64,000 bases of DNA from NCBI GenBank assembly GCA_027603945.1, contig JADIIU010000012.1, positions 1 through 64,000 on the forward strand. Reading direction: 5' to 3'. A program made the position numbers and the translations under genes. The stretch is from Terramyces sp. JEL0728. Lineage: Eukaryota; Chytridiomycota; Chytridiomycetes; Rhizophydiales; Terramycetaceae. The notes under the pieces were generated by a model. That model did no database searches and had not been told where the DNA came from. It worked only from the letters and a program-made list of their open reading frames with translations. Shown one piece after another: positions 1 to 64,000 of this stretch (its first letter is position 1; each line of letters begins with the position of its first letter).

Positions 1-5
1 TTCAA

Positions 6-455
6 GTGAAGCAACTAAAGGATAAGAAAAAACCCTCAGTTCCATTCTCCAAGGCAACTCTTAACCACTGTATTAGAAATGATGGTTTGAATTTAAACGT
101 TGACTATGTTAATGTCAAAGCTCCTACCCTGAATATCCCTGTTGATTTTGTTGCTGCTGCTGCCAGTCCCTGGTTGTGTGAAACTTTGGAGAAGGTTGAA
201 AAGGTGTGGGTATTGGACAATGAAAAGTCCTGCCGAATTGTTATTGATGCTATCCTGACTGAAGTCTTATTGACTGAAGCTAATGAAAACTTATTGGGTT
301 TTTGCGAAGTCAAGAATGATTGGGAAGGGACGGGATTTGGGTACACTGGTGATGTGGATTATATGTTTGGGTCTTCAATTGGTCAATCAATATAGCACTA
401 ATACATCCAATGATCTGACAGCTGACGATATAGCCTTTTATCCCAAATTTCAATT
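6..455 (+). CDS. Partial hypothetical protein, possibly nuclease-like
   Basis: The first open segment (6-392) encodes a Lys-rich start and then the segment GFCEVKNDW followed by GDVDYMFG. This weakly resembles the accessory PD-(D/E)XK-like or Crinkler-type domains that are expanded in some early-diverging fungi. The frame closes at 393-395, but the next frame (397-455, starting TNTSNDLTADD) can be joined if 371-395 is a 25-nt intron (GT at the start, TATAG at the end). A following GT at 456 could begin another intron ending at CAG near 495. The true start may lie outside the window and no end can be fixed. The family assignment is a guess; the coding nature of the first segment is more likely than its function. 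Confidence 0.4.
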
Positions 456-906
456 GGTAAGCCCATTTTTTCCCTTTTCCTTTCCTTCAATACAGGTTCT
501 TTCTTTACATTTAAGGTCCTCATTGGAAAGTTGACGAACCAGAAAGTCCTCTTGATCATCCGCAAAACTTTTGTATTTCATCAACAGTAATAAACCATTC
601 ATCTCGTAATATAATTTAAACGGCTTGTCCACTCCAACATCCAACATTTGACGTTTGATTGGTTGGGAGCAATTTCAGTAAAAAATACAACTACCTCAAA
701 AATGCATGAAATCAATTCGGATAAAAACTAAAACATCCATAGTTGAACTTTCAGAGTCAGATTGATCAACTGTAAACAACCCGATTACCTTGCAAAAAAG
801 AGAACTGGTTTCTGTTTTAATGTTTTGTGTAAAGGCTGATTGCAATGTCCAACGAAAGCCGATTGGCCAACAGTACAGCCAAAGAACGCGCATATTAATA
901 TCAACT
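456..906. other. Unresolved stretch between two genes
   Basis: About 450 bases with no gene I can defend. A minus-strand open stretch at 450-647 (containing KPFKLYYEMNGLLLLMKY) has protein-like composition and could be an exon of a small minus gene. A second minus stretch at 696-893 looks random. The region may also contain the 3' exons of the gene at the left edge. Confidence 0.3.
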
Positions 907-2478
907 TTAATACTTTATTGTCATATGTGGATATCGCATAGTCAATTGTCTAACATGGTCACGATCGGCAATTCTCGCAGTGGAAATGTCCAGAAACCTC
1001 AGTGACCTTCCCAGAGAATTCAACACTGCAGCTACGCCTTCTTGCGTGGTATTTAAAGACTGCATTTCTAAATGTAACAGCCTGGTGCTATACAAAACAG
1101 AAGCCAATGCTTTCGCTCCTGCATCTCCAAAGTTGCACTGATTCGCTACCAGTCTTCTGATTCTAGTTTTAGGCAAGTACTGTGCAATTATAGCCAATCC
1201 AGCATCGCCAATATCTCCTTCAAGCACCAAGGACTCTAATTTGGTATTTGGTAGTATCGAAACAAAGGCACTAAAAGGCTGCGGTGATATGCTAATAGCT
1301 GTCAGTGTGAATTTTTTGAATTGAAAATGCTGGGGATTTAGTGCTATTGTTGAACATGCATAGTCACCATTTGTTGTTAGTTCTAATTCTTCCAGTGATG
1401 ATAACGAGGTCGAATGTAAAAATTCCTGCAAATATTCATGGCTTATTCCAAAAGCTGCTCGTTTTAGCTGAGAGCGAGGGAGATTCCTGATTAACGTTTC
1501 AATTGAGCGTGGTCCAAGGTTGCTGTTGTAGCGGAACTGCTCCAAACGAGTTTGTGCAAGCATGGTGAAAATATGATAAACATCATCTTCCAAGTTGTTG
1601 TCATTCAAGCTCAACATCCGGACATTCGAGTTCATTAATCCAGATGACAATGGCAATAGTGCTTCACCGCCTATCTCTATGGAATCCAAAACTAGCTCTT
1701 GTATACGAGTTTTCCGCAATACTGTGGCCAGGCACTCTATTCCTTCTGCATAAAGCGGATTTCTGCTTAGCACCAATTTCGCAACATTTGTTTTTTCCAA
1801 AGAAGGGCAAATGATTGCAAGATGTTCATAATCTAGCTTACATCCTTCTAAATCCAACACAGTAATTTGTGATTTTGGCAAATATTCGCTGATAATCCAT
1901 GCAATTTCCAAGTCAATTGGCGTTCTGATGGCCAGTTTGTCCAATTTGCTCATGCTTTCAATATTACACATCAGATAATGAACATCAATCTCTGTAATCC
2001 CAGGCACTGGTTCAAAATGCATTTCTGTAATAAAATTGAATCCGAGTGCGAATGACAATTCTTCAAAGCATACATCATCAAGCACATGTAATTTTACATG
2101 CTGTGCAAATGGAATGTGCTTGTACAAGGATGAAAATGAAGTCGAGTTTACTGTTATTTGTTGGAATCTCCAATTTACAGTGGATAAATGTGGTATTATA
2201 TCCATTGCATCTTCAATACTAATCGCACTCCACGGTTCATTAATATTCTTCATTTTGTGTTCGCCTTTGAAATTCAAATGCAGAACAGGCCACATTTCAT
2301 CAGGAGGAATTGCAAGTTTATTGAATATTTGAATAGGAAACATTCGATTCCTCATTGCTCTATTTACCAGAGAGAGATTGGATAAATCCATTCCTTTTAA
2401 ATAATAAAACATCCTGAATTCTAGAATATCGACAGTTAAATCAGTAAGCTGATAATCAGTTGTTGGCATTTGTTTCAC
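907..2478 (-). CDS. F-box-like leucine-rich repeat protein
   Basis: Intronless, 523 residues. The N-terminus (about residues 15-45) reads as an F-box: a hydrophobic helix, then YYLKGMDLSNLSLVNRAMR, close to the usual L-x-x-DL-x-x-LSLVN-x-x-R pattern. The rest contains repeated leucine-rich units of the ribonuclease-inhibitor type (for example ITVLDLEGCKLDYEHLAII and VRMLSLNDNNLEDDVYHIF). Known F-box/LRR proteins are substrate receptors of SCF ubiquitin ligases, with the repeats binding the target; that role is inferred here. The gene is divergent from the GST gene, with about 190 bases between start codons. No substrate can be suggested. Confidence 0.8.
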   Translation of the reverse strand: MKQMPTTDYQLTDLTVDILEFRMFYYLKGMDLSNLSLVNRAMRNRMFPIQIFNKLAIPPDEMWPVLHLNFKGEHKMKNINEPWSAISIEDAMDIIPHLSTVNWRFQQITVNSTSFSSLYKHIPFAQHVKLHVLDDVCFEELSFALGFNFITEMHFEPVPGITEIDVHYLMCNIESMSKLDKLAIRTPIDLEIAWIISEYLPKSQITVLDLEGCKLDYEHLAIICPSLEKTNVAKLVLSRNPLYAEGIECLATVLRKTRIQELVLDSIEIGGEALLPLSSGLMNSNVRMLSLNDNNLEDDVYHIFTMLAQTRLEQFRYNSNLGPRSIETLIRNLPRSQLKRAAFGISHEYLQEFLHSTSLSSLEELELTTNGDYACSTIALNPQHFQFKKFTLTAISISPQPFSAFVSILPNTKLESLVLEGDIGDAGLAIIAQYLPKTRIRRLVANQCNFGDAGAKALASVLYSTRLLHLEMQSLNTTQEGVAAVLNSLGRSLRFLDISTARIADRDHVRQLTMRYPHMTIKY

Positions 2479-2667
2479 TTTTTCAAAAATTATAAAATGT
2501 CAAAATTTAATGGCTACCATCAATACTTTATCATGTAATGTGAATTCCTCTTGAAAGTGCTTCCATACAAGATTCTAAAGAATTGGTCCTAGAATACAGG
2601 CTCGGCCATTGGAATAAATGCGGCCGTTATATTTTCGCATAAATTATTCCAAACTTTTGCATCACAA

Positions 2668-3303
2668 ATGACTGTTATTGTTCACCATCTAAACAACTCT
2701 CGCTCTCAGAGAATCTTGTGGCTACTGGAGCACCTTGAAATTGATTATGAAATCAAGCATTACAAAAGAGATCCAGTAACTCAACAAGCACCGTTATCTC
2801 TAGCGCAAGTTCACCCACTAGGCAAATCTCCAGTAATTACACACGACGGCACTGTTGTAGCGGAAACCGGAGCCATCATCGAGTACTTGATTGACAACTT
2901 TAAAAACGTGGATTTGACTCCAAAGTCCAAAGAAACCAATTTACAGTACAAGTACTGGCTGCATTTTGCCGAAGGGTCTGCAATGACTGATTTGCTAGTG
3001 TCTATTTTCACCAGAGGTTTCAAATCAGCAGAAAGAGATGCACTGATGGAACGAGTTGTCAAACCACATCTAAAGAATATCTTTGGTTTCATTGAAAATC
3101 ACTTGGGTGATAAAGAGTGGTTTGCTGGTGATTTTAGCGGTGCTGATATTGCCATGTCTTTTCCAGTTGAAGCTTTCTTGACCGGGAAAATAGTGGATAT
3201 TGAAACAAGTAACATGGAAAGATGGTTGGAAAATGTACATGCAATGAAGAGCTATCAAGTTGCCCTGGAAAAAGGAGGACCATATATCTACTCCAAGCAA
3301 TAA
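2668..3303 (+). CDS. Glutathione S-transferase
   Basis: Complete intronless protein of 211 residues, the normal length for cytosolic GSTs. The thioredoxin-fold N-terminal domain (about 1-80) has the fungal signature SRSQRILWLLEHL and the cis-proline loop GKSPVITHDG, followed by the glutathione-contact motif ET-x-AIIEYL. The helical C-terminal domain occupies about 90-205. The family conjugates glutathione to electrophiles or acts as a peroxidase; similarity is greatest to Gtt1-like fungal enzymes. It lies 91 bases upstream of a mannosyltransferase on the same strand, with no evident functional link. Substrate and location are unknown. Confidence 0.9.
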   Translation: MTVIVHHLNNSRSQRILWLLEHLEIDYEIKHYKRDPVTQQAPLSLAQVHPLGKSPVITHDGTVVAETGAIIEYLIDNFKNVDLTPKSKETNLQYKYWLHFAEGSAMTDLLVSIFTRGFKSAERDALMERVVKPHLKNIFGFIENHLGDKEWFAGDFSGADIAMSFPVEAFLTGKIVDIETSNMERWLENVHAMKSYQVALEKGGPYIYSKQ

Positions 3304-3394
3304 ATATAACATTAACCCATGTATTGCAATTTAGATTATCTGTATCCAAGCACGAATCCCAATTGTTGCAAATTTAGATTTTCCAATCTTAAAG

Positions 3395-4612
3395 ATGCGA
3401 AAACGCACTGCACTGTATTTCATCACTGTCTTTATAATCTTCAGCATATATTATGTGTACCAACAAAACGAATACCAATATATACCACAAGCGACAGACG
3501 CCCAAACAGAGACACTTTTGGAAAATGAATCGCCAAAGTTTGTACAAAACAACTATGGAAGGGTTTATAATTCCAGTAACCAGTGTATGCCCAGACATCC
3601 CAACAGATTCGGCGATTTTGTAAAAGAAAGAACCCTGTTTTGGAAATCAACTACTCCTGAACTAGAAAAGGAAATCAACACAAGATTATTCAAATACATT
3701 CGCGAAATCAACACTAAAACAGTGCCAAAGTATCGAGGCACTGGGATTGTAATGAGTGTGTATTCAAATGTTGCTGATATGGCTTTGAATTCTTTAACTT
3801 TTCTATACAAACAGCTCCACAGTAATCTATCGTGTGAGATATTTTACCAGAATCTAGCACCTTATTATACAGAGAAATTCAAAGAGCTGGGATGCAGTGT
3901 AAAGAAATTCCGCACAGATAGATTATTGTACAATCCAAGCAAAAAACGAACAGATACCAATACATACTGGAAAATTGTCGCTATTCTATCTTCAGATTTT
4001 GAAAATGTCTTGTTTCTGGATTGTGACAACTTTCCACTTCGAGAACCTTCGTTTTTATTCAATACAGGGGCATATAGAGATACAGGAATGATTCTGTGGC
4101 CAGATTTTTGGACTCAGACTGGAGAAAATCCACTATGGCGTATACTGGGCTTGGAATGCATTGATGAAAAGGAGCATGAATCCGGACAAGTAGTTGTAAA
4201 CAAAAACTTGCTTTACCATCAGCTACAACTAAGTCTATATCTATCCATGTCCCCCGATTTCGCAAAGTATACCCACGGCGATAAAGAAGCGTTTTCCTTA
4301 GCTATGCGGCTATACAATTCGCCATACCACCAAATCAAACAAAACACATTTGTTGTTGGAACTGAAAAGGATGGGTTTTGTGGAATGGGAATGCTGCAGT
4401 TTTATGATACACCTCTTTTCATGCATGTGAATTTCCTAAAGTATAACCGACGGAGAGGATACAGACTCGATAGAGCTTTGGAAATGCTGGATGATAGCGT
4501 CCTGCAAATTGGCGGATGTTTAACTGCTAAAAACGGAGGGAAAATACTTGATGTCGGGAAAGAATGGACATTTTTCAGTGAGAAATTAGTAGATGCATAC
4601 ATCAATCTGTAG
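3395..4612 (+). CDS. GT71-type alpha-mannosyltransferase (MNN1/MNN2-like)
   Basis: Intronless, 405 residues. A short cytoplasmic N-terminus with MRKR is followed by one hydrophobic segment (about 6-20), typical of a type II Golgi signal anchor. The catalytic region contains VLFLDCDNFPLREP (a DxD metal and nucleotide-sugar motif) and then TGMILWPDFW, both characteristic of the MNN1/MNN2/MNN5 family. EKDGFCGMGMLQFYD near the C-terminus also fits the family. In yeasts these enzymes extend outer-chain or O-linked mannans in the Golgi; the same role is inferred here. Linkage specificity (alpha-1,2 or alpha-1,3) cannot be told from sequence. Confidence 0.88.
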   Translation: MRKRTALYFITVFIIFSIYYVYQQNEYQYIPQATDAQTETLLENESPKFVQNNYGRVYNSSNQCMPRHPNRFGDFVKERTLFWKSTTPELEKEINTRLFKYIREINTKTVPKYRGTGIVMSVYSNVADMALNSLTFLYKQLHSNLSCEIFYQNLAPYYTEKFKELGCSVKKFRTDRLLYNPSKKRTDTNTYWKIVAILSSDFENVLFLDCDNFPLREPSFLFNTGAYRDTGMILWPDFWTQTGENPLWRILGLECIDEKEHESGQVVVNKNLLYHQLQLSLYLSMSPDFAKYTHGDKEAFSLAMRLYNSPYHQIKQNTFVVGTEKDGFCGMGMLQFYDTPLFMHVNFLKYNRRRGYRLDRALEMLDDSVLQIGGCLTAKNGGKILDVGKEWTFFSEKLVDAYINL

Positions 4613-4923
4613 CACATACATAAATTGAAACCGATAAACACTCCAACTAATAGTATTATCCCTCCTTAATTTATCAATGAATAACTAACTAATCTGAGAT
4701 GGATTCCCGACCGCGATAGCATTATGCATTACTCTTGTACATGCCGTGCTTTTATTTGAATATATTACTTTTGAAAGTGCTTTGCAAATTGCGCATCTGA
4801 ATGAAACCAGAATATCATTTGAAAGTTGCTTGAACGAAAACCCAAAATGTCCATGCCCGGGTCCCAGCGCCTCGAATTTCATTGCAAACAAAAAGTTGAC
4901 TCTGCATTTTTGGAACGATAGCA

Positions 4924-7139
4924 ATGACACGAACTGTAAACACAGAAAACTCTCTGAATGGCCAAGAAAACAAATTGAAAATGGACTCTGATGAAAAGAT
5001 TCCAGCAATTGTGGATTATACCCCCAGTCCAACCTCAGGATCAAGTAGCACAAATCAAAATTCCTTTGCTTGTACGCACTGTCGTAAACCTTTTGCAACT
5101 ATTGCAGATAGAAATATGCATATACTACGGCAGCACAGCCAAAAAGGTACCTTTTATTTAATTGTAGATCCAGACGAGGTGTTTGAATGTACATTATGCA
5201 CGAATAAATACAATTTTAAAGAATATATGCGGCATGTGTGTGCCAACGAAGATGATGAAACTTCCAAATCATCTCTGAAATCAACCAGGAACAATAGAGT
5301 GGAAAAAGTTACGGATCAGCGCAGTAGCAAACAGAATTTGGATTGGAATACTAGTGTTAAATCGAGTCGCCAGATAGCGCCAGATCCAAAAATAGTATCA
5401 AACAGTCCACTGGAAACTCGAACGCCAATTTCAGTAGAGTTGGAAGAGTTTGTTAGTAACCAAATGAATATTATTATGTCCAAACCAAAGATATCCTGTC
5501 CATCTTGCAGCAAAATCTACGACTATCAGGATTTTATCACGCATGATTGCCAGGTGGGGGATAGTCAGACACCACAGGATATTGTAGACGCTGGGAAAAG
5601 AGATACATTTAAAAGAGCTATTAAAGATGCGTTAAATTCTACGCCCAAACGGAGTAGGGTTGCTAAAGAACCTCCAAGTAATAGTATACAGGATACATCG
5701 CCAGACATTGCATCTGAACCCTCAACTGTTTTGTTAGATTCTGCAGATACAAATAGCATAGGAACAGTAGAATTGGACGACTCTGTAGAATTGCAACTGG
5801 ACGATGCGGCTTCGCTGTCGCATGACAATGATTTGCAAGTTCATACAGTACGGATAGTAGACGATTCGCTTTTAAACTTTGAAAAAATAATTGCAGAAAA
5901 AATATTAGAAACTCCAATTATGGATCGCATAGAGAGAGCTGCATACAGCCAGAAAGCGTCTCTTCCAATACAAAAGAATATATCGCACTTGGGGGTATCG
6001 GGAACAGGGAATGGCATACCACTAGATCCACCAGGCACCCATCGATCTGATTGCACTTTTTCAGATAATTGTAAAGCAAGCTTCCAAAAGCACGGATTAA
6101 TCAGTCAAAAATTGACAGGATATCAACGTCCAATTCTGGATTTCCCACGCTCAGCAAATACTATCAACGGCTGTCAAGAACCCCGGTTAACTGAAAATGA
6201 TTCCGTCCCAACTCGTCAACCTGAAGGCGACCGGGATTCTCAGCCAAACAATAGTTTAAATCAAACACTATTGGCAGCCATCCAATCTAATGTGCCTCTT
6301 TCAGCCAATAATTCGATAAACCCTCGAGTGCAGTATTTTCCAGCCGCTGCCATACTCCCAAATCCAGTTGGCAATTCAGCCTCCCATTTTCAAACTGCAG
6401 CAAAGTTACATATACCGCCTGTTAATCCAAACCGCGAAAGAGTTCATGTGCCAAGCGGAAACGGGAATGCAACGATGCCGTTTAATCCAAGCAGTATTTC
6501 AAGCCAAGAAAAGGTTTATGATCCGAGCTTGATTCCAGTCCTCCCTAAGTTTATTGTTGAAAACCCAAGACCACCTCCTAATTCACCCAATTTGGAGCTT
6601 CAAGCGACTGCAACGCCAAAACGCACAACACATAACGGGGCGAAATGCTTTCCTTGTTACGATTGCAAAGAAGTTTTTGATACCAGAGGTAAGCGCTATG
6701 TCCACCAAAAGAATATACATACGCAGGTGTTTCATTTCAATTACCCAGATGAAGGCAGCTTTGAAATCAAAAGAGGTGGCGAATTCAAATGTCCACGTTG
6801 CAATCATGTTGCTACCTCTTACCGGATGCTTCATTTGCACATAAAGAGGTGTCTCATAACGGGGCTTGATGTTTTTGGCCCATTCAAGTTCAATTGTACA
6901 CAGTGCGATGAAATCTTTTGTTCTGAGCATGATAGGAATACCCACTTTCAAAACGTCCACCGCACAGTCTTCCAGATTAAATTTAACGATGGAGGTAATA
7001 TTTTTTAACCCAGAAACTTTAAAGGTGGAAAAGAAAGATTCCTTTTCCTGTCCTAGATGCAAAAAGACGTATAATACTGGCAGATTATTACAAACGCATG
7101 CTAGAGCGTGCCCTAAAGTGGTTCCTACGATATATCCAT
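4924..7139 (+). CDS. Large modular C2H2/C2HC zinc-finger protein, 5' part
   Basis: Starts at 4924 (MTRTVNTENS) or at the later Met at 4981. One 19-nt intron (6995-7013, phase 1) restores the frame. The protein is mostly disordered, Ser/Pro/Asn rich, with finger pairs near both ends: CTHCRKPF...H...H followed by F-x-x-I/V...CTLC...H...C, and CYDCKEVF, CPRCNHV, CTQCDEIF and CPRCKKTY units. Each module is a C2H2 finger, a beta-like linker (F-x-I/F-x-x-D-G) and then a C2HC finger. After ACPKVVPTIYP the frame meets either a stop at 7145 or a phase-1 donor at 7140, which can join to the next zinc-finger segment at 7447. I think one gene is more likely than two. Such proteins usually bind nucleic acid; no specific family is recognised. 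Confidence 0.7.
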
Positions 7140-7446
7140 GTGTGTAATATTTAATTTAACTTTTTCTACTTTTGCAGTCAATTTGCTGAGAGCAACTGAA
7201 CGATGAATGTGATTCAAAAGGGCCACTGCAATCGATAGCCCTGAAACAGCTCCTGATCAAGGATTCCCAGAGGCTAGACCTATTCAAACTCCTTTGTGGA
7301 TCTTGGAAATGCCTCTAATTTGGAGGACTGCTAATTCTTAATAATCACCTTTCAAGTTAGATCAATTACTTTTCCTTTATTTTGACCAATATGGAATGGA
7401 TGTCAACCGTGCTCGATTTGCTCCAAATTTTTTACGTGATTCAAAA
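7140..7446 (+). other. 307-base interruption inside a zinc finger (long intron or insertion)
   Basis: GT at 7140 and AAAATAG at 7440-7446 give a phase-1 splice that joins KVVPTIYP to STCKDCDLQYE, restoring a finger just like its neighbours. It would be about fifteen times longer than typical introns here. An alternative is a 34-nt intron (7144-7177), after which the frame soon stops. A weak C-box-like ACGATGA near 7200 and several CTGA motifs make a hosted snoRNA conceivable but unproven. Confidence 0.45.
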
Positions 7447-10400
7447 TAGCTACTTGCAAGGACTGCGACTTGCAATACGAAACAGATATAGATTTCATCA
7501 ACCATAGACGGAATATGCATTGGAAAAAGCTTACGTTAAAGTTCGATGATGGAGGTAAATACCATTAATTCAGAAACTTTCCGAATAGAACCACCATACC
7601 CATTACAATGCCCGCGATGCCTCGCACACTTTGACTTGCCACACAGTCTAAAATCGCATGTTAGTATATGTCACGACTTTCAGTGTTTCGAATGTGAAAG
7701 AGTTTTTCAAACAAGGTCAGATATGAAGCAACATATTGCGCAGCACCACCATGAAGAGACCACCATGTGTCAGAAGTGTTCAAAGATATTCTTCACAAAG
7801 CTAGAATTGTCCAGCCACGTATTTGAATGCTTAATTGGGAATGAATTGACTCAATATCTTCAACAGTCTTTTCAGGAGGTTTTGGCCAGTAACCGATTCT
7901 CATCAAGTCGGACTACAAGTGCGGATAATAGTGATGACGAATTAGATTTTGAAAATGGGCTAGGTTTGAGCAGCGCTCTCGTGCCGTCCTCTCAAAACTC
8001 TCCTGTTATTAACCAACTAAAACTGCCAGTAAATACGCTCGATGACGTGGATATCAACTCTGATATATTTGATGAGCGCATTGATGAAACGCTTGTTTAT
8101 GAGGATCACCTCCTCTCTGTTTTTGCAGGAGCCGAATTACAGACTAGCAGTTACCCACAGTCGCACCCTAGTTTTGGAATGAAGAACATTGATTATTTAA
8201 ATACACCGTCACCATATCATCCTCCATTTTCAGGAAAAGAGTTGCAGACGTACCCACATCTTGGATATCACCCTACTATTTCAGGAAAAGATTTACAGGC
8301 AATAAATCCCGCTGCTGCACCCCGCCCAACGGTTTCGGGAAAGGATTTGTCGGTACTGGCATCTCCTGCACATTCGACAGTGTCATTAAACGAGTTGCCT
8401 GAACCTCCAACTTTTTCAGGAAACTACCTGCATATGCAAAGCCAAAGACCAACTTTTTCAGGCAAGGATATCAAAAGTCTCCTAAACAAAACAAAAAGGA
8501 AAAGGGTTCCCAAAAGATATTCTAATCCGTCATCTAGGGATGAGATGTCTTTTGAAGAGATTCTCAGGAACGACCGAAAGTCGAAACGAGAATCATATGA
8601 ATTTTCTTTTCGGGACGGAGGTACGAATAATTTAACATAGAAACCATATATATCAACAATGGAGATGATTTCAAATGTCCAAGATGCTGTTTCAACTTTG
8701 TGCATGAAAAGGACGAACTGCAGTACCATATGAATTTCTGTCTCTACCCAAAGATCCAGTTCAAATGCCTTACTTGCGACCTTTTGGTCTCTGACAAACT
8801 TGCACTGAAGAAACATAACCTTCATACCCATCGAGAAGGATACGTGTTTGTTTTCTTTAACGAAGGTAGATATTATTAACGGTAGAAAGTTTTGCACTCT
8901 CCAAAGGACAAGAAGCCTATGCATGTATTCGGTGCAAAAGATTGTGCAAGTACTCCAGCGGATTGAGAAACCACATAACAAACTGCACAATTGTCCCGTC
9001 ACGTCCAGCATCTGATGATGATTTTGGCGACACTATGCCAAACAGAAAGCCGGCTCGTTTGACTACACCTGCTGCAACTCCAAAGGTGCAAGCTCAAAAA
9101 TTAATTACTCCAGCACATTCTGGAAAATCGACCCCAAAACGGAAAGCAAAAACCCGTCCAAAATCTGGAAAATTATCTTCCACCAAAAGCATCGTGAAAT
9201 CTAGGAAAGCTCCCCAAGCTAAAATTCCAGGAAAGTCGATTCCAAAAAGTCAACCTAAACAGCCAGCACAATCTGGAAAAGGGCAGCCGCATAAATCAAA
9301 TACCAAGGCACAACCAAAGAAAGAAAATCATGTCCAGTCGCAAAATGAATCCCCTGTGCCAGAATCAGAAAAAGAACCATCTAAAGAAGAGGCTGTTTTG
9401 GCACTACAGAATTGGTTGAAAAAGTATCAGAACATTCCCAAAGTCAATTCTGAAGCAATCGGACCAATTCAAGAAACGAGCAATCAAACACTGGTCGCAG
9501 TTGAAATTGGAGACTGTGAAATGCCGCCAGAAGATATCCCAGTCCTTGGAACTAATCCGGAACCCGCAAGCAACCCTTCAAAAGTTAACCACAATGTGAA
9601 TTCTATCGAAACAGAAATAATTATCCAAAATGCAAACCGCTTTGAGATAGACAGTTGTGTTCATGCTCAAACTAAAGCCCATCGCAACCCAATCGTGGAT
9701 TCGGATGAAGAAACCCCAGCTGGTAATGTGCGTGTCACACGTAGTCGAAGCAGATCTAGCAGTGCAACAAAAAGTCCGCGAAATGCTGGAAAGAAACTGG
9801 AGAGTATTCCTCAATCCGAAAAATGGTGTCTAGACTGTGATCAAGAATTTCCCTCTGAGATTTTGGTCAAGTATCATTCTCTTTTGGTTCATTCAAAGAA
9901 GAGTTTAGTTAGTTTAGATGACCGTGTATACATTGTTTTTCCTGAAGACTTGAACTCTCCTGTAATCTGTGTGAATTGCTTGAACGATATTCCAAAAATG
10001 GATCTGGAACATCATCCTATGACTTGCAATGGACAAAATTTGAAAAAAGTGGAAATATTCTGGGAGGAGAATACCAAAAAACATACAGACGGCTGCGATG
10101 GCTTGGGAACACAGACGGTGTTGGAATTTATGGACCAACTTCTCCCTAAAAAACTATTTTGTGTGAAGCGAGCTATATACCAATGTACACAGTGCTATGA
10201 ACTTTTCTTTTCCCAGGCAAAATGCCGTAGTCACGAATACGATAATCATATGGATTGTGTTGTTTATCTTGAAAGCGGGAAAAAGTTTATGGCAAAGAAA
10301 GATCCCGGCGGAAGGTATATTTGTCGCTGCTGTTCGAGAGGGTTTTCACAGATTAGAGCACTTCAAAACCATGCCAAACATGGTTGTGTAGCTCCGAGTG

Positions 10401-11731
10401 TTCAAAAAGAGGACGTTACGGATATGCCGCCAGCCAAATCTGCAATGGAGGTACAAGAGGTATTTGCAATGGAAATATCCCAAGATGTCACTGTGGAGGC
10501 ATGCACAGATATCATTCCAGAGAGTGAAACCCCCGTATCGCAAGGGGTAATTCCACTGGCAACTTCAACCGCCTCACCGGGTCTTAATTTAATAGATATA
10601 CCACTAAACAGTCTAGAACCGCAAAATAGCGTTCATTTGGACTCTCCAGTGCGGCCGGCTGAAGAAATGAGCACTCCATCAAAAAAGCCTTCAAATTCAA
10701 TACACAAGGTTACTTGCAATACACCGCCGCCGACATTAATCACAGATTCACTTAAAACTCAAACCAGCAAATGCGAGGGATTACAAGTGGCGAATCCAAT
10801 GTATACTCAAATTAGCCCAGCTACACCCAGAATGCAGTGTAAATTGAAAAATGGTAGTTTGGACTCAAACACTGAAGCTCAAATTACCGAGTCAGATGTT
10901 GACACTGACGGCATAGTTGAAAGAGTCGTTCAAGATTCTGACACCAGAACTTTTGAAATCACGGAAGAGGAGTTTGCCTTTGAGAACAAAGCTGCAGCAG
11001 AAGCTATGCAAAGCACAGTAACCGATGGTAAACTGCCCACGTCGCCCAAACATTTGACTACTGTACCAGAACTGTCGGGGGAGACTGCTCCAAATTCTAA
11101 AGCGGTCCAAGCCGTGCACATTCAAAACATTGTTGACCAGTCTGAAACAGATATGCAAACCCAATTGAATGATACCAACGCAAATCTCGAAAACACGAAT
11201 CAACAAACTGCAGGCGATTTATATTATGCGATTAAGACCAGTGATTCTGCAGATGATACCCCTGTGTATATAACTCCAATATCAGCTTATGAAGATGATC
11301 CTGAAGAAGTGTGTTCGATTGATCTATCGGTTTTAGATCCTGCTTGTAAAGATGGAGGAAAATTAATTTCGAGTTTAACTGCAGAGCACTCGGATGATGA
11401 TGACAGAATGTCAATTGACGCTCCTTCAGTTGACATGGACTTTGACCCAAACACAACAGCCAAAGCTAAACCACTAGTGAAATATGAAGGTTATCAAGCA
11501 AACAGTCTCGATTGCGAGATATTGAAAGTAATTACGAGAAAGAAAGCCCGTTTCAAAGAGCTTGATATAGTTGAAGCACTATTATTATCCAACAAACAAT
11601 CGACTTTTGAAATAACCTCAAGAATCGAGCGAATCAATGATACCTTGGATGAAGCGGCAGCCAACATTATTAGCCATATGAATACGAAATTCTGTGGAGC
11701 TTCTGTATGGAAAAGACGAAAAACAAAGTAA
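7447..11731 (+). CDS. Large modular zinc-finger protein, 3' part
   Basis: Three micro-introns, all phase 1 and all at the same place in the module: 7555-7573 (19 nt), 8621-8640 (20 nt) and 8866-8885 (20 nt). Spliced, the fingers read CKDCDLQY...HRRNMH, CPRCLAHF, CFECERVF, CQKCSKIF, CPRCCFNF, CLTCDLLV and CIRCKRLC, then a long disordered basic region, then CLDCDQEF, CVNCLNDI, CTQCYELF and CRCCSRGF. Residues coded near 8220-8490 contain a degenerate repeat [FIV]SGK[DE][LI]. The C-terminus (KKARFKELDIVEALLL) looks helical. If joined to the segment ending at 7139 the protein has about 2,140 residues. DNA or RNA binding is inferred from finger density only. Confidence 0.75.
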
Positions 11732-11836
11732 TTACTTTTAATAAACCACACTAGAATGCTGAAATAATATCCACAGCACAGGAATAGTGCGCTTTCGTTC
11801 CAATTCAAATAAAATAATTCCGGAAGATAAATACAT

Positions 11837-12316
11837 TTATTTTCCTTGCCTAATACACTCTTTCTGCAATCTATAAAACTCTAGATCCTTTAAACAATCC
11901 TGGATATCATCCAAATCATTCTTGTCTTTATCCACCTTCTGTTTCAAAAAATCCAGCCTCTGTGTGCTCTTTTCAATCTCAATATTTAGTATTTTTAGTC
12001 TATCCAAATCATCCATTTCAATTTTAATTTTCTTTTGAATTGGTTTAGGTTGAATTACCCGTTTTTGCGGGGATATCAGTATCGGATATTTTGGTAGCAG
12101 CGGTCTTTTTTCTGTATCGTATTTCTTTAATGCTTCGATTCGCAGTTGTTTTGACTTGTTTTGTGCAAGCTTGATTCCCCGGTTCAGGCTTTCCCTGCGT
12201 AGCTGATCGAGAGTCCAGTTGTTGTAGTCTTCGTCTGTGGGGTATCCAACCAGTGGTAACGTCCATTTAGACGAAGCTTTCTCCATTATTTGTAAACTTT
12301 TTTTGGTTTCCTCCAA
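11837..12316 (-). CDS. Hypothetical coiled-coil protein with SAP-like N-terminal helix pair
   Basis: Open frame of 159 residues, possibly starting at the second Met (MEKASSKW). The segment WTLDQLRRESLNRGIKLAQN followed by KSKQLRIEALKKYD resembles a SAP-type helix-extended-helix motif, which in known proteins binds AT-rich DNA. A Lys/Pro-rich linker follows, then a heptad-like coiled coil (DRLKILNIEIEKSTQRLDFL). It converges with the zinc-finger gene at its 3' end, about 105 bases away. I do not recognise an orthologue; a chromatin role is only a suggestion. Confidence 0.65.
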   Translation of the reverse strand: MEETKKSLQIMEKASSKWTLPLVGYPTDEDYNNWTLDQLRRESLNRGIKLAQNKSKQLRIEALKKYDTEKRPLLPKYPILISPQKRVIQPKPIQKKIKIEMDDLDRLKILNIEIEKSTQRLDFLKQKVDKDKNDLDDIQDCLKDLEFYRLQKECIRQGK

Positions 12317-12756
12317 TCAGCTTTGTTTTATTAATTTTTGCACCAATCAGAATTTGACCAACACAATTTGATTTACTTTTCAGAGGAATGGATCCATAGT
12401 TTACAATTTCTTGAACGATTCTGGATACTGCTAAACTACGCGTGTTCTCGATGTATTGAACTTGACCGAGCCGGAATGAAACCTCCACATGGGACTGGCG
12501 GGTGGAAATGGACAGATGCTTTTTCTTTGATATTTGTTTCGACAACGCACTTTACTGACGTTGAACAGTCCAGAATGAATCAGTTCCTACTTTGATAATT
12601 CAAGCCTAAATAAAGTACTAAATTCAAGCCTAAATAAAGTACTAATTATTGAAATCAATCTCCAATAACTTGCCAAAATACATTCGGCGTTTATGTTTTT
12701 TCGGGACTTTGCTCTTTTGTTGAGCCCGAGTTTTTATAAAAAGTTTCGATTTCTGC
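12317..12756. other. Intergenic stretch with promoter potential for two divergent genes
   Basis: 440 bases between the divergent genes at 11837-12316 and 12757-14267. Apart from a perfect 24-base tandem duplication at 12597-12644, I see no gene or RNA structure. An open stretch at 12338-12595 has no protein-like features. Confidence 0.5.
12597..12644. repeat. Two perfect 24-bp tandem copies
   Basis: The unit AATTCAAGCCTAAATAAAGT followed by ACTA occurs twice in direct succession (12597-12620 and 12621-12644) about 110 bases upstream of the start codon at 12757. It is probably a recent slippage or unequal-exchange duplication; it could duplicate a regulatory site. Confidence 0.9.
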
Positions 12757-14267
12757 TTGCCTCCCATGAATCCACAAAAGCTAACTTTTGATCAAATAGA
12801 TTTACAGCAGTTTCTTGATAAATCAGCAGTCAATACCGGTAAACTTTACTCTGCAAAAATACAAGCAATTATGGGTGTAACTAAGCTGATTTCGCTGGTC
12901 AACTTGGCTGTTACAATTTACTTTTCCTCTACTGATTCCCGTGTGTCTTATGTTATTGCAGCAGTCGTAGTAGTGATAGTAGACTGGTTCGTACGAGTAA
13001 TGCAAGCGTCGCAGCTCCTAAAACGTAACTTTGTCGCTGATATTTTCTTGAACAAAATCGCTTATGATTACTATACAATGACTAGTTTTCTTCATTTCTG
13101 TTTCTACCAAAAAGTAAACGCGCAACTGCCTTCGAAATGCCAAGGACGAATTTCAGTGCACCGCTCATTAAATACCAGTGTTTCAGTTCTTGCTTCACTA
13201 GTGATTACGGTATACTCTACACTATTGGTATTTAATTTCAGTACCACTTACTCGCTATTCTCACTCATTCTATCTTGGACATTGGCTATACTCGATGCAG
13301 GATCTGCAGTCCACGCAATCTTGTACTATGTTTCAAACAAGAGCGACTTTAATGGGTCATTGGAAAACTGGTGCTTGGATAATATCAACAAGAGTCTTTT
13401 TGTTTTGAATTTGTTGGATGCTAGCCAGCAGGAAGAAGCAACCACGATAGTGCTGTACAATAACGACCATGTAAAAACTTATGCTACAAAATCGCTCATG
13501 CTTGTACTATATTCTGGTCAGTTTACTTGAAGCAAGTTGGCTCCTTGGTCCACTCTTATTGGTTGTTTTATCGATTCCGTTTGGCTTGCTCTGGAAAACA
13601 ATATACAAAAACCAGGATACGATGACCAAGATGGCACACTAAACTCTCAAATACTGATTTGTTGTCTGTACGCTGCACTAGTAATTGGAAAATTCTGTTT
13701 CAATTTGTACCAAACAAAACAAATAGCCCATAACCGCGATTTGACCTCACTTTTAGTTAACGGATTCGCATTGCATTTGTTTGAATTATCTTTATTCAGC
13801 CGGTACTGTTTCATTCAAGATGTCAAACAGCGATTAGGATCAAACATTACGAAAAAGTTGTTTATTTACCACTTCAACTACGAAATACTTGTTCAGTATT
13901 TTATCCTCAGTGTATCCTTCGAGTACATTTATATGGCGTATCAGTTTATTGATATTGGGGTTTCTGTGCCGTTGATTAGTTATTACGTGCAGTTTACTAT
14001 TAATCAGGGCTTGGAGGAAGTACAAGGGATCCTGGAATAAATGGTGATGGGAGGTACATTATCCCTGGTGCACAGCTAAACTCATTTGGATTTTATTTGG
14101 CAGTGTTTATTTGCTACTTGTCGTTAATTCATCTGGTTTGCTCGATTGTGGTTTGCTTGGGATGGGTGATTATGCGCAGTGGTATGACTGGTCCGAGTGA
14201 GAAATGGTTGAAAGAGCAGATCAGGACGATCCTTGCTCCTCAAAGTTCTAAATTTAGACAGTTCTGA
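12757..14267 (+). CDS. Multi-pass membrane protein with unresolved splicing or frame breaks
   Basis: Three hydrophobic open segments follow each other: 12757-13530 (at least four membrane spans, for example VSYVIAAVVVVIVDWFVRVM), about 13531-14040 (three spans, for example ILICCLYAALVIGKFCFNLY) and a segment ending at TGA 14265-14267 (YLAVFICYLSLIHLVCSIVV). The first stop, TGA at 13528, could be removed by a 33-nt intron 13504-13536. The second frame change could use 13992-14020 (29 nt) or 14020-14075 (56 nt). None matches the clean 19-23 nt pattern of other genes here, so a recent pseudogene is possible. Around 13520-13640 two frames look membrane-like. Seven or more spans would fit a receptor or transporter; no family is recognised. 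Confidence 0.5.
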
Positions 14268-14315
14268 ATATATTCTTTATATTAATTGCAAGTATTCAAA
14301 GATCCAGTCTCGTAT

Positions 14316-16012
14316 TCAAAGATCCAAAAGGTAATCCTGTGCATCTTGCTTTCCTTTATCCACGTCAACCGTAATAAACACTCCTAAAGCACACAAAAAG
14401 CACACAAACAAATACACAAAAGTAAACCGCTTGTTGGCATTATTGGCTATGTACCCGGCAACTAAAGGTCCAATCCATGCAGACCCTTTATCAGTCAGTT
14501 CTACATAAACATTAGCTTACCGTATAATCCAAAGAATTCAGATTCGTGGCCTTGGGGTATCAGCTCACTGTACATTACTCTGCACGATGACTGGCTGGCA
14601 CCAAATACAAATCCAAAGTAGAGTGATAGAGGGTATATTTCCCATTGCGCTTGCAGCCCAAATGTGTTTTTCGGTGTAAAGAATCCAATTAAACCCCAGA
14701 TAGGCAAAATACCAATCATGATTAGCTGGATGATCAGTATACTTCTTGTACTTTTCCTTGTTTTCTGTTTAAATTGGTTGAAAAAGTAATTGCCTAGTAT
14801 CGCTGCGATTGGCGATATTATTGCTACAATAACTAGTCCAATTTGTGATATTCCCAATTCAGTTTGGAAAAATAAGATTGCTACGGTTGATATTGTTGAT
14901 GCGCCATCAGAAGCCATGAACCATACAATCAAGAATTTAAACAGCTCTTTTAATTTCTGTGCTTTTTGCAGAGTTGATTTGAGCAACAGTAGTGAATTTA
15001 GCAATGGGTTTGAAGGTAAATCCGGCCCCTTTCGATCTTTTAGTAAGTGGGATGTAGAGTACATGATTACCAATTGCCAAATACAACTGAATGCGATACA
15101 TATTTGCATTGGATACACTCCTTCAAAACCATAGTGGTAGCAAATCAGAATCACAATAATTGAAATCAGCAAAACGATGACTCCACCAACGTATCCGTAC
15201 AAGAACCCAAATGTAGATAAATTATCCATAAATTCTTCTCTTTTTTCCGGTTGCTTGATAGTTGATGGATGGTACCTCGTCAAGATGGGTATAAAAGAGT
15301 AGTAAAAGACAAATGAACCACCGAATGAAACATTACCAAGGATAAACAAAACAGTGGCGTAAATATAGTACTTGCTGTCTACTATCGTCAACATTAGTAT
15401 CCCGAAAATACAATTCAGCGTGCCAAACAGATACAATAATTTCTTTCTATAAAAAGAGTAATCGCCTATCGGGCCTAATAAAATATACACTACTAGCATC
15501 AGCAACACGCTGGTAGTTGTTGCGTAGTAAACCAGTGTGGTTGTATCCATCCATCCGAAAAGGTAAACATCACAGGAGTTGCCTGTGGTGCAGGGCAAAT
15601 CATGGTTACTGTGGTCTCTGCCTTGGTCAAAGTAAAGCTGCTGCAAGACTATAGGGTAGAAAGTGGACAAGAGTGTAGAGTACCCTTCGGAAGCAAAGGC
15701 ATAAGAGTACCAGCCTTTGATTTCTGCATCTTGAACCAGCGTAATTGATTCGTTTGTTAGTGTCTCTGACGTTGTTTTTATGCTGTCTGAACTTGGATGG
15801 TTTGCTGTTGCTTTTGAGCTTGATTGATATTCTGCTTCTGGACTTGTGCTTGATTGATATTCTGCTTCTGGACTTGTGCTTGATTGATATACAGCTTCTG
15901 GACGAGCTATGGTTGCACTGTTTGCTGTATCTCTAGGCACAGTCTCGGGCGATATTTCTCCAGACACGGTGTCTGTAGCATTGTGCGGCATGTCTCCTGG
16001 TAAAGCGTCCAT
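14316..16012 (-). CDS. ATG22: ATG22-like vacuolar efflux transporter (MFS fold)
   Basis: Two exons joined by a 20-nt intron (14501-14520, GTAAGC...CTAAT...GTAG); the spliced protein has 558 residues. After a disordered Ser/Thr/Glu-rich N-terminus (about 1-90) comes EIKGWYSYAFASEGYSTL, the typical start of Atg22-family transporters, and then about twelve membrane spans. The splice restores SEFFGLYG-ELTDKGSAWIGPLVA, a conserved stretch near spans 11-12. In yeast Atg22 exports leucine and other amino acids from the vacuole after autophagic breakdown. A second autophagy gene (ATG18) lies 13 kb away; this is probably coincidence. Confidence 0.85.
15818..15903 (-). repeat. 30-bp coding tandem repeat in the ATG22-like N-terminus
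   Basis: Two exact units and a third diverged, partial unit at 15818-15847, 15848-15877 and 15878-15903 encode the decapeptide SPEAEYQSST in tandem. It lies in the disordered cytosolic N-terminus before the first membrane span, so copy number may vary between strains. Confidence 0.85.
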
Positions 16013-16161
16013 ATAGCTAGTTATATATTTTCAATGTCAACAATATTCATGAAAATTGGGCTTTTGTGCAGTGTGGCTTGCTTGAAAGCAAAAAAGCGTG
16101 ATTCAAGAAGCAATAATTAACTTTTTAATATTAACTTGTACAGGTTTTTATGTGTTACCTT

Positions 16162-16713
16162 TTAAAAAGAAACAATAATTTGAACCAAAAAGAACACAGA
16201 CTCCATATTAACTTCCACCTTCTCGCTCTTTAAAATATTCTCCAGCAGCAAGTACGCCATCTGCGACTGTTTTGTCTCTATAAACTCATTAGAAGAAACA
16301 ATATTTCTGAACATTTTCTTTTTTGTTTCTAATTTAATGTAATCCAGCATTAGCTGTGCCTGGTGGTATAAATTGTGTTCAATCATAAATGTGAATGATT
16401 CTTTGTTGTAATATTCTTTTAGCAGTTTTAATATTTTAAACTTGTCATTTGTTTCCAAAGTATTAACTTGTATTGTAGTAACTGTTTTGTTCTTGTTAGG
16501 CATAGTAGCCAAGCTATTAAAGGTATTACTATTATCGTCCGTATTATCGTCCGTATTTAAACTTTCCAAATAAAGTACTGATTGTCTGAAAGCAGGAAAA
16601 GTCTGTTCAAATGTGGCAAGATCTACTACTAGGGATAATTCGTAGTAATCCCTTATATACAAATTACTGGCTATTTTCAACTGTATTTCTACTGGTAGTT
16701 GAAGCATTTGCAA
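16162..16713 (-). CDS. F-box-like protein
   Basis: 183 residues, intronless as read. The N-terminus MLQLPVEIQLKIASNLYIRD fits an F-box helix pair (LP-x-E-I-x-x-KI-x-x-x-L). The centre is Asn/Thr/Asp-rich low complexity and the C-terminal half is helical (KFKILKLLKEYYNKESFTFM), without recognisable repeats. The last residues (FFLVQIIVSF) are hydrophobic and might be read-through into an intron, so the 3' end is uncertain. The inferred role is a ubiquitin-ligase adaptor; the alternative is a fast-evolving orphan. Confidence 0.55.
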   Translation of the reverse strand: MQMLQLPVEIQLKIASNLYIRDYYELSLVVDLATFEQTFPAFRQSVLYLESLNTDDNTDDNSNTFNSLATMPNKNKTVTTIQVNTLETNDKFKILKLLKEYYNKESFTFMIEHNLYHQAQLMLDYIKLETKKKMFRNIVSSNEFIETKQSQMAYLLLENILKSEKVEVNMESVFFLVQIIVSF

Positions 16714-17005
16714 AAAATCAAATGGCCAGGGGCATTGAGATTAAATTCACCAGAGATTAAAAGACTCGAGATACAATACTTGGGGAAAACTCGCCCTAAT
16801 ACTATTGGCTACGTCCAAGAAATACATGCAACAATATAAAAGAGTTCCGTTTGCATGAATACTGCAAAATATTCCTACGTCTGTTTCTACGGATAAGTAG
16901 TTTAGTATCTGGGCTTGACCATGCGAATGGGATAGACGCTAGAGTATCGACTGAAAATCAACTGCTATATAGACTGAAATCAAAAAAAAGTTTTTCCAAA
17001 ATCAA

Positions 17006-18493
17006 ATGACAGAGATCTTGCCATTGGAGATATCTGAGCAAGATAAACTAAAGGCGGAACAGCTTAAAAAAACTGCTAATGACTACTTTAAAGATGGTGA
17101 TTACGAAAAAGCCACTGATTTCTACACTCAAGCAATCTCTTTCAATCCCCAAGTTTGTCAATACTTTTCAAACAGATCACTAGCGTACTATAGACTCGAA
17201 TTATACGGCCAGGCTATTCAAGACGCTTCGGATGCAATTAAAGTAAATCCTGATTTCGATAAAGCATATTGTAATTTTCACTAATATAGACCGAAGAGCT
17301 ACTGCATTGGTAGCATTAGGAAGGTTAAAAGAAGCAACCAAAGATTTAACCAAAGTCATTCAGTTGAATCCAAATGATCGCTTAGTAAGACAAAAACTAA
17401 AAGATTGTCAACAAGAATACAAAAGAATTGAATTTGAAAAGGCCATTCAAAGCGATGATCAGAAATCAGCCGTTGACCAATTAGGCGATATCGATTCTAT
17501 TGTAGTTGAAGATTCTTATGATGGTCCGCATTTGAACGAATTGAATTTGGAATTTGTAACGGAATTGCTAGACTATATGAAGCAGCAAAAGAAGTTGCAC
17601 AAGAAATATCTGTGGCAAATGATGATCCAAATCAAGAAATATTTTGAAAGCAGACCCTCTATTGAAGATGTTGTCATCCCTGAAGGTGCAAAGATTACTG
17701 TGTGCGGTGATATCCATGGACAGTACTATGACTTGCTCAATCTGTTTGAATTGAATGGGTTGCCGAGTGAAACCAACATGTACTTGTGGAATGGTGATTT
17801 TGTAGATCGCGGCTCATTCTCTGTTGAATGCGTAATCACACTGTTTGCTTTTAAACTCTTGTATCCAAACTCTGTCTATTTATCACGGGGTAACCACGAG
17901 GCCAATGATATGAACAAAGCATATGGATTTGAAGGAGAAGTAAAACACAAGTATACCGAAAATACATTCAAGCTATATTCGGAAATATTCAACGCTATTC
18001 CATTAGGAAACTTGATTATGAACAGAATACTTGTCATCCATGGAGGATTGTTCTCTAAAAAGGGAGTTACTATTGATGATTTAAGAAAAATCAATAGATT
18101 CCAGCAACCTGGGCAATCCGGATTAATGTGCGAATTATTGTGGTCAGGTAAATCTATTTAATATCAGATCCTCAGTTCTTGCCTGGTATTGGCCAATCGA
18201 AACGCGGAGTAGGTATCCAATTCGGTCCAGACATTACCAAAGAATTCTGCGACACCAATAATTTAGACTGTATCATTAGATCACACGAAGTTAAACACGA
18301 CGGCTATGAAATTGCACACGAAGGTAAATGTATAACCATTTTCAGCGCACCAAACTACTGCGATTCTGCAAATAACAAGGGAGCTTATATACATATCAAC
18401 CCCGCTTGTGAATTAACGTACAAGCAATTTACAGCTGTTCCACACCCTCCTATTGGACCTATGAAGTATGCCGGTGTGTATGGAAACATGTAG
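17006..18493 (+). CDS. PPP5: Serine/threonine protein phosphatase 5 (TPR-PP2A-like)
   Basis: Three exons with introns 17271-17289 (19 nt) and 18148-18167 (20 nt) give 482 residues, the usual PP5 length. The N-terminal three TPR repeats (about 12-120) bind Hsp90 C-termini in known PP5. The splice at 17271 restores FDKAY-YRRATALVALGR. The phosphatase domain shows all PPP metal motifs: GDIHGQYYD, GDFVDRGS, RGNHE and HGG. The splice at 18148 restores CELLWS-DPQFLPG, a conserved PP5 stretch. PP5 dephosphorylates Hsp90 clients and is auto-inhibited by its TPRs. The stop lies only 24 bases from the next gene's start on the same strand. Confidence 0.95.
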
Positions 18494-18517
18494 TCGAATA
18501 AAATTACATATTGTTTC

Positions 18518-19641
18518 ATGAAATTGGTTGTTGGTGCGATTTGTTGTTCTTTAGTGATTATCAAAAGAAGACGGGTTTGTGGTACCGCTGCTTTATTCAG
18601 TCACCATTGCCCAGTCTACATCAACCGTAATATTCCGTATTTTTTCTTGGCACCAAACTTGAAAGCAACAGACGTCATGGGCAAACCTCTTAATCTCCGA
18701 ATGTCTGCTTCAGCATGCTACATGATAGCTACAATGATAGTCTGGCCACAATCACAAGTAACAAACTTTTCAATTGACCTGATGATTACGCTACTAATCT
18801 ACTCGCAAGTCAGACCAAACTTTTCAGTGAAATTACTGGCGATTTGCAGTTTCCTTCGTTGGTTCTTTATCGTCCCAGCTTTCCTCGTCTCTACTGGGTA
18901 CACACCGTCAACACCCGAAGGCGTATGCGACTGGATAGTTGGATTTGCTGATATAGGTACGATAAACTAATTAAGGGTGGTTTGTGAATGACCAGATTTC
19001 GCTGTTGTCCACGTTTCATAGAGCGCTATGTTTTACTACTGACACAGCCGAACAGCTGGGATTGAAAGGTGTCCATCTTTAATCCAGTTTTGACATCCAC
19101 ATCGCTAATTATCGGGGCTTTCTTGCGACTAGTTAGAAACCCGTGTCGATACGAATACGCAGATGGCGATTCTGCTTGCTGGTTTGGCATTGGAGACATC
19201 TGGGACGATTTAACAGTTGTAAATGTCATTTTTTTTGAAATGCTTATTCTTGCATTTATGATATACAAAATCCGTGGATTTGCTGTTAGCAGAGTTGATT
19301 CTTCTGGAGTGTTTAAAAAGTTTTACAAGGAAACTGTCATGCGTTTAGTGGTGCTGTTTCCATTGGGGATGTGCGAAGGAGCCGCGTATGTCGTCCAACA
19401 AACTCCGGGAGCACCAGTTTGGATAAACTGGGTCTTGACAATTGCCATTTACTGCCGTCAATTTAACCCTTTGATTATTAGCGTGTTGATTGTCTGTGCT
19501 AAATTCAATATTCCAAAAAGCAACCCGCCGTCAAAAGTGAAAACTACCCAAAGTCGCTCTCAAGGCTTAAAGTCTAAAAAAGATCTTGAAGAACCGCTGG
19601 CGGTGCCAAGAGAAAGTGTTCTTGAAGAAAAATTGCAATAA
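18518..19641 (+). CDS. Seven-transmembrane receptor-like protein, not part of the array family
   Basis: Three exons joined by two 19-nt introns (18957-18975 and 19069-19087) give 361 residues. Hydrophobic segments are compatible with seven spans, from KLVVGAICCSLVII at the N-terminus to ILISV-type segments near FNPLIISVLIVCAKF. It has a basic intracellular segment (KIRGFAVSRVDSSGVFKKF) before span 6 and a Lys/Ser-rich C-tail. It lacks the CD[FY]-x6-GC N-terminus and the loop signatures of the neighbouring 7TM array and, unlike them, has introns. A GPCR-like role is inferred from topology only. The start was chosen because the frame opens just after the PP5 stop; an upstream start inside PP5 is unlikely. 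Confidence 0.7.
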
Positions 19642-19690
19642 GAATATTATTTCCAACATTATTTATTATTATTTGCAGTAGCACTATGAA

Positions 19691-20680
19691 TTACGATATG
19701 TTGGTATGCAACTCTGTTTTTGATTTGTGATCCGACTGTGTTTTTGATTTGCTCAATGATTTTCTTTGAAACAACGCTGGAAAAGTTTTGTAAATGGGAT
19801 AGAAAGCCATAAACGTTGAGGCACCAAAACAGATTGTAAAACTGCATATCTGAAAGATTACTTGGATATCTGGGTGATTATGGTAGTAGCTATTTCCAAC
19901 CATCACAAGTATGAAGTGTGCTATCCACGGCACAGAGTAGCTGAATATGGTTGCATATTTGAGGAGCTTCAGGTAGAATAAACCTGCAGGCAATGGTTCC
20001 TTGCGTTTACGGTATCTTTCTGTCAATACTTTAACGATTTTAGAAATTAATATCCAATAGGCAGTTGGAGTGACTGTCAGCAAAAGAAAAGAAAGGTAGA
20101 AATATGTAACCTTTCGATAATACAAATAGTTTTCCAACGATTCTAATCCAGTCGTCGCCCATAATGAATAGATTGTGATGGAGCAGATTAGTATTGATAG
20201 CCGGATTGTTTTTAATATCGAGGATGGGTTGTATGGCTTGCCATTGAATTCATACAAATCATATAGACTGCTCCCAGTTACCGCTCCTACGATATGCCCA
20301 ATTTCATTGCTGAAAGCCAACCCACCGAGAGAAACAAATAGCATGTCCATAGATATAGCTACTTTAAGATGCTGATAGATCTGGTCAGGAGTAAAATCCG
20401 GTGATAGCCTCGCAACTGTAACATACTTGATTACCCACGCGCAATTTGACATAAATGACACCATGCAAGCAACGGACAATTTGTCCTGAAATAAAACCGT
20501 AAAACCGCTTTTAAACCGCAGCGAATTTATAATCAATTTGCCTGGGTAAACTAAATATGCAACGCATGGGAGTAAATGTATGAATGCGAATATAATGTTG
20601 ATTTTATGATATAGGTCCAGATCCAGACATCCTATTTGAGCCATATTAAAGTCACATAGATTGTAAGGATATGAAGTCAT
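19691..20680 (-). CDS. 7TM array protein 1 (subfamily I)
   Basis: 329 residues, intronless, starting MTSYPYNLCDFNMAQIGC with the two family cysteines at residues 9 and 18. Spans 1-7 are clear; the loop after span 3 reads GSSLYDLYEFNGKPYNPS and the loop after span 5 reads ERYRKRKEPLPAG, the basic segment that marks the cytosolic side. Span 7 ends FYPIYKTFP, a family hallmark. The C-tail is Lys/Ser rich. Positive-inside charge gives N-out and C-in topology, as in GPCRs. The upstream region holds a dense CATTGT/ACAATG cluster. It converges with the 7TM gene ending at 19641, only 49 bases away. Its function is unknown; a receptor is inferred. Confidence 0.85.
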   Translation of the reverse strand: MTSYPYNLCDFNMAQIGCLDLDLYHKINIIFAFIHLLPCVAYLVYPGKLIINSLRFKSGFTVLFQDKLSVACMVSFMSNCAWVIKYVTVARLSPDFTPDQIYQHLKVAISMDMLFVSLGGLAFSNEIGHIVGAVTGSSLYDLYEFNGKPYNPSSILKTIRLSILICSITIYSLWATTGLESLENYLYYRKVTYFYLSFLLLTVTPTAYWILISKIVKVLTERYRKRKEPLPAGLFYLKLLKYATIFSYSVPWIAHFILVMVGNSYYHNHPDIQVIFQICSFTICFGASTFMAFYPIYKTFPALFQRKSLSKSKTQSDHKSKTELHTNIS

Positions 20681-20702
20681 TAGAAATTAAAAGGGAACTT
20701 TG

Positions 20703-20746
20703 CCATTGTATATTGTCTAGCAGGCACAATGGACAAGACATTGTCC
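20703..20746 (-). promoter_or_regulatory. Cluster of CATTGT/ACAATG elements upstream of array gene 1
   Basis: Within 44 bases there are CCATTGT (20703-20709), ATTGTC (20712-20717), ACAATGG (20726-20732) and ACATTGTCC (20738-20746), 20-70 bases upstream of the start codon. ACAATGG/CCATTGT is the classic binding core of HMG-box (SOX/MAT-type) factors; binding here is inference. Confidence 0.55.
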
Positions 20747-20858
20747 TCTGCACAAGTACAATCAAAACTGCTCTGTAATTGAGAAATATGTCTGGCTGGC
20801 CGCAAATAACAAATTTTTATTACTGAATCAGACATAAGCTTGCGGACCACGTTGTAAT

Positions 20859-21851
20859 TCATCGAGCTGTTTCTGAAATGATTTTGACTTGCGATTGTTG
20901 ATTGTCAGTTTGAAATGTATTGTTGGTAATTCTGCGGCCAAAGAGATGTGGGAAGCTTCGATACACCGGGTAGAATGACATGATGGTTAGAGTAGATAAG
21001 CTTGAGAAGCAGCTTACTACTTGGAAGATGACAAGGTTGTTTGGGTCATTGTAGTAAAATAGGTTCCCTATTAAACTAAATACAAAATGTGATAATAGCG
21101 GCAGTGAAAATCCAAATAGAGTAGCATATTTTACGGCATTCAGAAAGAATATTCCAGGCGGCAGTGTTTCCCTTTTTCTCCTGTATTTTTCCTTTAGTAC
21201 CTGAACAATCTTGGAAATCAATACCCAATATATTCCGGGGGTAACGAATAAAACCAAAAATGCGTAGTAAATATAAGTAATTGTCCTATAGAATACATAA
21301 TTTTCCAGCGATTCCAATCCTTTCGTTTCCCAAAGCGAATATAGGACAATTGAAATGCAAAGTATCAGTAGCCTAACAAGCTTCAAGAGTTTTGAAGGAT
21401 CGTACGGCTTGCCATTGAATTCATACAAATCATATAGACTGCTCCCAGTGACGGTTCCAACAATATGCCCAACCAGATTGCTGAGAGCTAGTCCCCCAAA
21501 TGCATTAAATAATAAATCTGACGACAGTGCGTATTTTATGTATATCATTAGTAAACTCTGTTCCTGGTCTGGCGTCAAAATCGAGGTGATCAGCAGCTTC
21601 ACCACCCACAATGTATTGCACGCAAAGCCAAAGAGCGAGGCAGCACATAGCTTGTCTTCAAATAGTACTTTAAAACTTTCGTGTGACCGAATTGTGTGCT
21701 TAATTAATTTCAGTGGATATATAGAGTACGCGACAAATGGAATAATATGAATTGCAGCAAAAATAATGTTTATCATCTGAAGGGTATTGCCGTTTGCGCA
21801 GCCGATTGGTGCTGTATTGAAATCGCATAAATTGTACGGGAATGTTTCCAT
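20859..21851 (-). CDS. 7TM array protein 2 (subfamily I)
   Basis: 330 residues starting METFPYNLCDFNTAPIGC. The signature after span 3 is SSLYDLYEFNGKPYDPS and after span 5 KYRRKRETLPPG. It is visibly closest to array protein 3: both share FNTAPIGC, LTPDQEQ between spans 2 and 3, ALSSDLLFNA in span 3 and VTPGIYWVLI in span 5, so this is probably the youngest duplication in the cluster. Span 7 ends FYPVYRSFPHLF. The C-tail is Gln/Ser rich and the stop is TGA. Upstream lies GTCATTGTTAG (21884-21894). Confidence 0.85.
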   Translation of the reverse strand: METFPYNLCDFNTAPIGCANGNTLQMINIIFAAIHIIPFVAYSIYPLKLIKHTIRSHESFKVLFEDKLCAASLFGFACNTLWVVKLLITSILTPDQEQSLLMIYIKYALSSDLLFNAFGGLALSNLVGHIVGTVTGSSLYDLYEFNGKPYDPSKLLKLVRLLILCISIVLYSLWETKGLESLENYVFYRTITYIYYAFLVLFVTPGIYWVLISKIVQVLKEKYRRKRETLPPGIFFLNAVKYATLFGFSLPLLSHFVFSLIGNLFYYNDPNNLVIFQVVSCFSSLSTLTIMSFYPVYRSFPHLFGRRITNNTFQTDNQQSQVKIISETAR

Positions 21852-22033
21852 TTTGTTTATTGGATGCGGGCAAAAAGAAAAATGTCATTGTTAGTATAAT
21901 GTAAAGACGACAAAGAAGAATTTAAAATAGATGGTTTGGATAATAATTCAACTGCAAAGGCTTATTTGATCTAACTTTATTCCGGATTTGACTTGATTGA
22001 CATAGCAGCTTGTGGCCAATAGTAACCACTGCA

Positions 22034-23035
22034 TCATTTGAATGTTTGAGTAACGGATAATATTTGGTGCTGAGTTTGCTGCACGTCGGTTGTAGAGTGA
22101 TTTTGAGTGGTCTTTCCGCCAAAAAATCTTGGAAAAGTTCTGTATACTGGGTAAAATGTCAAGACTGTTAGACATGTGTAGCTAGAGAAACAACTGATTA
22201 TTTGAAATATAATTAGAATGCTCGGCTTGTCGTAAAAAAAGGTGTTTCCAATCAAACTCAAAACAAAATGGGCTAGCATTGGTAGAGAGAATGCGTAAAT
22301 CGCTGCATATTTTACGGCATTCAAATAAAATATTCCTGGAGGCAGCATTTCCTTCTTTCTTCTGTATTTTTCTTTGAGAATGTGAACGATTTTTGTGATC
22401 AAAACCCAATAAATGCCGGGAGTGACAAAGAGAACCAAGAAAGAGTAGTAGATGTAGGTGATTTTTCTATAAAAAATATAATTTTCCAGTGAATCCAGAC
22501 CAGCAGTTTCCCAAAACCCATACAGTACAATTGAAAAGCACAGAATAAGAAGTCGGATCAGTTTCAAGAGATTTGAAGGGTCGTAAGGCTTACCGTTGAT
22601 TTCATACAGGTCGTTTATACTGCTTCCCGTAACTGTCCCTACAATATGTCCGACTAAATTGCTAAGCGCCAGTCCCCCGATCGCGTTAAATAATAAGTCA
22701 GACGAGAGAGCATATTTGATATATATCACCAGCAGCTTTTGTTCCTGATCTGGCGTAAGCACAGCGACAATTAGTAGTTTCGACATACACGTCAAATTGC
22801 TGAAAAATCCCAAGATAGAAGCTGCACACAGCTTGTCCTGAAAAATAACTGATAAGCTACCACCAGTAGAAATCGTATGTCGGATCACTTTAATTGGATA
22901 TATAGAATACATAATAAACGGAATGAGGTGCATCGCGGCAAATATCAGGTTGATAAACTGAAGTGTTTTTCCATTACTGCATCCAATCGGCGCTGTATTA
23001 AAATCACATAGATTGTATGGAAATAATTCGGACAT
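22034..23035 (-). CDS. 7TM array protein 3 (subfamily I)
   Basis: 333 residues starting MSELFPYNLCDFNTAPIGC. The loop after span 3 is SSINDLYEINGKPYDPS and the third cytosolic loop is KYRRKKEMLPPG. It is a near sibling of array protein 2 with the same span 2-3 loop (LTPDQEQ). The extracellular loop before span 5 (AGLDSLENYIFYRK) keeps the conserved N-Y-x-F-Y-R core. Span 7 ends FYPVYRTFPRFF. The C-tail is Thr/Gln rich (TTDVQQTQHQ). Two ACAATGG elements lie 48-65 bases upstream of the start. Confidence 0.85.
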   Translation of the reverse strand: MSELFPYNLCDFNTAPIGCSNGKTLQFINLIFAAMHLIPFIMYSIYPIKVIRHTISTGGSLSVIFQDKLCAASILGFFSNLTCMSKLLIVAVLTPDQEQKLLVIYIKYALSSDLLFNAIGGLALSNLVGHIVGTVTGSSINDLYEINGKPYDPSNLLKLIRLLILCFSIVLYGFWETAGLDSLENYIFYRKITYIYYSFLVLFVTPGIYWVLITKIVHILKEKYRRKKEMLPPGIFYLNAVKYAAIYAFSLPMLAHFVLSLIGNTFFYDKPSILIIFQIISCFSSYTCLTVLTFYPVYRTFPRFFGGKTTQNHSTTDVQQTQHQILSVTQTFK

Positions 23036-23082
23036 ATAAGGAGCAAGGTAGAAATCAGGATGTCATCGTTTTTACATAATAG

Positions 23083-23100
23083 GACAATGGCAAACAATGG
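23083..23100 (-). promoter_or_regulatory. Double ACAATGG element upstream of array gene 3
   Basis: GACAATGG (23083-23090) and AACAATGG (23093-23100) lie in direct repeat with 10-base spacing, one helical turn, about 50 bases before the start codon. The spacing would place two HMG-box proteins on the same DNA face; that reading is inference. Confidence 0.55.
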
Positions 23101-23288
23101 GATATCAAACTGCTGAAATTATGTTGCCAGTGATTTTGAGTGAGATGAGATCCAGAATAACACTGGTAAATTGAAATGACAATTTAATGCATAATCAAGG
23201 CTCTCGTTTGAAAAAGTTGAGATTGAATACTAAATTTTATTGAGGATTGAGCAGATTGTCTCTAGACTCTCCTTTCATAAACCAACTA

Positions 23289-24287
23289 TTACGCAGCAGT
23301 TTTAGGTGTTTGAGACAACAGTTTCTTTTGGGTATGAACATCACTGTGAGACGACGATATGGATACTCTTCCGCTGAACAGCTTTGGAAAACTTTTATAG
23401 ACTGGATAAAATGTCATCATGATTGATGAGCAGAATTGCAAACTGTAGCTGGCAATTTGAAAATATATCAGTGAAGGAGATTGGCTGAAATACGTGTTTC
23501 CTGTGTAATCCAGACCAAAATGAACGATGCTGGGAAGGGAAAACCCTAATACGATTGTAATTTTTAGGACATTCAGATAGAATAAACCAGCCGGTAAAGG
23601 CTCTTTTCTTTTGCGGTATCTATCTGTCATTACATTCACAATTTTAGATATTAAAATCCAGTACATCACAGGTGTGATAAACACCAGCAAAAAGATGTAA
23701 TAAAAGTAGGTAATCATTCTGTAGTATGAGAAATTGGCATACGACTCCAATCCTGCTGTTGCCCACAACGAATAAAAGGTTATCGCGCAAATAAGAACTG
23801 CAAGCCGTACTATTTTTAGCAGCGAAGATGGGTTGTACGATTTCCCGTTTATTTCATACAAGTCGGTCAAACTACTACCCGTTATACTGCCAACAATATG
23901 ACCCACTTGCAGACTGAGTGAAATGCCACTAACTGAATTGAAAATCATCTCTAGAGATAGGGTTAGCTTGATCCGAAAGAAAAGCGTTTGCGGGTCGTGA
24001 TCTGGCGACAGGAATGAAATCATGAGATACTTTGCTACAAAAATTGCACAGGAGAAAAATGCAGATAGACAAAAAATGAATAGTTTATCCTGCAGCACTG
24101 TCGATATACTGGCGTCGCATTTTATAGCATTGCATAGTCGTTTGACGGGGTATATTGTATAAACTCCACATGTCATCACGTAAAGTCCAACGTAAAGCAA
24201 ATTGATTTCATGAAGTGTCTGAATATCGCTGCAACCAATCTGAGCTATATTATAATCACATAGAGTGCACAGAAACGACTGTGACAT
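23289..24287 (-). CDS. 7TM array protein 4 (subfamily I)
   Basis: 332 residues starting MSQSFLCTLCDYNIAQIGC. It differs from siblings in having Y instead of F after CD, and a third upstream Cys. The loop after span 3 is SSLTDLYEINGKSYNPS; the third cytosolic loop RYRKRKEPLPAG matches array protein 1 almost exactly. Span 2 is Cys/Ala rich (LFIFCLSAFFSCAIFVAKY). The C-tail carries HSDVHTQKK. A TGACGTGT element (24304-24311 on this strand) sits about 17 bases upstream of the start, unlike the other subfamily I genes, which mostly have CATTGT. Confidence 0.84.
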   Translation of the reverse strand: MSQSFLCTLCDYNIAQIGCSDIQTLHEINLLYVGLYVMTCGVYTIYPVKRLCNAIKCDASISTVLQDKLFIFCLSAFFSCAIFVAKYLMISFLSPDHDPQTLFFRIKLTLSLEMIFNSVSGISLSLQVGHIVGSITGSSLTDLYEINGKSYNPSSLLKIVRLAVLICAITFYSLWATAGLESYANFSYYRMITYFYYIFLLVFITPVMYWILISKIVNVMTDRYRKRKEPLPAGLFYLNVLKITIVLGFSLPSIVHFGLDYTGNTYFSQSPSLIYFQIASYSLQFCSSIMMTFYPVYKSFPKLFSGRVSISSSHSDVHTQKKLLSQTPKTAA

Positions 24288-24303
24288 TAGAAAGAAATAA
24301 AAT

Positions 24304-24311
24304 ACACGTCA
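24304..24311 (-). promoter_or_regulatory. TGACGT element upstream of array gene 4
   Basis: ACACGTCA on the plus strand reads TGACGTGT toward the gene, about 17 bases before the start codon. It matches the CRE/ATF half-site TGACGT bound by bZIP proteins. Confidence 0.45.
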
Positions 24312-24465
24312 TCCATAGCAATGCGGGTCATTCCTTTGCCGATATATATGATCAATCAGCCAGAGATAAGTATTCGCGTTAAAAGTCGTTTGCTCTCATC
24401 GGAGAGAGTGAACACTTACGATTAATAAGCAAATAGCTCTTTTTATTAGAGTCCAACCAATGTGG

Positions 24466-25455
24466 CTATTGAGTGCAAGGCTCCATCCTGACTGTAGGGC
24501 TAACCATTGTTTCACTGGTTTTGCTGTTATGTCTACTTCTTGCCATATAGGCCGGGAATGTCTTGTAGATTGGATAAAACGCCATTAACGTTGAAAATAC
24601 CGTCATCAACCCCATTCCAATCACCTGAAATATGATCAGTTTCGGGCTTTTTGGATAATACGTGTTTCCAATTAGAATTAGCAAGCAGCTTGTCAGGCTG
24701 GGATAGGCAAACCCCAATACGCATGCGTATTTCAGCAGTTTCAGGTAGTGAAGAGCAACCGGTATCTTTTCCTTTTTCTTCCTAAACTTGTTTTGCAGCA
24801 CGTCGATAATCTTTGAAAGCAAATTCCAATATACAAAAGGAGTGACAAAAAACAATATGCAAGCAAAGTACGTATATGTTGTTAGCCTATACAATGCAAA
24901 ATTTTCCATTGAATCTGTCCCCTTCACTATCCACAATGTGTACGAGGTTGTAGTGCACATTAGAATACATAGCCGAAGGATCCGTAGCAGCTTTGATGGG
25001 TTGTACGGCTTCCCATTGATTTCATATAAATCATACAAGTTGGTCCCTGTGACACTTCCGACTATGTGCCCGACCATATTACTTAACGCTAATCCGCACA
25101 GCGAATTAAATAGCATATCCAATGCTATTGCAACTTTGACATAGTATACTATTGTAGCAATATCTGAGCTTGGTGAAAGAAAAGTTATGACTACGTATTT
25201 GATTATCAAGAGGATGCAGCATATAATGGATATTATGGCGGCTGCAGCCAGCTTATCTTGCGAAAACGTTGCCATAGTGTCTCGTCCTTTGAGGACGTTA
25301 ATTAATATTTTTGCTGGATATATGCTGTAAGCAATAAAAGGAATCACGTGTAATCCTGCAAAAACCAAGTTGATATTGTGATGAGTTGCTAGATTTTCAC
25401 ATCCTATTTGGGCCACATTGTAATCGCAGAGGTCATATAGAAAATCCTGAGCCAT
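24466..25455 (-). CDS. 7TM array protein 5 (subfamily I)
   Basis: 329 residues if started at 25455 (MAQDFLYDLCDYNVAQIGC). A longer frame from 25512 exists, but it would add residues with no counterpart in any paralogue and would overlap the presumptive promoter elements, so I prefer the shorter start. The loop after span 3 is TNLYDLYEINGKPYNPS, the third loop KFRKKKEKIPVA. It is the most diverged member of subfamily I (SYTLWIVKGTDSMENF instead of LWATxGLES) and so is intermediate toward subfamily II. Span 7 ends FYPIYKTFPAYM. Confidence 0.84.
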   Translation of the reverse strand: MAQDFLYDLCDYNVAQIGCENLATHHNINLVFAGLHVIPFIAYSIYPAKILINVLKGRDTMATFSQDKLAAAAIISIICCILLIIKYVVITFLSPSSDIATIVYYVKVAIALDMLFNSLCGLALSNMVGHIVGSVTGTNLYDLYEINGKPYNPSKLLRILRLCILMCTTTSYTLWIVKGTDSMENFALYRLTTYTYFACILFFVTPFVYWNLLSKIIDVLQNKFRKKKEKIPVALHYLKLLKYACVLGFAYPSLTSCLLILIGNTYYPKSPKLIIFQVIGMGLMTVFSTLMAFYPIYKTFPAYMARSRHNSKTSETMVSPTVRMEPCTQ

Positions 25456-25491
25456 GAGTAAGATTATTAAAGGATGACTTTGATTATTCCA

Positions 25492-25520
25492 GACAATGAC
25501 CATTATTGCCAAACAATGTC
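25492..25520 (-). promoter_or_regulatory. ACAATG pair upstream of array gene 5
   Basis: GACAATGA at 25492-25499 and AACAATGTC at 25512-25520, 20 bases (two helical turns) apart, lie 37-65 bases upstream of the preferred start at 25455. Confidence 0.5.
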
Positions 25521-25722
25521 CTTTTCAAAATCAAAACTTGTAATCTGCGTGTATCTTTGATTCCCGCTACGTACCAAAATCGGGTTTATTACAAACTGCA
25601 GTTGCGATAGGTATCGGGCTACGACACAACTGCAAATCTATGGCAGGAGCATGGGATTGTTCACTGATGAGAATTATAGTCAAGTCTGAGAAATGGAATA
25701 TAGTATATTAAATAGTGGTTTG

Positions 25723-26679
25723 CTATTTGCTCGTCATTGCACATATGTCTAGATTAATAAAGACTACTTTGTCATTTCCTTTGCGAGCTACAGCCTCCTT
25801 CTTAAAGAAGTTGGGAAACGATTTAAATATCAAATATAACGCCGGTCCAGAAGTAGAAAAGAACTGCAAAATGCTACAGACACACAGGCAATAGATCAGA
25901 TTATCTTGAAGGTATTCATTACCTGCCACGCGTATTAGAAAATAAACCGCAGTTGGAAGACCAAATCCAAAAAGAATGAAATACTTAATTATTCGGATAT
26001 AAAATAAAGCTTTTGGAATTTGTTGGTTTTTTTTCTTGTAGTTTGCAGACATGAATGTAATTATTTTCGAGAGTAGTATCCAGTAAAACACCGGTGTAAT
26101 AAATGTAGCTACAGCTGCGTAAAAGTAGCTGATTGCTCTTCTATAAAATGTGTAATTCTGTTCGGACTCTAAACCCCTAGTAGCCCATAAGCTGTACATT
26201 ACAACTGTGTAAGCCATAATCAATAACCTGAGTATTTTCATTATTGTATTTGGTTGTAACTTTGTTCCCTGGATTTGCCAACAGTCGTATAAATTCGTTC
26301 CGAGTGAAGCATTTACAAAATACGCTACAAAGCAGTTCAGGGCTAGACCTCCCATAGCTATTATAATCATATCCAAGATAATGACTATTTTAATCGAATC
26401 TGCTTCAAAATAAACACTGAAATAATTCAACAAGCTAAATTTGAGTGCTGCCAGGAAATGGCACAGCGTCCCATAGATTGCTGCATACAACAAGCCGTCC
26501 ACCACCTTTTCCTGTTTATTTTTAATATATTTGATCAGTTTTGTGATTGGATAAACGACAAAAAGAAACCCCACTGTCAAATGCAGTATCCAGAACACCG
26601 TGTTTACTATCGTAAAGACATTCTTGTTTTTACATCCGGCTATAGTCATACTGAAATCACAAATATCTATTTCATTCAT
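25723..26679 (-). CDS. 7TM array protein 6 (subfamily II)
   Basis: 318 residues from the family-type start MNEIDICDFSMTIAGC at 26679; a longer frame from 26736 is less likely. Subfamily II is marked by a Trp-containing loop after span 3 (NLYDCWQIQGTKLQPN) and a third loop of the NYKKKNQQIPKA type. Span 4 keeps YSLWATRGLES and span 6 leads into RVAGNEYLQDNLIY, the conserved third extracellular loop. Span 7 lacks the full FYP motif (YLIFKSFPNFF). Orientation continues the minus-strand block. A TGACGTAT element lies 30 bases upstream. Confidence 0.84.
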   Translation of the reverse strand: MNEIDICDFSMTIAGCKNKNVFTIVNTVFWILHLTVGFLFVVYPITKLIKYIKNKQEKVVDGLLYAAIYGTLCHFLAALKFSLLNYFSVYFEADSIKIVIILDMIIIAMGGLALNCFVAYFVNASLGTNLYDCWQIQGTKLQPNTIMKILRLLIMAYTVVMYSLWATRGLESEQNYTFYRRAISYFYAAVATFITPVFYWILLSKIITFMSANYKKKNQQIPKALFYIRIIKYFILFGFGLPTAVYFLIRVAGNEYLQDNLIYCLCVCSILQFFSTSGPALYLIFKSFPNFFKKEAVARKGNDKVVFINLDICAMTSK

Positions 26680-26708
26680 TAGAAATTGGCGAAATAGAGG
26701 TAAAGAGA

Positions 26709-26716
26709 TGACGTAT
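26709..26716 (-). promoter_or_regulatory. TGACGTAT upstream of array gene 6
   Basis: CRE-like half-site 30 bases before the preferred start codon at 26679. The position supports the shorter start, because the longer frame would run through it. Confidence 0.45.
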
Positions 26717-26908
26717 ACCGTATCTTTGGTTAGCAAAGTAGGCTTAATTAATATAATCTGTACATTAACAGACAGATGGAATTCTTTGGTTTATTATCGA
26801 CAAAGCACCAAGATTCATTGCTCCTTGCAAATGAGTGGATGGCAAAGCGCAACAATATTCCAAACGGTACATGACGAATTACCAAATATGACTACCATTT
26901 ATAGTATA

Positions 26909-27874
26909 TTAATTAAAACATTGCTTACTATGACACCCGTGTTGTAGAGTCAATTTGCTGTAAATATTGTTCCTAGCATTAACACCCTTTACCCTTATTT
27001 TAAACCAAGTAGGGAATGATTTGTAGATGGCGTAGATCGATAAGCACGATGCCGAGGAAATATTTAATGAGTTGGTCACAATCTGAAAGTACAGCAAATG
27101 ATCTTGAAAATACTCATTCCCTATCACGCGAGTTAGAAAGAATACAGATGTAGGCAAGCCAAATCCAAATATAATCATGTGTCTTGTCCAGCCTATATAC
27201 TTTAGCCTACTAGGTATCTTTTGGTTCTTTTTTTTGTAATTCTCTGTCATGACAGCAACAATTTTTGAGAGTAATATCCAATAGATGATCGGAGTGACGA
27301 ATGCTGCTGAAAAAGCATAGAAATAGTAAGCACAGCGTCTGTAAAACGTAAAAGATGCAGCATCCCTCACTCCAAGGGTTGCCCATAAACTGTAAACTGC
27401 TAGCGAATAAATAATGATTGCCAATCGGATAATTTTCAGTATGGTTGTTGGTGGTAATCGCTTTCCTTTTACTTGCCAATAGTCGTACAAATTCGTCCCA
27501 CATGTTGCGTTCACAAAGTAAGAGACAAACATGTTGACTGCAAACCCGCCTACAAAATTGTTTAGGAAATCCAGTGCTAGAATAGTCTTTATGGAAGTGG
27601 TACTGTAATATCCGCTGAATTCGTTCAACAGAATGTATTTGGTAAGCAAGATACAGTGGACTACGCATCCATTAAATGATCCCAATACCAAGCCGTCCAT
27701 CTTGACATTTCCAAATTTGATGTGTTCGATGAATTTTGAAAGTGGGTACACAAGGTACAGCAGTGCTATAACAATGTGTATGCAGGTGCAGATATTATTC
27801 ACCAGCTGAAGCGGCCCACTGTCTTTGCATCCTGATAGATTGATATTGAAATCGCATATCAGAGTGTCATTCAT
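26909..27874 (-). CDS. 7TM array protein 7 (subfamily II)
   Basis: 321 residues starting MNDTLICDFNINLSGC. The loop after span 3 is NLYDYWQVKGKRLPPT and the third loop NYKKKNQKIPSR. The extracellular loop before span 5 differs slightly (VRDAASFTFYRRC). RVIGNEYFQDHLLYFQIV before span 7 is strongly conserved with array proteins 6, 8, 9 and 10. The C-tail is short and ends near two cysteines (GCHSKQCFN), so lipidation is conceivable. A TGACGTAA element lies 14 bases upstream of the start codon. Confidence 0.85.
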   Translation of the reverse strand: MNDTLICDFNINLSGCKDSGPLQLVNNICTCIHIVIALLYLVYPLSKFIEHIKFGNVKMDGLVLGSFNGCVVHCILLTKYILLNEFSGYYSTTSIKTILALDFLNNFVGGFAVNMFVSYFVNATCGTNLYDYWQVKGKRLPPTTILKIIRLAIIIYSLAVYSLWATLGVRDAASFTFYRRCAYYFYAFSAAFVTPIIYWILLSKIVAVMTENYKKKNQKIPSRLKYIGWTRHMIIFGFGLPTSVFFLTRVIGNEYFQDHLLYFQIVTNSLNISSASCLSIYAIYKSFPTWFKIRVKGVNARNNIYSKLTLQHGCHSKQCFN

Positions 27875-27887
27875 ATTTTTGAATAAA

Positions 27888-27895
27888 TGACGTAA
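27888..27895 (-). promoter_or_regulatory. TGACGTAA upstream of array gene 7
   Basis: Eight-base CRE/ATF-like element on the plus strand 14 bases before the start codon (27874). The same element occurs 9 bases before array gene 10. Confidence 0.5.
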
Positions 27896-28030
27896 GTTGA
27901 AAATGATCGTTTATTATGACTACAATAGGGAAAATGTTGATGTACAATATTGTATAGTAATCACACAAGTGAGGATTCTGGCGCACAAACGCAGGTGGAT
28001 GAGGATCCGTACGCTCGTATCTCCAAGGAT

Positions 28031-28966
28031 TCAACTAATGCCTGATATTCCATTCGTAACTTCTCGCATACTTGCAATAATTACTGTATCAAACCAAGCT
28101 GGCCGGGATTTGTATATCAGATATGCAGAGAATATACTGGAGGAAAAAAACAACAGAGAGTTGCTAATGACCTGGCAGTATATCAAGGATTCTTGCAATA
28201 ACTCGTTTCCCACTACCCTTAGGATGAATAGGGCAGAGGTGGGTATCCCAAATCCAAAAATAACCAAATATTTGATCATCTGGATATATGTTATTCCGGC
28301 TGGAATTTTCTGCTTGGTCTTTTTGTATTTTTCAGATAGCACACCAACTATTTTTGAGAGCAATATCCAATACATTACTGGCGTTACGAATGCTGCAAAG
28401 AATGCGTAAAAGAGATATACTGATCTGCGATAGATAATATAGAGTTCGGCCGACAGCAATCCACGCGTTGCCCAGCCAACATATATACCTAGTGTGTACA
28501 CGATGACCGCGAATCTAATCATTCGAAGTATGATGGGCGGAGACATTTTCTGTCCTTTAACCTGCCAATATTCGTACAAATTGGTTCCCGCTGTCGCATT
28601 TACAAAAAATGAGACAAAAATATTAACTGCAAATCCGCCCATAAAGTTACACAGGAAATCCAGCAATAAAACTAGTCTTACTGAATTTAAATCTGCCCGG
28701 GTGCTATAAAAATTGACTGTAAAGTATTTACATGATATAACTAGATGGTTAACAAACGCCAGCAGTGATGCTAATACCAATCCGTCAGCAAGGATTTGTC
28801 GTGGACTCGAAATAAATCTGATGCATTTTGATATTGGATAGATAATGTATAGAAATGTCCCAAGAAGATGCAGGATTCCAAGAACGTAATTTGCTACTAC
28901 TAGTGAATTAATGTTTTTGCAGCCCGATATAGAGATGGAAAAGTCACAAATATCTGTAACGTTCAT
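28031..28966 (-). CDS. 7TM array protein 8 (subfamily II)
   Basis: 311 residues, starting MNVTDICDFSISISGC; NVT is a possible N-glycosylation site on the exposed N-terminus, which is consistent with N-out topology. The loop after span 3 is NLYEYWQVKGQKMSPP and the third loop KYKKTKQKIPAG. Span 7 ends AYLIYKSRPAWF, so the usual FP is changed to RP. The C-tail is very short (about 20 residues). This is the last gene of the minus-oriented block; ATG18 follows divergently. Confidence 0.85.
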   Translation of the reverse strand: MNVTDICDFSISISGCKNINSLVVANYVLGILHLLGTFLYIIYPISKCIRFISSPRQILADGLVLASLLAFVNHLVISCKYFTVNFYSTRADLNSVRLVLLLDFLCNFMGGFAVNIFVSFFVNATAGTNLYEYWQVKGQKMSPPIILRMIRFAVIVYTLGIYVGWATRGLLSAELYIIYRRSVYLFYAFFAAFVTPVMYWILLSKIVGVLSEKYKKTKQKIPAGITYIQMIKYLVIFGFGIPTSALFILRVVGNELLQESLIYCQVISNSLLFFSSSIFSAYLIYKSRPAWFDTVIIASMREVTNGISGIS

Positions 28967-28994
28967 ATTTGTAAGATTTCCTATTGATTTGATT

Positions 28995-29002
28995 TGACGT
29001 CA
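28995..29002 (-). promoter_or_regulatory. Full palindromic TGACGTCA upstream of array gene 8
   Basis: Perfect eight-base cAMP-response-element palindrome 29 bases before the start codon at 28966. It lies between divergent array gene 8 and ATG18 (start 29232), nearer to the 7TM gene. CREB/ATF-type bZIP proteins bind this site in known systems. Confidence 0.55.
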
Positions 29003-29231
29003 CCAAAATATAACTGATACCCTGGCAATACGAGTATAATTACTATGGAAATATTTGTATGGCTGTCGGCCATTTTGGACTTTTAAGCCGAGTTGGAATA
29101 GTGCTGATCCCCGCCAAGTACAATTGCGAGAGAATAGCTTTTGAATGGCACTCTAATATTCTCACATGACTCCTGTACTACTCTAACCGCTGGCTCAGTT
29201 GCAGTGTCGATTTGATTTTCACAATTCAAAA

Positions 29232-30379
29232 ATGAACATTGGATCAAAAACCGTCAACGGTTTACTTTTTGCAGATTTTAACCAAGATTCGAGGTAGATT
29301 AACGCTAATTTAGCTGTATTTCAGTTGGAACACGGACTGGGTACAAGATATACACTTGCGAACCGTTTGGAAAGTGTTATGGGAAACGTAATTTTTGCTA
29401 ATTGTAGAAAGCGGAGGTATCGGGATTGCAGAAATGCTCTTTTGCACTTCACTGATTGCTCTTGTAGGGGCAGGAGAGCATCCGTCGCTTTCCCCTAGGA
29501 AACTACAAATATTCAATACAAAGAGGCAGAGCACCATTTGCGAGCTTGTATTCAACACCGCAGTTTTGGGAGTAAAGCTAAACAGAAAGCGATTAGTAGT
29601 GATTTTAGAAGAGCATGTTTACGTTTATGATATCAGCAATATGAAGTTGTTGCACACCATTGATACTTCGCCAAACCCAAATGGTAAGATCAAATTAAAT
29701 TAGCGCTGTGTACCCTCTCGCCTTCGTCAGACAACTGCTTTTTGGCGTATCCAAGCAATGCCTCGTCTACTTTGGGCGAATTGCTACTTTTTGACGCCAT
29801 CAAATTGCAAGCAGTAAATATCATTCAAGCTCACAAAAGTCCACTCTCGTGTATATCATTTAATTATGACGGAACAATGGTCGCAACAAGCAGTGATAAA
29901 GGAACAGTGATTAGAGTATTTTCAGTACCAGATGGGCAGCAATTATATCAATTTAGAAGAGGAACTTATACCGCCCGAATTTTCAGCATTTCCTTTTCAT
30001 TAAATAACAAACTGTTGTGTGTCAGTAGCGATACTGACACCGTCCATGTATACAAGTTGGAGCAGCAACAGCAGCAACCTAGGAGATTGTCGTATCTGGA
30101 TCATCTGTAATTCATATTAACGATAGATCTACTGCCACAAACGCAATTCAAAGCTACCTTCCAGCAAATCTAACTGACATTTGGGAACCAACCCGCCATT
30201 TTGCATTTGCAAAGCTACCTACAAAAGACAAGATTAATATTTGCTCGCTCACTTCACAAGAAGTTCCTACTTTATCAGTTGTTACTGGCGATGGTTCGTT
30301 TTACACGTTTACCGTTGGAAATGACGGGGGAGAGTGCAGCTTGCAAAGGCAAGAGAGTATAATGGACCCTGAAGAGTGA
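29232..30379 (+). CDS. ATG18: ATG18/WIPI-family phosphoinositide-binding beta-propeller
   Basis: Five exons joined by four 20-nt introns (29294-29313, 29388-29407, 29684-29703, 30107-30126) give 355 residues. Each junction rebuilds family sequence: [55 protein letters not shown] and [16 protein letters not shown]. The FRRG phosphoinositide motif is at about residues 221-224, after [12 protein letters not shown]. PROPPINs bind PI3P on autophagosomal and endosomal membranes and recruit ATG2. The gene sits inside the 7TM array between a minus and a plus block, which suggests the array grew around it. A Gln run (EQQQQQ) lies in the blade 6 loop. Confidence 0.95.
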
Positions 30380-30549
30380 ATAAATGCTATAATATATTGA
30401 TTTTTATATTTTATTTGTGAACATGGCTGTCAACGTGTAATTAATTTTCACACGTTGTACTCGCCCTCCGTCATCGTTTATTCTCCGATTGCCCTTGATC
30501 AATGCCCAAGAATAGCAAGAGGATAATCTCCGATTTAGCTTATCCGTAG

Positions 30550-30557
30550 TGATGTAA
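30550..30557 (+). promoter_or_regulatory. TGATGTAA upstream of array gene 9
   Basis: One-base variant of the TGACGTAA element, 9 bases before the start codon at 30567, at nearly the same position as in array genes 7 and 10. Confidence 0.35.
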
Positions 30558-30566
30558 TTTCACAAA

Positions 30567-31454
30567 ATGAAAATAAACGACATTTGCGATTTTACATTAA
30601 TAATAACAGGATGTTCCAACCCAACTACAATCAAGCAAGTAACCAAAATATTCTGTGTGCTTCATTTTATAATGATTTTTGTGTACTTGGTGTACCCTGG
30701 ACTCAAGCTAGTCGAGTATCTTAGAAAAGAGCAGCGTAATGACAAATTACTTGCTCCTTCACTGCTAGTTTGTAGCATGCAAATCGCTATATCGGCAAGA
30801 TTATATTTACTACTTGGAGATTCATTCACACTGCGGATTACTATTTTACTGGATTTGATAGCACTGCTATGTGGAGGACTAGCACTAAGCAATTTTGTGT
30901 CTTATTTTGTCGGTGCAACTACAGGAACGAATTTGAGTGAATTATGGCAAGTTAATGGACAACAGATCAATCCCGTGCTTGGATTGAAGCTAATTCGGGT
31001 GCTGGTATTCGTGTACAATATTATAGTGTACATCTTGTGGGAAATCTACGGGCTACAATCTCCAGAAGCGTTTAATATTTATCGCAGATATGCGTATTAT
31101 TTCAGTGCAATACTTTCTCTGTTGACCGCATGGATATACTGGGTCCTAATAGCAAAGATTGTCAACGTACTGACCAAAAAAGTACAGAGGAGGAATATGG
31201 GCGAGCCGATTTCACTTTATTTTATCCGGATGGTTAAAGCGTTCATTATTGTTGCCTATGCGGTACCAAGCACTTTGCAGAACTTTTTTAGGGTAATTGG
31301 AAATGAATATTACTTGGATTCGCTTGTTTATTGGCAAGTTGCCACAGAAGGACTGTATTTGATTACAACCAGCTGCTGGGCAGTTTATATCTTGTACAAG
31401 GCATTTCCGAATGTGCTTAAGCATAAGAGTACGTCAGCCAAGGTAGCTGTATAA
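30567..31454 (+). CDS. 7TM array protein 9 (subfamily II)
   Basis: 295 residues, the shortest array member, starting MKINDICDFTLIITGC. The loop after span 3 is NLSELWQVNGQQINPV. Span 4 reads YNIIVYILWEIYGLQS, shared with array protein 10 (YILWEVMGLNS) but not with other members, so 9 and 10 form a pair. The third loop KVQRRNMGEPIS departs from the lysine-rich consensus. ECL3 is RVIGNEYYLDSLVYWQVA. The tail is only about 15 residues. It is the first gene of the plus-strand block that starts just after ATG18, so the block boundary coincides with an inversion. Confidence 0.85.
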   Translation: MKINDICDFTLIITGCSNPTTIKQVTKIFCVLHFIMIFVYLVYPGLKLVEYLRKEQRNDKLLAPSLLVCSMQIAISARLYLLLGDSFTLRITILLDLIALLCGGLALSNFVSYFVGATTGTNLSELWQVNGQQINPVLGLKLIRVLVFVYNIIVYILWEIYGLQSPEAFNIYRRYAYYFSAILSLLTAWIYWVLIAKIVNVLTKKVQRRNMGEPISLYFIRMVKAFIIVAYAVPSTLQNFFRVIGNEYYLDSLVYWQVATEGLYLITTSCWAVYILYKAFPNVLKHKSTSAKVAV

Positions 31455-31591
31455 TTAATATTAGTCTCAAGACCATGCTACTTTGGCTCCTCGAGTCCAA
31501 ACTGAAAATATAAATAAAACACGATATACCTAGACTGGATTTACTTGCTTGCCGGTTACGGATAGATATAGGTGTTAATTCATAATCAGAT

Positions 31592-31599
31592 TGACGTAA
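31592..31599 (+). promoter_or_regulatory. TGACGTAA upstream of array gene 10
   Basis: The element lies 8 bases before the preferred start at 31608. A longer frame from 31572 would translate through it, which argues for the shorter start. Confidence 0.5.
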
Positions 31600-31607
31600 T
31601 TTCTCTC

Positions 31608-32672
31608 ATGGATACCAAAGACCTCTGTGATTTCACATTTGCATTGACAGGATGCTCCAATTTGCATGCACTAAAGACAGTAACTCGAGCATTTTGTATT
31701 TTGCATTTCATAATGATTTTCGTTTACCTAATTCATCCAATCCACAAACTAATCAAATATATTTGGAACCAGTCGCGTTTCTATGACGGACTAATCCCGC
31801 CTTCGTTGTTAGTCTGTGTTATGCAGATATGTATCTTTATACGGACTTTGTTTGTCGGGTTTGTGCAGGATATCAGTTTGGAAATGCTTTATGGGTTGAT
31901 TATTTTGGATTTTCTGGCATTAATCTCCGGAGGGATAGCACTCAGCAATTTTGTAGCTTATTTTGTTAGTGCTACCACCGGCAATAATCTCAGCCAATTG
32001 TGGCAAGTGAAAGGGAAGGAATTCAACCCAGTGATGGGCTTGACTCTTATTAGAGTGTTTGTATTCGCGTATAATACGGTGCTATACATATTGTGGGAAG
32101 TAATGGGTTTGAACTCTATGGATTCATTTACCATTTTCCGAAGACATGCCTTTTATTTCTGCGCTTCGGTTTCTGCAACAACATCGGTGATTTACTGGTT
32201 TCTCTTGGCAAAAATAATAGATGTGTTAACGCAAAGGCTCGAAAGAAAGAAAGACGCCGCCATTCCAAAATCACTGTACTATATCCGTCTAGTTAAATAC
32301 TTTATCATTGTTGGCTACGCTTTACCGAGTGCTGGACAGAACATTATGCGTGTAGTGGGAAACGAGTACTTTCAAGAGTCGTTGATTTATTGGCAGATAG
32401 CAACTGAATTTTGCTATTTATTTACAAGTAGTTGCTGGTCAATTTATATACTCTCCAAATCGTTTCCCCAATATTTCACTAGTGAACGCACAAGTAGTTC
32501 ACTTTCGAATGTAAATTTGACTAACTTAGATTCACCATGGCCAAGAAACGTCAATGCCGATGGCATCCCGTCTCAAAACCCGTCCGCTAGATCACACCTC
32601 AAAGTAGCAAAGTGGAGGCTCGTTGGATACAGCACAAGTACAACTAATCGTCATACTGAATATATTCCTTAA
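31608..32672 (+). CDS. 7TM array protein 10 (subfamily II)
   Basis: 354 residues from the family-type start MDTKDLCDFTFALTGC. The loop after span 3 is NLSQLWQVKGKEFNPV; the third loop is RLERKKDAAIPKS. RVVGNEYFQESLIYWQIA precedes span 7. Unlike other subfamily II members it has a long C-tail of about 65 residues, Ser/Thr/Asn rich (SSSLSNVNLTN) with many possible phosphorylation sites, as seen in regulated GPCR tails. It is followed by a 300-base gap before the next array gene. Confidence 0.84.
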   Translation: MDTKDLCDFTFALTGCSNLHALKTVTRAFCILHFIMIFVYLIHPIHKLIKYIWNQSRFYDGLIPPSLLVCVMQICIFIRTLFVGFVQDISLEMLYGLIILDFLALISGGIALSNFVAYFVSATTGNNLSQLWQVKGKEFNPVMGLTLIRVFVFAYNTVLYILWEVMGLNSMDSFTIFRRHAFYFCASVSATTSVIYWFLLAKIIDVLTQRLERKKDAAIPKSLYYIRLVKYFIIVGYALPSAGQNIMRVVGNEYFQESLIYWQIATEFCYLFTSSCWSIYILSKSFPQYFTSERTSSSLSNVNLTNLDSPWPRNVNADGIPSQNPSARSHLKVAKWRLVGYSTSTTNRHTEYIP

Positions 32673-32973
32673 AAGATTATAACCGAATGATAGATTTCAT
32701 TCGATCTTGCATAATTAATACAGTAATCCTAGTCCTTATCCAAGAGATTTAGCGTGATAGTAACACAATGATCTTTGTTTTCTATGCAAATACAATGTAT
32801 ACTAAAGTGCATATAGCCATAGGGTTACGCGTAAATCAACAGTAAATTCCAGTATAGCACTGCTTTAATAGGCTTTTTACTTTGGTTTAGAGTGCAGTCT
32901 TTGTCCAAGAGGATTATTAATGGATTTACGACATCCCTTGTAAAAATGTAAATTTGCTCATTGTTTCGCCCAA
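32673..32973. other. Intergenic stretch upstream of array gene 11
   Basis: About 300 bases without a gene. The only notable signals are CTTTGTTTT and TCTTTGTCC, which match the wider WWCAAWG HMG-box pattern in reverse, and CATTGTTT close to the start codon. Confidence 0.5.
32959..32966 (+). promoter_or_regulatory. CATTGTTT upstream of array gene 11
   Basis: HMG-like core 8 bases before the start codon at 32974, in the same orientation class as the elements upstream of subfamily III genes 14 and 16. Confidence 0.4.
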
Positions 32974-34002
32974 ATGTCATTCTTATCAGAGATTTGCGAT
33001 TTCAATATATCAATAGCAGGATGCGACAACATAAGTTACTTTCGAGATGCATGCTATCTCGCAATTGGACTGCAGACCATATCGATGTTTCTATTTTCCG
33101 CGTCATTAGTCCGAACACTTCAAAAGAATACAATGAAAGAGCAGCTGGCGGATTTACTTTTTCTCACTTCATTAATGGGAGTGCTCTGCCATGTGTTCGG
33201 GATCGTTAAACAGTGTATATTGATTATGAATTACGGCTCCATTCCGGATGATATTCTGAAACGAAATATTCAAACTGTAATGTTGATGGAGTACGGAATG
33301 AATTTGTGCGGAGGTGTAGGGTTCTCTACTCTGATGGCTTTCTTTGTCAAAGGGGCGATTGGCACTAGAAATGATCTTTATACAATAAGTGGTGCCAACT
33401 TTAATCCCAAAATTTTGGTCTCGATTATCAGGCTATTCATTATGGTCTATACACTTGTTACGTATATTCTTTGGATTTGTATTGGAATGGAAACGCTGGA
33501 CAATTATCTATTTTATAGGAGATTAATCTACTACAGCTACACGGTATTATCAGGGCTGGTATCTCCGATACTATTTCATATTTCGCTAAACCCAGTGATT
33601 AAAAAACTGTCGCAGTATTACAAGGAAAACAACGAAGAGCTGCCGGTACCTCTGCTTTCACTAAAACGGCTAGAAAAGACTCTCACCAAAAGCTTTTCTG
33701 TGTCTCTAGGAATAATCTACTTTTTGAAAGCATTTGCCAATGATCATCTGCAGAATTACTTGGTAGTCTGCCAAATTACTACCACAGTACTATATTTCTA
33801 TTCATCGTCCATCTTTGCGTCGTATCCATTGATGAAAACATATCCAAGGTTGCTTGGATTTGTACACGGCAGATCAAAGTTATCTAGCCAAAGAACCAAC
33901 CCTACTAACTTGGTAAAGCTGAATGGAAATGTGAATACTGCCGCTGAACCGGCCAAGGAAACTGTAATTCTCTCGAGAGGTGATGGCCATGTATTGCAAT
34001 AA
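32974..34002 (+). CDS. 7TM array protein 11 (subfamily III)
   Basis: 342 residues starting MSFLSEICDFNISIAGC. Subfamily III is marked by a loop after span 3 that contains no Trp (GTRNDLYTISGANFNPK) and by an acidic third loop (YYKENNEELPVP), followed by a TLTKSFS motif at the head of span 6. ANDHLQNYLVVCQI is the third extracellular loop. The C-tail contains ETVILSRG, a version of the T-V-hydrophobic tail motif shared by subfamily III. It is the only subfamily III gene on the plus strand; all others lie beyond the COQ3/PPR pair on the minus strand. Confidence 0.85.
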   Translation: MSFLSEICDFNISIAGCDNISYFRDACYLAIGLQTISMFLFSASLVRTLQKNTMKEQLADLLFLTSLMGVLCHVFGIVKQCILIMNYGSIPDDILKRNIQTVMLMEYGMNLCGGVGFSTLMAFFVKGAIGTRNDLYTISGANFNPKILVSIIRLFIMVYTLVTYILWICIGMETLDNYLFYRRLIYYSYTVLSGLVSPILFHISLNPVIKKLSQYYKENNEELPVPLLSLKRLEKTLTKSFSVSLGIIYFLKAFANDHLQNYLVVCQITTTVLYFYSSSIFASYPLMKTYPRLLGFVHGRSKLSSQRTNPTNLVKLNGNVNTAAEPAKETVILSRGDGHVLQ

Positions 34003-34079
34003 AATAGCTTTTTGATTCTGCTTGTACTTGAATTTCTGATAGACACTCAACCGTTAAATAATTAATGCACAACTTATCT

Positions 34080-34808
34080 TTATTCTTTCTTGACTGCTGC
34101 AATATAATTCATGGAAGTGTCATTTGTTAGCCTGAATCCACAGCCAGGGATCAACTCCATCCCTTTCAAATCTGCAAGCCCGCCGCACATATCTCGTAAT
34201 TCATCTGGGGTAATGTACTTGTCATAGGTATGTGTGCCTTTGGGAACCCATCCTAATCCTTCAGCGAGAAATATAGTACCCAAGTAGCTTTTCAGATTCC
34301 TATTGATTGTACTGAAAAATATCATCCCGCCAGGCTTGGTAACTCTTAAGCACTCATCAACAAAACTCTTTGGATCAGTAACATGTTCAAGGATCTCCAA
34401 GGCAGTAACTGCATCATATTCAGATTGTAAATCTTCAATCCTGGAATGTACAAAATTGATTTTTGGGTTATACTGTTTAGCAGTTTGAATATTATCATAA
34501 TTTGCATCAACTCCGGTTACATTTGCGCCTAACCGATAAAGCGAGTTTGTCAAAAACCCGCCTCCACAGCCGATATCCAGTATATTCAACCCTTTGAATG
34601 GCTTTGACGGCGTTGACTGACGATTGGATAATTCTAAATGTTGACGTATGAATTGCGTACGGATGGGATTCATTTTGTGCAAAAGTGCGTACGGGCCAGT
34701 TGGATTATACCATTCAGATGCTTGGGCTGAAAACCTCGCCATCTCTGATTCATCCACCGAAGAAAAGAGTCTTGCTATTCTATTTTTTGATTTTGCCAAT
34801 CTGAACAT
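34080..34808 (-). CDS. COQ3: Ubiquinone biosynthesis O-methyltransferase COQ3/UbiG
   Basis: 242 residues, intronless. The N-terminus MFRLAKSKNRIARLFSS has mitochondrial presequence character. The class I methyltransferase fold shows motif I ILDIGCGGGFLTNSL, post I VTGVDANYDNI and motif II ALEILEHV. FARFSAQASEWYNP-like and GWVPKGTHTYDKYITP segments are UbiG/COQ3 hallmarks. The enzyme carries out both O-methylation steps of ubiquinone synthesis in the mitochondrial matrix, supplying the electron carrier reduced by complex I, whose NDUFV1 subunit is encoded at 49-50 kb. Its start codon is only 21 bases from that of the divergent PPR gene. Confidence 0.95.
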   Translation of the reverse strand: MFRLAKSKNRIARLFSSVDESEMARFSAQASEWYNPTGPYALLHKMNPIRTQFIRQHLELSNRQSTPSKPFKGLNILDIGCGGGFLTNSLYRLGANVTGVDANYDNIQTAKQYNPKINFVHSRIEDLQSEYDAVTALEILEHVTDPKSFVDECLRVTKPGGMIFFSTINRNLKSYLGTIFLAEGLGWVPKGTHTYDKYITPDELRDMCGGLADLKGMELIPGCGFRLTNDTSMNYIAAVKKE

Positions 34809-34829
34809 TTGCGAATTTTTTTTGAAATT

Positions 34830-36237
34830 ATGAATCCAAGGATACTCAGATTTTTAGCACCAAGAAGATATATTTCAGTAAAAAAGACTAGAGAAGCACT
34901 AGCCGCCCCTCCTTTGAAACATAAAGAGATTTACAAAAAGAATGACAAGGAATTATTTCAGAAAGCACTGTTGGACAGGAATTTCACACTGGCAAAGAAT
35001 GAAATATTGAATATAAAACCAACATTTTATGAATTGGATCGATTCATCCAGCTGGGACTAACTGATATTCGCACCAACCCAAACTCTGCAAATTTACGGT
35101 TTATTGAAGCCCTAGTCAAGGAAAACGAAATTATAGAGTTGGAATACTTTTATAAATTATTAATTGGATATACTAAATTGCAGGATACAATGCACTTGCA
35201 GTCTCTAGTCAGCTATATGATGGAAAAAGAAATTTTGTTGCAAGAAGGAATCGTAGAAGTAATCTTGAAACACTATGCTGGTAGGCTTGATTAATTTAGA
35301 AAACCATCAATCGGAAATGATTCAAGAATTACTGGATTACCTATGTCAAGTTCACGCAGAATCAGGAATCAAAGACCAAGAACCTTTTCCAATTCATTTC
35401 TACAAATATCTAGTAAAGAGCCAAAAGAACCCACTCAATAATCTATCGCTACTCTCCAAAGTCAAATCGCCAATTGTCATTAATCAAATATTGCGTGAAT
35501 TTGCAAGGCAAGGCTCTGTTGCTGGAATGAAAACCATGCTGCCGTTTATCCAAAAAGATCAGGAGACATTCAATATACTTTTGCATGGATACAAGAATGC
35601 TAATCAGTTTGAAAAAGCGCTGTCGCTGCACATGGAAATGATTGAACTGGACATTAAACCAAATCAGCAAACAATGTCGATCTTGATTGACATGTACTGT
35701 AAATCCGGGCAGGTTGATCGTGCGTTTAATATTATCAAGGAAATGGTATCAAGCGGAGAGAATCCATTAGTTGTTTATTGCAACTCGATCCTGGACCAAT
35801 ACAGAAAACACAAGCAATTCGATAAATGCCATGAAGTGTTTGAATTAATCAAATTGATTGATCAGCCAGATTCAACTACACTAAATATCATGATGTGTCT
35901 ATATGGATTCGACAAACAGTTTGATAAAGCAGTTGAGTACTTTGAGCAAGTCAAACAAGACAAATTCAACATTGGTACAATGATTTCAATAGCTGTATTC
36001 AATGAAAAATACGACCAGGTTGATGGATTTTATCAATTGTTAAAGAAGCGCGGAATGCTACCAAATTCAAAGATTATTTATAGTATGGTGCAAAAGAGTA
36101 TAAAAACAAACGAAGGGTATGATTTTTATTACCAGCTGGGCAAGGATTTGGGGTTGATTGACAGCAAGATATTGAACCTGATAAAGGACGTAAAAAGCAA
36201 GGAGTGGTACATTCAAGAAAGCAAATTGATTGAATAA
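34830..36237 (+). CDS. Mitochondrial pentatricopeptide-repeat (PPR) protein
   Basis: Two exons joined by a 19-nt intron (35281-35299) give 462 residues. MNPRILRFLAPRRYIS at the start is a good mitochondrial targeting sequence. The C-terminal half holds about four to six PPR units, for example ETFNILLHGYKNANQFEKAL, QTMSILIDMYCKSGQVDRAF and VYCNSILDQYRKHKQFDKCH. PPR proteins bind organellar RNA and act in processing, stability or translation; the target cannot be predicted. The gene shares a 21-base intergenic gap with COQ3, which would make a bidirectional promoter for two mitochondrial genes. Confidence 0.88.
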
Positions 36238-36370
36238 AGCTGTTTGAGATTAATGGTGATTGCTTTCACTCGGCATATCCTGAAATTAGCAATTTAACAT
36301 TTACTATGCATAATGATATTGGCATTAACTGTAACGAGCATGATTGAATCCATTTACTGCCAATTTATTC

Positions 36371-37363
36371 CTAATTTCTGTTGATGAGTACAGTTGGAAG
36401 GTCGCTAGCTACTTGCTTGCTTTTCAATAAAGTCTTGTTTGGACTTTTGGACCCAAACCTTTTAAAGTATTCTGGAAATGATCGGTAAAATACATACATT
36501 TCCATAGATATTGAATAAATGAATGAGCACAAGTGAGAAACAATTTGGAACAAAAGCAAATATGGTTGTAAATATTCATTTGCAAACACTTTGAGAAACA
36601 TTTCAATCCCTAATGAGCACGAGGTAGCTGTGGGCATTAGCAGTTTGATAAGCTGCAAGTATTTTAGTGATTGTGGTAAAGGCTCTCCATTCTCTTCGTA
36701 GTGAGATAAAAGCCGCTTGATAACTATCGATAGGAATAGTGTGTATAGAGTTGGTGTGAGTATTCCAGATACAACTGTATAAAAGTAATAAATCATCCTT
36801 CTGTAAAACACGAATATCTGCTCAGACTGTATTCCAAAGTGAATCCAGATAAAATACAATATCAGCATGTATAAGAATATAACCATCCTTATCCAAGTTA
36901 GTATTTTACACGGGTTGTAGCGTTTTCCATTGATTTTGAATAAAGTGTCATTAGATCCAACCGCTCCTTCCACAAAGTAAGTGATAAAAAATGTCATTGC
37001 AAACCCACCCACTGCAAGTGAGAGATATTCCAATGCCATTACTGCTTTGATATTCAATATTTTGTACTCTATCGACGAATCTGGTGAATTCAAATTCATA
37101 AAAAGAAGCTTGATTATCAAGAATATCTGTGAAAAGGCATTCAAAAACGAGCCTCTGAATAAATTATCGCTGCACAATGATTTTTCTCTTTGTGAGTAAA
37201 AGTAGTAGTTGATTAGTTTGTGTACAGGGTATGTTGCGACTGTTATCGTACAAAAAACGTGTAATACAATTGCTATTATGTTTACCCATTGAAAATAACT
37301 GATATTGGCACATCCTGTTAGCGCTACATTGTAGTCGCATAAAGTATTTACAAATTTGCTCAT
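36371..37363 (-). CDS. 7TM array protein 12 (subfamily III)
   Basis: 330 residues starting MSKFVNTLCDYNVALTGC. The loop after span 3 is SNDTLFKINGKRYNPC, intermediate between subfamily I (INGKPYNPS) and III (VSGKKFDPQ). The third loop HYEENGEPLPQS has the subfamily III acidic form. FANEYLQPYLLLFQIV precedes span 7 and the span ends YVFYRSFPEYF. The tail ends DLPTVLINRN, carrying the subfamily III T-V motif at the very C-terminus. Upstream there is only a weak CTATTGTCTG element (37379-37388). Confidence 0.85.
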   Translation of the reverse strand: MSKFVNTLCDYNVALTGCANISYFQWVNIIAIVLHVFCTITVATYPVHKLINYYFYSQREKSLCSDNLFRGSFLNAFSQIFLIIKLLFMNLNSPDSSIEYKILNIKAVMALEYLSLAVGGFAMTFFITYFVEGAVGSNDTLFKINGKRYNPCKILTWIRMVIFLYMLILYFIWIHFGIQSEQIFVFYRRMIYYFYTVVSGILTPTLYTLFLSIVIKRLLSHYEENGEPLPQSLKYLQLIKLLMPTATSCSLGIEMFLKVFANEYLQPYLLLFQIVSHLCSFIYSISMEMYVFYRSFPEYFKRFGSKSPNKTLLKSKQVASDLPTVLINRN

Positions 37364-37557
37364 AATTTTTGAAAAACTCTATTGTCTGAAATTCCTGATT
37401 TCATTTACTTGGAGCAGAAATGCATTTGCAACTGAAATGGAGAACCGTCAGGGTTTGGGACTTGAAATTTATTGCTAAAATATGAAATATTGAAGGGATA
37501 AAAGTAGGATCCAACGAGTTAATTCCTTATAACTCTTGTTGGTGCTACAATGCAGAG

Positions 37558-38577
37558 TTATTTGGACACTACTACTGTTGGTGCTTCAAATACGCCAGCA
37601 GTTCGAGCAGCAGCCGCTAAATTAACATTACTCTTTTTCTTTTGCGACTCTTTCTTGCTTGACATTTTCTTTCGCATACGGGATATCTGAGATGGTGCGG
37701 ATCTGTACAAGGAATAAAAGGTTAATACCGTAGAAGTGTAGAAAATTGCAAGATTCGAAACGATTTGACACGGCACGATCGCACTTGACAGGTATTCGTT
37801 TGCAAATACTTTTAGAAACATCGAGATCGCAGCAGCTATAGAGTAACTTCTTGTAAATATATTTTTGAATATCTTTAAATACAGCAGCGCATCGGGTATC
37901 TCTGTGTTGGTTTCCTTGAATTTGAATTCCAGTTTTACAATCACTTTTGACAAAAAGTAGTTGTAAATTATCGGATTTATCAGTCCAGTTAGTATCGTAT
38001 AAGTGTAGTAAATGATTCTCCTATAAAGAATATACTGGTTGCTATCCTGCAGTCCAAATTGTATCCAAAGCACAAAAAGGATCAGAGAAAATGCAAATAC
38101 GACGAGTCTAATTAGCCGAATCACTTTCATTGGATTGAATTCTTTTCCCAAAAGCGTATAAATAGATTCGTTGGATCCCAAAGCTCCTTGTACGATATGC
38201 GTGACAAACAGCGTGATGCAAATCCCACCGGCGGATAGTGTTAAATACTCGAGTGCAATTGCAGCCTTTGCATTGTTGAGTATATCCGCGTAGGCTGAAT
38301 TGCTTGACACTGAATTTATAACCATGTATTTCGAAATCGTTAGCGAATGGAAAACGAGATTCATAACAGAGCTCCAAAACACCAAATCCTTGTGCAAATT
38401 ACTATTCTTGTGTGGAGTGAACTGAATTACAATTTTGCTTAGTGGATATACCAATCCACTTACAAGTGATATAATGTGAATGCAGGCAGAAATGGTGTTT
38501 ACCAGCCGTACATTAGGGTCACTGCATCCTACTATGATAATATTAAAATCGCAGTAGCTCTGCAAAAACTCGGCCAT
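37558..38577 (-). CDS. 7TM array protein 13 (subfamily III)
   Basis: 339 residues starting MAEFLQSYCDFNIIIVGC. The loop after span 3 is SNESIYTLLGKEFNPM; the third loop KFKETNTEIPDA is more basic than in its siblings. Span 6 begins RSYSIAAAISMFLKVF. The tail is unusually lysine rich (MRKKMSSKKESQKKKSN) and ends APTVVVSK, the clearest example of the terminal T-V-V motif. Upstream are ACAATG (38600-38605) and TGACGTGT (38616-38623), the only array gene with both element types close together. Confidence 0.85.
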   Translation of the reverse strand: MAEFLQSYCDFNIIIVGCSDPNVRLVNTISACIHIISLVSGLVYPLSKIVIQFTPHKNSNLHKDLVFWSSVMNLVFHSLTISKYMVINSVSSNSAYADILNNAKAAIALEYLTLSAGGICITLFVTHIVQGALGSNESIYTLLGKEFNPMKVIRLIRLVVFAFSLILFVLWIQFGLQDSNQYILYRRIIYYTYTILTGLINPIIYNYFLSKVIVKLEFKFKETNTEIPDALLYLKIFKNIFTRSYSIAAAISMFLKVFANEYLSSAIVPCQIVSNLAIFYTSTVLTFYSLYRSAPSQISRMRKKMSSKKESQKKKSNVNLAAAARTAGVFEAPTVVVSK

Positions 38578-38599
38578 TATTGACTATGAGAGAAAATAC

Positions 38600-38623
38600 A
38601 CAATGAAAATTCAATTGACGTGT
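38600..38623 (-). promoter_or_regulatory. ACAATG plus TGACGTGT upstream of array gene 13
   Basis: An HMG-like core (38600-38605) and a CRE-like half-site (38616-38623) lie within 24 bases and 23-46 bases upstream of the start codon. Confidence 0.45.
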
Positions 38624-38646
38624 TATATTGTTGAAGGACCAGGAAA

Positions 38647-39711
38647 CTATTGAAGGGCTTCATTTGAATATTTAACTGTTTTTGGTACCACTACAGTATT
38701 TGCGGCAATTTTTTGTGTCTTTGCAACTCCTTTACAAAGCACATCATCGGACACCACCACAGAATTTTTATTGGACCGGATGGTGTGACTTTTGTTGGAT
38801 GTGTAGCTAGTGATTAGCGACGGGAATGCTTTGTATATGCCATAGGTTGATAATACTGTTGCAACGTAAAATGAGAAAAGGTTTGTAATAATTTGAACCA
38901 TATAGAGGTAGTTTTGCAAATAATCATTTGCGAATACTTTAAGAAACATTGAAATTGTGATTGCCAGTGAGAAGGTCCTCGTCAAAGTGCGCTTAAGGAG
39001 TATCAGGTAATGCAATGATATAGGAATTGCTTCGCCAATGTCACTGTAGTGTTCTTTTAATTTTTTAATAATGGCTCCCATAAATATATGGTATATGGTT
39101 GGAGACATTATTCCTGTAATAATCATATAGCTGTAATAGATCACCCTTCTATAAAGTATGTAATGCTCTTCCGTTTGCACTCCAAAAGTAATCCACAGCG
39201 AATACATGGTAACGGTGTAAAGGAAAACAAACAACCGAAACAGTTTGATAAATAATTGTGGGTCAAGTTTCCTTCCACTCACTTGGAACAGCTGACTGTT
39301 ACTTCCAATCGCTCCTTTGACAAAGTACCCGGTCAGCACATTCATAGCAAGACCGGCAACTAAATTAGTAGTTAAATCTAAAACCATCATTAATTTTGTG
39401 TAAAATATAATCGAATCCACATCGCTCACTGGCGTTTGACGTGTCAATATAACATATTTTGCGAGCTGGAACGACTGCGTAATAAAGCTGAGCACAGAGC
39501 TTGCAAATAGCAAGTCCTGTTTGATCGGCTTTTCTGTATTTGGAGATACTATAGTGCGGTATATCACGCACACTGGATGCACTGCAACGTAGCATAATGC
39601 AAAGCAATGGCAGATAGCCGAAATGAAACTGATTAATCTGAATGTTGAAGGATTAGCGCACCCCACTATTGATATATTGTAGTCGCAGAATGTAGATAGA
39701 AACGTGTTCAT
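38647..39711 (-). CDS. 7TM array protein 14 (subfamily III)
   Basis: 354 residues starting MNTFLSTFCDYNISIVGC. The loop after span 3 is SNSQLFQVSGRKLDPQ; proteins 14, 15 and 16 share QLFQVSG and form a tight trio. The third loop is HYSDIGEAIPIS. Span 6 starts RTLTRTFSLAITISMFLKVF and is followed by ANDYLQNYLYMVQII. The tail of about 60 residues contains NTVVVPKTVK. Only 69 bases separate its stop from the start of gene 13. Upstream it has an inverted pair of HMG-like cores. Confidence 0.86.
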   Translation of the reverse strand: MNTFLSTFCDYNISIVGCANPSTFRLISFISAICHCFALCYVAVHPVCVIYRTIVSPNTEKPIKQDLLFASSVLSFITQSFQLAKYVILTRQTPVSDVDSIIFYTKLMMVLDLTTNLVAGLAMNVLTGYFVKGAIGSNSQLFQVSGRKLDPQLFIKLFRLFVFLYTVTMYSLWITFGVQTEEHYILYRRVIYYSYMIITGIMSPTIYHIFMGAIIKKLKEHYSDIGEAIPISLHYLILLKRTLTRTFSLAITISMFLKVFANDYLQNYLYMVQIITNLFSFYVATVLSTYGIYKAFPSLITSYTSNKSHTIRSNKNSVVVSDDVLCKGVAKTQKIAANTVVVPKTVKYSNEALQ

Positions 39712-39727
39712 TTACAAGTAATTTGCC

Positions 39728-39750
39728 AACAATGAGAAATTCATTGTTTT
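39728..39750 (-). promoter_or_regulatory. Inverted AACAATG...CATTGTT pair upstream of array gene 14
   Basis: AACAATG (39728-39734) and CATTGTTTT (39742-39750) face each other with a seven-base spacer, 17-39 bases before the start codon. The inverted arrangement could bind a dimer or form a small hairpin; either is inference. Confidence 0.5.
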
Positions 39751-39860
39751 GTCATGAATTAGAGATACAAAGAAAAGAATGTAAATCAAATCAATAGTTT
39801 TGTTACAGTACAGGCATATTTATTGTTGGCTAGTAAGGGAGATGTCTGACAAATAGGAAT

Positions 39861-40904
39861 CTAAACGCCTTTTACTTGGTTTGGTATCATTACTGTCGCA
39901 GGCATCACTTTTTCGGTTTTTGCGAATTGGCCTTTGGTTTTATCATCCGAAATCAGGGCAGATTTTTTGTTTGACTTACCAGAACTCTTCCCAGAATACA
40001 ATTTCACAAGGTTTGGGAAGCTTTTGTAAATACCATAAGTCGACAGCACAGTTCCAGTGTAGAATGAGCAGATATTAGCTATAATTTGAACCGGCGTGAT
40101 ATAATTCTGAAGATAATCGTTACCAAAGGCTTTTAGAAACATTGTAGCGGTTGTTGAGAACGAGAAACTGCCAATAAGAGTTCTTTTGAATAATATCAAA
40201 TAGCGTAATGCAATAGGCTTCTCTTCGCCATTCTCGGCATAGTAGTCTGACAGCTTGTTGATAACTCTTGATATAAACCCATTCCAAAGCAGTGGAGAGA
40301 TTATGCCTGTTATTACAGCATAGCTGTAGTATATAATCCTCCTGTAGAAAACAAACGCATCAATGCTTTGCAGACCAAGTACAATCCATAGCGTAAAGTT
40401 GACCAGTGTGTATAGAAATATTACCAACCTAATTAACTTGATCAATATTTGGGGATCAAATTTCTTACCGCTTACTTGGAACAATTGATTATGTCCTCCG
40501 ATTGCCCCTTGTACGAAATAGCCAGTCAAAACCGACATCCCAATTCCTCCAATTAAATTTACAATGAATTCCAAAATCATAAGAATCCGTGCGTAAGATG
40601 CAATTGTTTGGTAATCTGTTGATGGATTTGGTATAGTGAGAATTAGATATTTCGCCAGATTAATACATTGGCAAGTAGCACTGAGCATCGAACTCGCAAA
40701 TAGCAAGTCTCTTTTAATTGATGCTGCGACAGTTGATGATTTGAAAGCCCTGAAAATTAGCATTGTGGGGTGAATCAAAATAAATATGACTGCAAAGACT
40801 TGGCATATTGCTGAAACGTAGCAAACCAGCTCCAGCGACGAATAGTTTGCGCAACCAGCTATGGAAATATTAAAATCACAAAGAGTCGATGGAAATGTGC
40901 TCAT
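39861..40904 (-). CDS. 7TM array protein 15 (subfamily III)
   Basis: 347 residues starting MSTFPSTLCDFNISIAGC. The loop after span 3 is HNQLFQVSGKKFDPQ, identical over its core to array protein 16. The third loop YYAENGEEKPIA is strongly acidic, so cytosolic location rests on flanking basic residues. Span 6 begins RTLIGSFSFSTTATMFLKAF. The tail has SGKSSGKSNKKS and ends near PATVMIPNQVK. Two CATTGT elements lie upstream (40944-40977). Confidence 0.86.
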   Translation of the reverse strand: MSTFPSTLCDFNISIAGCANYSSLELVCYVSAICQVFAVIFILIHPTMLIFRAFKSSTVAASIKRDLLFASSMLSATCQCINLAKYLILTIPNPSTDYQTIASYARILMILEFIVNLIGGIGMSVLTGYFVQGAIGGHNQLFQVSGKKFDPQILIKLIRLVIFLYTLVNFTLWIVLGLQSIDAFVFYRRIIYYSYAVITGIISPLLWNGFISRVINKLSDYYAENGEEKPIALRYLILFKRTLIGSFSFSTTATMFLKAFGNDYLQNYITPVQIIANICSFYTGTVLSTYGIYKSFPNLVKLYSGKSSGKSNKKSALISDDKTKGQFAKTEKVMPATVMIPNQVKGV

Positions 40905-40943
40905 CTAGGCAACCTTTTTCCATTATCGAAAAAATAATAATGG

Positions 40944-40977
40944 CCATTGTCCTGTAATTGAATGGCATACATTGTGG
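40944..40977 (-). promoter_or_regulatory. Two CATTGT elements upstream of array gene 15
   Basis: CCATTGTCC starts at 40944 and ACATTGTGG covers 40969-40977, about 40-73 bases before the start codon at 40904. Confidence 0.5.
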
Positions 40978-41097
40978 AATCTCAAATCTCAATCCTATAG
41001 CTAACGCTGTTTAACTATGAATTTGAGTTTATTAAAATGCTTTGTACTTTGAATTCCCAATCTTCAGCTTGCATTATTGAGCACCAGCATCGTGAAT

Positions 41098-42171
41098 CTA
41101 ATCACGAACAGAGAATTTTATGTATGTTTTGGTTTTTGGCAGCACAATGGTAGCCGCAGTGTTTGCAGTCTTTTCTGTTTTCGCAAACCACATCTTGCTC
41201 TTTGCTCCCGATAAATCTTCAGATTCCGGGGCTTTGCTTGATTTGCTGTGACTGCTTTTGCTGATAGAGTTTGCCAGCCGTGGGAAAAGCTTATAGATTC
41301 CATATATTGAGAGTATAGTAGCGGTATAGAAAGTCATAACGTTGGTGATAATTTGGGCTGCAATCAGGTGGTTTTGCAGATAGTCATTTCCAAATACTTT
41401 TAAAAACATCTGTGTTGCGAGCGCGAATGAAAACCCTCTGGTTAGTGTGGTTTTTAATAGAACCAAATATTTCAAGGCTATTGGAATCGGCTCTTCATTC
41501 TCTTTGTAGTAGGTTGTCAGTTTGTTGATGATTGCAGACAAAAAGAAATGATAAATTAAGGGAGAAATTACACCAACGATTACAGTATATCCGTAGTAAA
41601 TAATTCGTCGATAAAGCACATACTCTTCCTGCGATTCCATGCCTTTTGTAAGCCATAGTACAAAAAAGGTCAGAATGTACAAAAGAATCGTTAGTCGAAA
41701 CAGTTTAATGATTTTTTGCGGATCAAATTTCTTTCCGCTGACTTGGAACAGCTGGTTATTAGTTCCTATCGCACCCTGTACAAAGTAAGCCGAGAGTGTC
41801 GATAGCGCTATTCCGCCAATTAAATTTGTAAGGTACTCCAATACAATCATAGTTCTCGCATAAAACAGTATCATGTAAGTGTCCGATGGGTCTGTGGGTA
41901 TCGTTAGTATAACGTATCGCGCGAGATTACACATGTGCGAAAGCGCACTCAGCACCGAACTGGTAAATAGATAGTCGTCTTTTATCAGCTTTCCAGAGTT
42001 TGGCAATTTAAGAGATCTGTAGACTAGGCATATTGGATGGACAAGAATAATAGCTATTGCAAAACAGTGGCAGATTGCTGTAATATAGCTGACAAGCCGC
42101 AAGGATTCTGCGTTTTGACACCCGACATTTGTAATGCTGTAGTCGCAAATGGTGGCTAGGAATGTACTCAT
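41098..42171 (-). CDS. 7TM array protein 16 (subfamily III)
   Basis: 357 residues, the longest member, starting MSTFLATICDYSITNVGC. The loop after span 3 is NNQLFQVSGKKFDPQ and the third loop YYKENEEPIPIA. Span 4 differs (LTFFVLWLTKGMES). GNDYLQNHLIAAQII precedes span 7. The tail of about 65 residues is Ser/Lys rich (SKSSHSKSSKAP), with ATIVLPKTKTY matching the subfamily III tail motif. It is the right-hand end of the array; IQUB follows 82 bases away on the same strand. Upstream it has CCATTGTTAA (42211-42220) and TGATGTCA (42197-42204). Confidence 0.86.
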   Translation of the reverse strand: MSTFLATICDYSITNVGCQNAESLRLVSYITAICHCFAIAIILVHPICLVYRSLKLPNSGKLIKDDYLFTSSVLSALSHMCNLARYVILTIPTDPSDTYMILFYARTMIVLEYLTNLIGGIALSTLSAYFVQGAIGTNNQLFQVSGKKFDPQKIIKLFRLTILLYILTFFVLWLTKGMESQEEYVLYRRIIYYGYTVIVGVISPLIYHFFLSAIINKLTTYYKENEEPIPIALKYLVLLKTTLTRGFSFALATQMFLKVFGNDYLQNHLIAAQIITNVMTFYTATILSIYGIYKLFPRLANSISKSSHSKSSKAPESEDLSGAKSKMWFAKTEKTANTAATIVLPKTKTYIKFSVRD

Positions 42172-42196
42172 CTAGATAAAAATAAAACTGGCTTTG

Positions 42197-42220
42197 TGAT
42201 GTCATTTAAGCCATTGTTAA
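42197..42220 (-). promoter_or_regulatory. TGATGTCA and CCATTGTTAA upstream of array gene 16
   Basis: A CRE variant (42197-42204) and an HMG-like core (42211-42220) lie 26-49 bases before the start codon, in the short gap between array gene 16 and the IQUB 3' end. Confidence 0.4.
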
Positions 42221-42252
42221 AATTAATGCTACTTTTATATTCAAAATTAAAC

Positions 42253-44627
42253 TCAAACAACGACTGGATTAATTGGCTTCATCCTTCCATCTTCTTCTCT
42301 ATAATTTTCTGAAAGATATTTGGCCATGGCAGGCAATTGGCCGAAATGTTGGCGAGCAAGCAGCTGTTTCTGGAAAACCTTGTTTCTGAATTCAGTAGAG
42401 TAGATATTATCTGGCTGGCTGTGGCAATCATGCGTTACCGCTTCACTCTTTGTGAGCAAAACACAATTCCATGGACTTAGCTCCTCGTTCTTGTCCCATC
42501 TTGTAAGGATTAGGTCATCGACATTCTTGTTTCCGCTGATGGCGCTTTTTTTGTTCCAAATCACATCAACCAAATATCTAATATCGCTTTCTTGTAGCAA
42601 CGACAGTGCATGTAATTGATCCTCTTGGTCCATTGATTTGCGCTTATTGCTTTCTTGCAGTCTGATTAATTTCAACATAGTTCCATAAGTAGAATCATCA
42701 GTCTTTTGGACAGAAAGGTTTTCTTTCATGGAACAATCTTTGCACTTGCCCAAGTGTGTTAAGGTAGTAGATAGATAGAATTCGGTAGAGGATTTGTATT
42801 TTGTACACCCTCTGCAGTAATATACAGCCGCTTCTTTCCATGGATCGCTGCTTAATCTTGCTAATTTGATATGAGAAGCCATTTCTGGGTTAAATTCAGG
42901 CGATTGAATGAACTGAAGAAACAAATTACAAATGCGCTTTCTTAAGCCCTCCAACGACCGCTCATTTCTACCTCTACTAATCAAATCACCCTCTCTATCG
43001 ATCAAATCTACAATTTCTCTGGTGAGGTTACAATCAAACTCCTTTGCGGTGAATTTTACATGGAGTAAGATCTGCAATCTTTCATCGATGGTTAACAGCG
43101 GGAAATTGAGTGCGTGGTAAAGATCTCGCAATTCTCTTGCTCTGATAATATTTGGCGTATCTACTTGCACAATTTTACCATCCCTGCACAACCATTTCTT
43201 TGGTGAAGCCATCTTTTCCAATAATCTGATTGTTCCTTTGGTTTTGTTTTCTTCATTTGCTTCAATTTTTAGTTTGTCAATTTTTTGAAGCAAGGCGCTT
43301 TCTTGGTCAAGCAAATCAGCTAATGCTGCCAATCTAGCCGGCTCAATTAATTTCAATTTGTTGATTCTAGTAGTTTCTTGCTGTCTCCAGTCTATGGTCA
43401 ACCACACTATTACGTTCTAATCCAGAGTACAAAATTTCAAAATCTCTATCGGTCTTTGGATGCAATCTTCTCTCGTTGTCTGCAATTCTTTTTTTCTCGA
43501 TTAACTGATGGCGACGCCTATCTTTCTAATGTTAAATCGGATTACTTCTAATTTTGCTATTAATTTTTCATCTCGCGCTTTTCTCAGTGATTTAGCGAGA
43601 ACTCTGGCTTGGACTTGACGAACAAAGCATTGAATAATAGTCGCTTTTTCGACCCTCATTGCATGGTCTTCTGCTGCAGTGATGTATTTTCTTGGTTTGA
43701 TAGTGTAATCCTTTCCAACGCCAACGTAAACTCCAGGTTTGGTCTTTTATCAACAGAATATTACCATTTGACTGGAATTTTCCTTTGCTGTTTGTGAGGT
43801 GTTGTTGGAAATGTATACCGTTTGCGTATCCCGATGAAACGAAAGTTTACGAGACTATAGTGAGTCAGTAATTACCATTGCCTGGATTTCCTGTGGGGTA
43901 GTCGTTTGGGATTCCGCATGAAAGAATTCAGCTCCGGTCCTTCTACTTTTAAATCCTCCCAAATATTTCTTGTTTCTCCATTTGCGTAAATCGCTCTTTA
44001 TAATCGACGCCCTTAGCATATGTGAAGTGGAGTTTCGTTCTGCATAAACTACTATTTACCATTTTGAATATCTTTGGCCGGTGGTTCGTAAGAAGGAATA
44101 TCGTCAGAAAGGTGGACGCTCTCATCGTTTGTACTAGTTTCGTCCCTTTCAGGTAGTTTTTCTGCGCCATCTGCAGCTGCTTCTGACTCTACGTTGTTTG
44201 GTAGTGCTTCGGCAGGCTCTTTGTCGTCGTCCATTTGAGTAATTACAAAGTGTGCATTCTCCTCTCTGGTTTCCGGCACAGCAGCATCTTCTTTGGATTC
44301 AGATGCTTGTTCAATTTGAGGTTTTGCATCCTCCGTCGCTAACTTTTCGGTGACAGGTTCCGAATCTGGGCTTAATTTGACACCTTCGAGAGCATCTGGA
44401 GAAGGAATAGTTGCATTAATAGTATTTTCACTCGTCAACTTTTCATTTGGATTGGTGTCCGGAGAATTTTGATTTCCTTCATTTGCTGTAGGTGGTTTTG
44501 AAGATAAGGCTATACTGTGTTCGGATTCATTTGCCGGTATTATCGAACCATTATCTTCCACTGCTGCTTCGCTTGTAATTGGTCGAGAGTCGTCGTTCGT
44601 TAATTGCGGGGATTCTTCGTTTGACAT
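42253..44627 (-). CDS. IQUB: IQ and ubiquitin-like domain protein IQUB (flagellar)
   Basis: Six exons joined by introns 44040-44059 (20 nt), 43855-43875 (21), 43744-43764 (21), 43526-43545 (20) and 43392-43413 (22) give 756 residues. Spliced landmarks match IQUB: KWRNKKYLGGFKSRRTGAEF, HRDTQTVYIS, TKPGVYVGVG, the IQ helix ATIIQCFVRQVQARVL, RRLHPKTDRDFEILYSGLE-HWRQQE and RSLEGLRKRICNLFLQFI. The N-terminus (about 1-190) is acidic and disordered; the start MSNEESPQ was preferred over a longer frame from 44684. In animals IQUB is an axonemal radial-spoke factor. Its presence indicates a motile flagellum, hence a zoosporic life stage. Confidence 0.9.
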
Positions 44628-44906
44628 TTCGCGACAATCAAAAAATTCACAGGGAAAAAGTTGATTTTTAGTTGCAAATTGCACACGGAAAGAGAATTGC
44701 TAACCAGAGAGGTATTTCATCACTTTTTAGAACCGACTGTTATCGATAGGAAATGGTTCCAGTTGCTCCTCTTTAATTCCGCCTTGAATCCATTCCCTCA
44801 ATGTGTGGCCCTTGTGGAAATATCCATTTTCCTTTTTAAGAATTGAATAGCGAGCGACGCCGCTGCATGGGGCGACATTGTTTGAGCGAAACCCGCAAAA
44901 ATTTTC
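44628..44906. promoter_or_regulatory. Shared divergent promoter region
   Basis: 279 bases between the start codons of IQUB (minus) and the GATA/Zn2Cys6 factor (plus). No distinct motif stands out to me; it must contain both promoters. Confidence 0.4.
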
Positions 44907-45870
44907 ATGGACGAATACAAGGACCGCTATATAACCTCGCTGGAAGAGCAAGTAAACCTGTACAAGAAACAGCAGATAATTCATGAAGAGGAAGTTGCAA
45001 AGCTGAACAATAAAATTCAGACGCTGGAGGAACAACTTAGGAACAACCGGAATTTAAATTCGAAATGGCAGGATCCTATTAGAAGATTACCAAGTATCCA
45101 TGATTCTCACTCTGATGGAAGTAATTCCAATTTTATGATAGGGCGGTTGTCTCCTGCCGTGCACTATCATTCCCCGTCGACATACCCAAAAGAAGATTCG
45201 CCAAGCAGACACAATTCGCCATCCAGCACCTTAACCTGTAGAAAGTGCGGGTCAATAAGTACGACCAGATGGATTGAGGATCCTATCTTTCCGCAAAGTT
45301 TCCTCTGCTTTGCTTGTCACTTGAAGCAAAATAAACAGAAATTCGACATGCTAGCAAAGGAGGCGGTTAATCAAATTGACGAAGGCAAAGACCAGCGGCC
45401 TCTGCTACAATTTCCTGCAATCGGGTCAAGGAAAAGAGCATTTGATGAAAATATCCACATTAAAGCAAATTACATTGATCAGATGAAAGCAATGGATGAA
45501 AGCAGAGCGTCTGGGCCTGCGTGTGATGGTAATTTAATTTAATTTCAGGATGCAGAACGAGAAAGAGGAAATGCGACAGAGCAAAACCACACTGTTCATA
45601 CTGCGTAAAACTGCATAAAGGCAATGATGGAAATCCTCCTTGTACATACCCGTCGCCATTCCAAAGAAAGTACTTTATGCTAATTATAGTGTTCGCAAAC
45701 CAAAAATACCAGTGAACAGCGAAGTTAGCACACCAACGGTTGATGATAACAGCGAACATAATCCCTCGCAAGCTGAAAATAAATCGCCAAGCTTCCAGAC
45801 AACTCCTACACTGTCAACAAGCGAGCCGAATGGAATAATCAACAGAGTGGAAAATGCAGTTGTGCATTAG
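44907..45870 (+). CDS. Transcription factor with GATA-like finger and Zn2Cys6 cluster
   Basis: Three exons joined by two 20-nt introns (45529-45548 and 45670-45689) give 307 residues. A coiled coil (about 7-45) is followed by a GATA-like finger, C111-x2-C114-x19-C134-x2-C137, with TTRW where GATA fingers have TPxWR. A canonical binuclear cluster follows: C206-x2-C209-x6-C216-x6-C223-x2-C226-x12-C239, with the basic run RTRKRK between Cys 2 and 3. The first intron cuts exactly inside the C-x2-C of the cluster, so only spliced mRNA yields a working domain. Zn2Cys6 is a fungal hallmark. The combination with a GATA-like finger is unusual. Confidence 0.85.
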
Positions 45871-45933
45871 AACTTAATATACTACAATTGACACAAGCCA
45901 ATGTAATTTAAGAAATTTATTAATAATATCAAC

Positions 45934-48609
45934 CTACATGAAATACATGACACTTGTCAACTCAGGTTTTACAACTCCAAATGACTTTTCGCGAGCGGTA
46001 ACGCTGCTGTACATTGATGACGGTCTACTGTATTCTTCATCGTTATCTGTTGTGTGGAACCTTGCGCGAGTTGCAACCAAATGGGCATAGTATGCTGGTG
46101 GAACAACAGACACCGATCTAGTAGCCCTGCAGTACAGGTAGCATAGGCGGTAAGTAAGTTCTTGCAGTGTGTTTGAATTCAGATTGTTTTCGTCATGGAG
46201 AACATGATAATGAGTAGGCTTTGAAGTTCCTGTCGTTAAGCAAATTAACCTTGTAAACCAGGATGCGAGCACAGATAGAAATCATATTCCGAGGGATGAG
46301 TAATTTTTTGCTCAATGACAGTTCCAGGCAACACATTTCCAGATTTATCAGAATCTTCTTTCTTGATTGGGAAAAATCTTGCGTGATGCCTTTTCTGCAC
46401 TGCGACATATGTAATTGACGGTCTATAGCCGGTTTCAAGCGTTTCACATGCCTGTAGCATTGACTCTAATTCTCTCTTTAGTACCTCTTGGAATTGGGAC
46501 TCTGATACTGCATCGCGATACAGAAGGATAGAAACTGGTTTGACACCTGTTGTTTTGTAGAATGTCTTCAAGATTTCAATCAACATACCAGATAAATCCT
46601 GTATCCATTCCATTCTGCCTTTTTGGGACCTGATAGCTGCAGAGTAACGGGAGCATTGCGCATCCAGCGAGCCTACCAAAGCAGCAATTGAAGTGCTAGC
46701 AGATGAACCGACAGCAGGATGCTAGATTAGAAAACAGTTACAGTGACGTCAGCGCCAATAACAATGGTTGGCTTTTGCCCAATGAAAGGCAGTTGTATAT
46801 TCGAGAGATAGCTATTCATACCACCCAGCTTCACATTCATCTTGAGACAAACATTTGCACAATATTGTCTCTTGGCAGCATACAAATGCTTTGCCTGAAT
46901 ACATTGAGTTGCAACGCCAACTACAGTATCAGACACCCTTTTAATTTCGGCGTAAAGAGGGACTCCAGTATTTGGCAAAATACAGAGAACCAGCTGAGGT
47001 CTTGCTTGGTAAGAATTTCCTGCAACCATGTACGCATCAATCAAAATCTTTTCAATGTTTCCATTTGGAGATGCATAGGTAATTGGAGGCTGTTTAGCTT
47101 TTACAAAGACACCGCATTCTTCACACGTTTGGCAAAGTAGAGTGATGAACTTTTGGCAAGACGGAACAGGAATGTCTTGTTCAGTTCCGAAAACCACCAC
47201 CGACCACGAGACAAGACTGACACCTTGGGCCACCATCTTGTCTCTCAGGTTCCAAGAGCCTTCTGAAGGCGTGATTGTTGGTTCCTTTGAAGCAGGGTGA
47301 TAAGAAATAGTAGGCGGCGGCAATACTCTTGCAGGAACATTCATCATTTCTCTTCCAACCGAAATTCCAAAATCTTTCAAGTAGGCATCATCTTTTTGTT
47401 GCAATAGCGTGATTCCAGCCGCGATTTTGTTTGATCTGATATGTGGTGGTTGACAGGTGAATTTAATCATTTCCGAAGTCTAATATTATCTCTCAGTTAC
47501 TTGTCTTTCATTCAACTTCTTCATGTGTCTCTGTCCAGGCACAATTTCACAAACTTCCATTGGCAAATAAACAGCTCTGCTTGCTTCTCCAACTACAATC
47601 AAAGGAAGCTGTGGGAAAGTGAGATCCATTTTGTACTTGTTGATAAAGTAATTTGCAACAGTTTCTTCCGTTCCAGATTCATTCAATGCAAAAGCTGTTC
47701 GGTGCGCGTCGGTTGTGGTTAACTTTGCAATCTTGTACTTTCTTCTAATTTGTCCTCTATGAACCACGACAATCTTTAATCCTTTGATTGCTTTTTCAAC
47801 TCTTTGTCTGTCCTTTTCACTCAGGGGGCCTCTAATATCTAACGGCGAGTGTTTCCCCAAGATTTTTGCGGCGATATTTACAACGGGGCCTAGCGTTAGA
47901 CTGAACTATATTGAAATCTTGGATTTCTTATACGCACCTGCTTGGTAAAAGGCGGTTGCTGAAACATCCAAGTTGACCAATAATTGCCCATTTGCTGGCT
48001 TCAAACTTTGGTGGAAACCTTGCCATAATTGGACGCCATTAGCAATAGTAACTGCTGCGTCTGGAGTATAAAAGCACCTTCCAACAGTTGTAAAATTTAA
48101 TGAAGGACGCTGCCTCATTACAACGTCCAACACTGCCAGCGCTTCGGTTGGCACTTCGCTGCTCAATCCCTTTAAATAAAGACGTAATGAATCCATCGAA
48201 ACACTTGTGATTTTGGTCAAGGTCATTTCAAACTTTTTTGGCACTCTTTCCAAACACTTTAAGGTTGGGTTTTCACTAAATTAGAGCCGAAATACCATGG
48301 GGGGAATTCGTCTTCCTCGTAGTAATCAATCAAAAATACCGCCATGTCATCAAATGGCATTGGCTTTGGGGAATACATATTGAACCTCCCATCAAACACA
48401 GGTTTGACGCCGTCTAAAATCCCCATTTCGTTGGAAGCGGTTTCCCATAATTGAAAAATCTTTCTGTTCTTTGCTGGTGGGACGTCTGGGATAATGGAAA
48501 CGCTGTAGTGGTGAACTTGTAAAGTAGGCAGCGAGGTTAATGAAAAAAAGTTTGATCTGACTTGAATTGGACGGCCAATTGTTCCTTGGTCTGGCCTCTT
48601 TGGGAACAT
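45934..48609 (-). CDS. AGO: Argonaute protein with slicer residues
   Basis: Six exons joined by introns 48257-48276 (20 nt), 47890-47937 (48), 47480-47500 (21), 46722-46741 (20) and 46230-46249 (20) give 848 residues, normal for eukaryotic Argonautes. Domains in order: N, linker, PAZ (about 220-345), MID and PIWI (about 520-820). The splice at 46722 restores IGADVT-HPAVG and the one at 46230 restores [16 protein letters not shown]. The catalytic residues appear present: D591, E631 (RMEWIQDL), D663 (YRDAVSE) and the THYHVL histidine, so target cleavage is likely. It implies a working RNA interference pathway. Confidence 0.95.
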
Positions 48610-48952
48610 TTTTTGGTTTTATTAAAAATGAAAGACTTGAAACTTGCTTTCAACAGCGGCTGGAATTTTACAAGCCGCATCAACTCTGATTGCAACTGAC
48701 AATAGAGAAGCAAAGAAGAAATTAAATTCAGCCGAAGGCAGATCTCTCAAAAGACCGCAGACGCCGACACACCACTACCGAACTCTTGCTAGATCTATAA
48801 TATATCTTGGGATTCGGTTCCACAAAAAGTGGATCTGTATTCGAATGGGCACAGACAAACCATGATTGCAAAAGATTGTCCAAACGAGCCATTCTTACAT
48901 GGATGATACAAGTCCGAATACCCGAAAATTACAAGTAATGAAATTCGTTGGT
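48610..48952. other. Intergenic stretch, no convincing gene
   Basis: About 340 bases between the Argonaute start and the NDUFV1 stop. A plus-strand open stretch at 48644-48865 is rich in Lys and Arg but lacks features and may be fortuitous. A short frame from ATG 48627 stops after 23 codons. Confidence 0.45.
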
Positions 48953-50420
48953 TTATTGCTTGCGCGCTGCAATCCTCTTTTCAATTTCTGGTCTGAAGTG
49001 TCTAATTAAACCTTGTACTGGCCAAGCCGCTGCATCGCCCTAGAATTAGACTAAAATTACCAATGCGCAGATGGTGTGCCCTTCGATCTGTCTGCTTAGC
49101 TCGTCAATCATGTCAATTTCTGCAGACTTTGCATTTCCATTTTCAAACCTTCTCATCATATTTGCCATCCATGTTGTACCTTCACGACACGGAGTGCATT
49201 GTCCGCAAGATTCGTGTTGGTAGAAAGCAGACAGACGTGAAATTGCTCCGACAATATCAGTTGATTTGTCCATAACTATCACAGCGGCTGTTCCTAACCC
49301 GCTTTGCACATCTTTCAAAGCGTCAAAGTCCATTAATACATCATCACAAATCTTTTTTGGAATAACCGGTACCGATGAACCACCAGGGATAATACCCAAC
49401 AAGTTATCCCATCCACCACGAACACCTCCACAGTGCTTTTCAATTAATTCCTTCAGAGGAATAGACATGCTCTCTTCAACAGTGCATGGGTTATTGACAT
49501 GTCCAGAAATGCAGAATAGCTTTGTACCTTGGTTTCTTGCTCTTCCGAATTGTGCAAACCAGTCTCCTCCTCTTCTACAAATGGTTGGCGCAACAGAAAC
49601 AGTTTCAACATTTGCAACCTGATGTTAATCCATGCTCCAAATATAATAGATTATATCTAGTTACTTACAGTGGTGGGACATCCAAATAGCCCGACATCGG
49701 CAGGGAAAGGAGGCTTCAATCTTGGTTTCCCTTGCTTTCCTTCAATGGATTCAATCAATGCTGTTTCTTCGCCGCAAATATAAGCACCGGCACCTCTGTG
49801 AATATAAACATCAAAATCGTATCCACTTCCACAGGCATTCTTTCCAATTAAACCTTCTTTGTATGCTTCATTGATCGCGGTTTGCAAATTGCTGGCTTCG
49901 TTATAGAATTCTCCACGGATATAAATGTAAGCAGCAGTTGCGTTCATTGCCCTGCCGGCAACAAGACATCCTTCGACCAATTTGTGTGGGTCATGACGAA
50001 GAATTTCACGATCTTTGCAAGTACCTGGCTCTCCTTCGTCGGCATTGATGACCAAGTATCTAGGTCTTCCATCTGGACCACCTGGCTTATTCATGAACGA
50101 CCATTTCAGCCCAGAAGGGAATCCTGCACCACCTCTACCACGTAGCCCTAATGTAAGCTGTCATATTGAGTGAATATTCCAAAAAATCAAAAATAAAGAA
50201 ATCCGCACTTACCAGATGCTTTAACTTGGTCAATGATCCAAGTATCTCCCTTCAAAAGGATATCCTTTGTGCGATGCCAATCTCCTCTCTTCAAAGCACC
50301 TTTCAACTTAAAGTCATGTCTTCCATATAAGTTTGTGAAAATTCTATCTGCATCAGTGAGCGAGTATTGCTGAGAAGCTGTCGCCAATTTCCTAGTGGAG
50401 TTTTTGGAAATCCTGAACAT
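48953..50420 (-). CDS. NDUFV1: Complex I 51-kDa subunit NDUFV1/NuoF
   Basis: Four exons joined by introns 50148-50212 (65 nt), 49619-49668 (50) and 49040-49060 (21) give 443 residues. The start [18 protein letters not shown] is a mitochondrial presequence. The splice at 50148 restores [16 protein letters not shown], the NADH/FMN site. [15 protein letters not shown] and [16 protein letters not shown] follow. The N3 iron-sulfur cluster cysteines are seen as SCGQCTPC plus the later HTICALGD, which the 21-nt intron divides. The protein takes electrons from NADH into complex I. It carries two of the three longest clearly resolved introns in the window. Confidence 0.96.
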
Positions 50421-50687
50421 TTTTGAGATGATTGAAAAAAATCCTGTTCCAGTTTTAAGCGGTAGTAGTCTGAATGAAAACAGCTCTGGTTTAATTGGAT
50501 AGAAAAGAGTGCTGAATGAGAATTACATGCGACACCTACAAGTACTAAAATATTGAGGTTGCGGCTTTTGGCCTTGTATACAATAGTGGGGCCAGAAATA
50601 GAAATATGCAAATAATTTATTCATGTAATTCATCTGGTACTCTCTGAATTATTTGGGTTCAAAGTTTGATCAAAAAAGTTTCAAAAA

Positions 50688-53600
50688 ATGCCAGACGACT
50701 ATATTCGAGACAGATACGAGGACGAGGACAGGGAATCCAGAAGGAAACACAAAAAGCGTTCGAAAGAAGAGAGAGAAGAGAAGGACAGAAAACGGCATCG
50801 CAGTTCGAGGGATGCGGAGGAAAGATATAGCTCACGAGAGCATCGTTCAAAGCATTCAGAGCACTCTGACAGGGAATCGCCAGACGATGAAAAAGAATAT
50901 CGCAGTAGAGAAGGAAAACACCGCTCCAGTAGAGACAAGGAGCCATCTGAACGGAGGTCTTCCAAAGAGGGCGAATATCGAGAACACAGGTCTAGCAAGG
51001 AACATCGGGAAAGAGAGCATAGATCATCAAGAGATGACTATTACGATAGGGAAGAAAGACATTCAAGGCATCCCAGCAGAGATTATGATAAATATTACGT
51101 TGAAGAAAGATCTTCCCACAGAGATTATGATAGGTATCCTGGCGACGACTATGAGAGACGAGACAGAAGGGAAAGGAGCCACAGAGAGGATTCAATTCGT
51201 TCCCGAGACCATGAAAAATACAGAGATGAAAGACGGCCAGATTCTACAAGAGACGATCGTCGTTCCGCGTCAATGCATGAACGCAGCGGTAAAAGATCAG
51301 CTTCTATACACAGAGAAAGTGTTGCATCGGAAATCAAATCTTCGAAATGGGACGCTCCTCCTCCGAGAAAACTAACTGCTGAGGAAATTGAGCATGAAAA
51401 GATGCTCAAAGAAGAAGAAAAGGTCTTGGAAGCAATCAAAGCCCAAGAAATCGCAAATGTAAGTAAATGGTTAACTTTTAGCGTGAAGCAAAAGAGGAGG
51501 TTCGTTATACTATGAGAGAAGCAGAAGATAAAATTAAGGAACGAAAGCTAAGAGTAGAGCAATGGCGTAAAGAAAAAGAGCTGGAAGAACACCAAAAACG
51601 AGAACGAGAAGGTGCGGTTGTTGAAGGTACTATTTTGTTTAAAACAGAAACCGCAAAGAAAGCCTGGAATTTGGAAGATGACGATTCCGATGGCGACCAA
51701 GATAATGTAGGACCAATTAATGCTGACGAAGATGGTACTGCTTTTCTAACTGTAGACTTTTTACTTGTCCAAAAACAACCCGAGTTCAAAAAACCGAAAA
51801 GAACAATGTTGTTTGGGGTTCGTGCGAAAGAAGCAGTAGGCAAGAGTGTAGTCGAATTTGGACTTAGGAAAATAGTAAAAAAGACACCCATCCACGAAAA
51901 CAGAGTTGTATTTGTAAATGAAGAAGAGGATGATATTGAATTATTATCCGAAGCTGCCCAGCCAACCCCAAGTGCCGACATTTTGGAATCTGGTCAATCA
52001 GTAATAGAATCTGTGGTTGACTCTGAACAAGTAACTGTTCCTAATGTCGATACTAATGATGACACTTTGGGGAAAGAAGGTATGGATGTAGAAGAGGACG
52101 AAGTGGATCCGCTGGAGTCGTTCATGAACCAGGTTCATCAAGAGTGCTCACAGACCATTGAGCAAGATAAAGTTACACTGGAAAAGCATATTGAAAAGAC
52201 TAACGACAAGACAGCTGTCGAAGCATTAAGCGATGTATCGGAAGAGGAGGAAGAGCCAAACTTTGAAATTAACAGAGCTGAAATCATTGCTGCCGCTGAA
52301 GCCAAACTAGCCATCAAAAAGAAGGAGCTGCTTGAAGTCGACCATTCAAAGATAAAGTATGAAGAATTTCGCAAAGACTTTTACAAAGAGCCGCCAGATT
52401 TGGCAAGTTTAACTGAAGAGCAGGTGGATCAAAAGAGACTGGATTTAGATGGCATTCATGTGAGAGGAAAGAACTGTCCAAAGCCTGTTGAAAAGTGGAC
52501 TCAGTTCGGTATGCCGCCAGGTGTCCATGAAGTGATCAAAAAGCTGCTAAAGTACGAACGACCAACGCCAATTCAAGCGCAATCTATTCCAGCAATTATG
52601 AGTGGAAGGGATGTAATCGGGATTTCAAAAACAGGCTCCGGGAAGGTAATTTTACTTAACTATAGACTATGGCATTTATCTTGCCAATGTTCAGACATAT
52701 CAAGGATCAAAGATCTTCTGGCCCTCAAGAAGGTCCAATTGGCTTGGTAATGACCCCCACCAGAGAACTGGCTGTACAAATCCACAGGGAAGTCAAGCAT
52801 TTTGCCAAAGTGCTAAATTTACGCGCAGTATGCTGCTACGGTGGATCCCCGATCAAAGACCAAATTGCAGAGTTGAAAAGAGGGGCTGATATCATTGTAT
52901 GTACTCCTGGAAGAATGATTGACCTGCTTTGTGCAAATAACGGAAGAGTTACTAACCTCAAAAGGGTGACTTATTTAGTGCTGGATGAAGCAGACAGAAT
53001 GTTTGATTTAGGGTTCGAACCACAAGTTATGCGTATGATTGGCAACGTTAGACCTGACAGACAATGTGTGCTATTCTCAGCGACATTCCCTCGATTCATG
53101 GAAGCACTTGCAAGAAAGATTTTAAAGAGACCGCTAGAAATTCTTGTTGGTGTTCGTTCAATTGTGGCAAAAGAAGTTACTCAGATAGTTGAAGTAATTG
53201 AAAACGAAGAAGCAAAGTTCTTGAGACTGTTGGCTGTGCTTGGAAAGTGTTCTGATGAAAATCCAAACTCAAAGTTCTTGATTTTCGTTGATCGTCAAGA
53301 AGCCGCCGATGGAATGATGTCGAGTCTCTTTAAAAGAGGGTATCCGTGTTTAGCACTTCACGGTGGCAAGGATCAAGCTGATCGTGACTCTGTTATCCAA
53401 GATTTCAAGAGCGGTGCTACAAATATTCTAGTGGCCACTTCCATTGGTGCAAGAGGATTGGATGTCAAAGATTTAAATGTTGTTATAAACTATGAATGTC
53501 CAAATCACCATGAAGATTATGTACACCGCTGTGGACGTACCGGAAGAGCAGGAAATAAAGGAACAGCATATACCTTTATCCTGCACGAACAAGCGGCGTA

Positions 53601-54399
53601 TGGTGCAGATATCATCAAAGCGTTGACCCAGTCTGGTGTTCCAGTCCCTAAAGAACTTGACAATTTGGTACAAAGATTCTTGGATAGGGCTCGGATTGGT
53701 CTTGAGCGTATTCCTAGCTCCGGATTTGGCGGCAGAGGTCTCGCCAAACTTGTGGCAGATAGAGAGCAGTTCAAAAAGATTCAAGCCAGAGAACACGGCG
53801 GTGCAGACTTGTCCGACGAAGAAGAAGTCGAAGTTGATGAAAATGGCGAACCAATTAAAAAGAAACCAGAAAAGGTCAAGGAAAAACCGGAAGAAGACCT
53901 AGCGCAGTACAAACCAAAGGTAAACAAGCCGGCAGAATTACAACTTGCAAAGAATAACCAAATGATGCTTGAAGCCAAAGAGCGTTTAGCACGAAATGGT
54001 GGTTTGACTGCAGATGAAAAGGCTCGACAAGCTGTTATTGAAATTGCCAAAACTCATCAAATGATGGGTAGAGTTACAAGTGATGCAAAATGTTGGTTTG
54101 AAGTTGAAGTCAATGACTTTGCGCAAAAAGCCAGAATGAAGGTAACAAGCAAGGAAACCGTCAACCGAATAATCAATGATACTGGCTGTGCAATCACAGT
54201 TCGTGGTGAATATGTCCAAAAAGGAAAGAAACCTAGACCAGGCGTGCGTAAACTGTTTTTGTTCCTTGAAGCTGATAATCAATGGTGTATTGACAGAGCC
54301 AAAGCTGAAATCAAAGCTGTATTGATCGAAACCGAAGCTGAGGAAATGGCGGAAAGTGGGCAACCTGGAGCTACTATCGGTCGGTACACTGTTATTTAA
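50688..54399 (+). CDS. DDX46: DEAD-box splicing helicase PRP5/DDX46
   Basis: Three exons joined by introns 51459-51481 (23 nt) and 52646-52665 (20) give 1,222 residues. Residues 1-250 are an extreme Arg/Ser/Glu/Asp-rich domain. The central region has an acidic DPLESFMNQV motif typical of DDX46. The helicase core shows the Q motif (RPTPIQAQSIPAI), TGSGKT (interrupted by the second intron after GK), PTRELA, DEAD (about 752-755), SAT, RGLDV and HRCGRTGRAG. PRP5/DDX46 remodels U2 snRNP and proofreads the U2-branchpoint duplex. That is notable here, where the branch site lies only about ten bases from the 5' splice site. Confidence 0.95.
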
Positions 54400-54488
54400 T
54401 ATATCGCATCGAGTTAGAATGCTATTGATAAGCCAATCGGTATTTCTGATCTAGTCCTTTGCTAATTCGACAATGAACAAAATCTTTA

Positions 54489-55294
<806 letters not shown>

Positions 55295-55601
55295 CTATTT
55301 GCAGATATCTCTTGCTGAAACACCTTGCAGGCAAAAGGATCCATTTTGTGACTTGGCCAAGATATTTTTACAAAAGAAATCTGCATTGACAGCTTGGAAA
55401 TTTTCGCCAGTCCCATTTCTCTGCTGCCAGTTGTATACAAGAGAATTTGGTTGTTCAATAACAGCAAGATCGTTCCCAGTTGCTCTTGGAATCACATTGA
55501 AATACCTCACAGTTGGAATAGCTCATTCACGCGGCAGTGCTGTATTCAAAGTTATAAACACACATCTGCCAACTATCAAGTAACTTTATGGCTTGCAACA
55601 T
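55295..55601 (-). CDS. Small conserved-looking hypothetical protein
   Basis: Two exons joined by a 25-nt intron (55506-55530, GTGAATG...GTGAG) give 93 residues. The second exon (YFNVIPRATGNDLAVIEQPN onward, with YNWQQRNGTGENF and several cysteines) has clear protein-like composition and no low complexity. The first exon supplies MLQAIKLLDSWQ. The intron is slightly longer than usual and lacks an evident TAA branch motif, so the 5' part is less certain. The start is 39 bases from the divergent U2A' start. I do not recognise the family. Confidence 0.5.
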
Positions 55602-55640
55602 TTCCTTGCAGATCAAAATTATTTTTTTGAAAATCTCAAA

Positions 55641-56458
55641 ATGTCGAAAATGGACTTTGACCTACTTACTTCAGCTCAATCGAGACTGAATCCTATGAAT
55701 GAAAGAGAATTAGATCTTCGCGGTTTCAAAATCCAGAAAATAGAAAACTTGGCATTAACAAGAGATGTGAACGACTGCGTTGATTTTACAGACAACGACA
55801 TTGCCAAACTAGGTAGCTGATATTAACCATAGGTATTTAAACGACTGATTTAGGCAACTTTCCTTCAATGTCAAATGTAAAGACGTTATTATTGCACAAT
55901 AACAGAATCAACAAGATTGAATCTACACTATCGAAATATCTGCCAAATCTTGAAAACTTGATTTTGTCTAAAAATGCGATAGTGGAATTGGGAGAATTGG
56001 ATCCATTGGTAAGCCAAATCTAACCAAGATGGGATTGGAAAAATTGAATACGCTGGTGCTGGTTGATAATATCGTCGCATCAAAGAAACACTACAGGTAA
56101 GTTGCATTCTAAACTAGGTACGCTGGGATTAACTAAAGATTCTATGTCATCCATAAAATACCATCCGTCAAAGTTTTAGACTACAAAAAAGTTACTGAAA
56201 GTGAAAGAATAGAAGCTTTGAAACTGTTCAGCGGAAAAGAAGGCAACGAATTGCTCAAAGAATTGACTGAGCGAGGAATGAATGCCACATTTGATCCAGA
56301 AGAAATCCTTGACACTAAAAAGTAACTTTTATTTAACAAGAACCATATCCAAGGAGGAGCAATCGAAGATTAGGGAGGCAATCAAGAATGCAAAGACGCT
56401 CTCGGAAATAAGCCGTTTGGAACAAGCGTTACAAGGTGGAATTATCCCGGAATTATAA
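55641..56458 (+). CDS. LEA1: U2 snRNP protein A' (SNRPA1/LEA1)
   Basis: Five exons give 231 residues, close to the usual 235-255. The start is MSKMDFDLLTSAQSRLNP, then leucine-rich repeats (ERELDLRGFKIQKIENL, VKTLLLHNNRINKIEST, LENLILSKNAIVELGEL), the C-terminal cap HYRFYVIHKIPSVKVLDYKKV and the family tail EAIKNAKTLSEISRLEQAL. Ordinary introns are 56009-56028 (20 nt, ends AAG) and 56322-56340 (19 nt, ends AAG). Two further gaps, 55813-55853 and 56097-56138, each look like two micro-introns placed end to end. U2A' binds U2 B'' and stem-loop IV of U2 snRNA in branch-site recognition. Confidence 0.93.
55813..55853 (+). other. Back-to-back micro-intron pair 1 in U2A'
   Basis: 41 bases must be removed to join IAKL-GNFPSM. 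They divide into GTAGCTGATATTAACCATAG (55813-55832, 20 nt, TTAAC branch motif) and GTATTT...CTGATTTAG (55833-55853, 21 nt), each complete with GTA and TAG ends. They could be two introns with a zero-length exon or one long intron with an accidental internal AG|GT. Confidence 0.7.
56097..56138 (+). other. Back-to-back micro-intron pair 2 in U2A'
   Basis: 42 bases must be removed to join KKHYR-FYVIHK. They split at AG|GT into 56097-56117 (GTAAGT...CTAAACTAG, 21 nt) and 56118-56138 (GTACGC...ATTAACTAAAG, 21 nt), each the size of a standard intron of this genome with its own branch-like motif. Confidence 0.7.
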
Positions 56459-56697
56459 TATAATCTTGTTACTGAATGGGTTCTGTCTTGTTTCCGTATA
56501 AACGAGTGCTTGCGCATAGATATATACGGCTTTAATCTTGGGATCGCGCAAGCAGCTTGGTACCTGAAAACAAGACGTGTATCACTGGAATCTAAATATA
56601 ATCAACAGCGAGTACGCTATGGTAATCCAGCAGTATTCTCGGCTTGGGATAATTCCAGGGGCCTGTCTCTTGACTTTGAACTTTCCAGCAATCACAA
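56459..56697. other. Intergenic stretch between U2A' and WDR48
   Basis: About 240 bases with the U2A' 3' end and the WDR48 promoter. An open frame across 56510-56773 overlaps the WDR48 start and has no features, so I treat it as non-coding. Confidence 0.5.
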
Positions 56698-59391
56698 ATG
56701 CAAAAACGGAGGCAGCGACTCAGCTACGTTATTAAGGAAGACTACCACTCTCATCTGCACAGACAAGGAATAAATACTCTTCTCATTAACGACGATTCCC
56801 TCTTTATCGGTTCTAGAGACTCTACAATATCGCAATGGCACATCAATAATTCTAAAATACAACCGAAAAACAAACAAGTCGCAAGGATAAAACATGACAA
56901 GATTAGAGTCAGTTTTGATGATGATTTGGAAGGAAAGAAGCAATTGGGATACGACAAGCAAGTTGAACTCAATATCAAAAATATCCCAAAACCCCAGGAA
57001 TCGAATCATTTGAAATCCTTTGAAAAGCATAGTGATTGGGTCAATGATTTGGTGCTGTATCAAAAGAAGCTTGTTAGCTGTTCGTCTGATAGGTCTGTAC
57101 TTTTATGGGATATACAAACTAGAGATGTGGTAAGGTTGGGGTATCACGGTGATTATGTAAAGAGGCTGGCACAACCAAAGGAACAAAAGTGGGTTGCTTC
57201 GGGTAGTTTGGACAGAGGGATATATATATGGGATTTGCAAGAGGGGAGATACGACGATCCAAGGATACTTGCAAAAGATGATAATCCATCTGGCTCGATA
57301 TATGCTTTGGCGTGTAATCCGACTGGGACATTAATTGCATCAGGGTTCATTTTAATTAACGATAGAGCTCCAGACAGAATAGTGAAATTATGGGATACAA
57401 GATCTAGGTCGGAAAAATACAGTAAATTGCAGGGCCACTCTGATGCAATCAGAGACTTGCTGATTAGCGAAGATGGGAAATGGGTTTTATCCTGTTCATC
57501 AGATAAATCAATCAAGCTGTGGTCCCTTGCAATGCCAAATCACTGTGTTGAAACCTACAACTATGCCGAAGACAGTGTGTGGTGCCTACACACCAATTCA
57601 CCTACTTTTGCTACATTCTGGGCTGGGACGAAAGATGGATGGGTATACAAAATTAGCACCGAATCCAAATACGATACTGATTGCATTGCAATTTGCCAGG
57701 AGGACCAGCCAATATTGAAGATAGCTGCGGTTGAAGATTCGTTTATCTGGACTGCTACAACAGACTCGACTGTCAATCGTTATAGAGATGTTCCATTCTT
57801 TGAAAATGAAGAAATTGTAATTCCAGATGAATGCTGTATTGGACCAGATTTGGATATAGACACGGAATCAGTTTACTCCAAGCCAGTGTCAATTCATTCG
57901 TACAAGGAAGAACACGGCTCGTTAACCAATACTGTTGAACTGCAAGACCCGGAAGATCAGGGTGTGCTACCATGCTGGACCAAACCCTATGATACAATCC
58001 AAGGCGTTCCTGGAATCAAGAAGTATATGATATTCAACAACAAGCGATTTGTGCTGACTGAAAATAGTGTAAAGCAAGTGTGTTTATGGGATATTATTAC
58101 GTGTGAAAAGATTAATGATTTTGGAACTGCAGATTTCGATAAAATAGCAAACCAAGAAAACTCTCTGGAATGGGTAGCGAACTGGTGTACCATTGATACA
58201 AAGAATGGCGATTTGACAGTTCATTTGGATGAAGGAAAGTGTCTGGATAGTGAAATTTATCACCAAGATTTGCAACTGCTGGTTGATGCCACTAATGAAG
58301 ACCAAAGAGTCAATCTGGCTAAATGGACTTTGACTTATTTGGTTTACAACTACCTCAAAAGAGTTTATCCAAACAATGTTAGTTTTACAAGGAATGCCGG
58401 GCAGAGCATAAGAGAAAACGATCCAAACACACCCTCAATGAAAGTTTCACTAGCAACACCGCTCACACTGAACTTGCCTGACGAGCCAAACGGACTGCTT
58501 TCTCCCACAGCTGGCATACCGCTAGGAGGTGTTTCAAATACCAACTTGATCTCTCCTCAAGGAGCCGTTGGGCTAACGAGAGAAAACAGTTCGGCAGATA
58601 CCAACACTCCCCCTCAATTGCAAGTGGTTATACCTGAAGAAGACACAGTGCCGGATATGACAGCACCAATGCCAGTTCAAAGCCCAGAAACTGCAAGTCC
58701 AAAGAAAGGCACGCAAAGATCCCCATCGTTTATCGATAAATTCAAGTTTTTGAAAAACAGAAACAGTAGTGTCAAGTCTACAGAAGAAACCCCACCAACA
58801 CCGCCTGAACCCGCCATTCAAATACCACTAAATGAAGAATTTATTAATCTGGATGAAACTCCTCCGCTGTCACTGAACCAGAACATCCCAATCATATTTT
58901 CTATTGAACAGTCGCCATCAATGTATGTGGATACTTTCAAGGGCAAACTGCATGATTTATCTGTATATCCAAACATTGGAGAAGTCGTCCCATCGTGGGT
59001 TAAAGACTGGATTGTGAATGTAAATCGAATTAACCTCAGCGTAATCAGCCACAAAAAGATGCTGCAAAACTAGCATTCATCTTGACAAAGCATCCGCGTT
59101 CGCAACTGCAAGAACTCTCCCAAGAGTAATTGTTTCTAATCTAGCGCAAACCGCCTTACAGCAAACCGTATGCTCCGCATACGCAAAGTGATCCAGCATT
59201 TAGCTTCCCAGCTGAATATAGCTGTTGATACAGAGTGTGTAGGAAGCAAAGAGAAGCAAAAAGGCGTCTATATCGACATTTATTGCAACGGTAAGCTTAT
59301 CAGTCCCAGACACACACTTGCTAGCGTCAAATATGTTCTTTGTAAAGGTGGTGGGCCTGATATTGTATTCCAGTATTTGGAGCGATTTTAA
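56698..59391 (+). CDS. WDR48: WDR48/UAF1-like WD40 protein
   Basis: Three exons joined by introns 59020-59039 (20 nt) and 59126-59144 (19 nt) give 884 residues. The N-terminus RRQRLSYVIKEDYHSH and NTLLINDDSLFIGSRDSTI match WDR48; about seven WD40 blades follow (for example KKLVSCSSDRSVLLWDI and KWVLSCSSDKSIKLWSL). A disordered Pro/Ser region (about 590-730) is followed by the spliced C-terminal ubiquitin-like part: DWIVN-RNQPQKDAAKLAFIL, NRLTANRMLRIRKVI and TLASVKYVLCKGGGPDIV. WDR48 activates the deubiquitinases USP1, USP12 and USP46; the yeast relative DUF1 acts with Ubp9/Ubp13. The last two exons would be missed without micro-intron splicing. Confidence 0.92.
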
Positions 59392-59615
59392 TATAGTAGT
59401 TTTTGTAGTGATTCATATTGCCTGTCACTTTTCTTCTCTCTGGCATTCCCACGCGCATACAGGCATCGTACTACATTGCGGATCATAGTGGATGCCACTG
59501 TTGAATGCTGTCAGTCTACCCTTTTACTCTTTGGTGATTGGCCAAATCCATGTGGCGCATGTTTCCTATTTCTTTCTTTCCTACAAAAAAAGCGTGAGAT
59601 TCAGCTGATACCAAG

Positions 59616-60351
59616 ATGTCAAACGGAACCACCAACAAAGATGACGGGAATAACGTAAGCAGATCGCTAACAGTAGTTGCTGGAACAAGAATATGATATG
59701 CAAAAGTAAGCTCTGCTAATATAGACGACCTATAAGCGATTTCGACCTGCAAAAGTACCTGAAATTAATAGTAGACAGCCTAATATGGATCAACAGCAAT
59801 TCTTTGGTAAATATAATTAATAGTAGCGTTTGCTGCTGCTGCTGCCGCGCAATACGGGAGCCAGAATATCAATAATATCAACCCAGATCTCGCACACATG
59901 CTAATTCAACAGCAACGCTTACCAGATCAAAGCTACGACCAATCCTCAGAGTCCAAACCAACCGTTGGTTCGCAAGAGCATATAAGAATGAAAAAGGAAA
60001 CACATCGTGAAGTATTACGGTTTAATACAAGGTTGAAAGACGTAGACGGGAAAATATAAATGCTGGAATTCAAGAGTTGGCAGAATTAATTCCGGGGCAG
60101 GAAAAGAACAAGGGAAGGATACTGCAAAGAGCCGTGCAGTATATTCACGAGCTGAAGCAGCAAGATTCAGCCAATATGGAAAAATGGTCGCTGGAAAAAA
60201 TGTTGTATGAACAAACGTAACTGGAATTAAAGGTAGGATCCAAGACTATTTGGCTCAAGTTGACGCTTTGAAGCAAGAAAATCATAGGTTAAGACAAATG
60301 TTGCCGAGTGAAAGTGGGAATAAGAGACAAAGAACTGACGACCGGCAATAA
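59616..60351 (+). CDS. bHLH-leucine-zipper transcription factor (USF/CBF1-like)
   Basis: Seven exons joined by six micro-introns: 59655-59676 (22 nt), 59706-59724 (19), 59755-59774 (20), 59807-59826 (20), 60012-60031 (20) and 60217-60236 (20). They give 204 residues in an unbroken frame. The basic region spans the fifth intron (ETHRE-VERRRRENINAGI) with the H-x-x-E-x-R arrangement of E-box (CACGTG) binders. The helix-loop-helix follows (LAELIPGQEKNKGRILQRAV, then QYIHELKQ), and a zipper (LAQVDALKQENHRLRQML). An Ala run lies near residue 47. In yeasts and animals this class regulates metabolism and chromatin. Three of the first four exons are only 29-32 bases long. Confidence 0.88.
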
Positions 60352-60470
60352 ACGTTTTTATTTAGTATCTTCCCGCGTAACCAGATATTTGTGAATAAGT
60401 ATCCAAGTCGTCAAGGGGATCTTCAGCAGTTTGGCCGCCGAATGCTTCGGAAAAGAAATCGCTCGTGCGT

Positions 60471-61986
60471 CTAGTTTGAGTTCGTTCCTTCAACTGACTT
60501 GGTAAATTGGTCTACATTAGTAATTATTACTCCTAGTGGCGCGTACTGGAAGCTCTGGTTGAAAAAGTTGTTGGGTTGGCGTACTGGAGAGATATTTGGA
60601 GTGACTGTTGGTGCAAGTGATTTAGTTGGCGAGACTTTCTTTTTGTCCAATTCAACATGAATACTGCCGTTGATTTTAGCATCCAATTGAACATCAATAT
60701 CACTTTTGAAAAATTTAAAGTCGCTCTGTTGTTCCCGAAGGTTCTGATGCAAATGCCAAGTATAGACACACTGCATTGCGTTGCCGGCTTGTTGGTACTT
60801 TAGAAAATCCTCCAGCCGATTAATTTCACCCAGCTGCCTGTTCAACTCAATTTCATCTCCCAATAAAACTGTAATCTTTTTTTCAATAATCTTGTTGCAT
60901 TCGTCTTTAGCTTTTTGGCATATTTGATCAATCTGACAAACGATTTCTTTGCCCATGTTAACTACTGCCTCGGCTCTTGAATGGATATTATGGATTTGCT
61001 CTTGAATCATATTTGTTCTGTTGTGCATATTTGGATTCGCCTTGATTAGTAACACGTACTTTTTGTGTTTCTTCGAGTACTGACTGCAGGTAAACGTCAA
61101 CTCTGACTAGCGTGTGTTTGCCTTCTTTAGGGGTATGGCTGCTTAGTACCGAACAGTCGATACATACCGGTTCGTGGCACTGAGTGCAAAAGTATTCGAT
61201 TTGGCGTTCAGGATGATGCTTGCAAGTCCCAAACACATCCATACCTTCGCCGATAGGTTTACGTACATGCATGCCAGCGATTCGAGTGCTGTGTACTAAT
61301 CCATCGCACTTCTTGCATAAATAGGCTTTATCCGCATCGCAATAGCAAACAGCAGTTTCCGTTTCGCAGTTATCGCATTTTGGTTTTTGCAGTGCGTTTT
61401 GTTCCATTTCTGGATCGTATTCGTATTGAACCAAGTATCGTGGCAAAACAAAGGAGGGATTCTTGATATGGTACTCGTGTTCGTAGACAGAACTCTTTTT
61501 GTTTTCATCTACATTAACAGTAATTACCGTGAATATAGAAGCTCTTGTATCCTTCTGGCAACTCTGTATCATCGACAAGGCTTTTTTCAATGGGGAAACT
61601 TCTACCAACGATTATTTGGCACAGCAAGGCTTTGTGTACTTTCTGTCCCTTGGACGGTGCCAATCTGCCGACTTTGAATTTCAATCCTCTTGATGGTGGA
61701 CTGATTTGAAACCCTCTTCTGATTACATCTTCTTCCGTATTACCACCAACCAAGTCAGAGGTATCAATCCAAGTTGGAAGCGATAAATTTTCCTATTTTA
61801 GTTTCAATCAACTTGAGAGTATTTTGAGAATTGCGATGCCAAGCTAGGGTTTGAGAGTGTGTAGCAAGAAAGAATACGCGCAGTTGATGAATTCAACGAG
61901 ATTCGTAGGTCGTACTCTAGTTCAAGTATTTCTTGGGTATTGTTTTTCGTCAATGTTTTTGCTCCAGTTTGTTCGTTTGTCAACAT
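60471..61986 (-). CDS. Two-B-box coiled-coil protein with PARP-like N-terminal fold
   Basis: Four exons joined by introns 61793-61812 (20 nt), 61509-61527 (19) and 61041-61059 (19) give 485 residues. Residues about 45-195 resemble a PARP-type ADP-ribosyltransferase fold (RGLKFKVGRL, KALLCQIIVGRSFPI, LPEGYKSFYI, YEHEYHIKNPSFVLPRYLVQ). No HG[TS] motif is seen at the first strand, so catalytic activity is doubtful. Then come two B-box zinc fingers (CDNCETETAVCYCDADKAYL and CKHHPERQIEYFCTQCHEPV), a coiled coil and a disordered tail. B-boxes mediate protein contacts in TRIM-like and CONSTANS-like proteins. The PARP-like call is by eye. Confidence 0.75.
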
Positions 61987-62234
61987 TTTAGTAAAGACGC
62001 GTTTTGGACAACTCTTTTCCTCGAGTTGAATTCTATCGGATTAGTAATTATCGTGAGTAGCCTCCAGAATTAAAGTATTTTCAATTGCTGCTTCCAACCT
62101 GCACACCACATTAATGTTTGTTGTTTCTCGTCCAGATAACTCTGAGCCATTATCAATTGTACGGATTGCGGTGGATTCACTACCAAAGATGATTTTCAAT
62201 AATTCTTTTTTTGCTTACACGTTGAATAATCTAA

Positions 62235-62826
62235 ATGACATTTTTGCACATACTCTCATACATTGGATATTTCTTTGGATTCCTCTTTCTTGCGTATTCG
62301 CTAGGTACTCGTAACTAACAAAAGCAACCGGATTGTACTACATTTCAGAAATGGTTGAAGAGTACACAGTAATGTCGAAAAGAGTGATTACGTATACTAT
62401 AATAGTACGGTATTGCTAACTAGATTATCGCAGGATACCATGTTTTACTTTTATTTGATCAGTTATCGTTTACAAGGACTTTTATTTCGTTTCTGTTTAC
62501 ACTATGGTACGCTAGATTACTGGACCATTTCCCAGTGATTGATCTTACAGGGCCGATATTTATACTCTCTTGCGGTACTATTTATTAACCTAGTGTTTGC
62601 GGTAATCAATCATCTCATGTGGTTCTTTTATTTCAAAGAAATCCCGCACCGGTTTATTGAGATGGTTAGTTTCTTTATTCTGATTGTGTGGTTGATTCCG
62701 TTCATGTTTATGATTTCTCTCAGTGCCAATGACTTGGCTTTACCGTATGATGACAGCAGAAAGAAACAAAAGAGTACATTTAGAAGATGGCTGCATGTCT
62801 TGCTGTTTAAAAAAGATGATATATAA
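62235..62826 (+). CDS. SVP26: TEX261/SVP26 family COPII cargo adaptor
   Basis: Four exons joined by introns 62305-62324 (20 nt), 62405-62423 (19) and 62575-62593 (19) give 177 residues. The spliced protein has about five hydrophobic segments and the family landmarks ATGLYYISEMVEEYTV, SFLFTLWYARLLDHFP, GPIFILSC-VFAVINHLMW and IVWLIPFMFMISLSANDLALP. In yeast Svp26 sorts type II Golgi mannosyltransferases into COPII vesicles; the GT71 enzyme at 3.4-4.6 kb is the kind of protein it carries. All three junctions restore conserved residues, so the model is firm. Confidence 0.92.
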
Positions 62827-62892
62827 ACCCATTATTACTATTGTATGCCAGCTCAATAATTCAAGTATTTTTGATTCAAAAAAACTTTGAAA

Positions 62893-63502
62893 ATGATTTT
62901 CAAACGACTGTTATTTCCAAATATAAAAAGATTCAACAGCAGCCTACCGTTTCCAGACTCTCTCTCAAAAGCCCTAAACCCAGTCGGCTACGTAAAATGG
63001 AAAATGGGAGTAATCGATGCAGGCAGGACCAACTATGAAGAATGTGCTCAGCAATTTGAAAAGACAGATTTGAACCTACCTTCAACATTTCAATCGTGGT
63101 TTTCAGTCACTATTTTACATGTGTGGATGATCAATAAGCGGTTATCGCTGGAAGGAGAATTGGGAAAGGATTTACAAAAGGAGATGATTAATCATATATG
63201 GTTGGATGCGGAAATCAAGTTACATCAAGCTGGCGTTAAAGCGAAAATCAATTCTATTATCAGCGATCTTGTAGGACAGTATCAAGGCAATACATTAGGC
63301 TACGATGAAGGACTATTCTATGGCGATCAAATATTAGCGGGTGCGCTATGGAGGTAATCGCTTGCTAATTAGAAATATTTATAATTGTGATAATGTGGAA
63401 TTTGAAAAGATTTTGAACTTGCTTGTCCTTGTGAGACAGAGGTTGAATTACCTTGAACAATTGGATAGCAAAACTGTGATGGATGGTAGAATAAAATTCT
63501 AG
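62893..63502 (+). CDS. CBP3: Ubiquinol-cytochrome c reductase assembly chaperone UQCC1/CBP3
   Basis: Two exons joined by a 19-nt intron (63354-63372) give 196 residues. The N-terminus MIFKRLLFPNIKRFNSS is a mitochondrial presequence. The chaperone domain has LPSTFQSWFSVTILHVWMIN, EMINHIWLDAEIKLHQAGV and, across the splice, YDEGLFYGDQILAGALWR-NIY. CBP3/UQCC1 works with CBP6/UQCC2 at the mitoribosome exit to insert and protect cytochrome b for complex III. It starts 66 bases after the SVP26-like stop on the same strand. Confidence 0.94.
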
Positions 63503-63573
63503 TCTTTTATGCCGAATTTAAAGTCGCACCAACCCATTTCTGATATCCTAATCGATTCATGCATAATTTATTC

Positions 63574-63822
63574 TTACTTTTTCTTTAAATACAAGTCCAT
63601 GAAATTCACAGGCTTCTTTTTCTTATTCACAACCTTTTCCTTTTCGTCCTGCTTCTCCTCCTTTCTCTTTTTACCAACTATTTGATGCTTCAACAATTTC
63701 TTTTGATTCGGTTTAAACAATTCTACTTTCTTTACTTCTTCCTGCTTGACATTGTACTCTTGCGGTATCCAGGAATCAACCATTTTGTTTACCAACTTTG
63801 CAGACAGTTGAAAATTTTCCAT
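63574..63822 (-). CDS. Small lysine-rich hypothetical protein
   Basis: 82 residues, intronless. MENFQLSAKLVNKMVDSWIP is followed by a very lysine-rich stretch (KKRKEEKQDEKEKVVNKKKK) and a conserved-looking end VNFMDLYLKKK. Composition suggests a nuclear or nucleolar protein. The start codon is 15 bases from that of the divergent gene at 63838. I do not recognise the family. Confidence 0.6.
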   Translation of the reverse strand: MENFQLSAKLVNKMVDSWIPQEYNVKQEEVKKVELFKPNQKKLLKHQIVGKKRKEEKQDEKEKVVNKKKKPVNFMDLYLKKK

Positions 63823-63837
63823 TTTGAATGGATTGGA

Positions 63838-64000
63838 AAAAGGAATTTGAAGAATTGAGCGAAATATGGAAACAAAACAAAGCGATGATTGATCAGCTGA
63901 ATACGCAGATTGAAGATTTGAAGGATTTCACACTTACTGCGGATGAGAATATTATCAAATACAAGCAGTTGCAAAAGGAAAACAATGTTGGTTTTTATTG
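63838..64000 (+). CDS. Partial coiled-coil protein at window edge
   Basis: Starts MDWKKEFEELSEIWKQNKAM and remains open to the window end, about 54 codons, with heptad-like spacing of hydrophobic residues (MIDQLNTQIEDLKDF). A GTTGG near 63987 could start a micro-intron. Function is unknown. Confidence 0.5.

Follow-up and report, generated by a model that had tools for sequence, protein, structure and literature searches.

Ultra-short introns and putative head-to-tail intron stacks in the chytrid fungus Terramyces sp. JEL0728

Ultra-short introns are already known in other lineages. Numerous introns of 18-21 nt are described in chlorarachniophyte nucleomorphs and numerous introns of 16-17 nt, with an exceptionally narrow size range, in mikrocytids (PMC10245619), as well as introns of 15-16 nt in the heterotrich ciliate Stentor, where the branch adenosine stands at position 10 of the 15-nt introns (PMC9505925). 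Abutting or nested introns are also on record: in recursive splicing with zero-length exons an AG/GT joint serves as acceptor and then as donor (PMC5126111); fungal stwintrons of type [D1,2] consist of two U2 introns that undergo consecutive splicing, the inner one lying within the outer donor (PMC12403724); and tandem duplication of an AGGT segment makes AG/GT borders, fission yeasts being cited with multiple 24-bp copies (PMC4974935). Cultured isolates of Terramyces exist (PMC11210171).

Here we have analysed a 64,000-nt stretch of DNA (the window), part of a 197,221-base contig of the rhizophydialean chytrid Terramyces sp. JEL0728; the host of the tiny introns described below is a fungus. 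Among the titles and abstract openings listed in searches of mostly non-subscription literature, none reports fungal introns this short or such stacks of them. To our knowledge there is no earlier fungal case of introns of about 20 nt, and Terramyces would be the first. The best overall explanation, to which we assign a probability of roughly 0.9, would be that shrunken U2-type introns have been tandemly duplicated into stacks, whose units would probably be removed singly. Our survey of tiny introns took in 264 kb of the 15-Mb genome, with C1:1-200000 (200 kb, elsewhere than the window) as an independent test sequence; loci on C2, C21, C42 and C55, where the gene finder was confined to 17-26 nt, agree with the tiny-intron pattern.

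A first-pass annotation of the window had read gaps of 19-23 nt with GT...AG ends as introns, a reading borne out by the length peak on C1, by decoy dinucleotides and by exact joins of conserved residues; judged from sequence, these introns are almost certainly real. Spans of the form GTA...TAAY...AG on C1:1-200000 number 74, 91, 58 and 33 at 19, 20, 21 and 22 nt, over a background of 13-32 per length from 24 to 69 nt. In the reversed sequence the peak is absent (45, 35, 38 and 36 spans at the same lengths) and the background at 24-69 nt is higher, at 20-60 spans. Run on the same 200 kb with a uniform length prior of 10-150 nt and free of motifs, the gene finder in its first pass gave a length of 19-23 nt to 54 of its 136 GT-AG introns, against 5/106, 11/109, 3/104 and 9/105 for four decoy dinucleotide pairs. 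The window alone gives a weaker signal (8 of 25, against 0-3 of 20-24 for the decoys), and raw GT...AG distances there are in excess at 19 nt (441) and not at 20 nt (371; other lengths 336-416). In a second pass, consisting of length-blind retraining with splice-site matrices, a narrow peak emerged on C1 (234 of 457 introns at 19-22 nt) together with longer introns, although many calls above 26 nt are model noise. For the window this retrained finder called 43 of 123 introns at 19-23 nt (11, 22, 6, 3 and 1 by rising length), a distribution similar to that of the 51 gaps counted earlier (16, 25, 7, 2 and 1). Two finder-called introns read as coding and were dropped, namely 18 nt in U2AF2 (L038, bases 2723-2740) and 22 nt in a zinc-finger gene (window 8844-8865). 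In-frame stops occur in 37 of 65, 86 of 126 and 58 of 66 introns of 19, 20 and 21 nt, respectively. A stop-codon bias of 3n introns is described for Paramecium (PMC5014332); because our gene finder is blind to stop-free 3n introns, we conclude nothing from these counts and infer no Paramecium-like bias. Donor differences between length classes, which false long introns blur, were likewise not used.

The tiny introns share a tight geometry, with a GTA donor, the branch A at position 14-15 and 6-7 nt counted from this A to the end. Of 291 introns, 223 have a YTRAY-like branch motif that scores 8-9 of 9 (the matrices being trained on the same set), in keeping with the YTAAY-like motif near the acceptor that had been remarked before; in 202 of these its adenosine falls at position 14-16. 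The donor is GTAATT-like, with G at +5 in only 55 of 276 introns. GT-AG ends, a fixed branch, a single length peak and the rejoining of conserved residues support the view that these introns behave as spliceosomal. The genome contains a U2 snRNA whose branch-pairing stretch, GTAGTA, is intact, and a U2AF large subunit match whose 251.7 bits, obtained in an intron-blind search, fall short of the family cut-off of 310.3. Two 27-bit matches to the U6 covariance model (cut-off 44) lie at two loci that are nearly identical and resemble coding DNA; the 19-nt U6 core, searched with up to three mismatches, occurs at six places, every one with three (backwards pattern: three places) and none Rfam-recognised, and a similarity search with human U6 gave no match. 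The U1 covariance model found no match either, and a pattern of TATA plus the U1 5' end occurs at nine places (backwards, seven), one of which, on C133, has the full U1 start; this candidate, the sole place followed of the nine, looks coding. A Pfam search for the RED protein gave no match, and the control genomes likewise had none.

Single tiny introns in the window, with two longer ones for contrast, are the following.

6995..7013, + strand: 19-nt intron in a repeated C2H2 zinc-finger module, at DG/E (gene model)
7555-7573, 8621-8640 and 8866-8885, + strand: the same intron place again in C2H2 zinc-finger modules (gene model)
17271..17289, + strand: 19-nt intron in the TPR part of PP5 (gene model; junction ungapped against solved PP5, residues 16-476)
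18148..18167, + strand: 20-nt intron of PP5 at LLWS/DPQ (junction ungapped against solved PP5)
46230..46249, - strand: 20-nt intron of Argonaute, within the G codon of LQ(G)TS (junction ungapped against human AGO2)
46722..46741, - strand: 20-nt intron of Argonaute at GADVT/HPAVG (junction ungapped against human AGO2)
49040..49060, - strand: predicted 21-nt intron of NDUFV1 (gene model)
49619..49668, - strand: predicted 50-nt intron of NDUFV1, donor GTAAGT, contrast case (sequence and gene model)
50148..50212, - strand: predicted 65-nt intron of NDUFV1, donor GTAAGT, contrast case (gene model)
52646..52665, + strand: 20-nt intron of Prp5/DDX46 at GSGK/T (junction ungapped against human DDX46)
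54739..54757, - strand: 19-nt intron of adenylate kinase (ungapped against yeast adenylate kinase)
55027..55045, - strand: 19-nt intron of adenylate kinase (ungapped against yeast adenylate kinase)
56009..56028, + strand: 20-nt intron of U2A' (gene model, homology alignment and NCBI model)
56322..56340, + strand: 19-nt intron of U2A' (gene model; the NCBI model differs, with 52 nt and its acceptor at 56373)

The PP5 join LLWS-DPQ and the Argonaute join GADVT-HPAVG, both singled out in the first-pass annotation as exactly rejoined, are indeed ungapped in alignment. Once spliced, the adenylate kinase agrees with a Terramyces sp. JEL0728 protein at NCBI throughout its 227 aa (100% identity), so both of its 19-nt introns are already spliced in the deposited annotation. 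At the 19-nt intron of U2A', the 52-nt choice of the NCBI model costs the protein 11 residues, which Boothiomyces proteins retain. The shared intron place across the C2H2 modules rests on a reading of the translations. The further claim that such introns are genome-wide holds insofar as the peak recurs on the independent C1 sequence, and falls short in NDUFV1, which seems to carry one intron of 50 nt and another of 65 nt, so that not every intron appears to be ultra-short; the conserved residues around these two were judged by comparison with human NDUFV1.

Beyond what had been found earlier, complete tiny introns very probably also form stacks of two to seven, with AG/GT joints and zero-length exons between units. 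Homology supports such stacks in U2A', PP2A, proteasome alpha-6 (PSMA6), an SPX protein and VPS34, in each of which an internal AG/GT lies between complete splice units.

55813..55832, + strand: U2A' stack 1, unit 1, 20 nt, directly adjoining unit 2 (ungapped across KL/GNF)
55833..55853, + strand: U2A' stack 1, unit 2, 21 nt (ungapped across KL/GNF)
56097..56117, + strand: U2A' stack 2, unit 1, 21 nt (homology alignment and NCBI model)
56118..56138, + strand: U2A' stack 2, unit 2, 21 nt (homology alignment and NCBI model)
C55:28855-28963: PP2A stack of five units, 109 nt (22+21+24+21+21), ungapped over 302 residues against human PP2A
C30:14748-14828: proteasome alpha-6 stack of four units, 81 nt (21+20+20+20), at RSQ/VQRAR, ungapped over 103 residues
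C12:187991-188144: VPS34 stack of seven units, 154 nt, contiguous at WNEW/ITFP (39.5 bits)
SPX protein: stack of five units, contiguous at ELEK/VNNFY
C128: putative stack of five identical 20-nt copies (sequence)
63987..64000, + strand: first 14 bases of a putative six-unit stack (21+22+22+21+23+21), which extends past the window to contig position 64116

The first-pass annotation missed the stacks; in U2A' the 41-nt (20+21) and 42-nt (21+21) interruptions, taken out entire in the NCBI model, are each two abutting introns. For the C128 stack a search found no further copy. The gene that hosts the candidate stack at the window end is coiled-coil-like; a seventh unit called there by the model reads as coding.

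The case for stacks stands on branch motifs and homology, raw motif counts not being above every control. In an AGGT-only search, in which units were not hand-picked and the trained matrices were not used, 100 of 148 places (AGGT triples) were analysed. At these 100 places a rightly placed YTRAY is present in 78 of 154 distinct units (8.8 expected); among 94 distinct pairs, 35 have it in both members (0.3 expected), and 53 distinct pairs have a lax branch motif in both units (3.5 expected). Furthermore, none of 200,000 random GT...AG strings split fully into units at 99, 109 or 154 nt, and one of 200,000 did at 81 nt; at 41 nt, 5,368 of 200,000 split into two units, and lone doublets are therefore weak evidence. 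As for the raw counts, AGGT triples (148) are fewer than matches to the backwards pattern (400), the doublet pattern occurs 31 times against 21 in the control, with 4 of the 31 coming from the C128 stack, and abutting pairs number 17 with a low score threshold and 5 with a high one, compared with 24 and 0, respectively, when the sequence is reversed.

We propose that ordinary U2-type spliceosomal introns may have shrunk throughout the genome to 19-22 nt, roughly the minimum at which an intron can still work, in a fixed layout of GTA donor, branch adenosine at 14-15 and an end 5-6 nt beyond, which we infer to be spliced. Identical abutting copies, and stacks between conserved residues, are observed in the sequence; a presumed slip that duplicated a self-contained GT...AG intron would yield two complete introns joined AG/GT. 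Removing one unit would then leave the next with a restored donor at the edge of the exon. Internal units keep their branch and splice signals, which makes it probable that stack units are removed singly, one after another; because each would be removed singly, the protein would be unaffected and the stack free to grow and diverge. On balance, we lean towards a minisatellite-like intron, about 20 nt long and multiplying where it stands, its units excised separately, selection keeping each spliceable and growth proceeding in whole-intron steps. The identical copies suggest very recent multiplication, with diverged stacks as the later fate.

A stack might instead be a single longer intron, cut once from first GT to last AG, its inner AG/GT joints being functionless leftovers of duplication. 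One-step excision is physically possible, given the 50- and 65-nt introns that NDUFV1 appears to have; the removal of 41- and 42-nt stretches in the NCBI model of U2A' is compatible with either route, and a fission-yeast intron is described, in work cited in PMC4974935, as spanning four tandem 24-bp AGGT copies. We nevertheless consider this reading less likely, since 41 of the 53 lax-motif pairs (100 of 148 places) are at most 60% identical, which also holds for 91% of randomly paired unrelated introns, and still bear the motif: units as dissimilar as unrelated introns should be old, and the motif has been kept nevertheless. Near-identical abutting copies, moreover, vary only outside the splice core (9 of 9 differences, P ~0.008, in five hand-picked pairs; the test drew on 13 hand-picked stacks, with VPS34 represented by 5 of its 7 units). 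Far less probable is a mobile family of introners that spread through the genome, the stacks arising by repeated insertion at AG/GT. Same-length pairs with at most four mismatches are in slight excess (188, against a column-shuffled mean of 142 and maximum of 172), but a near-identical dispersed family is absent among 276 introns in 264 kb, the best pairs being two sites apart, and stack neighbours exceed 60% identity in 12 of 53 pairs (100 of 148 places), against 9% of unrelated introns. Frameshifts, pseudogenes or assembly errors are a scarcely credible source of the short gaps: every site does break the reading frame, but errors leave unexplained the GT-AG ends, the one length peak, the fixed branch motif and the conserved residues that meet exactly in PP2A, adenylate kinase, Argonaute and PP5.

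Shrunken, tandemly duplicated U2-type introns would have consequences for splicing and annotation alike. The spliceosome must fit the recognition of donor, branch and acceptor into about 20 nt, and the architecture bears on minimal intron size and on how introns multiply, the stacks being a natural setting in which to test both the recursive splicing of tiny introns and the gain of introns through tandem duplication. Gene finders with a minimum intron above 20 nt, or unable to abut introns, should break many Terramyces genes.

Set beside the systems described above, Terramyces resembles the chlorarachniophyte nucleomorph in its almost equal narrow length range and many introns, and differs in being a 15-Mb fungal genome, with stacks, rather than a relic algal nucleus. 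Mikrocytids, reduced parasites of the rhizarian branch, have introns about 3 nt shorter. With Stentor it shares a fixed branch A and 6 nt, including this A, to the intron end, whereas the Terramyces branch A lies 4-5 nt farther from the donor and has a strong consensus, which Stentor does not. In the cases of recursive splicing described there, larger introns are subdivided, while the units here are complete introns of about 20 nt, up to seven per homology-supported stack. Unlike [D1,2] stwintrons, in which the outer donor is split between nucleotides 1 and 2, these units abut and nesting is absent; and where known AGGT duplications copy part of an exon, or a stretch of intron together with exon, the Terramyces stacks appear to consist of whole introns, each with its own branch motif, set head to tail.

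On contig C1 of the same assembly (C1:1-200000), a stretch independent of the window and unseen by the first-pass annotation, GTA...TAAY...AG spans are concentrated at 19, 20, 21 and 22 nt (74, 91, 58 and 33, respectively), against just 13-32 at each length from 24 to 69 nt; the reversed sequence has a higher background without the 19-22 nt pile-up. A hidden-Markov gene finder that gave equal prior weight to every intron length from 10 to 150 nt, used no motif and required only GT/AG likewise placed 54 of its 136 introns on this stretch at 19-23 nt before retraining, versus 5/106, 11/109, 3/104 and 9/105 for four decoy dinucleotide pairs. Once the finder had been retrained on the genes it predicted, its splice matrices being derived from introns regardless of length, 234 of 457 introns fell at 19-22 nt; the remainder form a thin spread up to 150 nt, most of which we take to be model noise. 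Within the window, raw GT...AG distances show no excess at 20 nt, and against the 51 gaps of 19-23 nt counted by the first-pass annotation, the retrained finder places 43 of 123 introns in that range, following a weak signal of only 8/25 before retraining. The first-pass annotation's reading of these short gaps as introns is upheld by the C1 peak, the far lower decoys and exact joins by homology. Predicted genes longer than 450 nt carry a mean of 3.7 introns of 18-24 nt (at least one in 64 of 78); extrapolating to 15 Mb from the 291 counted in 264 kb, we infer some 16,500 tiny introns in the genome (15.0 Mb in 231 contigs), of which the window makes up bases 1-64000 of contig C12.

Joins are gap-free in alignments to solved proteins for adenylate kinase, U2A', PP5, PP2A, Argonaute and DDX46; PP2A aligns over 302 residues across introns of 21, 22, 20 and 21 nt plus one stack, i.e., several complete tiny introns (units) abutting at AG|GT with zero-length exons between them. 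The deposited U2A' model of the same strain makes identical joins, also across both stacks, but differs at the last intron: its acceptor there lies 33 nt further downstream (52 nt vs 19), at the cost of 11 residues that Boothiomyces proteins retain. The Boothiomyces sp. JEL0838 U2A' model (P0131) omits everything from the first-stack position to a later exon; this could point to stacks in Boothiomyces too and to a failure of its annotation there. Spliced in silico, window 54489-55210 encodes an adenylate kinase that agrees at all 227 aligned residues with an NCBI protein of Terramyces sp. JEL0728 (Chytridiomycota, Rhizophydiales, Terramycetaceae in the NCBI taxonomy), with Boothiomyces the next relative at 96% identity.

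Most tiny introns share a compact anatomy. A YTAAY match with a score of 8-9 out of 9 is present in 223 of the 291 introns of 18-24 nt, its A at position 14 (103), 15 (80) or 16 (19) in 202 of these, leaving 6 nt (89) or 7 nt (102), A included, to the intron end in 191; these figures, which bear out the YTAAY-like motifs previously noticed near the acceptor, are favoured by matrices trained on the same introns, while the C1 pile-up and the AGGT stack-unit test are both independent of them. Acceptors are TAG (193), CAG (56), AAG (36) and GAG (6). Among 276 introns of 19-22 nt, A occupies +3 in 244 and G occupies +5 in only 55, and just 10 start with GTAAGT.

Stacks were located as follows:

U2A' gene, window: 41 nt (20+21) and 42 nt (21+21), each splitting exactly at an internal AG|GT
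PP2A, C55: 109 nt (22+21+24+21+21), at LCEK|AREI
Proteasome alpha-6, C30: 21+20+20+20, the last three identical, at RSQ|VQRAR
SPX protein, C67: 19+20+20+20+20, at ELEK|VNNFY
VPS34 (39.5 bits to human VPS34), C12: seven units, 154 nt, one starting GC, at WNEW|ITFP
CBS-like gene, C28: four units; weak homology, the CBS score falling short of its cut-off
C91: nine units, 198 nt, in a gene without Pfam match
C1: three units, no homology test
C12 from window base 63987: six units, no homology test
C12:187.3-188.3 kb, minus strand: six units, no homology test
C128, two stacks: three units, and eight ending in five identical 20-nt copies; borders read by hand, no homology test

Single units with a GC donor in otherwise GT stacks were seen at L046:402-424 and L053:714-735. 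Apparent within-contig duplications lie at C27:90556 / C27:117269, C18:70840 / C18:132614 and C42 near 50 kb / 80 kb; in the C27 stacks, one unit differs in length by a single base after the branch motif and before the AG, which an intron can bear and an exon cannot.

Random GT...AG strings fully divisible into 17-25-nt units numbered 0 of 200,000 at each of 99, 109 and 154 nt, 1 at 81 nt and 5,368 at 41 nt, so lone doublets are weak evidence, unlike long stacks. AGGT-N(14-18)-AGGT-N(14-18)-AGGT occurs at 148 places and its backwards pattern at 400; the raw count thus proves nothing, and the evidence lies in unit content. From 100 of the 148 places, 78 of 154 distinct units carry a correctly spaced YTRAY, against an expectation of 8.8 and a highest value of 19 in 500 shuffles; both members of 35 of 94 distinct pairs do so (0.3 expected, maximum 3). 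The doublet pattern has 31 matches, four from a C128 stack, vs 21 backwards. Chains with a branch motif over 342 kb comprise 37 doublets, one triple and one quintuple, versus 22.5, 0.5 and 0 when simulated and 181, 6 and 0 when reversed (with its higher background). High-scoring unit pairs at distance zero over 264 kb number 5 (reversed 0, simulated 0-1; 0-3 at each distance 1-39), and low-threshold pairs 17 (reversed 24, simulated 4-6).

A stack might be cut once, end to end. The apparent introns of NDUFV1, 50 and 65 nt long, imply that the machinery is able to bridge distances above 20 nt, and cited work on fission yeast records an intron that covers four copies of a 24-bp AGGT segment. Such a cut, however, would be expected to let inner splice signals decay, whereas a lax branch motif is present in both units of 53 distinct pairs (3.5 expected). 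As 41 of these show at most 60% identity, like 91% of random unrelated intron pairs, most units appear old, the motif nonetheless kept; the 12 more-alike pairs, a larger share than the expected 9%, resemble relics of duplication. Five hand-picked pairs of near-identical neighbours differ at 9 sites in total, none of them within GTA, branch or AG (P about 0.008). These sequence comparisons favour, without proving, unit-wise, recursive removal of stacked introns.

The splicing machinery is recognizable in part. U2 snRNA has a canonical branch-pairing site, U2A' and Prp5/DDX46 are both encoded inside the window, and a U2AF2-like gene, below its family cut-off in an intron-blind search, is itself predicted with tiny introns; in human cells, SPF45 is reported to replace U2AF for a subset of short introns (PMC8363638). 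Across the whole assembly, a covariance model found no U1 snRNA, and no convincing U6 appeared, although U2 was clear. The assembly or the searches may account for both negative results; U6, for its part, could be divergent, interrupted or absent from the assembly.

Elsewhere in the window, a repeated C2H2 zinc-finger module holds a 19-20 nt intron at 6995-7013, 7555-7573, 8621-8640 and 8866-8885, codon and phase reading as equal in every copy, as if copied along with the module. Between 19691 and 42171, both strands carry ORFs of 298-366 aa, sixteen in all, that resemble members of a single family: rich in hydrophobic stretches, they have a CDFN...GC start and lack obvious introns. For the one examined, Pfam gave no match and the database search three relatives only, all from Boothiomyces; from it, we regard the ORFs as a lineage-specific receptor-like cluster.

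In the available text of a survey of 644 fungal genomes, the short-intron example is Cryptococcus (mean 63 bp) and the ultra-short class goes unmentioned; in the Terramyces/Boothiomyces paper examined for the word "intron", it is merely a company name. Titles and abstract openings on recursive splicing, zero-length exons and AGGT intron gain mention no abutting-intron stacks, an architecture we could not find described. The tiny introns themselves belong to a known class in a new host: the sizes initially put forward for comparison, 18-21 nt in chlorarachniophyte nucleomorphs and 15-16 nt in heterotrich ciliates such as Stentor, are those reported in the literature, alongside 16-17 nt in mikrocytids, and Stentor introns are described as having a fixed branch position.
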